Shown one piece after another: positions 1 to 34,034 of a stretch of DNA of 34,034 bases. The notes beneath the pieces are model-generated. The model saw nothing but the letters and a program-made list of their open reading frames with translations. It was not told the DNA's origin and ran no database searches. Numbering within the stretch: the stretch's first letter is position 1; every line of letters starts with the position of its first letter. The DNA comes from Chloroflexota bacterium (GTDB taxonomy: Bacteria; Chloroflexota; Anaerolineae; Promineifilales; Promineifilaceae), in NCBI GenBank assembly GCA_024223125.1, contig JAAEOP010000779.1, positions 1-34,034 on the forward strand, given 5' to 3'. The translations under genes were made by a program, and so were the position numbers.

Positions 1-215
1 ACAGTGTTTGCCGACCTATTTAGTCGCTTTGCTAAATTCTGCAGTTGCGTACAGGAGTAAATTCGCCCAAAGCGTACAACGTAGTTACACAATGTACATA
101 CAAGACTGTAAAGATGATATATACCCAAAATGAACCATGTCGGAATTTTCAAATGCAAGCGGGCTGATAGGCCGCCTAAGTTGAAGAAGGTTGAGGTGCT
201 TGAGAATGCTGCTCT

Positions 216-446
216 TTAAACCGCGATCCACAACTTTTGCAAATATCTCAATTTTTTAAGGCGCATTCCCTTATATTCATTATCGGCGTAATGAACATAG
301 CGGAACCGACAATAAACTGTTACTTCATGGCCTCGTTTTACCAAATGTTGGCCAAGTTGTTCGGCACACGGTTCAAAACCGCTATAATTTGTGGGTATTC
401 CCCGTGTGCCAAGAAGGGCTATTTTTATACAAAACGCAAAGAACAC
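216..446 (-). pseudogene. Truncated N-terminus of a GT1/DUF1972-type glycosyltransferase
   Basis: The translation contains KIALLGTRGIPTNYSGFE and then EQLGQHLVKRGHEVTVYC, the N-terminal Rossmann strand, glycine loop and second strand typical of GT-B glycosyltransferases of the DUF1972 (rhamnosyltransferase-like) kind. Only about 70 residues survive against a usual 350-400. After the family-like YADNEYKGMRL the sequence stops matching the family, and no other frame down to position 1 restores it. The codon where family members normally start (before KIALLG) reads ATA rather than ATG, so the nominal start lies a few codons upstream in non-family sequence. This is a remnant at the distal end of the polysaccharide locus. 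Confidence is good for the family and for its being broken. Confidence 0.7.
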
Positions 447-466
447 ACACTTCTCAACCAGTCCAC

Positions 467-604
467 CTATTCAATATCTAACAAGTCAAACTTCTGTTTC
501 ATCACGCACCAGAAAAAAAGCAGATTCCCTATAACATAGCGTCGCCATAAACGACCCGGTTCTATAATTAAACATTCCAGCCATTCAAAGCCTCTATCAG
601 TAAA
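467..604 (-). pseudogene. Possible short decayed coding remnant, family unknown
   Basis: An open stretch of about 45 codons without a start codon lies between the epimerase gene and the glycosyltransferase remnant. Its translation (for example RLWRRYVIGNLLFFW) has a basic-hydrophobic pattern like the tail of a membrane-associated protein, and it begins right after an in-frame TGA. I cannot assign a family. With the broken glycosyltransferase next to it, it supports the view that this end of the locus has been rearranged. It could equally be chance. Confidence 0.2.
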
Positions 605-651
605 TCATCTTGGCCCTCTGGGAATGGTCTGAGAAAAAATAACAGTTACCC

Positions 652-1647
652 TCAATCAGCCCAAGTTAATTCACCCAGCCCGTATGTTTCCTTCACCTGC
701 TCTTCAATCCAGGCATACGTCATGGACAGCCCTTCTTCCAGAGATATTTCCGGTTCCCAGCCCAGCACTTCACGCAGCAGGGAATTATCAGAATTACGCC
801 CGCGTACTCCCTGTGGTCCGTCTATATGCTTCTTGATCACTTCTGTGCCAGCCGCATCAGCCACAATGTCCACCAGTTGGTTAATTGTCACCATGCGATC
901 CTGTCCCAGATTGATCGGGTCGGCAAAATCAGACAGCATCAGCTTGTAAATACCCGTCGTGCAATCATCAATGTGACAGAAGGAGCGAGTCTGCTCCCCA
1001 TCACCCCAAATCTCCACTTCCGGGTTGCCCGTCAGTTTGGCGACAGCTACTTTACGGCACATGGCGGCTGGTACCTTCTCCCGGCCCCCTTCCCAACTAC
1101 CCAGAGGTCCAAAGATATTGTGGAAACGTACGGTCCGTGTATCCATCCCGTAATCCTCATGATAATGTTTGGCTAACTGTTCTGTCACCAATTTTTCCCA
1201 ACCATACGCATCTTGCGGCTGCGCCGGGAAAACATCTTCTTCTTTCAAAGGGGTTACATCCGCGTCCATCTGTTTATATTCAGGATAGACACAGGCTGAT
1301 GAAGTATACAGGTAACGTTTTACCCCATTCTGACGGGCTGCTTCCAGCGTATGTACGTTAATCAAAATGTTGTTGTGCAAAATTTGGGAGTGATGGGAGG
1401 AGATAAAACCCATCCCGCCCATATCGGCTGCCAAAGCATACACATGTTCTATACCTTCGGTAGCCTCCAGACAATTTTCCCACCGGCGCAGATCTAGCAG
1501 CAAAAATTCATCTGCCTCAGTGGGGGAAAATTCCGGTTCTTTAATATCCACACCCCGCACCCAATAACCGCGTTCCTGCAAAAATGACACTAAATGATGG
1601 CCGATAAAACCACCGGCTCCGGTAACAACTACTCGTGTTTCTGACAT
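652..1647 (-). CDS. NAD-dependent epimerase, GDP-mannose 3,5-epimerase-like
   Basis: A 331-residue extended short-chain dehydrogenase/reductase. GAGGFIG at residues 10-16 is the NAD-binding loop; TSSACVYP carries a cysteine at 119 and AYGWEK gives the Tyr148/Lys152 pair. GDP-mannose 3,5-epimerase uses exactly such Cys, Tyr and Lys residues to make GDP-L-galactose (and GDP-L-gulose) from GDP-mannose. ADMGGMGFI and RGRNSDN near the C-terminus are also strongly GME-like. I chose the ATG at 1647 because AGGAAAG lies just upstream and the family sequence starts there; the longer open frame to 1719 adds an unrelated tail. It is the last intact gene of the polysaccharide locus, presumably supplying a nucleotide sugar. 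Family is sure; exact substrate is inferred. Confidence 0.88.
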   Translation of the reverse strand: MSETRVVVTGAGGFIGHHLVSFLQERGYWVRGVDIKEPEFSPTEADEFLLLDLRRWENCLEATEGIEHVYALAADMGGMGFISSHHSQILHNNILINVHTLEAARQNGVKRYLYTSSACVYPEYKQMDADVTPLKEEDVFPAQPQDAYGWEKLVTEQLAKHYHEDYGMDTRTVRFHNIFGPLGSWEGGREKVPAAMCRKVAVAKLTGNPEVEIWGDGEQTRSFCHIDDCTTGIYKLMLSDFADPINLGQDRMVTINQLVDIVADAAGTEVIKKHIDGPQGVRGRNSDNSLLREVLGWEPEISLEEGLSMTYAWIEEQVKETYGLGELTWAD

Positions 1648-1729
1648 CTCTTTCCTCACTAAATAATTTTTTAAATCTGCTCGTTTTAGAAAAAACGAAG
1701 CACCGCCTCTGGACTCCACACTATTTCGA

Positions 1730-2569
1730 TTATTCTAGTATACCATTGTCACTTTCAATCATCTCGCCTTCATTTTGCAAACCCGCGCTCTCGACTGAAG
1801 GAACAGCATTAAACCGGACAATCTGCAAATTTTGTAAGATGAACAGGAAGATAAAAATAATGTTATATACTGTATACCTTACCCAAAGTCTTCGAAAGTC
1901 TTGTATTAGTCGAAAAAGCCACTCCAATCCTAAATTTCGAATGGTTTTAGGGGCTTGATTAATCCGGCCGCTAAAAAAATCAAAAGTAGCCCCTGATGCA
2001 ATTATAATACTCCCTCGAATTTTTTCACGATGCTCATGAATCCATATATCTTGTTTGGGAGAACCCAACCCGATCCATAAAAAATCAGGTTGAGTAGCAT
2101 TGATCATATCGCAAACCATCTGATCTTCTTCTTCGCTCAATGGACGAAATGGAGGTGAGTATTTGCCTACAATCTCAATATAACCAACCTGTTCTTTCAG
2201 ATACGCTTCCATTTTATCTGGCGCTTCAAGGGTTCCTCCATATAAAAAGAATGTGTATCCTTTAGCGCTTGCTTTACTGCCAATTTCTAACATCAAATCT
2301 GGCGCATAGAAACGATCGCTCTCCTTATAATAAAAAGTACGGGCCCATTTTAGAAAAGGCATACTGTCTATACCCTTTATATCGGCCGAATTGTAAATTC
2401 CTCGCAAAGATGGATCAAACAAAGTTGAGACGCAACAATTTACATTGACTAACGCCAGGGAATGAGACGGGGCCGTTTTATCTGACAACCACTTATCAAA
2501 AATGGGATACATATCTTCATATGATAAACAATCCATTTCAATTCCCAGGATATTCATTTTTTTGTGCAT
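1730..2569 (-). CDS. WecG/TagA/CpsF family glycosyltransferase (GT26)
   Basis: A 279-residue protein with the family pattern: NILGIEMDCLSYEDM at the start, VNVNCCVSTLFDP with GIDSMPF, a central FLYGG loop, GLGSPKQDIW, and GATFDFFSGRINQAPKTIRN followed by a conserved WLFRL segment. The family adds N-acetylmannosamine(uronate) or a similar sugar to a lipid-linked acceptor at the inner membrane face (WecG, TagA). The extra C-terminal hydrophobic stretch (about 225-245) may help membrane association. It sits 15 bases downstream of the GT4 gene, consistent with one transcript. The sugar transferred cannot be told from sequence. Confidence 0.9.
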   Translation of the reverse strand: MHKKMNILGIEMDCLSYEDMYPIFDKWLSDKTAPSHSLALVNVNCCVSTLFDPSLRGIYNSADIKGIDSMPFLKWARTFYYKESDRFYAPDLMLEIGSKASAKGYTFFLYGGTLEAPDKMEAYLKEQVGYIEIVGKYSPPFRPLSEEEDQMVCDMINATQPDFLWIGLGSPKQDIWIHEHREKIRGSIIIASGATFDFFSGRINQAPKTIRNLGLEWLFRLIQDFRRLWVRYTVYNIIFIFLFILQNLQIVRFNAVPSVESAGLQNEGEMIESDNGILE

Positions 2570-2584
2570 GAATTGTATTCCTCT

Positions 2585-3733
2585 TTATAAAGCTAAAATA
2601 GCATTGATACCTTGAATGAAATTCTGTGCCATTTGTTCAATAGTCAAATGGCGGATACTAGGCCAGATGCTGGATCTGATAGTCCGATATTGTTCCTGAT
2701 TATCAAATAATTGCAAGATCGAATGAGCATATTGTTCAGGAGATGTGGTCATTGGTAACAATATTGAGTTTTCCTGATTCAAATATTCTATTTCGGGCAT
2801 TTGAACCGGAGAATCAACGGTAACAACTGGCAGATCATAACAAAGTGCTTGAAGGGGTCCCAGACCAACCGAGCCTGGAAAGGTAAATAGATCGCTGGCC
2901 ACATAAATCTCCGCCAATTTGTCAGGATCAATAATAGAACCTAAACGGGTGACATTAGGGCGATTTTTTATATGGTATCCTTCACTCCCACTCCCTACAA
3001 GTAACAAATGATATTCTGGACTCTTGTTAGTAAGAACAGAAAAAGCTTCCAGCATAAAGTCTATTCGTTTGTTTTGTGTCAACCGACCAACAAACAGCAA
3101 TGTCTTCTTATCTTCAAGATGAAACCGTTCACGAATTGTTGTCCTTTTCTCACGCCATTTCTCAAACAAACACCGTTGTTTATTTATATCAATGGTGTTG
3201 TTTACCACAAAAATACAGTGGGGTGAAAGCCCCTTCTGTTTCAGAAACGTTTCTACTCCAGATGTATAGGCAAAAAAACCATCGGCTTTTCTGGCAAGTA
3301 ACAACTTTACTTTTTCAGACAATGTTTTTAGCAACGATCCATCAACTACGCTATGATCCCAACCATGCCCCCAATAGGCTACTTTTGTGCCCATCACTTG
3401 ATGAAGCTGACTTAACGGATAGGCTAGATTATTTAAGGCATTTTCTACAATAACTAAATCATAAGCGGCTGCTTTGCGCCAAAAAGTCTGGTAGCTAATG
3501 CGCTTACCGGCTACGCGCCAAGACAAGGTGTTTACATCTACAAGGGGAAATTGAATATAGTTGAAATTCAACGGTTCTTGAAAAAAAAGGGGCGAGTCTA
3601 ATTCTGCGTGATCATAAACAACGTCAAAATACCAACTTTGAGGACGCAACCTTTCAAGCGCATTATAAAATGGCACTCGATAATGGGGTATGGTGGATTG
3701 ATGGGCAAATAGGACTTTCTGTATGTTGTTCAT
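2585..3733 (-). CDS. Glycosyltransferase family 4 protein
   Basis: A 382-residue GT-B fold enzyme. The C-terminal half has LLFVGRLTQNKRIDFMLEAF, then LLLVGSGSEG, and a donor-site region FTFPGSVGLGPLQALCYDLPVV, where GxGPLQAL takes the place of the EGFGxxxLEAM-type motif. The N-terminal half (VLFAHQSTIPHYRVPFYNAL) is the acceptor domain common in polysaccharide loci. It would transfer a hexose from a nucleotide sugar to the growing lipid-linked repeat unit in the cytoplasm. The donor is unknown. It is AT-rich and almost free of the CGGCCG palindrome, like its neighbours. Confidence 0.88.
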   Translation of the reverse strand: MNNIQKVLFAHQSTIPHYRVPFYNALERLRPQSWYFDVVYDHAELDSPLFFQEPLNFNYIQFPLVDVNTLSWRVAGKRISYQTFWRKAAAYDLVIVENALNNLAYPLSQLHQVMGTKVAYWGHGWDHSVVDGSLLKTLSEKVKLLLARKADGFFAYTSGVETFLKQKGLSPHCIFVVNNTIDINKQRCLFEKWREKRTTIRERFHLEDKKTLLFVGRLTQNKRIDFMLEAFSVLTNKSPEYHLLLVGSGSEGYHIKNRPNVTRLGSIIDPDKLAEIYVASDLFTFPGSVGLGPLQALCYDLPVVTVDSPVQMPEIEYLNQENSILLPMTTSPEQYAHSILQLFDNQEQYRTIRSSIWPSIRHLTIEQMAQNFIQGINAILAL

Positions 3734-3802
3734 TTGCTTTCTTTATTCATCAATAGTACAAACAAGGCATCAATTCAGAACACTGTCTTTTTAACAACAG
3801 TT

Positions 3803-4768
3803 TTAGGTCAGGAAACGTTTGTGTACTTCAAAACCTACATTTTGAAGCCTTTGCTTAAACAAATTTTTCTGCCGTGCGCGATTCCCAATCATTAATAATG
3901 CGGATGAATCCCGCCACATTCCTCGAGTCTTTTCCAACCGAGTAATAGGTTTGTATTCGGCCGCAAATTCAGGCGTATAATTGTAAATGCTCATTGTCTC
4001 GAAAGCGATTTCTTCAATTCTCTTTAATGTTTTCTCAGGCAAAAAACGTCTCCACTTCTCCATATTTCCCTGGTTTATTTTTTGACCATAATTAATTTTC
4101 CCATCAATGCTCTCCGGTGTATATTGATGATGTTCAAGCATTTTAAGAGAAAACGGAATATCTAAAAATTCGCATATTTTTCGGTAGCACACTTCTGTTT
4201 GTAATAAAATATCTTCGAATTTGATAAACGTGTATTGGCTTTCAGGCAACATATGGACCATGTCCCACCCTGTTTTCATACGATTTCCCCATTTTTCTGA
4301 ACACCAAATGATGTCTTTCCCCCACTTATTGTGCCAGGACAGACAAACGTCTCTAACATCGCGAACCACAATCAGAAAATAGGCTTCTGGAAATATTGTT
4401 GCAAGAGATTCAATATTCTCTGTATTTTGTGGCGTTTTGTTTCCCCAAATCGGACATGGTTCTTCCGAGAAACATTTTTGTAATACTTCCGTCAAGGATA
4501 ATTCCTTCTTTGCCTCAATCTCATCAGCAAAGTTATGTTGTATATTTTTGATATTATTCCAGGTATTTAGTTCAGCTAATCTTTGTTGGAAGGTCTCTAT
4601 TTCAGCCAGGCTGCGAAATTGTGTATCACATGTGTAACCATATTTAGCGATATTGATTAAAAGCGGCATTTCACCATTAAGGCAAATATCAGGATGCACA
4701 TTAAGAATTGTCTTGGTTAAATCAGTCCCCCCACTGGGAAACCCGCAAACAAACAATAATTTATTCAT
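3803..4768 (-). CDS. Sulfotransferase family protein (first of two)
   Basis: A 321-residue protein with a 5'-phosphosulfate-binding-like loop GFPSGGTDLTKTIL at residues 9-22 and a 3'-phosphate-binding segment FLIVVRDVRDVCLSWHNKWG in the middle, the two PAPS-contacting elements of the sulfotransferase fold. A later FIKFEDIL resembles the conserved YExL segment. It would move sulfate from PAPS to a carbohydrate hydroxyl. The loop has SGGT where many relatives have SGTT/SGTS. Placed between a GT4 gene and the polymerase gene, it most likely sulfates the polysaccharide repeat. Substrate is inferred from context only. Confidence 0.82.
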   Translation of the reverse strand: MNKLLFVCGFPSGGTDLTKTILNVHPDICLNGEMPLLINIAKYGYTCDTQFRSLAEIETFQQRLAELNTWNNIKNIQHNFADEIEAKKELSLTEVLQKCFSEEPCPIWGNKTPQNTENIESLATIFPEAYFLIVVRDVRDVCLSWHNKWGKDIIWCSEKWGNRMKTGWDMVHMLPESQYTFIKFEDILLQTEVCYRKICEFLDIPFSLKMLEHHQYTPESIDGKINYGQKINQGNMEKWRRFLPEKTLKRIEEIAFETMSIYNYTPEFAAEYKPITRLEKTRGMWRDSSALLMIGNRARQKNLFKQRLQNVGFEVHKRFLT

Positions 4769-4899
4769 AATTTCAATACTCCAATGCCGTTTATGCTTTA
4801 TATCACGGGAGGAAGCAAGAGCCAGGTTGTCATGTCAAATTTAGCAATTTAAAATTAGCTATTTTACGATCTTGAATTGGGACAAATTTACTTTTCGCC
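4769..4899. other. AT-rich spacer without recognisable content
   Basis: Together with the doubtful small frame to its right, this is a gap of about 350 bases between the sulfotransferase and polymerase genes. I see no hairpin, tRNA or coding remnant that I can defend. Confidence 0.4.
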
Positions 4900-5088
4900 T
4901 CAATCATCTATGACAGAGGCTTGATTAATGTCAAATAATACTTGCAAGGGTTGAGCGTATCGTCGGATGAAAAAATCCAATGTTGCTATGATATCTAAAT
5001 CATAATAAATAAAGTTTTGCAAATGGGGGATTGTTTTTATCTCAGCAATTTTTATTTTATCGATATTGATTGAATACTTATAGGTCAT
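4900..5088 (-). CDS. Doubtful small hypothetical protein
   Basis: A 62-codon frame lying between the polymerase and sulfotransferase genes on the same strand, preceded by a weak purine stretch (GAAGAAAA). The translation has no recognisable motif. Codon content is AT-rich like the flanking genes, so coding potential is possible, but a remnant of a lost gene or chance is equally possible. Confidence 0.25.
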   Translation of the reverse strand: MTYKYSINIDKIKIAEIKTIPHLQNFIYYDLDIIATLDFFIRRYAQPLQVLFDINQASVIDD

Positions 5089-5116
5089 TTTTCTTCAGTT
5101 TAATTAACACCTTCTG

Positions 5117-6391
5117 CTAGGGAGAAGCACTCTGTTCTCCATGAGAGTGTCTCCTGGCGGGAATAAGATAGGTCACGGCAACAAGGGAATAAATCATTAC
5201 AATACTTACATCATTCATCACCTGGCTAGTAAAGCTAAGGAGAAATATAGAAAAAAGCATGATCAACGTGACCCGATTTAGTCGCAATTTCCTCCGAGTA
5301 AATTTAAATGCGATTTGAAAAAATATCATCATGCTTAATAACCAACCAAGGATGCCTACTTCGGAATAGAAAGTAAAAATATGCCCTACATTCCCTCTCA
5401 AAAATACTTTATTTATTGGATCAACATATTTGGATGGCCCGTCTCCCACTATAAGCAGTTTGTTATTTAAAAAATAGTAAATAGCAGCGCCTCTAGCATA
5501 TCCACCACTCAAATATACCTCGACGCCATTACCGTTTAAAATGCTCTGCGTTTCCTTGTCAACCTTACGAGTTACATCCGCGCCAATCTTATACCATAAC
5601 CCTGAAGCCAACAAAACACCCAACACCAGAGCCAATAAAATTAATAAATACATTCCAATTTTACGGTTAAGATGGGTAACAAAGTAAATTCCCCAAACGG
5701 TAAGAAGAATCCCTTTGGCAATATCTGCATTAGCGATCAGAACTGTTATTGTAAGCCAAACAAGCACAAAAAGCCGATGAGGGATTATGTAGTTTCTCTT
5801 TTTGTCAAAGAGTAGAAATACAATTAACAATATGAGAAAAAAGGTCAGAGAATAATCGCCCTTGAAATTAAATGTACCGAAATCATAATCAACAGAGGAA
5901 AGATTCATCCCGTTTGTGATTCTGGCAGGCAACCAGTCATAAGTAAAGAATTGGAAGATGATAATGGGTAATTGTATCAGACCAACAAGAACTGCTAACC
6001 TGATGATTGTTGTAATGTTGTCTTTGTTCACATAAACTTTGACCAGATAATAAATCAGGTATGAAAATATCAACGTTCGCATGAACAATAGCAGTTGAAA
6101 AACAGGCGTATTGTTGTAAATAGCAGAAATCACAATAACCAGTGCAAGGAGAACGTAGAGAACAAACACACTATCGATTTTTAAGCCATAAATCAAGAAT
6201 AGGGGGAAAATAAGAAAAGTAACCAATCCCATACGATAAGGGATAACGTCTAACATAGTGATTATGCCGCTGAAAACAAAAACAAAGAGGAACAGTGTGA
6301 AAAATACCCATTTAGCCGGTTGAAATAAAATGGGTCGTTTCTTCGCCTTATTGTTTATTTTCTGGTGATTATTGTTCACTTGATCAATCAC
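5117..6391 (-). CDS. Wzy-like polysaccharide polymerase / O-antigen ligase family membrane protein
   Basis: A 424-residue polytopic protein with about ten or more hydrophobic helices and a polar stretch around residues 260-320 that would form the large external loop typical of Wzy polymerases and WaaL ligases. These proteins act in the membrane, joining undecaprenyl-linked repeats or moving finished chains to an acceptor. Sequence alone cannot separate polymerase from ligase; the nearby Wzx flippase and Wzz proteins favour polymerase. The start is GTG at 6391, overlapping the stop of the upstream gene as GTGA, which implies translational coupling. The gene is AT-rich. Confidence 0.8.
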   Translation of the reverse strand: MIDQVNNNHQKINNKAKKRPILFQPAKWVFFTLFLFVFVFSGIITMLDVIPYRMGLVTFLIFPLFLIYGLKIDSVFVLYVLLALVIVISAIYNNTPVFQLLLFMRTLIFSYLIYYLVKVYVNKDNITTIIRLAVLVGLIQLPIIIFQFFTYDWLPARITNGMNLSSVDYDFGTFNFKGDYSLTFFLILLIVFLLFDKKRNYIIPHRLFVLVWLTITVLIANADIAKGILLTVWGIYFVTHLNRKIGMYLLILLALVLGVLLASGLWYKIGADVTRKVDKETQSILNGNGVEVYLSGGYARGAAIYYFLNNKLLIVGDGPSKYVDPINKVFLRGNVGHIFTFYSEVGILGWLLSMMIFFQIAFKFTRRKLRLNRVTLIMLFSIFLLSFTSQVMNDVSIVMIYSLVAVTYLIPARRHSHGEQSASP

Positions 6392-7194
6392 TGAACAGCC
6401 TCATCTAACAGAATTGTGATAAATTTGATCTCTGTGTGACATGGAGTACCCTTCAGGCTTTCTTCGTTATTACGCACTAAAAAGTAGATTAAATCTAATT
6501 GTTCATCCTGAAATACCACTTCTATCTGTTCCATCTTTCCTGTGCCCGGATGAACAAAATGCCGGATTAATTCTCCATTAGCAACGGTTTCAAAAATCAG
6601 CGTTGTGCCTGTTTCTATTTTAACCTCTATCAGGGCTGAATGATGATAGGGAATGGCAATAGGCTGCGACCAAACAAAAGCTGACTTGGGTGAATTGATC
6701 TCAGGTGCACAGGTTAAACTAATCGCATCGTTTATTAACTGTATGCTCGTGCCTCTGTCTGAATCGGAACGAACACGCCATCCTGTTGAATTTCCGTCGA
6801 GTGTAAACGAGCCATCTGCGTTTATATGGGCGAACGAAGAAATGATCACACTTTTTTGTCTTTCAGGATAGGGGGCAGCTTCAGCAGATTGGTTAAACCA
6901 GGTTACGGCCGCTTTCAAATCATCATTTCTATAATGAGCTAACCCCTGAATAAAGGCCGGTATCATGGCAAAAGGTTCAGTCTCGGTGGTTGTACCCCTC
7001 TGATATGGTGTTAATAAGATAGTAGCCCATCGGATTGTTTTTTGTCGTGCGCGAGCATCCACATCCTCTTGAGTCAATGTCTTATTTATCATTACGCTGA
7101 GAATATTAACAAATAAACTATGGGAAGATAGCCTAATTGTTATTAGAATAACCAATATGATGCCAATTATCCTCCACCCCAATCTATAAACCAA
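6388..7194 (-). CDS. Membrane-anchored protein with short repeat region and beta-rich C-terminus, unknown function
   Basis: A 268-residue protein. Residues about 9-30 form one N-terminal membrane helix. A segment around 85-115 (IQGLAHYRNDDLKAAVTWFNQSAEAAP) looks like a TPR-type helix pair. The rest (about 125-268) is rich in alternating polar/hydrophobic strands with DGNSTGWRV, reminiscent of a carbohydrate-binding-like beta sandwich. The start is TTG at 7194, chosen because GGGG lies about nine bases upstream and no better start exists. The gene overlaps the polymerase gene by four bases, so the product probably acts with the polymerase at the outer membrane face. I do not recognise a named family. 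Confidence 0.65.
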   Translation of the reverse strand: MVYRLGWRIIGIILVILITIRLSSHSLFVNILSVMINKTLTQEDVDARARQKTIRWATILLTPYQRGTTTETEPFAMIPAFIQGLAHYRNDDLKAAVTWFNQSAEAAPYPERQKSVIISSFAHINADGSFTLDGNSTGWRVRSDSDRGTSIQLINDAISLTCAPEINSPKSAFVWSQPIAIPYHHSALIEVKIETGTTLIFETVANGELIRHFVHPGTGKMEQIEVVFQDEQLDLIYFLVRNNEESLKGTPCHTEIKFITILLDEAVQ

Positions 7195-7205
7195 AGTTAT
7201 TTCCC

Positions 7206-8387
7206 CTACTGTAAAATCTCTTTGTAGATGTTTTCTTGTATTATGGCCTGTATACGAGCATTAAAATTAGTTTCTATATGCTGCCGGCCTCGCGCTGTTA
7301 GTTCTTCCCATTTCTGAGGATGGTCTATGAGCCATTGTAGGTGGGTTACTAACTCATCTACGTTGCGTTCACTGGCTAAAAGTCCGGTACGACCGTGTTG
7401 CACAATTTGGGGAATATCACAATGTGATGTACTGATAATCGGCATTCCCGAAGCCATCAAATCAATCAGAGTCACCGGAGCGCCCCCTTCTGTATCCCCA
7501 TCAGCTGCCTTAACACTGGGTGACATAAAGATGTGATGCTTATAGGCTTCAGCCAACAGCCGGGCATATGGTTGGTAGCCTAACAAGCGGACCACAGTCT
7601 GCATATCATACCGGGCAATCACATCTAAGATTTTCCGTTTTTCTATCTCGTCCCGTTCATATCCTCCAGAATCACCAATAATAGTTACCTGTACATCTAT
7701 TCCCTTGCGGTACAATTGCCCCACAGCTTCCAGCGCATACGGCATACCTTTTTTTTCTCTAAATGTACCGGCGATGAGGATTTTTAGAGATTCGCCAGGC
7801 ATCATTTTTCTGGGAATGTAGGCTATTTCGTCTACATCAACGCCTAATCGCTGAACCCGTACTTTTTCTTTCGGGCAGCCCAATTCTACCAAACTTTGGG
7901 CCATATACGGTCCTTCACACAAAAAGAGATCAGACCAGGCAAACATATCCTGGTACCGGGTACGCCAAACAGGACGCTGTTTAGGCCACATATTCACATC
8001 TGCTCCATAAAAGGTAACAATTTGTTTCAGATTATGTTTAGCTGCGAGAGGAACATCATACCAACCTATGTGGCCGAAATGAGAATGTAAAATTTTTACT
8101 TGATGTTCCTGTACAGCTTTGTTGTAATTGGCTGGCAACCATCTATAACCCAACCGGCGGGATACCTTAAACAAAAACAGCCACTGTTTGCTGATTGTGT
8201 AGAGCGGCGAGCAGGGGAACTGTTCAGGGTGTACCAATTGCCTGGACAAAACAATCGAGCGCACTTTGTTCATGTTTTTTATTTGACGATAGAGCCATAT
8301 TTCAGTTAGCGGTAGCCAAGCCAAAACAGAATGGGCTACGGTAAGGGGGAGGGATAAATTGTTCACAGATACATTTTTATACGTCAT
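7206..8387 (-). CDS. Glycosyltransferase family 4 protein, colanic-acid type
   Basis: A 393-residue GT-B enzyme. The N-terminal domain has HSHFGHIGWYDVPLA and IVTFYGADVN, typical of GT4 enzymes such as WcaL/AmsK-like colanic and amylovoran glycosyltransferases. The C-terminal domain shows ILIAGTFREKKGMPYALEAV, then EGGAPVTLIDLMASGMPII with the catalytic-type glutamate and donor-site motif, and GLLASERNVDEL. It would add one sugar to the lipid-linked repeat. Its start codon ATG at 8387 lies 18 bases after the flippase stop, fitting one operon. Donor and linkage are unknown. Confidence 0.9.
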   Translation of the reverse strand: MTYKNVSVNNLSLPLTVAHSVLAWLPLTEIWLYRQIKNMNKVRSIVLSRQLVHPEQFPCSPLYTISKQWLFLFKVSRRLGYRWLPANYNKAVQEHQVKILHSHFGHIGWYDVPLAAKHNLKQIVTFYGADVNMWPKQRPVWRTRYQDMFAWSDLFLCEGPYMAQSLVELGCPKEKVRVQRLGVDVDEIAYIPRKMMPGESLKILIAGTFREKKGMPYALEAVGQLYRKGIDVQVTIIGDSGGYERDEIEKRKILDVIARYDMQTVVRLLGYQPYARLLAEAYKHHIFMSPSVKAADGDTEGGAPVTLIDLMASGMPIISTSHCDIPQIVQHGRTGLLASERNVDELVTHLQWLIDHPQKWEELTARGRQHIETNFNARIQAIIQENIYKEILQ

Positions 8388-8405
8388 GGGGTTTCTAACC
8401 TTTCT

Positions 8406-9881
8406 CTATATTTTGGGTACAGTCACCACACGCCGATTATGCCATTGTTCCAGGAATAACGATTTAGTTTCACTATAAGCCCGCACTCGAAAAATGTGGA
8501 TAAGACTCCAATAAACAACAACACCTACCGCCACCTGGATTAGGAGTTGTAACCAATTGGGCCACTCAGAAGGAAAACGTGTGCCCAAAGCCCATACGAT
8601 CAAAGCCATTCCTAGAGCACAGCCAAATATACCGGCCACATTGACGATAAATTCTTTAAACGACATATCAATTAAACGGCCGGGAATTTCAACACTTGGA
8701 TACCATATCAAATAATTCCCAACAGCGTAAGCTGCCGCTACCCCAACGACACCCCAGCGAATACCTATAAAAAAAGAAATAATGGTAACGACAAAGGCAA
8801 ATATACTCCAGCGAAACATCAAGTTGGTACGGCCTTGCGATTGGTAAATCCAGCCTACAGTAGACCCAATCGGTTGCTTTAAACCGACCAAACACAAGAT
8901 TTGCAATACGGGGATAACTGCTTCCCATTTAGGGCCAAACAAGGCAAGTACAAACGGCTTGGCAACCACAAGTAACCCCAGCATCAGCGGCATTGTTAGC
9001 AGAGCAATGATACGGTTGGCGTACAAATACACATGTTTAACCTTGGGAATATCGTCTTGAATCTGGGACAAAGCGGGAAACATCACACGCCCTACAACGG
9101 CTGTTATCTGATTAATAGGTAGCAGCATCGTTGTATAAGCCCGCGTATAAATACCCAACTCGCCTGACCCGATAAAACGGCCAATCAACAAATAATCCAC
9201 ATTACGTACACCGTAATTTAAGAGTTGAGCGCCTAAGAGGTTACTACTAAAAGGCCACAACTCCCTTAAGGCTTGCCACTGCAGGATAAACCGGGGCCGC
9301 CAATGGCTGCGAATCCAAAGAAGGAAAACGCTAATGACTGTAAAACTGAGTAATTGCCCCACCAGACTCCAGACGCCAAACTCTAACAAGGCTAAAATAA
9401 TGGCAATAATACCAGCCAGAAAAACAGCCAGAAAATCTATGCTGACCAACACTTTGAACTGCATATGACGGCTAAATATATTCCGAGGCACAACCCCTAA
9501 AGCACCCACAAAAAAAACCATAGCCATGGCTCTGACTACGAGTACCAGCTGAGGCTCATTATAAAATGAGGCGATAAAGGGAGCCAAAGCTATCATTAGT
9601 ATGGTCAACAAAAAACCAACGCCTAAATTAAGCCAAAAGACGGAAGAGAGATGCTGTTCTTTTAATGCTCTCTTCTGAATCAAAGCCGCACCAAACCCTA
9701 AATCATTGAACAAAATCGCCAGCCCGGTAAAAACAAGAACCATCCCCAACAAGCCAAAATCTTCAGGGGTCAACAACCGTGCTAGTATCACAGAAAGAAC
9801 AAACTGAACGCCCTGTTTGCTAAAACTGCCTACCGTACTCCAGCCAATGCCAGTGATAGTTCTTTGTTTAAGAGTAACCAT
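8406..9881 (-). CDS. Wzx-like lipid-linked oligosaccharide flippase (MOP superfamily)
   Basis: A 491-residue polytopic protein beginning KQRTITGIGWSTVGSFSKQGVQFVLSVILARLLTPEDFGLLGM, the classic opening of RfbX/Wzx and related oligosaccharide transporters, followed by about 12-14 hydrophobic segments. It would move undecaprenyl-diphosphate-linked repeat units across the inner membrane. Length is normal. It ends 18 bases before the GT4 gene and starts 11 bases after the methyltransferase stop, in operon spacing. The presence of one flippase, one Wzy-like protein and Wzz proteins defines a Wzx/Wzy-dependent pathway. Confidence 0.93.
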   Translation of the reverse strand: MVTLKQRTITGIGWSTVGSFSKQGVQFVLSVILARLLTPEDFGLLGMVLVFTGLAILFNDLGFGAALIQKRALKEQHLSSVFWLNLGVGFLLTILMIALAPFIASFYNEPQLVLVVRAMAMVFFVGALGVVPRNIFSRHMQFKVLVSIDFLAVFLAGIIAIILALLEFGVWSLVGQLLSFTVISVFLLWIRSHWRPRFILQWQALRELWPFSSNLLGAQLLNYGVRNVDYLLIGRFIGSGELGIYTRAYTTMLLPINQITAVVGRVMFPALSQIQDDIPKVKHVYLYANRIIALLTMPLMLGLLVVAKPFVLALFGPKWEAVIPVLQILCLVGLKQPIGSTVGWIYQSQGRTNLMFRWSIFAFVVTIISFFIGIRWGVVGVAAAYAVGNYLIWYPSVEIPGRLIDMSFKEFIVNVAGIFGCALGMALIVWALGTRFPSEWPNWLQLLIQVAVGVVVYWSLIHIFRVRAYSETKSLFLEQWHNRRVVTVPKI

Positions 9882-9892
9882 AAAACAGCTGT

Positions 9893-10591
9893 CTATTGCT
9901 CACATTCGGGTTTGCGAATTACAACAAGATACATCCAGGTAAATCGTTCGTCTCGCAAAACACCCTTGTCCAGTTTTGGGAAAAACCAGTTGTTAAACAT
10001 AATCACCCCGTCCACAAAATATTTTAATAGACTTCGTCTGAATTTTTTCAGATAATAATTCCATTCTGTGCTAGACATAACCCAATAGCCTGACAGAGGG
10101 GTTAACTCTACAATGTCAAATCCAGCTTTCTCAAATAAGTATTGCAAACCATATTTAGTGTAGCGAAAGAAATCACGAGGTTCCTCGTGTAAATGCCAAA
10201 ACAAAGGCATGGTATATATACCGTATCCCCCCGAATTCAATACACGGAAAGCTTCACATATCGCTTTTTGCGGTTCTTCCAAATGTTCCATAACGGCCGT
10301 ACTCAACACACAATCATAGGAACTATCATCTACTGGTATCTCATAAGCTGTCCCAAATATATCTATATTAGAGTGATCATGCGGGCACTCTGCATGATCC
10401 AGTCCAATATGCTCATCTACAAATTCGCCGACCAAAAGACCTTTAATCTTGGTACCGCAGCCAATTTCCAGCATCCTGCCGGAAAAATAACATGATGCTC
10501 TGTCTCGAATATGCGCCCCGGCAATACGGGACACATTATAGGCAGGATGGGTTATACCATAACGATTATAATATTTATCTTGTGGCTTCAT
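9893..10591 (-). CDS. Class I SAM-dependent methyltransferase
   Basis: A 232-residue protein with motif I MLEIGCGTK (residues about 40-48), the acidic SAM-ribose residue after IGLDHAE, and motif IV-like SYDCVLSTAVMEHLEEP, as in the Methyltransf_11/UbiE-type family. The segment RDFFRYTKYGLQYLFEKAGF is common in methyltransferases of polysaccharide and lipid loci. It probably methylates a sugar or a lipid-linked intermediate. The start ATG overlaps the end of the upstream sulfotransferase gene by 17 bases. The substrate cannot be deduced. Confidence 0.88.
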   Translation of the reverse strand: MKPQDKYYNRYGITHPAYNVSRIAGAHIRDRASCYFSGRMLEIGCGTKIKGLLVGEFVDEHIGLDHAECPHDHSNIDIFGTAYEIPVDDSSYDCVLSTAVMEHLEEPQKAICEAFRVLNSGGYGIYTMPLFWHLHEEPRDFFRYTKYGLQYLFEKAGFDIVELTPLSGYWVMSSTEWNYYLKKFRRSLLKYFVDGVIMFNNWFFPKLDKGVLRDERFTWMYLVVIRKPECEQ

Positions 10592-11516
10592 ATTTTTTTA
10601 CCAAATCTATTAACAATTTATCTTCTTCATTCTGGGGCGATTTATGGGATGGCTTAAAATGGGTTACGGCCGTATTTCGTAACCCAACCTTTCTGAAAAC
10701 AGCGCTTAACTGTTTTATGATCGCCTCAGGTTCCTGGCAAAATGATTCATAATCAAGACGAATCACCCGCTCCTGTGGGAGTTTGGCAAAATCAGAATCC
10801 ATTCTTCTTTGCAAAGAAATTAGCTGACCGGTTACTTGTTCAGCCACAGGTAACTCTTTCAAAGCCATGTAATTAGGCGGTTTAACAGACCACCATTCTT
10901 TCGGATCTCTTAAATTAGCATAGCGTCCCCGCAAAACCGACAAGGCCACTTGTTCGAGATCGCGTTCTACAACTAAAAAATAGGCATCAGAGAAAATTGT
11001 GGTCAGAGCCTCAATGCGCAGCATATGTTTGACATTTTTATTGACAAAAGGCAAATTCCCAAATAAAGATTGGATACAGGCAACTGTATTTTGTAAGGTT
11101 CCTCTCCTTTTTAACGGCATTTCCTGAAGAGTCACATAATTTTCAACACCGAAGAAGCGACCCCAAACAGCCCCCGCCTCTCTAGGCGATAAAGCTCCTT
11201 GAACTTTCCCATACCGATTTTGAAAATCAGAGACATAGTCGCCCAATGCTTTTCTCTGCAAATAAGTGATCAAACATGGAGCTAGATAATAATGACCAGC
11301 CCGATTTGTAATATAAGCAACACGGAGGCGATGGACAATGTATTGGTAAATTAATGTCGTACCAGATCGGGGCAATCCTAAAATAAAAAGCTGTGGCTGC
11401 CGAGGTTCATACCGTTTACGAAGAAAACTCTTTTCTAACAATCCAAGATAGGGCTGTAACGAAAACATGAAGCGCACATGCCATTTCAGCCGAGTCATAA
11501 CCGATCTAGCGGCCAC
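10575..11516 (-). CDS. Sulfotransferase family protein (second of two)
   Basis: A 313-residue protein with a textbook 5'-phosphosulfate loop LFILGLPRSGTTLIYQ (residues about 43-58) and a 3'-phosphate-binding element AYFLVVERDLEQVALSVLRG. A late VIRLDYESF matches the conserved YExL-like segment. It probably sulfates a sugar of the polysaccharide using PAPS. The frame starts with GTG at 11516, overlapping the upstream gene by 11 bases; an ATG six codons later (11498) is a possible alternative. It is clearly different in sequence from the other sulfotransferase of the locus, so two positions may be sulfated. Confidence 0.88.
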   Translation of the reverse strand: MAARSVMTRLKWHVRFMFSLQPYLGLLEKSFLRKRYEPRQPQLFILGLPRSGTTLIYQYIVHRLRVAYITNRAGHYYLAPCLITYLQRKALGDYVSDFQNRYGKVQGALSPREAGAVWGRFFGVENYVTLQEMPLKRRGTLQNTVACIQSLFGNLPFVNKNVKHMLRIEALTTIFSDAYFLVVERDLEQVALSVLRGRYANLRDPKEWWSVKPPNYMALKELPVAEQVTGQLISLQRRMDSDFAKLPQERVIRLDYESFCQEPEAIIKQLSAVFRKVGLRNTAVTHFKPSHKSPQNEEDKLLIDLVKKYEATR

Positions 11517-12489
11517 GATATAATTTGCCTTTTATTTTGCGTCCCCAATACATTCCCTGATGCTCATATTCCCATCTTGGTACAGGCCATTTTTGCGCTC
11601 CAAACCGGCTCTTAAAACGCGCTACATTTTCATGCCCTCCACTGGGATTAAAATCGTAATATTTATATCCTTTCTCAAGAGCATCTTTTATTACTTTAGT
11701 TTGCAACACATTGTTGGGATAATGATCAAAATAATCAGCATAAGCAGCCCCATGCCACCAATCCACATGCTGATTCCAATAAAACACCCACGCTCCGGCT
11801 ATAACACGTTCTTCTACTATAGCTAACCAGAGTTTTATATTCTCAGGGTATTTTTGTGCTAAATAAAACCCTTTTTCAAACAACGCCCATGGGTATTGAC
11901 TAGTGGCTTTCTCTCCCCATCTTTTTAAGGAATCTTGGTACGCTCCATAATAATCATAGTAATCATCTAGTGAATGTGCTTGACGAACAGATACATTCAT
12001 CCGCACTCCTTTTTTGAAGCTGCTTTTATGGCCTTTAGAGAAATTAGAAAACAACGTATCGAAACTAGAGTCCAAGGATAAAATAGTTGTGAAATCCTCT
12101 TTCCCTACTAATTTCCCCCCAAGTCCCGGTTGACAGTATATTGGGTTACCCGCAATCTGAATACCTATATAACGAGAGGCAGTAATATATTGGTAAACAG
12201 ATGATCTATCAGCAATCGTAATAGGGTCATCAGCAATTAAGTCACCATAGCAACTAGCAAAAGAAGATAGAACAACCCGGCCCAACCCCTTAAACTTCTT
12301 CATTTCCAGCAGAGGCAAAATGGCGTGTGTCCCATTGTTAAATATGATGCCAACTGTCACATCTTTATATTCAGGAAACGTCTGTGTGGCTAATTTGTGC
12401 CAAAGTGGCGTATGAAAAAATGTAGCGTACTCACATTTGCGAGCAACGTCCCACCACATATCTTCATCTACAGGTTGCACTATTTGCAT
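11506..12489 (-). CDS. FemAB/GNAT-type acyltransferase of a polysaccharide locus
   Basis: A 327-residue protein with the FemAB-like layout: FFHTPLWHKLA near the N-terminus, KGHKSSFKKGVR in the centre, and a C-terminal GNAT half with LWLAIVEERVIAGAWVFYW, HGAAY, YPNNVLQTKVIKDALEKGYKYYDFNPSGG. Such proteins, often annotated as GNAT or peptidoglycan bridge formation enzymes, transfer acyl or aminoacyl groups to amino sugars or glycans. Directly after the sugar aminotransferase gene, N-acylation of the newly made amino sugar is the likely job. The ATG lies two bases after the aminotransferase stop. Function is inferred from context. Confidence 0.83.
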   Translation of the reverse strand: MQIVQPVDEDMWWDVARKCEYATFFHTPLWHKLATQTFPEYKDVTVGIIFNNGTHAILPLLEMKKFKGLGRVVLSSFASCYGDLIADDPITIADRSSVYQYITASRYIGIQIAGNPIYCQPGLGGKLVGKEDFTTILSLDSSFDTLFSNFSKGHKSSFKKGVRMNVSVRQAHSLDDYYDYYGAYQDSLKRWGEKATSQYPWALFEKGFYLAQKYPENIKLWLAIVEERVIAGAWVFYWNQHVDWWHGAAYADYFDHYPNNVLQTKVIKDALEKGYKYYDFNPSGGHENVARFKSRFGAQKWPVPRWEYEHQGMYWGRKIKGKLYRGR

Positions 12490-12490
12490 G

Positions 12491-13672
12491 TTACTGATGC
12501 TTCAGAGTAAAACGGACAGCTTCAATCACATCTTCCACGTCTGCATTAGTCAATTTTGGGGAAAGGGGAATGGATACAGTACGCTCACTTAACCAGGTAG
12601 CGTTAGGAAACTCTTCCGGCTTAAAGCCAAACCGTTCTCGATAATATTGATGAAGATGTACTCCAATATAATGTACACCTGTACCAATGTTCAACTCATG
12701 AAGCTGCTGCATAAATCCATCTCGTGTCAGACCGCAACGCTCCTCATCAATCATCAAGGTGTACAAGTGGCGTGCATGGCGCGTGTCGGTTTCATCTGAA
12801 GGGGGCAAGCCATTAGGTAAATCTGCAAAAGTATCGTTGTACATCTGCCATATCTGGTTGCGCCGCCGCCAGTTTTCTTCGACACGGGCCATCTGATGAA
12901 TACCAATGGCAGCTTGCAAATCCATCATATTGTACTTGAATCCAGGGAAAACAACCTGATAATGTTTGTATCCTTCATCAGAATACCGCTTCCAGGCATC
13001 CCGACTCATTCCATGCAGGCCATACATCTTGATTTTGTCGGCGAAATCTGGGTTGTTAGTTGTAACCATACCGCCTTCACCAGTCACAACATTTTTGGTT
13101 ACATAAAAGCTAAATACGGTTAAGTCAGCTATTGTGCCGATTTTGCGCCCTTTGTAAACAGTCTCAATGGCATGGGCAGCATCTTCAATGACAATTAAAT
13201 TGTGTCGAGAGGCGATAGCCATAATGGCATCCATATCGCATGGGCGACCACCAAAGTGTACGGGCACAATAGCTCGGGTTTGGGGGGTGATGGCATCTTC
13301 TATTCTTTGCGGATCGATGAGCTGTGTATCCCGTTGACAATCTACAAACACAGGCGTGGCGCCTGTATGAATGATGCTATTCGCTGTCGCACAAAACGTC
13401 ATGGGCGTTGTTATTACTTCATCGCCGTTACCTATACCGGCAGCAATCATGGCCAGGTGAAGACCGGCCGTACAAGAATTTAAGGCCATCGCATGGTCAC
13501 TACCTATGTACTGTCTAAATTGCTCTTCAAAACGATGTACTTTCGGTCCTGTTCCTAGCCATCCACTATGCAGAGAATCCACAACCTCATTAATTTCTTC
13601 CTCACATATTTGAGGGGAACCGAAAACAAGGAACTCTTTTCTTCCAAATGTTTTCGTACTTTGTCTATTCAT
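12491..13672 (-). CDS. DegT/DnrJ/EryC1/StrS family sugar aminotransferase
   Basis: A 393-residue PLP enzyme. It shows the family opening LHSGWLGTGPKVHRFEEQF, ALNSCTAGLHLAM for phosphate binding, TPMTFCATANSI, VIEDAAHAIE with the ring-stacking aspartate, and FSFYVTKNVVTGEGGM, where the lysine forms the Schiff base. It converts a keto-sugar nucleotide to an amino sugar using glutamate or similar. The ATG at 13672 gives the normal family start and overlaps the end of the Wzz-like gene by eight bases; the longer frame to 13759 would add an unlikely tail. No ketosugar-forming dehydratase is visible, so that step must be encoded elsewhere. Confidence 0.93.
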   Translation of the reverse strand: MNRQSTKTFGRKEFLVFGSPQICEEEINEVVDSLHSGWLGTGPKVHRFEEQFRQYIGSDHAMALNSCTAGLHLAMIAAGIGNGDEVITTPMTFCATANSIIHTGATPVFVDCQRDTQLIDPQRIEDAITPQTRAIVPVHFGGRPCDMDAIMAIASRHNLIVIEDAAHAIETVYKGRKIGTIADLTVFSFYVTKNVVTGEGGMVTTNNPDFADKIKMYGLHGMSRDAWKRYSDEGYKHYQVVFPGFKYNMMDLQAAIGIHQMARVEENWRRRNQIWQMYNDTFADLPNGLPPSDETDTRHARHLYTLMIDEERCGLTRDGFMQQLHELNIGTGVHYIGVHLHQYYRERFGFKPEEFPNATWLSERTVSIPLSPKLTNADVEDVIEAVRFTLKHQ

Positions 13673-14903
13673 CTCGTGACTCTCCCAGTTCTCTGTGCCA
13701 CCACTCAAGGGTAAAGATAAAGAATGCGGATAAAATTGTCCCTGACAAAAAGGCAACAATTAGTAACAATGATCTATTTTGATTGGCTGGGTTTCTTGGC
13801 ACGGCCGCTTCACTAGCCAAACGCACCCCCTGTGTCGTATCGGCCGTTGTAATCTTTTCCTCTTCTACTTTGCGGGCTAAAACGGTAACGGTTTCTTCAA
13901 TAACTTTTTGCTCCCGCAGTAAACGATTGTGTTCTGTATCGGCCGTTTGCACATCTTCCTGCACTTCCAAAATAAGCGGAGATAATTCAGTTAGTTCTGT
14001 GTCAATCTGTGTGCCTTGTTCCTCTAAGGTCTCCAACAAACCATCTAGTTGGGCTATCTGTTCTTCACGGTCATCAGTTGTGAGTGGACGGCTTGTATCC
14101 AATTGAAACTGAATCGGCACGGCCGTCTCTGCATCTACTTGTACAGGATTAAAGGTTTTCATTTGCAGAAAGAGAGCGGAAAGCTGGTCGGCTGTGGTGA
14201 TGGGACCGTCCCCTGTGAGCGCTGCCAATTGGTTACGCAATGCCTGAGCATCTTGTGTCAAGCGGCCCATGGTCTGTTGTGTCGCTAACAAATTTGCCTG
14301 TGTCTGGCTGTAAGAATCTAACCTGTTTTGCAAAAGTAATTGCTGATTGACTGCTTGGAAAGCAATAAGCGCTTCTTCTGCCTGTTGCAAATCTTCTTGG
14401 GCGGTCTCCAATTGTTTTTCATAAAAGCGAGCTTGTTCTCCACTGGTATCCCCATAAATATCATTGGCCCAATTGACAAAAATAGCGGCCCAATTGTTGG
14501 CTAATGCGGCCGCTTCGGCCGGGTCTGGGGAAACGGCCGTCAACTGTATAATCGAAGCGTCACTGCCGCTTTCGGCCGTCAATCTATCGCGCAATTCATC
14601 GATTATTATTGGTTCTTCAAATGGCTGTTCGGTCAACAAATTATTTAATACCTGATCGCTTAATGCCAGATCGGGAAAAGCTTTGAGCGGTTCTACTTGT
14701 TCCGTTTCCCGAATACGTTGATCAAACTGGACAATGTTGCTCGCGCCGACGACAGCTACCAGCGATATTGCCTCATAGGTTGGCGTTTGCAAAGAAACAA
14801 CGATGAACGCTGCAACGGCGGCCAAAACTCCGGCACCTACAACCCAATACCAACGTTTAAGAATGGCCTCAATATACGGCCGTAAGTCAATCTCCTCTTC
14901 CAC
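13665..14903 (-). CDS. Wzz/chain-length determinant-like protein (copy 1)
   Basis: A 412-residue bitopic protein: DLRPYIEAILKRWYWVV leads into a first membrane helix (about 19-38), followed by a Wzz periplasmic region with long coiled-coil-prone Gln/Glu/Leu stretches (about 150-370), and a second helix near the C-terminus (about 375-395). No Walker motifs or tyrosine cluster follow, so there is no fused BY-kinase. Such polysaccharide co-polymerases set chain length with Wzy. The start codon is GTG at 14903 with TGGAGG seven bases upstream. It is followed by the aminotransferase gene with an eight-base overlap. It is paralogous to the next Wzz-like gene. Confidence 0.87.
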   Translation of the reverse strand: MEEEIDLRPYIEAILKRWYWVVGAGVLAAVAAFIVVSLQTPTYEAISLVAVVGASNIVQFDQRIRETEQVEPLKAFPDLALSDQVLNNLLTEQPFEEPIIIDELRDRLTAESGSDASIIQLTAVSPDPAEAAALANNWAAIFVNWANDIYGDTSGEQARFYEKQLETAQEDLQQAEEALIAFQAVNQQLLLQNRLDSYSQTQANLLATQQTMGRLTQDAQALRNQLAALTGDGPITTADQLSALFLQMKTFNPVQVDAETAVPIQFQLDTSRPLTTDDREEQIAQLDGLLETLEEQGTQIDTELTELSPLILEVQEDVQTADTEHNRLLREQKVIEETVTVLARKVEEEKITTADTTQGVRLASEAAVPRNPANQNRSLLLIVAFLSGTILSAFFIFTLEWWHRELGESRDE

Positions 14904-15049
14904 AAACAGCCTCCACTATCTCTCAAAACCTGAGGATAATACTCAATTAGCAAAATAAGAGCAAATTAAACGAAGTAAACGACAATATCATAATCGTTAT
15001 GAGTACAATCAATCTTTACCTATACATGGTTCTGATCGTTTTTACCTGG

Positions 15050-16456
15050 TTAACTTTCAGCAGAACTTGAATTTTCATTTGACTCTGTCTGCCACCATTC
15101 CCAAGCAAAAATGACAGTCACCATGAGACCAAAACTGAAGACAGCGGCAACCACCAACTTCAAAATGGTTTGATTGCTAATAGGTTCTTCTGGTGGAACA
15201 GCCGGACTGGCAAGACGCACTTCAGAACCCAACGTTTGCACCGCAATCTCTACTTCCGTTTGTTTTCTTAATAAGGTTTGGAAAGTCTCCCAGGCCAAAT
15301 CGCGTGATTGCATTAGCCCTCGTTTTTGAGCCGCCTCTGCTTCTTGTTGCGCTTCTAAGATTAGTAACGATTCATTTAGCTCTCTAATTTTCAAGTTAAA
15401 CGGATGCTCATCGGCCAAATTTAGATTATTCAAGTCAGAAGTAGATAAGTTGCTATTGATCTGTTCGATTTGTTCATTTGTGGTTTCATGGCGAAATTTC
15501 AAGACATTGATGAGGGTATCTACTTCTTCAAGATCTATACCTTCCCCTGGCTCATTGAAATTAATTTGTAATTCTACCGGCACGCCGCCACCAAACACAT
15601 CCCTCTGAAGAGAAATAAATGTGAGCGTATTTGCCAGTTTTTCGGCGTCTGAATTTTGTCCAATTCTTACCTGTTCGTGTAAGGTCTCGGCATCTATTAA
15701 CCACAGATCAACCCGTTTTAGATCATTATAATAAGTAGCCAATATTGCTTGCTGGTTGTCAATTTGTAATGTAATAGAACCCGATTGAATATTATTTCGC
15801 GCTTGCTGATAAGCGCCTAAAATCTCATTGATGGTATTAATTTCACGTTGCAACGAGGCTATTTCATTGTTATTAATAAACGCTTCCATATTTTGCTGAG
15901 ATGCTTCGTAAGCTGCTTCAGATGTCTTAACCTGATCAGTGATGAGTGACAGATTTGTGTCATCACTTGCGCTGTATAATTTGTTCGCGGTTTGTTCAAA
16001 GGATTGTGCCCATGTGTTGGCAATTTGGGCTGCAATCTCTGCATCCCGGTATTGAACAAGAATGTGGATCAGATCGCCGTCATTCTCAATTTCTACAAAT
16101 TCCAATAAAGAGGAGATGTTTTGCTCATCTTCAAGTAGCAATCCGCTAACTTCGGCTAGCGCCTGAACGGCAACTGCATTACTTTGTGCCAATCCGATCA
16201 ACGCATCTCGACGAGAATTTGCAACGCTGTCAAATAAATCAAACTCCCCTTCCGATAAGGTTTGAATTCGGGAACCAAATGATACATTCGTTCGAGAACG
16301 AACAATAGCGATTGATGATTTTGCTTTATATGGTGGTTCAAATAAGCGGGTGAAAAGAAATACGAAAGCTACAGTAAGAATAACGATGCCCACAATCTGA
16401 CGCCAATGCTGTATAAGCGTTTCGATATACGGCCGTAAATCAACCTCATCTTCCAT
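15050..16456 (-). CDS. Wzz/chain-length determinant-like protein (copy 2)
   Basis: A 468-residue protein with the same architecture as its neighbour: EDEVDLRPYIETLIQHWRQI, a first helix at about 18-37, a long helical external part with coiled-coil character, SPAVPPEEPISNQ just before the second helix (about 430-452), and a short charged tail. It lacks a cytoplasmic kinase domain. The ATG at 16456 has GAGGAG eight bases upstream. Two tandem copies sharing the opening DLRPYIE suggest an old duplication with divergence, perhaps two chain-length classes or a hetero-oligomer. Confidence 0.87.
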   Translation of the reverse strand: MEDEVDLRPYIETLIQHWRQIVGIVILTVAFVFLFTRLFEPPYKAKSSIAIVRSRTNVSFGSRIQTLSEGEFDLFDSVANSRRDALIGLAQSNAVAVQALAEVSGLLLEDEQNISSLLEFVEIENDGDLIHILVQYRDAEIAAQIANTWAQSFEQTANKLYSASDDTNLSLITDQVKTSEAAYEASQQNMEAFINNNEIASLQREINTINEILGAYQQARNNIQSGSITLQIDNQQAILATYYNDLKRVDLWLIDAETLHEQVRIGQNSDAEKLANTLTFISLQRDVFGGGVPVELQINFNEPGEGIDLEEVDTLINVLKFRHETTNEQIEQINSNLSTSDLNNLNLADEHPFNLKIRELNESLLILEAQQEAEAAQKRGLMQSRDLAWETFQTLLRKQTEVEIAVQTLGSEVRLASPAVPPEEPISNQTILKLVVAAVFSFGLMVTVIFAWEWWQTESNENSSSAES

Positions 16457-16555
16457 TACTTCAACTCCTCTCTAAAAATTCGCGGGACAATACCCAGGAA
16501 CATAAAGCGATGCAAATGAATGTGTTGCCTCAATTTCTTCTATAAGACATGTTGG

Positions 16556-16596
16556 AGATTATGGGATTTAATCTCCCAATCTCTCAATCTCCTAAT
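16556..16596. repeat. AATCTCC-type spacer repeat overlapping a stop codon
   Basis: The stretch contains imperfect tandem units AATCTCCCAATCTCTCAATC (plus strand) and ends at the stop codon of the 207-residue protein gene. Related units occur inside aroB (25123-25190) and between aroB and the cupin gene (25771-25806). Confidence 0.6.
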
Positions 16597-17215
16597 CCAC
16601 TTTATCCTCAGATTCGCTCTCACCCAACACCCGCTCCCTAAACTGATTCATTTGAAACTGTAATGAGTAGTTCATCATATACCAGATACCTTTCCACGTA
16701 TCCAGGTCTAGTAAATCCTCACGAGTAGCCCCTTGTAATGAGTCCATGATATTTTTGGCGATTTCTGGGGTGAATTTGTATAGTGTTTGTTTTACCAGAT
16801 TGATAGATGTATCTGGTTGCAATGGTGTAGGCAGGGTCTCATTCATCTTTATCCGCAGTTGGCCGGCCTGGAAGCGGGTCGAATAGCTAAACATATAAGC
16901 CATTCCCTTCCAGGTATCAATATCCATCATATCATCCCGGCTCATACCATCAAAGCTTTCTAAAATGCCTAATTGGGCATCAGGAGATAAACGACCCATG
17001 CTCTCACGAATGTAGGTCAGAAAAAACAGGGGAGAGTAGGCGTTGACGCCAGCCTGGGGCACGGCCGTTCGCAGCTCTGCCACCAACTGGTCTAACTCAT
17101 CCAATAATTCTCGCTTACGGGTCAGCAGTTCTGCCTCTTCCGCATTCATTAGAGGAGGGTTGTTTTCCTCTGAATCCTTGACGGCTGTTTCTTGTTCCTC
17201 ATGTTCTTCAATCAT
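16592..17215 (-). CDS. Unknown protein with internal duplication, first gene of the polysaccharide operon
   Basis: A 207-residue soluble, acidic protein. Residues 1-55 are Glu-rich and probably coiled coil (LLTRKRELLDELDQLVAEL). Two units of about 50 residues follow, at about 77-126 and 149-198. Both share SPxx/TPxx, D(I/L)DTWKG, YM, YS and a trailing F-Q-Q-R pattern, with a little under half of the positions identical by eye. There is no signal peptide or membrane helix. It is the promoter-proximal gene, just ahead of the two Wzz-like genes, so a regulatory or scaffolding role in polysaccharide production is possible. I do not recognise the family and assign no function. Confidence 0.75.
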   Translation of the reverse strand: MIEEHEEQETAVKDSEENNPPLMNAEEAELLTRKRELLDELDQLVAELRTAVPQAGVNAYSPLFFLTYIRESMGRLSPDAQLGILESFDGMSRDDMMDIDTWKGMAYMFSYSTRFQAGQLRIKMNETLPTPLQPDTSINLVKQTLYKFTPEIAKNIMDSLQGATREDLLDLDTWKGIWYMMNYSLQFQMNQFRERVLGESESEDKVD

Positions 17216-17250
17216 GTAACCAACTCTCCTTTCATGTAAAATCGGGTACC

Positions 17251-17279
17251 ATTATACTCCGTTTGAGCCGGGGCTAATA
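17251..17279 (-). promoter_or_regulatory. Probable promoter of the polysaccharide operon
   Basis: On the minus strand TATAAT (17251-17256) stands about 35 bases before the ATG of the duplicated-protein gene, with AAGGAG between. The -35 region is poor (TTATTA at 18-base spacing), so the assignment rests mainly on the perfect -10 box and its position. Confidence 0.4.
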
Positions 17280-17415
17280 ATTTCAAGCCACCACGCCACC
17301 TCATTTTTTTAGAAAGCGATTGCTCTGCTTTATACAGCCCTTGCCGGAATGGATATGGATTGGTAATGTATAATCAGATTACTCAATTATCCATTTACCT
17401 AAATTACTCCGTTTA

Positions 17416-17459
17416 GGCTTTTTCAAAAATTAAATGATCCTACCCGTTTTGAAAAAGCC
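17416..17459. repeat. 13-base perfect inverted repeat
   Basis: GGCTTTTTCAAAA at 17416-17428 pairs perfectly with TTTTGAAAAAGCC at 17447-17459 across an 18-base loop. It does not follow a gene end on either strand, so a simple terminator is unlikely. It may be a small mobile palindromic element. Confidence 0.7.
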
Positions 17460-17463
17460 TCCA

Positions 17464-17514
17464 GCCAATTCCCGAAATGACATCAATTCGGGATCATTAT
17501 TTTCTGGAATTGGC
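17464..17514. repeat. Nested inverted repeats
   Basis: GCCAATTCC (17464-17472) pairs with GGAATTGGC (17506-17514). Inside it TCCCGAA (17470-17476) pairs with TTCGGGA (17487-17493). The two pairs overlap at 17470-17472, so they could be alternative folds. Confidence 0.6.
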
Positions 17515-17599
17515 CTTACGCACTAAAGGGCGCACTGAAAACGCATTTACAGAAGAGATACCACGCACCGCAGCGCACCAACAAATGAAGGAAAATTGC

Positions 17600-17642
17600 A
17601 GCCCGATTTGGTAAATCGGGGGGCAATTTATCAAATCGGGCT
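17600..17642. promoter_or_regulatory. Inverted repeat just upstream of the glpK ribosome-binding site
   Basis: AGCCCGATTTG (17600-17610) pairs perfectly with CAAATCGGGCT (17632-17642), with further imperfect pairing inside. It ends about ten bases before TAGGAG of glpK, so as RNA it could shape the leader, and as DNA it could be an operator. The role is inferred from position. Confidence 0.5.
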
Positions 17643-17662
17643 ACATTTACATAGGAGTTAAA

Positions 17663-19168
17663 ATGGCAAAATATGTTGCGGCAATAGATCAGGGTACAAC
17701 CAGTACCCGCTGTATGATTTTTAACCATGCTGGTACACCGGTGGGGACACAACAGAGGGAACATAAACAAATTTACCCTAAGCCGGGCTGGGTGGAACAT
17801 GATCCCCTGGAAATTTGGGCGCGTACCCAGGATGTGGTAAAGGGGGCATTGCAAGCGGCCGCTATAACTGCGGCTGACATTGCGGCCGTTGGCATTACCA
17901 ATCAGCGAGAAACAACCGTTGTCTGGGATAAAACAACCGGCCAACCGCTTTACAATGCCATCGTCTGGCAGGACACTCGCACGGACAAAATTTGCAAAGA
18001 ATTGGAAGGTGGCGTGGGGCAAAATCGGTTCCGTGATAAGGTGGGGCTGCCATTGGCGACTTATTTTTCCGGACCAAAAATAAAGTGGCTGTTAGAGAAT
18101 GTGCCTGTAGTGGGTGATGCGGCCGCCAAAGGCAGCACCCTCTTTGGCAATATGGATACCTGGCTCATCTGGAATTTGACCGGCGGGGTCAACGGTGGAG
18201 TGCATGTAACGGATGTGAGCAATGCCAGCCGCACTATGCTTATGAATCTGGACAGCTTGCGCTGGTCAGACACGATTGCAAAGGTGATGGGGATTCCCCA
18301 GACGATGCTGCCAGATATACGGCCGTCGTCCCACATTTATGGCTACACAACAGAAGATGGCCCTTTTGGCGGCCGGATTCCTGTATCCGGCGACCTGGGA
18401 GATCAGCAGGCCGCTACCGTTGGTCAGGCTTGTTTTGATGTCGGTGAAGCCAAAAACACGTATGGCACCGGTTGCTTCATGATCCTCAACACCGGCACAG
18501 AGATTGTGCCTTCCAAACATGGTTTGCTGACGACGGTATGTTACAAGTTTGGCGACGAAGCGGCCGTGTATGCCCTGGAAGGGTCTGTGGCCATCGCCGG
18601 TGCGTTGGTGCAATGGCTGCGGGACAATTTCGACTTCTTCGACTTTTCTCACCATGTAGAAGATTATGCCCAAACGGTAGATGACAATGGCGGCGTTTAC
18701 TTTGTGCCTGCTTTTTCTGGTTTGTTTGCTCCTTATTGGCGCTCAGACGCTCGCGGCGTGATTGTGGGCCTGACGCGCTACGTTAACAAAGGACATATCG
18801 CCCGCGCTGCCCTGGAAGCGACCGCTTACCAAACCCGTGAGGTTTTGGATGCCATGAATCAGGATTCTGGCGTACCCTTAAAAACGCTGAAGGTGGATGG
18901 GGGAATGGTATACAACGATCTGCTGATGCAGTTTCAGTCAGATGTATTGGACGTGCCGGTGATACGGCCGCAGGTAGCAGAAACAACAGCTTTGGGCGCA
19001 GCATATGCGGCCGGTTACGCAGTCGGCTTTTGGCAAAGCAAAGATGAAATGCGGCAGAATTGGAGTGTGGACAAAACCTGGGAACCAACGCCGGACAGTA
19101 ACACCAGTACGGAACTGTATACTCATTGGAAGAAGGCCGTTACGCGCACGTTTGATTGGGTGGATTAG
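17663..19168 (+). CDS. glpK: Glycerol kinase
   Basis: A 501-residue FGGY-family kinase with the normal glycerol kinase length. It begins [17 protein letters not shown] (ATP/phosphate loop), has [18 protein letters not shown] and [10 protein letters not shown] (glycerol site), GTGCF, and the FGGY signature region [22 protein letters not shown]. It phosphorylates glycerol to sn-glycerol-3-phosphate in the cytoplasm, feeding the dehydrogenase encoded downstream. The ATG has TAGGAG seven bases upstream. It heads the glpKABC operon. Gene and reaction are clear. Confidence 0.97.
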
Positions 19169-19199
19169 AAATCTGATTTCTCCGAGAAATCGGATTTCT
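19167..19199. repeat. Palindromic spacer repeat after glpK
   Basis: AGAAATCTGATTTCT (19167-19181) and AGAAATCGGATTTCT (19185-19199) are near-identical and each nearly self-complementary, so the element can fold as a hairpin. It starts at the glpK stop codon and leaves only 11 bases before glpA. Confidence 0.65.
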
Positions 19200-19210
19200 T
19201 CCTAACTTGT

Positions 19211-20809
19211 ATGCGAATAATTCAGACGGAAGTTTTGGTGATTGGCGGTGGCGCGACCGGTACGGGGGTGGCAGCGGATTTGGCGCTGCGTGGGTTTAAG
19301 TGCGCCCTTGTTGAGAAACGGGATTTGGCGCATGGGACGACGGGACGGTATCATGGTTTACTGCACAGTGGCGGCCGTTATGTGGTCAAGGATCCGAAAG
19401 CGGCCGTTGAGTGCATTGATGAAAACGGTATCTTGCGCCGGACGTTGCCCCATTGTATTGAAGACACAGGTGGCTTTTTTGTGATGACGCCCTGGGATGA
19501 AGATGGGTATGGGAAACTATTTATTCAGGGCTGCCAGGAGACGGGCGTTCCCTGTGAAGAAATCTCCATTGCTCAAATGCTCCAGGAAGAACCCCATCTC
19601 AATCCCCACATTAGCCGCTGTTTCCGGGTTCCAGATGCGTCGGCCGATTCCTTTTTAGCTGCCCAGTCGGTAGCAGAATTGGCGCGGCAGCACGGGGCGC
19701 AAATTCTCAATTATCATGAAGTGAAGCAGCTTATCCGCCAGGGTGACAGGGTAATGGGGGCTGTCTGCCATGATTTGGTACGGGATGAAGAGGTAACGAT
19801 TTGGGCCGATATGGTAGTGAATGCGGCCGGGGCCTGGGTGGGTAAAGTGGCACAAACGGCCGATATTGAAGTGCGGGTAATAGCGGGCAAAGGTATCATG
19901 ATTGCGGCCAGTTATCGCATTGTCAATACAGTGGTCAACCGCTGCAAACTGCCGGCCGACGGTGATATTATTGTGCCCGCGCATACAGTCTCCATTATTG
20001 GCACAACGGATGAAAATGTACCTGACCCGGAGCGATTCGCCATTGAACCATGGGAAATCCAGTTGATGATGCAGGAAGCAGAGAAGCTGGTTCCTGGTTG
20101 GCAGGATTTGCGGATGCTGCGTTGTTGGGGCGGGGTACGGCCGTTGTACCAGGAAACAAAAACGGCTGATAGTCGTGATGTGACTCGCGCCTATACGCTG
20201 CTAGACCATGAATTGCGGGATGGGGTGACGGGCTTTATCACGATTACGGGCGGCAAATGGACAACGTTCCGGCAAATGGCTCAGGTGACGGTGGATCGGG
20301 TGTGTGAGAAGTTGGATACGCAGCGGCCGTGCATCACTCATGAGACTGTGGCCCCGCATCCATTTGCAAAGGGAGACGGCCGTCATCACCATTATTTAGG
20401 GCAGCGGCTGGCAAAAACGGAAGCGGAAAAAGGATTTGGACAGCTTATTTGTGAATGTGAACTGGTAACACGGGCGGATGTGGAGCAGGCCATTACCACA
20501 GGCCAGGCGAAGACGATTGACGACATACGCCGCGATGTGCGTGTAGGGATGGGGCCGTGCCAGGGTGGCTTTTGCACCTATCGTGTAGCCGCCATCTGGC
20601 GCCATTTGAAGGAAACGCCTATTGAAGAAACCAATGTCGCCCTGCGCGATTTTTTGCAGGAGCGCTGGAAAGGGTTGATGCCCATTCTGTGGGGACCACA
20701 GTTGAAGCAAGAACGCCTGGATGAACTGATCTACATGAGCGTCCTCAACGCCGATCATTTACCAGGCGAAAAGGCTTCGCGGTTAGGACCGGAAATGTAT
20801 GACGGATGA
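19211..20809 (+). CDS. glpA: Anaerobic glycerol-3-phosphate dehydrogenase subunit A
   Basis: A 532-residue flavoprotein. VLVIGGGATGTGVAADLALRG (about 7-27) binds FAD. GTTGRYHGLLHSGGRY and GKGIM with the later WGGVRPLY and ITGGKWTTFRQMA are typical of GlpA/GlpD. A C-terminal BFD-type domain has the iron-sulfur cysteines CEC (about 413-415) and GPCQGGFC (about 447-454), which GlpA has and aerobic GlpD lacks. It oxidises glycerol-3-phosphate to dihydroxyacetone phosphate, passing electrons on through GlpB and GlpC to quinone. The last codons and stop lie inside a palindromic repeat that also holds the possible glpB start. Confidence 0.96.
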   Translation: MRIIQTEVLVIGGGATGTGVAADLALRGFKCALVEKRDLAHGTTGRYHGLLHSGGRYVVKDPKAAVECIDENGILRRTLPHCIEDTGGFFVMTPWDEDGYGKLFIQGCQETGVPCEEISIAQMLQEEPHLNPHISRCFRVPDASADSFLAAQSVAELARQHGAQILNYHEVKQLIRQGDRVMGAVCHDLVRDEEVTIWADMVVNAAGAWVGKVAQTADIEVRVIAGKGIMIAASYRIVNTVVNRCKLPADGDIIVPAHTVSIIGTTDENVPDPERFAIEPWEIQLMMQEAEKLVPGWQDLRMLRCWGGVRPLYQETKTADSRDVTRAYTLLDHELRDGVTGFITITGGKWTTFRQMAQVTVDRVCEKLDTQRPCITHETVAPHPFAKGDGRHHHYLGQRLAKTEAEKGFGQLICECELVTRADVEQAITTGQAKTIDDIRRDVRVGMGPCQGGFCTYRVAAIWRHLKETPIEETNVALRDFLQERWKGLMPILWGPQLKQERLDELIYMSVLNADHLPGEKASRLGPEMYDG

Positions 20810-20836
20810 CCGTCATCCGTCATCTGTCATCGGTCA
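20800..20836. repeat. Palindrome spanning the glpA stop and the possible glpB start
   Basis: TGACGGATGAC (20800-20810) pairs perfectly with GTCATCCGTCA (20812-20822) around one central base, followed by further CGTCATC-like units to 20836. The glpA stop TGA and an overlapping ATG are inside it. Confidence 0.75.
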
Positions 20837-20841
20837 ATGCA

Positions 20842-22113
20842 ATGAACGATCTTCTAGTTATTGGTTCCGGTTTAGCCGGTTTAACGGCCGCCTGGCAGGC
20901 AAGCCAGTGTGGGAAGCGAGTGCAGCTTATCGCCAAAGGGTGGGGGGCGACACATTGGCACGCGGGTTGTGTGGATGTGTTGGGATATTGGCCGCTGGAG
21001 AGTGATACGGCCACTTCGGTTTCGCTCAGTACAGGCGTGACCAATCCCACCTCAAAACTGGTCGAACTCATCACCGAAAACCGGCAGCATCCTTATGCTT
21101 TGGTCGGGATAGAGACTCTCGTTAAGGCGTTGGATGGGTTTAAGCAGTTGTGTATGGCGGCAGGTTATCCTTTGCTTGGTTCACTGGAGAAGAATTGGCT
21201 GCTGCCGTCGGCCGTGGGTACGTTTCGGCCGACTTGCCTGGCTCCGGCAACAATGACAGCCGGAGATTTGACAAACGATGCGCCGATGTTGTTGGTAGGG
21301 TTTGAACAGTTGGTAGATTTCTTCCCCAATATTGCCGCGGATAATCTGACCCAACAAGGCATTCCTGCACGGCATGTGATGTTAGATTTGCCCACATTGG
21401 CGCAGCGACACATGCTGACATCTGTTATTTTGGCCCGTTTGATGGAGCAGCCAGCTTTTCGGGCAGAGGTTGTGGCGGCCGTAAAACCACATTTGGGCGC
21501 GGCGCAGCGGGTGGGTTTTCCGGCCGTGTTGGGGATGGAGCAGACAACGGCCGTGCATCAAGACTTACAGGTACAGTTGGGCCGGCCCATTTTTGAGATT
21601 CCCGGTTTGCCGCCATCGGTGGCCGGTATGCGGCTGCATCATATTTTGAAAACGGCCGTTGAGAAGAATGGCGGCCGAGTATTTGCGGGGATGGAAGCAG
21701 TTGGTTTTGAAGCTGAGGGGGGGCGGGTTACGGCCGTGCAAACAGAAGCGGCGGCACGAAATCGTTCTCACCATTACCAACAATATGTGTTAGCCACGGG
21801 CGGTTTGTTAGGAGGCGGCATTACAACCAACCATCTGGGTGAGGTGAAGGAAGTTGTGTTTGATTTACCGGTGCAAGGGACAGACGGCCGTCAATCATGG
21901 TTCCGGCAAGATTTTATGGATGCACGCGGTCATCCTATTTACCGTGCCGGGATTCAGGTGGATGATGCCTTGCGGCCGGTGGATGGGTACGGCCGTGTTC
22001 TGTATGAAAATTTGTATGCGGCCGGTACAACGCTGGCCCACTGCGAAGCCATCCGCGAACGTTCATTTGACGGCATTGCCCTGGCGACGGGATATGCGGT
22101 CGGGCAGGTGTAA
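20842..22113 (+). CDS. glpB: Anaerobic glycerol-3-phosphate dehydrogenase subunit B
   Basis: A 423-residue flavoprotein beginning MNDLLVIGSGLAGLTAAWQA (dinucleotide-binding), with KGWGATHWHAGCVDVLGYWP and ending GTTLAHCEAIRERSFDGIALATGYAVG, the pattern of GlpB-type FAD subunits. It links GlpA to the iron-sulfur subunit GlpC. I prefer the ATG at 20842, where the family sequence begins; an ATG at 20806 overlapping the glpA stop as ATGA is the alternative, adding 12 residues translated from the palindromic repeat. Neither start has a strong ribosome-binding site, so coupled translation is likely. The gene is especially dense in CGGCCG. Confidence 0.93.
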   Translation: MNDLLVIGSGLAGLTAAWQASQCGKRVQLIAKGWGATHWHAGCVDVLGYWPLESDTATSVSLSTGVTNPTSKLVELITENRQHPYALVGIETLVKALDGFKQLCMAAGYPLLGSLEKNWLLPSAVGTFRPTCLAPATMTAGDLTNDAPMLLVGFEQLVDFFPNIAADNLTQQGIPARHVMLDLPTLAQRHMLTSVILARLMEQPAFRAEVVAAVKPHLGAAQRVGFPAVLGMEQTTAVHQDLQVQLGRPIFEIPGLPPSVAGMRLHHILKTAVEKNGGRVFAGMEAVGFEAEGGRVTAVQTEAAARNRSHHYQQYVLATGGLLGGGITTNHLGEVKEVVFDLPVQGTDGRQSWFRQDFMDARGHPIYRAGIQVDDALRPVDGYGRVLYENLYAAGTTLAHCEAIRERSFDGIALATGYAVGQV

Positions 22114-22124
22114 TTGGATTCAAC

Positions 22125-22215
22125 CTTATCGGAAATAAGAAATCAGACAGGATTTACGGGATTATTTCATCCTGTTAATCTTGTTAACCCAGTCAAAAAA
22201 GTTATTTCCGATAAG
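22125..22215. repeat. Inverted repeat enclosing a spacer element, glpB-glpC gap
   Basis: CTTATCGGAAATAA (22125-22138) pairs perfectly with TTATTTCCGATAAG (22202-22215). The enclosed sequence has a second palindrome of the CAGGATTTACGGGAT / ATCCTGTTAATC kind. It separates glpB from glpC and could form a stable structure in the operon message. Confidence 0.75.
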
Positions 22216-22224
22216 TAACCATTC

Positions 22225-22290
22225 AGGTGCCCGGCACTTCATTACCAAGTTTACTGGAGTAGCATACTCGTTTATCAGTGCCGGGCACCT
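22225..22290. repeat. 14-base perfect inverted repeat, glpB-glpC gap
   Basis: AGGTGCCCGGCACT (22225-22238) pairs perfectly with AGTGCCGGGCACCT (22277-22290) across a 38-base loop. The GC-rich arms in an AT-richer gap look like a mobile palindromic unit of the REP type. Confidence 0.75.
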
Positions 22291-22385
22291 TGGGGGAGTG
22301 AATGATTACTCTGATAATGTCTATTATTTAGAGGAGTATGATGATAGGATGATAGCGGGGTATACACGGATAGGGAGGAACACAG

Positions 22386-23741
22386 ATGTCTTTTTTTGGC
22401 AGTGTTTCTTCCTATCCATGTTTGCAAAAAATGAATTCTAAAATTTGGGAAGCACAACTGAACATTGGATCGCACAGCCATAAACTGGCCGAATTGACGC
22501 TGGACCAATGTATCAAATGCAATATTTGTGTGACGGCCTGTCCGGTTACGGCCGTGACCGACCTGTTCCCTGGTCCCAAATATGAAGGGCCGCAGGCGGG
22601 GCGGTTCCGGCATGATGGACAGCCGGCGCCCGACCATTCGGTGGATTATTGTAATGGCTGCCGGGTGTGTAATATGGTTTGTCCTTCTGGGGTGCGGATT
22701 GCGGAGATGAACGGCCGTGCCCGTAGCCGCATCGTCCAATCTGGAGAAGTTCCCTGGCGGCACAGGCTGCGAAATAATCTCATTGCCCGACCAGAGTTGT
22801 TGGGTAAATTGGGGCAGCCGGTGGCTCCGTTAGCTAATATTTTACTACATAGTGGATTCGGCCGTTTCTTTGCCAACTTGTTGTTTGATATTGCCCCCAA
22901 TGCACCCTTGCCTGAATTTTCCCGCAAACGATTTAGCAAATGGGCCAAAAACCGATCTGGGGCTGTGCAAAGTTCACGCAAGGTGGTTTATTTTCATGGC
23001 TGTTCGACGGAATATTATGAGGCGCGGGTAGGTCAGGCGGCCGTGCAGACGCTAGAAGCAAACGGATTTGAAGTTCTTATTCCGCCGCAAAATTGTTGTG
23101 GGCTGCCGTTGCTTTCCAACGGTGAATTCGGGGCGGCGCAGGCGTTTCATGAGAGCAACATCCGTCAATTGATTGATTGCGTGAAGCAGGGGTATGTGAT
23201 TGTGGGCACATCCACAAGCTGCACCCTGACGCTCAAAGAAGAGGCTCCGGAACTGCTTTCTTACTATACCGATGAAGCCAACTTATTGGCGGCTAACACC
23301 TTTGATATCCACGAGTTTCTGGCGCTTTTATTAGATGCTGGCGACCTGAAAACGGAAGGCTTACGGCCGATTCCGATGACATTAGCTTACCATTCACCCT
23401 GCCAATATCGTGCTCATCGTATCGGCCGCCCCAGTATGGAAATAATGGATTTGATTCCTGAATTGACAATTGTTGAAAGTCAGGCAGCTTGTTGTGGGGT
23501 GGGCGGAACCTATGGGTATAAAGCGGAAAAGTATGATATTGCGATGGCTGTGGGACGGCCGCTCTTCGATTTTGTTCGCAAACTGAACGGCCCATTGGCG
23601 GTGTGTGACAGCGAGACGTGCCGCTGGCAAATTGCCGCAGCAACTGGCATTCCCCTTATCCATCCCATCGAATTATTAGCGGCCGCTTACGGCTATCCAG
23701 CAGAAGCCCCATTGGCGAGCGCATTAAACAACGGCCAATAG
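22386..23741 (+). CDS. glpC: Anaerobic glycerol-3-phosphate dehydrogenase subunit C
   Basis: A 451-residue iron-sulfur protein. CIKCNICVTACP and CNGCRVCNMVCP bind two [4Fe-4S] clusters. Two CCG domains follow with HGCSTEYYE...NCCGLPL and HSPCQYRAH...AACCGVGG. It takes electrons from GlpAB to the quinone pool at the membrane. The ATG at 22386 is chosen because GGGAGG stands eight bases upstream; the internal ATG at 22431 begins nearer the family sequence but has no ribosome-binding site. It is separated from glpB by about 270 bases of palindromic repeats, yet its own strong site allows independent translation. Confidence 0.95.
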   Translation: MSFFGSVSSYPCLQKMNSKIWEAQLNIGSHSHKLAELTLDQCIKCNICVTACPVTAVTDLFPGPKYEGPQAGRFRHDGQPAPDHSVDYCNGCRVCNMVCPSGVRIAEMNGRARSRIVQSGEVPWRHRLRNNLIARPELLGKLGQPVAPLANILLHSGFGRFFANLLFDIAPNAPLPEFSRKRFSKWAKNRSGAVQSSRKVVYFHGCSTEYYEARVGQAAVQTLEANGFEVLIPPQNCCGLPLLSNGEFGAAQAFHESNIRQLIDCVKQGYVIVGTSTSCTLTLKEEAPELLSYYTDEANLLAANTFDIHEFLALLLDAGDLKTEGLRPIPMTLAYHSPCQYRAHRIGRPSMEIMDLIPELTIVESQAACCGVGGTYGYKAEKYDIAMAVGRPLFDFVRKLNGPLAVCDSETCRWQIAAATGIPLIHPIELLAAAYGYPAEAPLASALNNGQ

Positions 23742-24064
23742 TCAACGGTCAATCATCAACAATTAAGAGGTTGGTACTAATTTCATTTCAACCGAGCAAT
23801 TTTAACAATTTTTGTAACCTTTTGTCAGTATAACTAAGTCTAAGGGTATCAAATACCTGAGTAAGGGTGACCTAAAACATACATTGCACCAACATCAACC
23901 CATCATAAAGCCACATCATTGCTTACATTAATACCGTATTGACGCGAACATCGAACTTCCATTGCTGCCCCACTGCTGCCTCAAACAAGCCTCATCTCGG
24001 CCGCATCGCTGCTAACAATCTAAAAACATCCTGCCCGTGTTTGTGTCCACCCTGAAAAAAGAAT
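23742..24064. other. Intergenic region after glpC, nothing recognised
   Basis: Between the convergent glp and aro operons. Apart from short GTCAACGGTCAAT-like spacer units right after the glpC stop, I see no coding remnant, RNA gene or repeat here before the two hairpin terminators. Confidence 0.5.
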
Positions 24065-24120
24065 GAGCTTAGATGCAATTTCCCTCCCACCTTTATTCAG
24101 CATCTAAGCTCTTCTTGTTT
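24065..24120. terminator. Bidirectional rho-independent terminator
   Basis: GAGCTTAGATGC (24065-24076) pairs with GCATCTAAGCTC (24100-24111). A T-rich tract (TTCTTGTTT) follows on the plus strand and TTCTTTTTT on the minus strand. It can end the glp operon and back up the aro terminator. Confidence 0.75.
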
Positions 24121-24123
24121 CCC

Positions 24124-24162
24124 TAAAGAGGCCCGACTTTTGCCAAAAGTCGGGCCTCTTTA
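24124..24162. terminator. Strong hairpin terminator of the aro operon
   Basis: A 19-base perfect stem, TAAAGAGGCCCGACTTTTG (24124-24142) against CAAAAGTCGGGCCTCTTTA (24144-24162), with a one-base centre (the loop is really the A/T-rich tip). It lies 30 bases past the aroQ stop and is symmetrical, so it works in both directions. Confidence 0.85.
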
Positions 24163-24192
24163 CCCCGAAATATTGGACAAATACGCCATCAT

Positions 24193-24648
24193 TTATTCAG
24201 CGCCTTGTTTTCTTTGTGCCAAAAAATTGAGCAGCGCTTGAAAGCCTAAGGTGTAACTGTGCCAGCCGAACCCGGATATTTGCCCCACACAAACAGGGGC
24301 GATGACGGATTGGTGGCGGAATGGCTCGCGGGCGTAGATATTTGAGAGGTGAACTTCTACGGCCGATAAATTGACCCCGGCGATAGCGTCTCGCATAGCG
24401 TAGCTGGTATGGGTGAAAGCGCCTGGATTGATGAGGATACCGTCTGCCCACTCTCTAGCTTGGTGTATGAGATCGATCAATTCTCCTTCGTGGTTTGATT
24501 GGTGAATTTGAATGGGTACGTCCTGGCTGGCCGCCAACTGTGCTAATGTCTGATTGATATCGGCTAAGGTTTGTCGGCCGTATACAGTTGTTTCCCGTTC
24601 GCCGAGCAGGTTTAGATTGGGGCCATGAAGGATGAGAATAGCGGACAT
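24193..24648 (-). CDS. aroQ: Type II 3-dehydroquinate dehydratase
   Basis: A 151-residue enzyme with [16 protein letters not shown], where the tyrosine is the catalytic base of the family, [17 protein letters not shown], and [31 protein letters not shown] carrying the conserved histidine and substrate loop. It removes water from 3-dehydroquinate to give 3-dehydroshikimate in the shikimate pathway, as a dodecamer in known cases. The ATG at 24648 is chosen for AAGGAG six bases upstream and the normal family start. It is the last gene of the operon, 37 bases after aroB. Confidence 0.96.
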
Positions 24649-24685
24649 AAAAAGCTCCTTTTGCATTGCGGAATGCAGATTTTGT

Positions 24686-25765
24686 TTAGATTTCACCTTG
24701 TACGGCCGTCACGGCCGCCAACACATCTTTTTCCAAAATATTGGCAGCAATAAACACATCCCCCACATCTCGTAGCAATATGAAGCGAAGTTGACCGGAA
24801 GCTTTTTTCTTGTCACTCCACATGGCCTGGTAAATGTGGCTGGGGGAAAGCGTTATAGGAATACGGGTATCCAGGTTGGCTTTTGCTAAGGCATTTTCGA
24901 TGCGGGTTTGCAATAGGGGGTCGCAGAATCCCAGCCGGGCAGAAAGATTGGCGGCGGCGACCAGACCCATGCCCACACCATAGCCGTGGCTAATACGATA
25001 TTGGCTGACTTGCTCAATAGCGTGGCCAAAGGTGTGCCCAAGATTGAGAGTTGCGCGACGGCCGTGTTCAAATGGATCCTCCATGACAACATCCCGTTTT
25101 ACCTGAATGGCACGGGTTACAAGAGATTGGAGATCGGAGATTGGAGATTGGAGATTGACGTTTAGTTGCCAATTTCCAATCTCCAATTCTGCAAACAACG
25201 CCGGAGCATTGATCAAACCGTGTTTAATGACTTCAGCCATGCCAGCGCTGAGTTCTGCCGGCGGGAGGGTTTGTAGGGTGGTGATGTCGCTTAAGACGGC
25301 CGTGGGCTGCTTAAATGTGCCTACTAAATTTTTGCCTTGGGGCAAATCCACGCCTGTTTTACCGCCCACGCTGGCATCTACCATTGCCAACAAAGTAGTA
25401 GGGCACTGCACAAAATCAATACCACGCATGAAAGTGGCAGCCACAAAACCGGCTACATCCCCCACCACGCCGCCACCCAACGCGACAATCGTGCCAGAGC
25501 GATCTATGCCTGCTGCCAAAAGCTGGGCATACAAATTGTTGGCAGTAGCCAATGTTTTGTTTTTTTCTCCAGTGGGGATAGTCAAAATACAGGCTGGCTG
25601 CCCACACTTGGCCGCGTGTAAGGGGCCAACGTTGCTGTCCGTAATGAGGGCAAAGGGGCCAGAAATTTGGGTGAGTTCTGGTAATTGCTCTAATAAATGA
25701 GAACCAACATAAACCTTATATTGCCCGGTGGGATGGGTGATTCGCAGGGTCGTGAATTTGTTCAT
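24686..25765 (-). CDS. aroB: 3-dehydroquinate synthase carrying an in-frame repeat insertion
   Basis: A 359-residue enzyme with [19 protein letters not shown] (NAD site), [28 protein letters not shown] and [12 protein letters not shown], the metal and substrate motifs of AroB, which makes 3-dehydroquinate from DAHP. The ATG at 25765 begins [12 protein letters not shown] as in the family; the open frame continues upstream without meaning. Residues roughly 190-215 (LEIGNWQLN...SPISDLQSL) are translated from a palindromic repeat that also occurs between genes, in a region that is variable in AroB. All catalytic motifs are intact, so the enzyme is probably active. Confidence 0.95.
25123..25190. 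repeat. Palindromic spacer repeat inside aroB
   Basis: ATTGGAGATTGGAGATTG (25140-25157) pairs with CAATTTCCAATCTCCAAT (25170-25187), one mismatch in 18, flanked by another GATTGGAGATCGGA unit at 25125. Related units lie at 16556 and 25771 outside genes. The reading frame of aroB passes through it. Confidence 0.8.
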
Positions 25766-25770
25766 ATTTG

Positions 25771-25806
25771 TTAATGAGATTGGGAGATAAACCAATCTTC
25801 CAATCT
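25771..25806. repeat. AATCTCC-type spacer repeat between the cupin gene and aroB
   Basis: The plus strand reads GAGATTGGGAGAT then CCAATCTTCCAATC, an imperfect inverted pair of the same family as the copy inside aroB. It fills most of the 43-base gap. Confidence 0.6.
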
Positions 25807-25808
25807 GC

Positions 25809-26132
25809 TTAATATTTATACTCTTCACGCACAGGGCTGAATATTTCAAAGAGCTTTGCGTTTTTGATGCCCACCGCTTTATGTTCGACGTTACTAGGAA
25901 TGAGGTAGCTGTCGCCTGTTTTAAGAATGCGGGTTTCACCGGCAATGGTAAATTCTATTTCACCGCTGATGACAGTGCCGCTTTGCTCGTGGATGTGTCG
26001 GTGGAGGGGGGCGACGGCTCCTGGCGCTATTTCTATATGGCAGACTAACATTTCATCTCCCCAAAAGCTGCGCATACGTACACCGGGCAGTAATTCTTTC
26101 CAGGGACGGCTATTTATTTCGTGGAAACCCAT
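25809..26132 (-). CDS. Small cupin-domain protein in the shikimate operon
   Basis: A 107-residue single-domain cupin. APLHRHIHEQSGTVISGEIEF gives the first cupin motif with two His and a Glu, and GDSYLIPSNVEHKAVG the second with the last His, so a metal site is probably complete. Such proteins include isomerases, dioxygenases and sugar or ligand binders; the substrate is unknown. Its ATG overlaps the end of aroK by 19 bases in another frame, so it is translated with the shikimate genes, but no cupin step is part of that pathway. Confidence 0.85.
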   Translation of the reverse strand: MGFHEINSRPWKELLPGVRMRSFWGDEMLVCHIEIAPGAVAPLHRHIHEQSGTVISGEIEFTIAGETRILKTGDSYLIPSNVEHKAVGIKNAKLFEIFSPVREEYKY

Positions 26133-26617
26133 GAGATTATCTCCTCTGCAACTTGTACGGCCGTTTTGCCATCTGTTTGTATTTGGGTAAAACGGCCGTA
26201 AGCTGCTTCACGTTGAGCCAATAAAGATTGAATACGAGTGGCGGGATTGGGGACATTAAGCAACGGCCGTTTTGATGTCTCCTCTACCCGACGCAAAATT
26301 TCTTTCGGAGCGGCCGTCAGGCAAAAGACACGGCCGTTTTTAGTGAGAGCGGCCGCATTAACAGGGTCTAACATCAAGCGGCCGCCGGTGGAGATGACGA
26401 GATTGGTTCGGCCGGCCAATTCCAGCGCCACGGCCGTTTCCATCTGCCGGAAAGCTGCTACGCCTGATTGGGCAAAAATGTCCGTAATGGGTCGGCCGTC
26501 GCGGGCTTCAATCAAAGCGTCGGTATCAATGAACGTAAATCCCAACTTCTCAGCCAGTAGCTGCCCGACAGTTGTTTTACCCGTACCCATAAACCCGGTA
26601 AGGACAATATTTTTCAT
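26114..26617 (-). CDS. aroK: Shikimate kinase
   Basis: A 167-residue P-loop kinase: GFMGTGKTT (Walker A, residues 8-16), FIDTDALIEARDGRPI (shikimate-contacting Asp), FRQMETAVALEL, RPLL and the lid/adenine region RIQSLLAQREAAYGRF. It phosphorylates shikimate to shikimate-3-phosphate with ATP. The usual GGG motif of the substrate site reads GGR (STGGRLML), a difference worth noting but not enough to doubt function. It is the first gene of the aroK-cupin-aroB-aroQ operon; the ribosome-binding site is weak (no clear AGGAG before the ATG). Confidence 0.95.
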   Translation of the reverse strand: MKNIVLTGFMGTGKTTVGQLLAEKLGFTFIDTDALIEARDGRPITDIFAQSGVAAFRQMETAVALELAGRTNLVISTGGRLMLDPVNAAALTKNGRVFCLTAAPKEILRRVEETSKRPLLNVPNPATRIQSLLAQREAAYGRFTQIQTDGKTAVQVAEEIISWVSTK

Positions 26618-26684
26618 GAGATTTAGCTGGTAGTTAGTTATATATCTTACCTTATTTAGATTTGCCCTCAGTCACTTCAATAGA

Positions 26685-27117
26685 TTACTTTCTGAACCAC
26701 CCACTTTGTTTACTGGTTTTCTTTCTGTGACAGTTGGCGCACCTTACTACACACTTACTAATTTCTTGCTTGGATATGCACTATGGAATAACCACGACTT
26801 GCCATACTTGAAATGTTTGTGACCTTATTGCCCCTCACATGGTCAAATTCTAAAACTACTGGATTTCTCTCTCCACAATCAACGCATGGATGTTTTTCTA
26901 AAAAATCCCAGATAAACGCTCTTGCTTCGGCCCTACGTTCTCTTTTCTGTTGAGCAGATTTAATACGATGTGCCTCACCCTTACTTCAATACCAGTTTTG
27001 ATCCTGTTTTGCCTTGCAAACTTTGCACGCTCCCTGCCTGATACCCAATGCTTTCCAGCGCCAACTGAACTCTATTTCATCTTTAAGTTTCCCACAATGA
27101 TTACATTGTTTCTTCAT
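26685..27117 (-). pseudogene. HNH-endonuclease-like zinc protein, broken by a stop and a frameshift
   Basis: From the ATG at 27117 (GAGGG eight bases upstream) the frame reads CNHCGK and CKVCKAKQ, a zinc-ribbon-like pair, then meets TGA at 26986-26988. The same frame continues RAFIWDFLEKHPCVDCGE, VVLEFDH and a GYS segment. Near 26765 one extra base shifts the frame; correcting it gives IQAEISKCVVRCANCHRKK and a stop at 26685. The CxxC...EFDH...CANCHRK arrangement is that of small HNH-type proteins from phages and environmental bacteria. Two separate lesions argue for a true pseudogene. Whether the intact ancestor was a nuclease is inference. Confidence 0.8.
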
Positions 27118-27182
27118 GATCAAACCCTCTAAACAACAAATAAGCAACAGGTTTTAAAAACAAAATTGCTCAATAAAACATC

Positions 27183-27230
27183 AAGGTCATAGACGTGCCA
27201 TATATTCCGGTACGAATCGTCTATGACCTT
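27183..27230 (-). terminator. Hairpin downstream of tRNA-Lys
   Basis: AAGGTCATAGACG (27183-27195) pairs perfectly with CGTCTATGACCTT (27218-27230), with extra pairing inside. On the minus strand it follows the tRNA by 11 bases and is followed by a T-rich stretch (TTGATGTTTT), so it probably ends the tRNA transcript. Confidence 0.6.
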
Positions 27231-27241
27231 ATATCTGGGTA

Positions 27242-27314
27242 TGACCCTGGAAGGACTTGAACCTTCAACCTGCTGATTAAGAGTCAGATGCTCTGCCAAT
27301 TGAGCTACAGGGCC
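27242..27314 (-). tRNA. tRNA-Lys (anticodon CUU)
   Basis: A 73-base cloverleaf: acceptor GGCCCTG pairs with CAGGGTC (one G-U), the D arm includes AGCTCAATTGGCAGAGC, the anticodon stem CTGA/TCAG bounds loop CTCTTAA with anticodon CTT, and the T arm has GGTTCAAGTCC. The discriminator base is A; CCA is not encoded. Confidence 0.96.
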
Positions 27315-27334
27315 TTGGAGGTTCAGCGGAGGGA

Positions 27335-27363
27335 ATTATACAGACCTGCGAGGTTTCCGGCAA
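27335..27363 (-). promoter_or_regulatory. Promoter of tRNA-Lys
   Basis: On the minus strand TTGCCG (27358-27363) and TATAAT (27335-27340) are 17 bases apart, and the -10 box ends 20 bases before the tRNA. Spacing and the perfect -10 make this a good sigma-70-type promoter. Confidence 0.65.
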
Positions 27364-27400
27364 AGATATATCCAGGTATCTTTTGGATTTCGTATGAAAC

Positions 27401-27433
27401 GTAAAACGTGATCCCCCTCTGGTCACGTTTTAC
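27401..27433. repeat. Inverted repeat GTAAAACGTGA / TCACGTTTTAC
   Basis: Perfect 11-base arms at 27401-27411 and 27423-27433 with an 11-base loop, between the tRNA promoter and the acyltransferase gene. It could be a spacer palindrome or an operator; no T-tract makes it a terminator. Confidence 0.6.
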
Positions 27434-27531
27434 ATTACGTCAAGTTACGCTTAATGGGGTTTGTAAGAGATCAGCCGAATAATGACCCTAATCCAAATGG
27501 AATTCAACAATGAACTGGGACTTGAGAATTT

Positions 27532-28266
27532 GTGACATCGGCAACAGACGGAATTAAATTATACCTAAGCCGGCAGGCAAGCAGCACAAGCCGTTATGTT
27601 TTGGAACAAACGCTTTATCTTCTGATAGGTTGGATTCCAACGGTTATTGGTATTGGTCTTCGTGGGATTTTATACCGACTTATCTTAAAAATGGAGGGGC
27701 AGGCAGCAATTGAAAAGGGAGTCCGCCTCCGCTTTGCCGATAACATCAAATTAGGGCACGGCGTTTATTTAGATGAGAAAAGTTATCTTCATGCTTGCCC
27801 CAGCGGTATAGAAATTGGGGACGAAACAATTATCATGCACGGAGCCATTTTGCACGTTTATAATTTTCGTGACTTGCCAAAGTCAGGTGTTACAATCGGC
27901 AAGAAAAGTCTGATTGGTGAATATTCAGTTATTCGCGGACAAGGAGGGGTGACAATTGGCGACCGGGTGTATACCTCTCCATTTACCCAGATTATTGCTG
28001 TAAACCATGTATTTGCTGACCCAGAACGGCCGTTTACAGATCAAGGCATTACGGCCGAAGGAATTGTCATTGAAGATGATGTCTGGCTTGGAGCCGGCGC
28101 AGTTATTACCGACGGCGTTTGCGTAGGACGGGGGGCCGTTGTGGCTGCTGGAGCAGTTGTCACGAAAGATGTTCCCCCACACAGCGTCGTGGCCGGCATT
28201 CCGGCCCGCAAGATTAAAGAAATTGATGGCACGGCCGTTCACTCCGATCGCACCGTTTACCTTTAG
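27532..28266 (+). CDS. Hexapeptide-repeat (left-handed beta-helix) acyltransferase
   Basis: A 244-residue protein. Residues about 22-50 are hydrophobic ([20 protein letters not shown]), probably a membrane-associated segment. From about 60 the sequence has the [LIV]-G-x4 hexapeptide rhythm ([47 protein letters not shown]), ending [12 protein letters not shown] as in O-acetyltransferases of the WbbJ/LacA group. AVNHVF supplies the usual catalytic histidine. The start is GTG at 27532, since an in-frame stop lies just upstream. It would acetylate a sugar or lipid-linked glycan; it is followed 29 bases later by the GT2 gene. Confidence 0.88.
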
Positions 28267-28295
28267 ATAAGGAAATATTCTCTCAGGTATTTAAT

Positions 28296-29497
28296 ATGAC
28301 AACATTATCTGTAGTAATTCCCGCCTACAATGAAGAAGACGGCATCGCCGAAATTGCCCACCGCGTTCTATCTATTCGTGACGCTCTCAAACAGGTGGGC
28401 GTAGATGGTTTAGAACTTTTAGTTGTGGATGATGGTTCCTCCGACAAAACAGTAGAAATTGCCGGTGACATTACCGGCGTTACATTGGTGCGGCACCCTC
28501 AGAATAAAGGGTATGGCGGCGCTCTAAAAACCGGTTTCAGCCAGGCGTCCGGTGAATTGATTGGTTTTTTAGATGCTGATGGTACGTACCCGCCAGAATA
28601 TTTTCCACAGCTTTGTCAGGCAGCTATTGATGGGGCTGATTTAGTTGTCGGGTCGCGCCGTTCCGGCGCCGAAAGCCATATGCCGGCCACGCGAAAATTA
28701 GGCAACTTCATTTGGTCAAACCTGCTCACGATTTTGGGGAATCATAAAGTGAATGATCCGGCCAGCGGCATGCGCGTATTTAAGCGAGAGATTTTGGACA
28801 AGGTTTATCCGCTGCCAGATGGTCTGAATTTGACGCCGGTCATGAGTACCCGCGCCGTGCATGAAAATATTGAACTGGAAGAGATTCCAATACCATACAG
28901 TGAACGTCTCGGCGACTCTAAATTGAGCGTGGTGAATGACGGTACTTTATTTTTACAATCCATCGTCTGGACAGCGTTGACGTACAATCCGGTGCGCCTA
29001 TTAGGGTTAATCGGGTTAGCCAGTATTGGTATCGCTGTGTTGGTGATGCTTGGTTTGATTATCGCCCGGCTCAGTAATGTCACGACGTTGAATGTATTTG
29101 GCGTAGCCGCCATTTTCACTGCTCTGGTGGCTTCAGTCGGTGGTATCAGCATTTTTGCACTAGGGGTTACATTTAATTATATGGTTTCTATTTTTCACGG
29201 CCGTCAAATTCGGCAAGGTCTATTTAAGAAACCCTTGTTTAAGAAACCCATCGAACATCATTTTGGTTGGCTGGGTCTGGTTGGCCTGGTGGCTGGTCTT
29301 TTGCTCGGAGCCGTGAGTATAGGGTTGACCATTGGCGGTAACTGGCCCATTGAAAGGCTGTGGTTTTATATGCTAATGAGCGCCATGTCTATTCTGGTGG
29401 GAATGCAGTTATTGGTTTACTGGATATTACTGCGAGTTTTGGAAGAATTAAGTCAGCGCGAAGTGGCAATTGCCCAAGACTTAAAGGGGTATGGATC

Positions 29498-29501
<4 letters not shown>
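28296..29501 (+). CDS. Glycosyltransferase family 2, polyprenyl-phosphate sugar synthase-like, with C-terminal membrane helices
   Basis: A 401-residue protein. The N-terminal GT2 domain (about 1-220) has SVVIPAYNEEDGIAEI, LLVVDDGSSDKT and GFLDADGTYPPEY with the metal-binding DxD, and a DPM1-like VVGSRRSG segment. About four hydrophobic helices follow (about 230-390), as in GtrB/ArnC-like and DPM-like bacterial enzymes that load a sugar onto undecaprenyl or dolichyl phosphate. The stop overlaps the start of the radical SAM gene as ATGA, so the two are translationally coupled. Sugar and lipid carrier are unknown. Confidence 0.9.
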
Positions 29502-31237
<1,736 letters not shown>

Positions 31238-31239
31238 TG

Positions 31240-31380
31240 TAAAGCTGCCAGATCATCTATTGCCGTGTTTTGTTGAATGGCAACGGCCGCTGCTGCCAAC
31301 CTCACAGCCTGCCGTCCCGCCGCCCCACCAGCCAGGTGACATCTACTCCCAGCCGATTAAACAGATAAGCAAACTCACTC
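31240..31380 (-). pseudogene. Possible decayed fragment of a pyridine-nucleotide-disulfide oxidoreductase
   Basis: In one minus-strand frame the sequence reads EFAYLFNRLGVDVTWL (about 31325-31377), like the NAD-binding part of such flavoproteins. A different frame then gives AVRLAAAAVAIQQNTAIDDL, like their C-terminal dimerisation domain. Frame breaks and missing middle make it a remnant if real. The match is by eye and could be chance. Confidence 0.35.
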
Positions 31381-31451
31381 CTTGTTTTGTGCGGTGATTT
31401 GCGTGGGGGTAGTGAACACGGCCGTCTCCCCATCACCCTACCCCCCACTGT

Positions 31452-32693
31452 CTACACGGTTTTCAAATATTCACGAATAAGCAGCGCGGCCGTAGCTCCT
31501 TCTCCGGCCGCGCTGGCAACTTGTTTGGTGCTGGTAGCGCGGACATCTCCGGCGGCAAAAATGCCGGGAACACTGGTTTCTAGGATGTGGGGTTCACGGC
31601 CGTTAAATCTCGCCAACGGCCCTCCATCATGCACCAGATCGTGCCCGGTCACAATAAACCCCCACTCATTAAGCGTCACACCACTCTCTGCCAGAAAAGC
31701 GGTATTCGGTTTCAGCCCAATGAAGATAAAGGCGCCGTCTACAGCCAGCGTGTCCGTTTCGCCCGTCTGGTTATTGATCAGGTTGATTTGATTGAGCTTG
31801 GCTTTGGCTCCCTCAAATTCTCGTACTTCCGTATGCCAACGCACCTCAACCTTAGGATCGTTGAGTACATTTTCCTGAATAATCTGGCTGGCCTTAAATT
31901 TGCCGGAACGTACCAGGACAGTTACTTTGTCGGCAAATTTGGTTAGCAGCAGGCTTTCTTCGGCCGCGCTGTTGCCGCCGCCCACTACTACCACATGTTT
32001 GCCTTTGTAAAATGGCCCATCACAGGTGGCGCAAAAGTGGATACCGGCCCCAATGTATTTGGATTCGCCGTTTACGTTGAGTCGTTTATATTTGCTGCCA
32101 GTCACAATGAGCAGGGCGCTGCCGCTGTATTCGCTGCCATCGGCCGTAAATACATAATGGTAATTATCGTGGCTGTGAATGTTAACCACATCTTGTGCCT
32201 GTAAAAGCTCTACGCCGAACTTCTCCGCTTGCTGCCGCAGCCGGTTAGAAAAATCCAGCCCAGAGATACTGTCGGGGAAACCGGGCATGTTGTCCAACTT
32301 TTCTGTTGCGGCCACCTGACCGCCAAAAGCAGCTCGTTCGATGACCAGGGTGTCTATTCCTTCGCGGGCAGTGTAGAGGGCGGCCGTTAACCCGGCCGGC
32401 CCGCCGCCAATAATGACCAGATCATAATGATGGCGGCTGGCAGTGGTTTTTAGCCCCAATTTGGCGGCCAATTCCGCATTGCTCGGTTCCACCAATGTAG
32501 AGCCATCCTCAAAAAGAATGGTGGGAATGATACGTTTGCCCTCGTTGGCCTGGATAACAAACGTTTCGGCCTCTTTATCTTGCTCAATATCTACCCAGTT
32601 ATAAGGAATTTGATGCTCGCCTAAAAATTGCTTGTTGCGACGGCAATCCGGGCACCAATGAGCGCCATAAAGGGTGATGGTTGGTTCGGTCAT
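31452..32693 (-). CDS. Glutaredoxin-thioredoxin reductase fusion
   Basis: A 413-residue protein. Residues 1-80 are a glutaredoxin/NrdH-like domain with WCPDC (active Cys14 and Cys17) and the cis-Pro segment RIIPTILFEDG. From about 90 it is a low-molecular-weight thioredoxin reductase: GGGPAG (96-101, FAD), CATC (221-224, redox), GGGNSA (238-243, NADPH) and GIFAAGDVRA near the end. NADPH electrons would flow through FAD and CATC to the attached glutaredoxin domain or to free thioredoxin. The ATG has AGGAG seven bases upstream. The usual reductase is about 310-320 residues, so the extra domain is clear. Confidence 0.93.
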   Translation of the reverse strand: MTEPTITLYGAHWCPDCRRNKQFLGEHQIPYNWVDIEQDKEAETFVIQANEGKRIIPTILFEDGSTLVEPSNAELAAKLGLKTTASRHHYDLVIIGGGPAGLTAALYTAREGIDTLVIERAAFGGQVAATEKLDNMPGFPDSISGLDFSNRLRQQAEKFGVELLQAQDVVNIHSHDNYHYVFTADGSEYSGSALLIVTGSKYKRLNVNGESKYIGAGIHFCATCDGPFYKGKHVVVVGGGNSAAEESLLLTKFADKVTVLVRSGKFKASQIIQENVLNDPKVEVRWHTEVREFEGAKAKLNQINLINNQTGETDTLAVDGAFIFIGLKPNTAFLAESGVTLNEWGFIVTGHDLVHDGGPLARFNGREPHILETSVPGIFAAGDVRATSTKQVASAAGEGATAALLIREYLKTV

Positions 32694-32891
32694 CTGTCTC
32701 TCCTGTTTTGCCGGTATAATTAAGATTGGCTGCTGCTTTTTTAGACGAAGCTTGGCGGGAAAGTCGTACTGTTAAGTTGGTTACAACTGACAGCCTGATG
32801 GAACGTGTCAAGAGTACTTCGACTAGTTTCAGGGGGGGATTGCAACGGCCGTCTCTCTCTACCCCTTTTGTCTGAGCAGTACCAGTCCCAC
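32694..32891. other. Intergenic region with a CTTCGA-type spacer repeat
   Basis: Contains ACTTCGACTAGTTTCAG at about 32817-32833, related to ACTTCGATAAACTCAG near 33570. A TTGACA on the minus strand (about 32805-32810) has no convincing -10 box. No gene is seen. Confidence 0.4.
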
Positions 32892-33524
32892 CTAATCTTC
32901 TAAAAGGATGGCCCGACAGGGAGCGCCATCGCTGCCGGGGATGAGGAGGGGCAGGCAGATGAATTGGTATGTGCCGGGGGAAATGTGATGGAGATTTAAT
33001 CCTTCTACGGGAATGACGCCCGCGCCTAATAAAATTTGATGACATTCGACAAGAGCCGTAAACGGAGCAACGGAAAGGTAATCAACGCCCACCAGTTTGA
33101 TACCATGATCTACCAACCATTGAGCGCCAACGGTCGTAACAGCCACATACTCTTCATAAAAATCGGTTTCACCGGCCGCCCAGCGAGCGGAATTGCTGGT
33201 TTTGATGAGGAGCCGTTTTGTGCCTGGAGGGATGGACAAGGAGTCTAACACCTCTGCGGTAATTTGGGTTGCATTTAATGTTTCGACGACGACGGCCGTG
33301 CCCACCAATACCTGCAAATCCAACGTTTCCACACCTCGGCCGTCGGGGATGAAATGGGCCGGTGCGTCCAGATGGGTTCCGGTATGGGCGCTCATAGCGA
33401 CAGCGCTGAGGGTGCAAATGTCCCCTTTGTCCATATCTAATTCACGCTTGATGGTTACCGGCGGATCGCCTGGCCAGACAATTAGATTGGGGGAAATGGG
33501 GAGGGTGAGGTCGTGTATTTTCAT
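32892..33524 (-). CDS. Cyclase family protein (kynurenine formamidase-like metal hydrolase)
   Basis: A 210-residue protein with DLTLPISPNLIVWPGDPP at the start and SAHTGTHLDAPAHF (the HxGTHxDxxxH metal-binding motif, residues about 45-58) followed by IPDGRGVETLDL. Later GVDYLSVAPF and CHQILLGAGVIPVEGLNL complete the family pattern, where VxGAN/L-like histidine and glutamate positions act in hydrolysis. Members include arylformamidase KynB and isatin hydrolase. No other tryptophan-degradation gene is nearby, so the substrate is open. The ATG at 33524 has only a weak upstream site. Confidence 0.9.
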   Translation of the reverse strand: MKIHDLTLPISPNLIVWPGDPPVTIKRELDMDKGDICTLSAVAMSAHTGTHLDAPAHFIPDGRGVETLDLQVLVGTAVVVETLNATQITAEVLDSLSIPPGTKRLLIKTSNSARWAAGETDFYEEYVAVTTVGAQWLVDHGIKLVGVDYLSVAPFTALVECHQILLGAGVIPVEGLNLHHISPGTYQFICLPLLIPGSDGAPCRAILLED

Positions 33525-33904
33525 GGGGATTGGATAATATCATTATTTTTTGCTATGCCAACGACGGATACTTCGATAAACTCAGCACAAGTTGAAGGAA
33601 GGAGCGGATAAGAGCCCACCATTTCTACACGGCCGCTGCCCAACCCATCTGTCAACAAAACACGCTGCTCTGTGCCATCGTCTACAAATATCAAATCCAG
33701 GCCAAAGAGGTTTGTTGTTTGGGTTGTGCCGTCGTCGCTCATTAACACCTGGGAGAGGCCCATGTTGTCGTTGTGGTAGGTGGTGGTAACGGCCGCATCA
33801 TAAGTAAACAGCGCCTGACCGGTTTCGTTGAAGGTCACGGCCGCGCCAAAGTAATCATTTGCCTGGCCATCGGCGGCCGTTTTTAGATCAAAGGCCCAAA
33901 ATCT
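33521..33904 (-). pseudogene. RHS/YD-repeat protein remnant
   Basis: An open stretch without a credible start reads TYHNDNMGLSQVLMSDDGTT, LFGLDLIFVDDGTEQRVLL and TDGLGSGRVE, the end of the repeat region and the DGLGSxR hallmark that precedes the core in RHS/YD proteins. Upstream of a stop at 33905 the similarity is lost, and the last 30 or so codons are translated from a CTTCGATAAACTCAGCACA-type spacer repeat. RHS proteins normally run to well over a thousand residues, so this is a small relic. It slightly overlaps the cyclase start and the HicA-like stop. Confidence 0.65.
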
Positions 33905-34034
33905 TTACGGCTAATGCCCAATTCACGTATGATGGCTCTCACCGTCCCCGGCGCTAAGTCTTTTGAACCCCAATCTGGTATAGACGCTACTTGATTGGTT
34001 GCCGGATTGTGCCATATACGATGACTTCCCTTAC
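33883..34034 (-). CDS. HicA-like toxin, 5'-truncated by the window edge
   Basis: The last 49 residues read KGSHRIWHNPATN, IPDWGSKDLAPGTVRAIIREL and GISRKDFGPLI, matching the C-terminal two thirds of the HicA/YcfA double-stranded-RNA-binding-like mRNA interferase fold. The His in KGSH is the catalytic residue of the family. The N-terminus lies beyond 34034. HicA toxins are normally paired with a HicB antitoxin; a downstream HicB is not present here (the 3' side carries the RHS remnant), so it must lie upstream, outside the window, or be lost. Confidence 0.75.
   Translation of the reverse strand, partial: KGSHRIWHNPATNQVASIPDWGSKDLAPGTVRAIIRELGISRKDFGPLI

Follow-up and report, generated by a model that had tools for sequence, protein, structure and literature searches.

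A HIP1-like CGGCCG palindrome with lineage-specific outer bases in one clade of Chloroflexota

Over-representation of CGGCCG in the window and in related genomes

The question raised by this locus, a 34,034-nucleotide stretch of Chloroflexota DNA (the window), is why a short palindrome, CGGCCG, and the octamer ACGGCCGT recur throughout one part of it, and what keeps them in place. CGGCCG was found 101 times in the whole window, 93 of them right of position 13800, where an earlier note on this DNA had estimated about 90, and ACGGCCGT was found 35 times, 33 of them right of 13800, matching that note's figure of about 35 copies with fewer than one expected. For the right-hand 20,234 bases, base composition predicts 4.3 CGGCCG, in keeping with the one copy per 4 kb previously anticipated, and 0.28 ACGGCCGT. 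Markov models of orders 1-3, masked by removing the hexamers ahead of training, predict 4.2-6.3 and 0.20-0.31, respectively. An unmasked order-4 model predicts 73.6 CGGCCG, a figure raised by sub-words of the motif itself, and models of maximal order are uninformative because the motif is absorbed into the model. Among palindromes seen at least five times in the right part, CGGCCG and ACGGCCGT are the top-enriched hexamer and octamer. The left 13.8 kb, with a GC content of 0.41, holds just 8 CGGCCG and 2 ACGGCCGT, and its polysaccharide/sulfotransferase cluster was probably acquired recently. The HIP1 sequence, GCGATCGC, is absent from the window and CGATCG occurs twice; the window motif is not HIP1 itself.

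Both motifs occur in all three frames and on both strands of the window (Table 1). Outside called genes, some of whose starts were trimmed by hand, hexamers lie at 23998, 31284, 31419, 32846, 33630, 33790, 33838, and 33874, the last four possibly within a gene that runs off the end of the window, and octamers lie at 31418 and 32845. Of the two intergenic hexamers listed previously, the one at 23998 was found again, and the one placed at 31281 is actually at 31284.

Table 1. Regions of the window and positions of the octamer
Feature	Position	Strand	Basis
HIP-poor part, polysaccharide/sulfotransferase cluster	1..13800		counts, GC 0.41
HIP-rich part, 93 CGGCCG and 33 ACGGCCGT; genes: glycerol kinase/glp, shikimate, radical SAM, thioredoxin reductase-like, cyclase	13801..34034		counts
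ACGGCCGT	10293..10300		count
ACGGCCGT	10666..10673		count
ACGGCCGT	14119..14126		count
ACGGCCGT	14533..14540		count
ACGGCCGT	14876..14883		count
ACGGCCGT	16429..16436		count
ACGGCCGT	17061..17068		count
ACGGCCGT	18319..18326		count
ACGGCCGT	20137..20144		count
ACGGCCGT	20376..20383		count
ACGGCCGT	21547..21554		count
ACGGCCGT	21652..21659		count
ACGGCCGT	21730..21737		count
ACGGCCGT	21884..21891		count
ACGGCCGT	21989..21996		count
ACGGCCGT	22548..22555		count
ACGGCCGT	22711..22718		count
ACGGCCGT	24702..24709		count
ACGGCCGT	25058..25065		count
ACGGCCGT	25296..25303		count
ACGGCCGT	26157..26164		count
ACGGCCGT	26192..26199		count
ACGGCCGT	26263..26270		count
ACGGCCGT	26330..26337		count
ACGGCCGT	26430..26437		count
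ACGGCCGT	28026..28033		count
ACGGCCGT	28231..28238		count
ACGGCCGT	29197..29204		count
ACGGCCGT	29586..29593		count
ACGGCCGT	29720..29727		count
ACGGCCGT	30316..30323		count
ACGGCCGT, between called genes	31418..31425		count
ACGGCCGT	31596..31603		count
ACGGCCGT, between called genes	32845..32852		count
ACGGCCGT	33292..33299		count

Genome-wide counts, taken from the genomes of relatives rather than from the window's own genome, revealed up to 15,176 copies of ACGGCCGT compared with 183 for a reversed control, with coding and intergenic DNA each enriched. Chance by composition is ruled out by counts far above expectation in both the window and the relatives' genomes, and codon or amino-acid bias by the presence of the motif in all frames, on both strands, and in intergenic DNA. 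Neither of the outcomes that the earlier note had named as refuting its proposal, counts near a Markov expectation or enrichment in a single codon phase, was observed, and its argument that codon bias alone is insufficient holds.

A single clade with dialects of the outer base pair

An RpoB tree of 48 rows grouped the carriers in one Chloroflexota clade (32 of the 48 rows, SH-aLRT support 100); every carrier that could be placed on the tree sits within it, and the number of state changes, five, is the minimum. The core CGGCCG is invariant, and the outer pair varies by lineage, being A/T, G/C, T/A, or none (the octamer spellings considered were ACGGCCGT, GCGGCCGC for the G dialect, and TCGGCCGA). 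This variation behaves like dialects, and sister genomes swap in alternate palindromes. Flank information is nearly absent in the three hexamer-only genomes, and the other genomes have palindromes of 8-10 bp. In the decorated genomes octamers are spaced almost at random, one every 430-610 bp or so, and the A type has few very short gaps (12 under 50 bp where 43 are expected; in G002, 21 under 25 bp where 50 are expected). The sole sharp spacing peak, near 46 bp in G002, represents one tandem array. A repeat family or mobile element was ruled out, since nothing is conserved past 8-10 bp and spacing is near random.

Palindromes with lineage-specific flanks, near-random spacing, and few very short gaps in the A type might also be expected of a binding site for an abundant nucleoid or chromosome-organising protein. 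The flank-free hexamer of three tested genomes would, however, be an uncommon target for such a protein. No candidate gene was found, and the G002 peak is a single array; such a role is improbable.

The Chloroflexota palindrome resembles HIP1 and the alternate HIPs of cyanobacteria in being GC-rich and palindromic, in its density (about 0.5-2.5 per kb), and in the constant core with changed outer bases seen in some genomes, as described in PMC4390886. Like a HIP, it exceeds composition genome-wide, lies in coding and intergenic DNA in all frames, and has alternate palindromes in sister genomes. It differs from HIP1 in its core, its phylum, its restriction to one clade, and its inherited dialects, as well as in the lack of a shared cognate methyltransferase among the families tested and in the phages that carry and conserve it. 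The HIP1-like over-representation first noticed in the window therefore extends beyond it, being genome-wide, clade-wide, conserved by position, and present in all frames and in intergenic DNA.

Conservation of individual sites and presence in phages

Between relatives, 61-100% of octamers were shared, compared with 10-82% identity for matched octamers. In 19 directional comparisons, 79-100% of fourfold bases in the octamer were kept versus 39-76% of codon-matched bases. Conservation drops to background from the first base beyond the octamer. HIP1 is reported to be maintained by selection (PMC6604393, citing Xu et al. 2018).

Despite massive enrichment, four of the five sets showed no surplus of single-change neighbours of the core (one-offs; ratios 0.39-0.87), indicating that core-broken sites do not linger there; in G020 core one-offs were depleted (28 versus 72 expected), and the depletion extended beyond C-to-T type changes. 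A slight core excess in hexamer-only G013 (1.22), together with an excess of outer-position one-offs in G002 (all-position ratio 1.20) and, strongly, in phages (2.50), indicates that partly broken sites persist. Deviations at the outer positions, where those of a HIP would be concentrated, differed between sets. Outer G and T variants reached 2.9-4.6 and 16 times expectation (A-type sets and window), and position 1 held 31 of the 53 listed single changes, counted over overlapping pairs. Outer variants in G010 and G020 stood at 0.36-0.87 of expectation.

In 17 of 18 comparisons, HIP codons agreed in amino acid with orthologs of other dialects less often than expected (for example, 28 of 58 identical versus 39.1 expected), although 14 of the 15 A-octamer comparisons reference L011, L015, or L017 and are thus not independent; L002 against L016 went in the opposite direction (6 of 8 versus 5.5). 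Hexamer positions shared between dialects exceeded shifted controls for L002 (4 versus 0.25, 10 versus 0.28). Positions shared with the non-carrier L016 did so too (3 versus 0.03). Protein homology could therefore account for the excess by itself, and re-decoration of old sites across dialects is unsupported.

The motif is also present in phage DNA. Octamer density is 1.6-3.5 per kb in five virus records that include head or packaging genes (G405-G408, G414), and tailed-phage records are about as dense as the host or denser. Between phages, 32/36, 10/10, 10/11, and 4/4 octamers were shared (both directions), with matched octamers 3-47% identical. Loci around methyltransferase genes hold 142 octamers in 109 kb (1.3 per kb).

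A repair or conversion drive, in which sequence-specific mismatch repair makes CGGCCG palindromes from near-sites and protects existing ones in any copied DNA, would fit octamers in phages and around methyltransferase genes, and the sites themselves would need no function. A drive by mutation or repair, acting on whatever DNA is replicated in carrier cells, explains the phage evidence equally well and also predicts the low HIP-codon match to other-dialect orthologs; both the depletion of core one-offs in G020 and the presence of MutL in 41 of 42 genomes agree with it. However, that depletion is not confined to C-to-T type changes, G013 lacks it, MutL is equally common in non-carriers, and Vsr is sporadic (8 of 38 genomes, of which 6 are carriers and 2 are not). 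Such a drive is possible, if slightly less likely than the Chi-like self mark considered below. Elhai's idea for HIP is reportedly also a repair drive; the version weighed here drops the known methyltransferase.

The dialects also recall the DNA uptake sequences of Neisseriaceae, which, according to PMC3630211, have a constant core, tree-congruent lineage dialects, and thousands of copies. An uptake signal for natural transformation could account for the same features here, and ComEC is present in 40 of 42 genomes, but these include all seven non-carriers searched. Uptake sequences build up in the core genome, according to PMC3630211, whereas the Chloroflexota octamers are dense in phages, and accumulation is thus not restricted to the core genome. 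Unlike the Neisseriaceae sequences, the motif is perfectly palindromic, and phages bear and conserve it at equal or higher density; an uptake signal is very improbable.

Candidate enzymes and a possible role as a self mark

The nearest precedent for a HIP1-type system proper, in which sites are modified by a GGCC- or CGGCCG-specific methyltransferase and kept up by methyl-directed repair or some other reader, is the coincidence of alternate HIPs with a matching methyltransferase in cyanobacteria (Elhai 2015, PMC4390886). The hexamer-only genomes do resemble a flankless type II recognition site, many carriers have C5 or N4/N6-type enzymes that may or may not recognise the site, and MAG incompleteness and further enzyme families leave room for such a system. 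The distribution is patchy, however. The cytosine-C5 methyltransferase PF00145 was absent in 8 of 19 enriched genomes (MAGs, where gaps are possible), and in four of the 19 (G003, G008, G012, G013) PF01555 matches were also weak at most; gene content thus lends no support to the cognate methyltransferase proposed in the earlier note. One N4-type family followed occurs in 6 carriers and at least five non-carriers at 45% identity or more, making its member G002a a false lead as driver. D12 enzymes, which belong to the Dam family in all eight scanned, are present in non-carriers and missing from some carriers. None of the families tested (C5, N4/N6, D12) tracks the trait in these MAGs as a site-modifying enzyme of a HIP would, and with Vsr they are unsupported as clade-wide drivers. 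Methylation-based maintenance is unlikely.

EagI- and NotI-type recognition sites are CGGCCG and GCGGCCGC, equal to the core and the G dialect; restriction disfavours its sites, whereas the Chloroflexota genomes are enriched in them.

No reader protein was found among the families searched. ComEC and MutL occur in carriers and non-carriers alike and so do not set the two apart. Among Chi-reading nuclease-helicases the search covered AddAB: ORFs of that size (970-1208 aa) with PDDEXK_1 were found in 5 of 35 presumed clade members, and the best-known reader of Chi thus does not appear to span the clade. Of the 35 genomes counted as clade members, 32 have a standalone PD-(D/E)XK protein of 267-331 aa, but it is a weak candidate only, because 3 of the 7 non-carriers have relatives that are about 30% identical.

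We read the palindrome as a HIP1-like system with a new core, lineage, and dialect behaviour, kept site by site by a putative recognition protein. It is fairly probable that the sites are specifically maintained through sequence recognition, without a core methyltransferase common to the whole clade. Of the roles considered, the likeliest is a self mark that some DNA-processing enzyme reads, with the reader putative and the mechanism unproven. It is possible that this mark is Chi-like and clade-specific; the fuller proposal, of a methylation-independent, bidirectional palindromic mark with a putative reader, passed on vertically in an order-level Chloroflexota clade, with outer-pair dialects that its phages share, is put forward tentatively.

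Under the self-mark reading, a vertically inherited putative DNA-recognition protein would read the core and the lineage-specific outer pairs, and DNA short of copies would do worse in carrier cells, most simply if a repair or degradation nuclease-helicase were restrained or redirected at the site. The logic would be that of Chi, except that a palindrome works from either direction; chromosome and phages alike would then be under selection to retain sites, and DNA methylation would be dispensable. As with Chi, the motif is short, over-represented, species-specific, and a plausible self mark useful to phages too. Known Chi sites are asymmetric and, to our knowledge, not so strongly conserved by position; the Chloroflexota motif, unlike Chi, is palindromic, far denser, and position-conserved, and AddAB-size enzymes do not span its clade.

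HIP1 has, as far as we know, gone unexplained since the 1990s and been studied in one phylum. The Chloroflexota palindrome is a second, denser system, whose clear clade boundary, four dialects on one core, outgroups without the motif, and carrier phages provide natural experiments absent from the cyanobacterial case. It casts some doubt on a dedicated methyltransferase as a universal requirement. A CGGCCG reader would be expected in all members of the clade, differing between dialects, and octamer and hexamer counts could assign contigs and phages to the Chloroflexota carrier clade.

Abundance and dialects of the palindrome

The palindrome CGGCCG was found 101 times in the window, with 93 copies to the right of position 13800, and the A-type octamer ACGGCCGT, in which an outer A/T pair surrounds this core, 35 times, with 33 copies in the right part. 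Base composition predicts 4.3 hexamers and 0.28 octamers there, and Markov models, trained after the hexamers were cut out, predict 4.2-6.3 and 0.20-0.31, respectively. The earlier note's figures of about 90 hexamers in this part and about 35 octamers in the window were thus borne out, as was the occurrence of both on both strands, in all three frames, and between called genes. With the hexamer enriched approximately 15-fold and the outer A/T present in about one-third of cases, the window is intermediate between dialects, the lineage-specific outer base pairs around the constant core. The scarcity of this highly iterated palindrome (HIP) in the left part (see table) is consistent with recent acquisition, and HIP density may date horizontal arrivals.

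GlpA relatives assign the window's genome to Chloroflexota, close to MAGs labelled as Anaerolineae and Ardenticatenaceae. ACGGCCGT reached 56-138 times the order-1 expectation in 20 of 80 loci, spread over 19 contigs (L001-L010, L012-L014, L020, L044, L045, L052, L062-L064). GTAATTAC was also enriched, with 5 copies in L004 (~50-fold) and 14 in L001-L010 (~12-fold). The octamer exceeded 1,000 copies in 22 of 396 genomes of the class; whole-genome counting in relatives, as the earlier note proposed, gave a maximum of 15,176 copies in 7.5 Mb, far above the 183 of the reversed control.

Some genomes without ACGGCCGT still keep the core. G010 carries GCGGCCGC at 256 of 296 cores (the longer CGCGGCCGCG at 125), G020 carries TCGGCCGA at 267 of 318 (the longer TTCGGCCGAA at 102), and G401 favours AACGGCCGTT (18 of 23 octamers). 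G013, G172, G296, and G366 have mainly the bare hexamer, at 7-11.6 times expectation, and flank information is nearly nil in the three tested (G013, G172, G366), while G060, G091, G136, and G305 are weakly enriched (2.2-3.7-fold). CAGCTG, ACCGGT, and CTGCAG are enriched as well in G013 (L015, L155-L160; 2.4-4-fold). In an RpoB tree that took in 48 of 54 genomes, those with an enriched core (32, counting the four weak ones) make up a single clade (support 100), and the six states require five changes, the minimum; the branch uniting all A-type rows is weakly supported (46). Three genomes with high octamer counts and no RpoB match (G009, G018, G372), and G257 (2.4-fold enriched), are not represented in the tree.

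Placement and conservation of sites

Enrichment was similar in size in coding and intergenic DNA, with observed/expected ratios of 76 and 112 in G002, 50 and 38 in G010, 34 and 60 in G020, 7 and 7 in G013, and 70 and 138 in phages. Octamer spacing was near random, save for a scarcity of very short gaps in the A type: the glp loci have 12 gaps below 50 bp where 43 are expected, and G002 has 21 below 25 bp where 50 are expected. A nucleoid protein is an improbable explanation of the sites.

Among 17 overlapping A-type pairs (72-97% nucleotide identity, loci up to ~18 kb), 61-100% of octamer positions were common to relatives, whereas GC-matched octamers were identical in 10-82% (89% versus 17% for L008 and L009). 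Identity is 0.90-0.99 within the octamer and falls to background from the first outside base onward. The comparison with synonymous bases suggested earlier favoured the sites: fourfold-degenerate third bases in octamers were kept at 0.79-1.00, versus 0.39-0.76 for codon-matched bases (19 directional comparisons). In comparisons with genomes that have another dialect or no dialect, these bases were not clearly better kept (0.36-0.53 versus 0.38-0.57); the biggest surplus was 16 of 30 against 12.1, for L015. HIP codons agreed with ortholog amino acids less than residue-matched codons did in 17 of 18 overlapping comparisons with other dialects or non-carriers, indicating that the sites cost protein sequence or sit where sequence is loosely held.

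Single-base variants of the core were under expectation in G002 (0.85), G010 (0.87), G020 (0.39), and phages (0.78), and were not depleted in the hexamer-only G013 (1.22). With outer positions included, the ratios in G002, G010, G020, and phages were 1.20, 0.89, 0.43, and 2.50, respectively, so that A-type DNA, and phage DNA most of all, has many outer variants.

Phages

An IMG/VR scan for octamer pairs returned at least 80 loci. Octamers occurred at 0.7-3.5 per kb in 15 of 20 records counted whole and at 0.15 or less in the other five, densities that are not a random sample because the scans select for the motif; A-type genomes, the presumed hosts, have ~1-2 per kb. The five records tabulated each carry at least one of portal, terminase, and head-protease genes, and G407 also a tape-measure gene. 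Counted in both directions over non-overlapping pieces, phage octamers were shared in 32 of 36, 10 of 10, 10 of 11, and 4 of 4 cases, versus 0.43, 0.47, 0.31, and 0.03 for matched octamers. Two scans for other dialects gave mostly chance matches among those listed; notable exceptions are short fragments with the T dialect (L450, 11 of 13 cores; L455, 9 of 10) or the G dialect (L594, 13 of 15).

Features and phage records bearing on octamer density
Feature	Coordinates	Length (kb)	Content
Left part of window	1-13800	13.8	Low-GC polysaccharide and sulfotransferase cluster, poor in hexamer and octamer
Tandem array, G002 (L209-L210)	C12:159306-166368		Two kinds of 45-46 bp unit in alternation; exact ACGGCCGT in nearly every unit, remainder of unit diverges
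Phage ParB-like/DNA methyltransferase gene	L427:17855-19126		Six octamers within its 424 codons
Phage record G405		65.5	227 octamers
Phage record G406		33.5	85 octamers
Phage record G407		40.4	93 octamers
Phage record G408		34.0	54 octamers
Phage record G414		46.2	106 octamers

Candidate genes and readings

Of 19 carriers (genomes enriched in core or octamer), 8 have no PF00145, and in G003, G008, G012, and G013, which lack it, PF01555 matches are weak or absent. The N4-type methyltransferase of G002 occurs in only six carriers and in at least five non-carriers; in L271-L278 this type has DPMVGSGTT ahead of SPPY, an order unlike PF01555, and is patchy across the class. D12 enzymes are absent from G013, G021, and G366, no more than weak in G001, and present in 4 of 7 non-carriers; the eight scanned are Dam family by name and fall into at least two sequence groups. 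By gene content, the cognate methyltransferase envisaged earlier was therefore not found for part of the carriers, and a hidden methyltransferase system is unlikely. The closest known kind is the cyanobacterial HIP (PMC4390886), whose alternate forms go along with a matching methyltransferase, and from which the present palindrome differs on this point; the proposed resemblance to HIP1 holds in that it is HIP-like, but not as membership in the methyltransferase-linked sense. No report of CGGCCG as a Chloroflexota genome mark was found in the open-access papers searched.

Vsr was present in 8 of 38 genomes and MutL was general (41 of 42); repair drive as the source of the palindrome is possible, if doubtful. 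ComEC was likewise general (40 of 42), and an uptake signal is the least probable explanation. Among 35 genomes taken as clade members, AddAB-size PDDEXK_1 ORFs were found in five, and a standalone, fast-evolving PD-(D/E)XK (PDDEXK_1) protein of 267-331 aa in 32 (L674-L679 and matched ORFs in L683-L694), with clustered C-terminal cysteines and often ending in LEPxLP; its relatives occur in 3 of 7 non-carriers (L680-L682).

Together, the findings agree with a sequence-specific recognition in which the core is CGGCCG and the outer bases differ by lineage. Such recognition would act on every CGGCCG copy and on phage DNA, and we infer the steps leading from it to a benefit. The reading that we favour, tentatively, is that a DNA-processing enzyme may read the palindrome as a mark of self.
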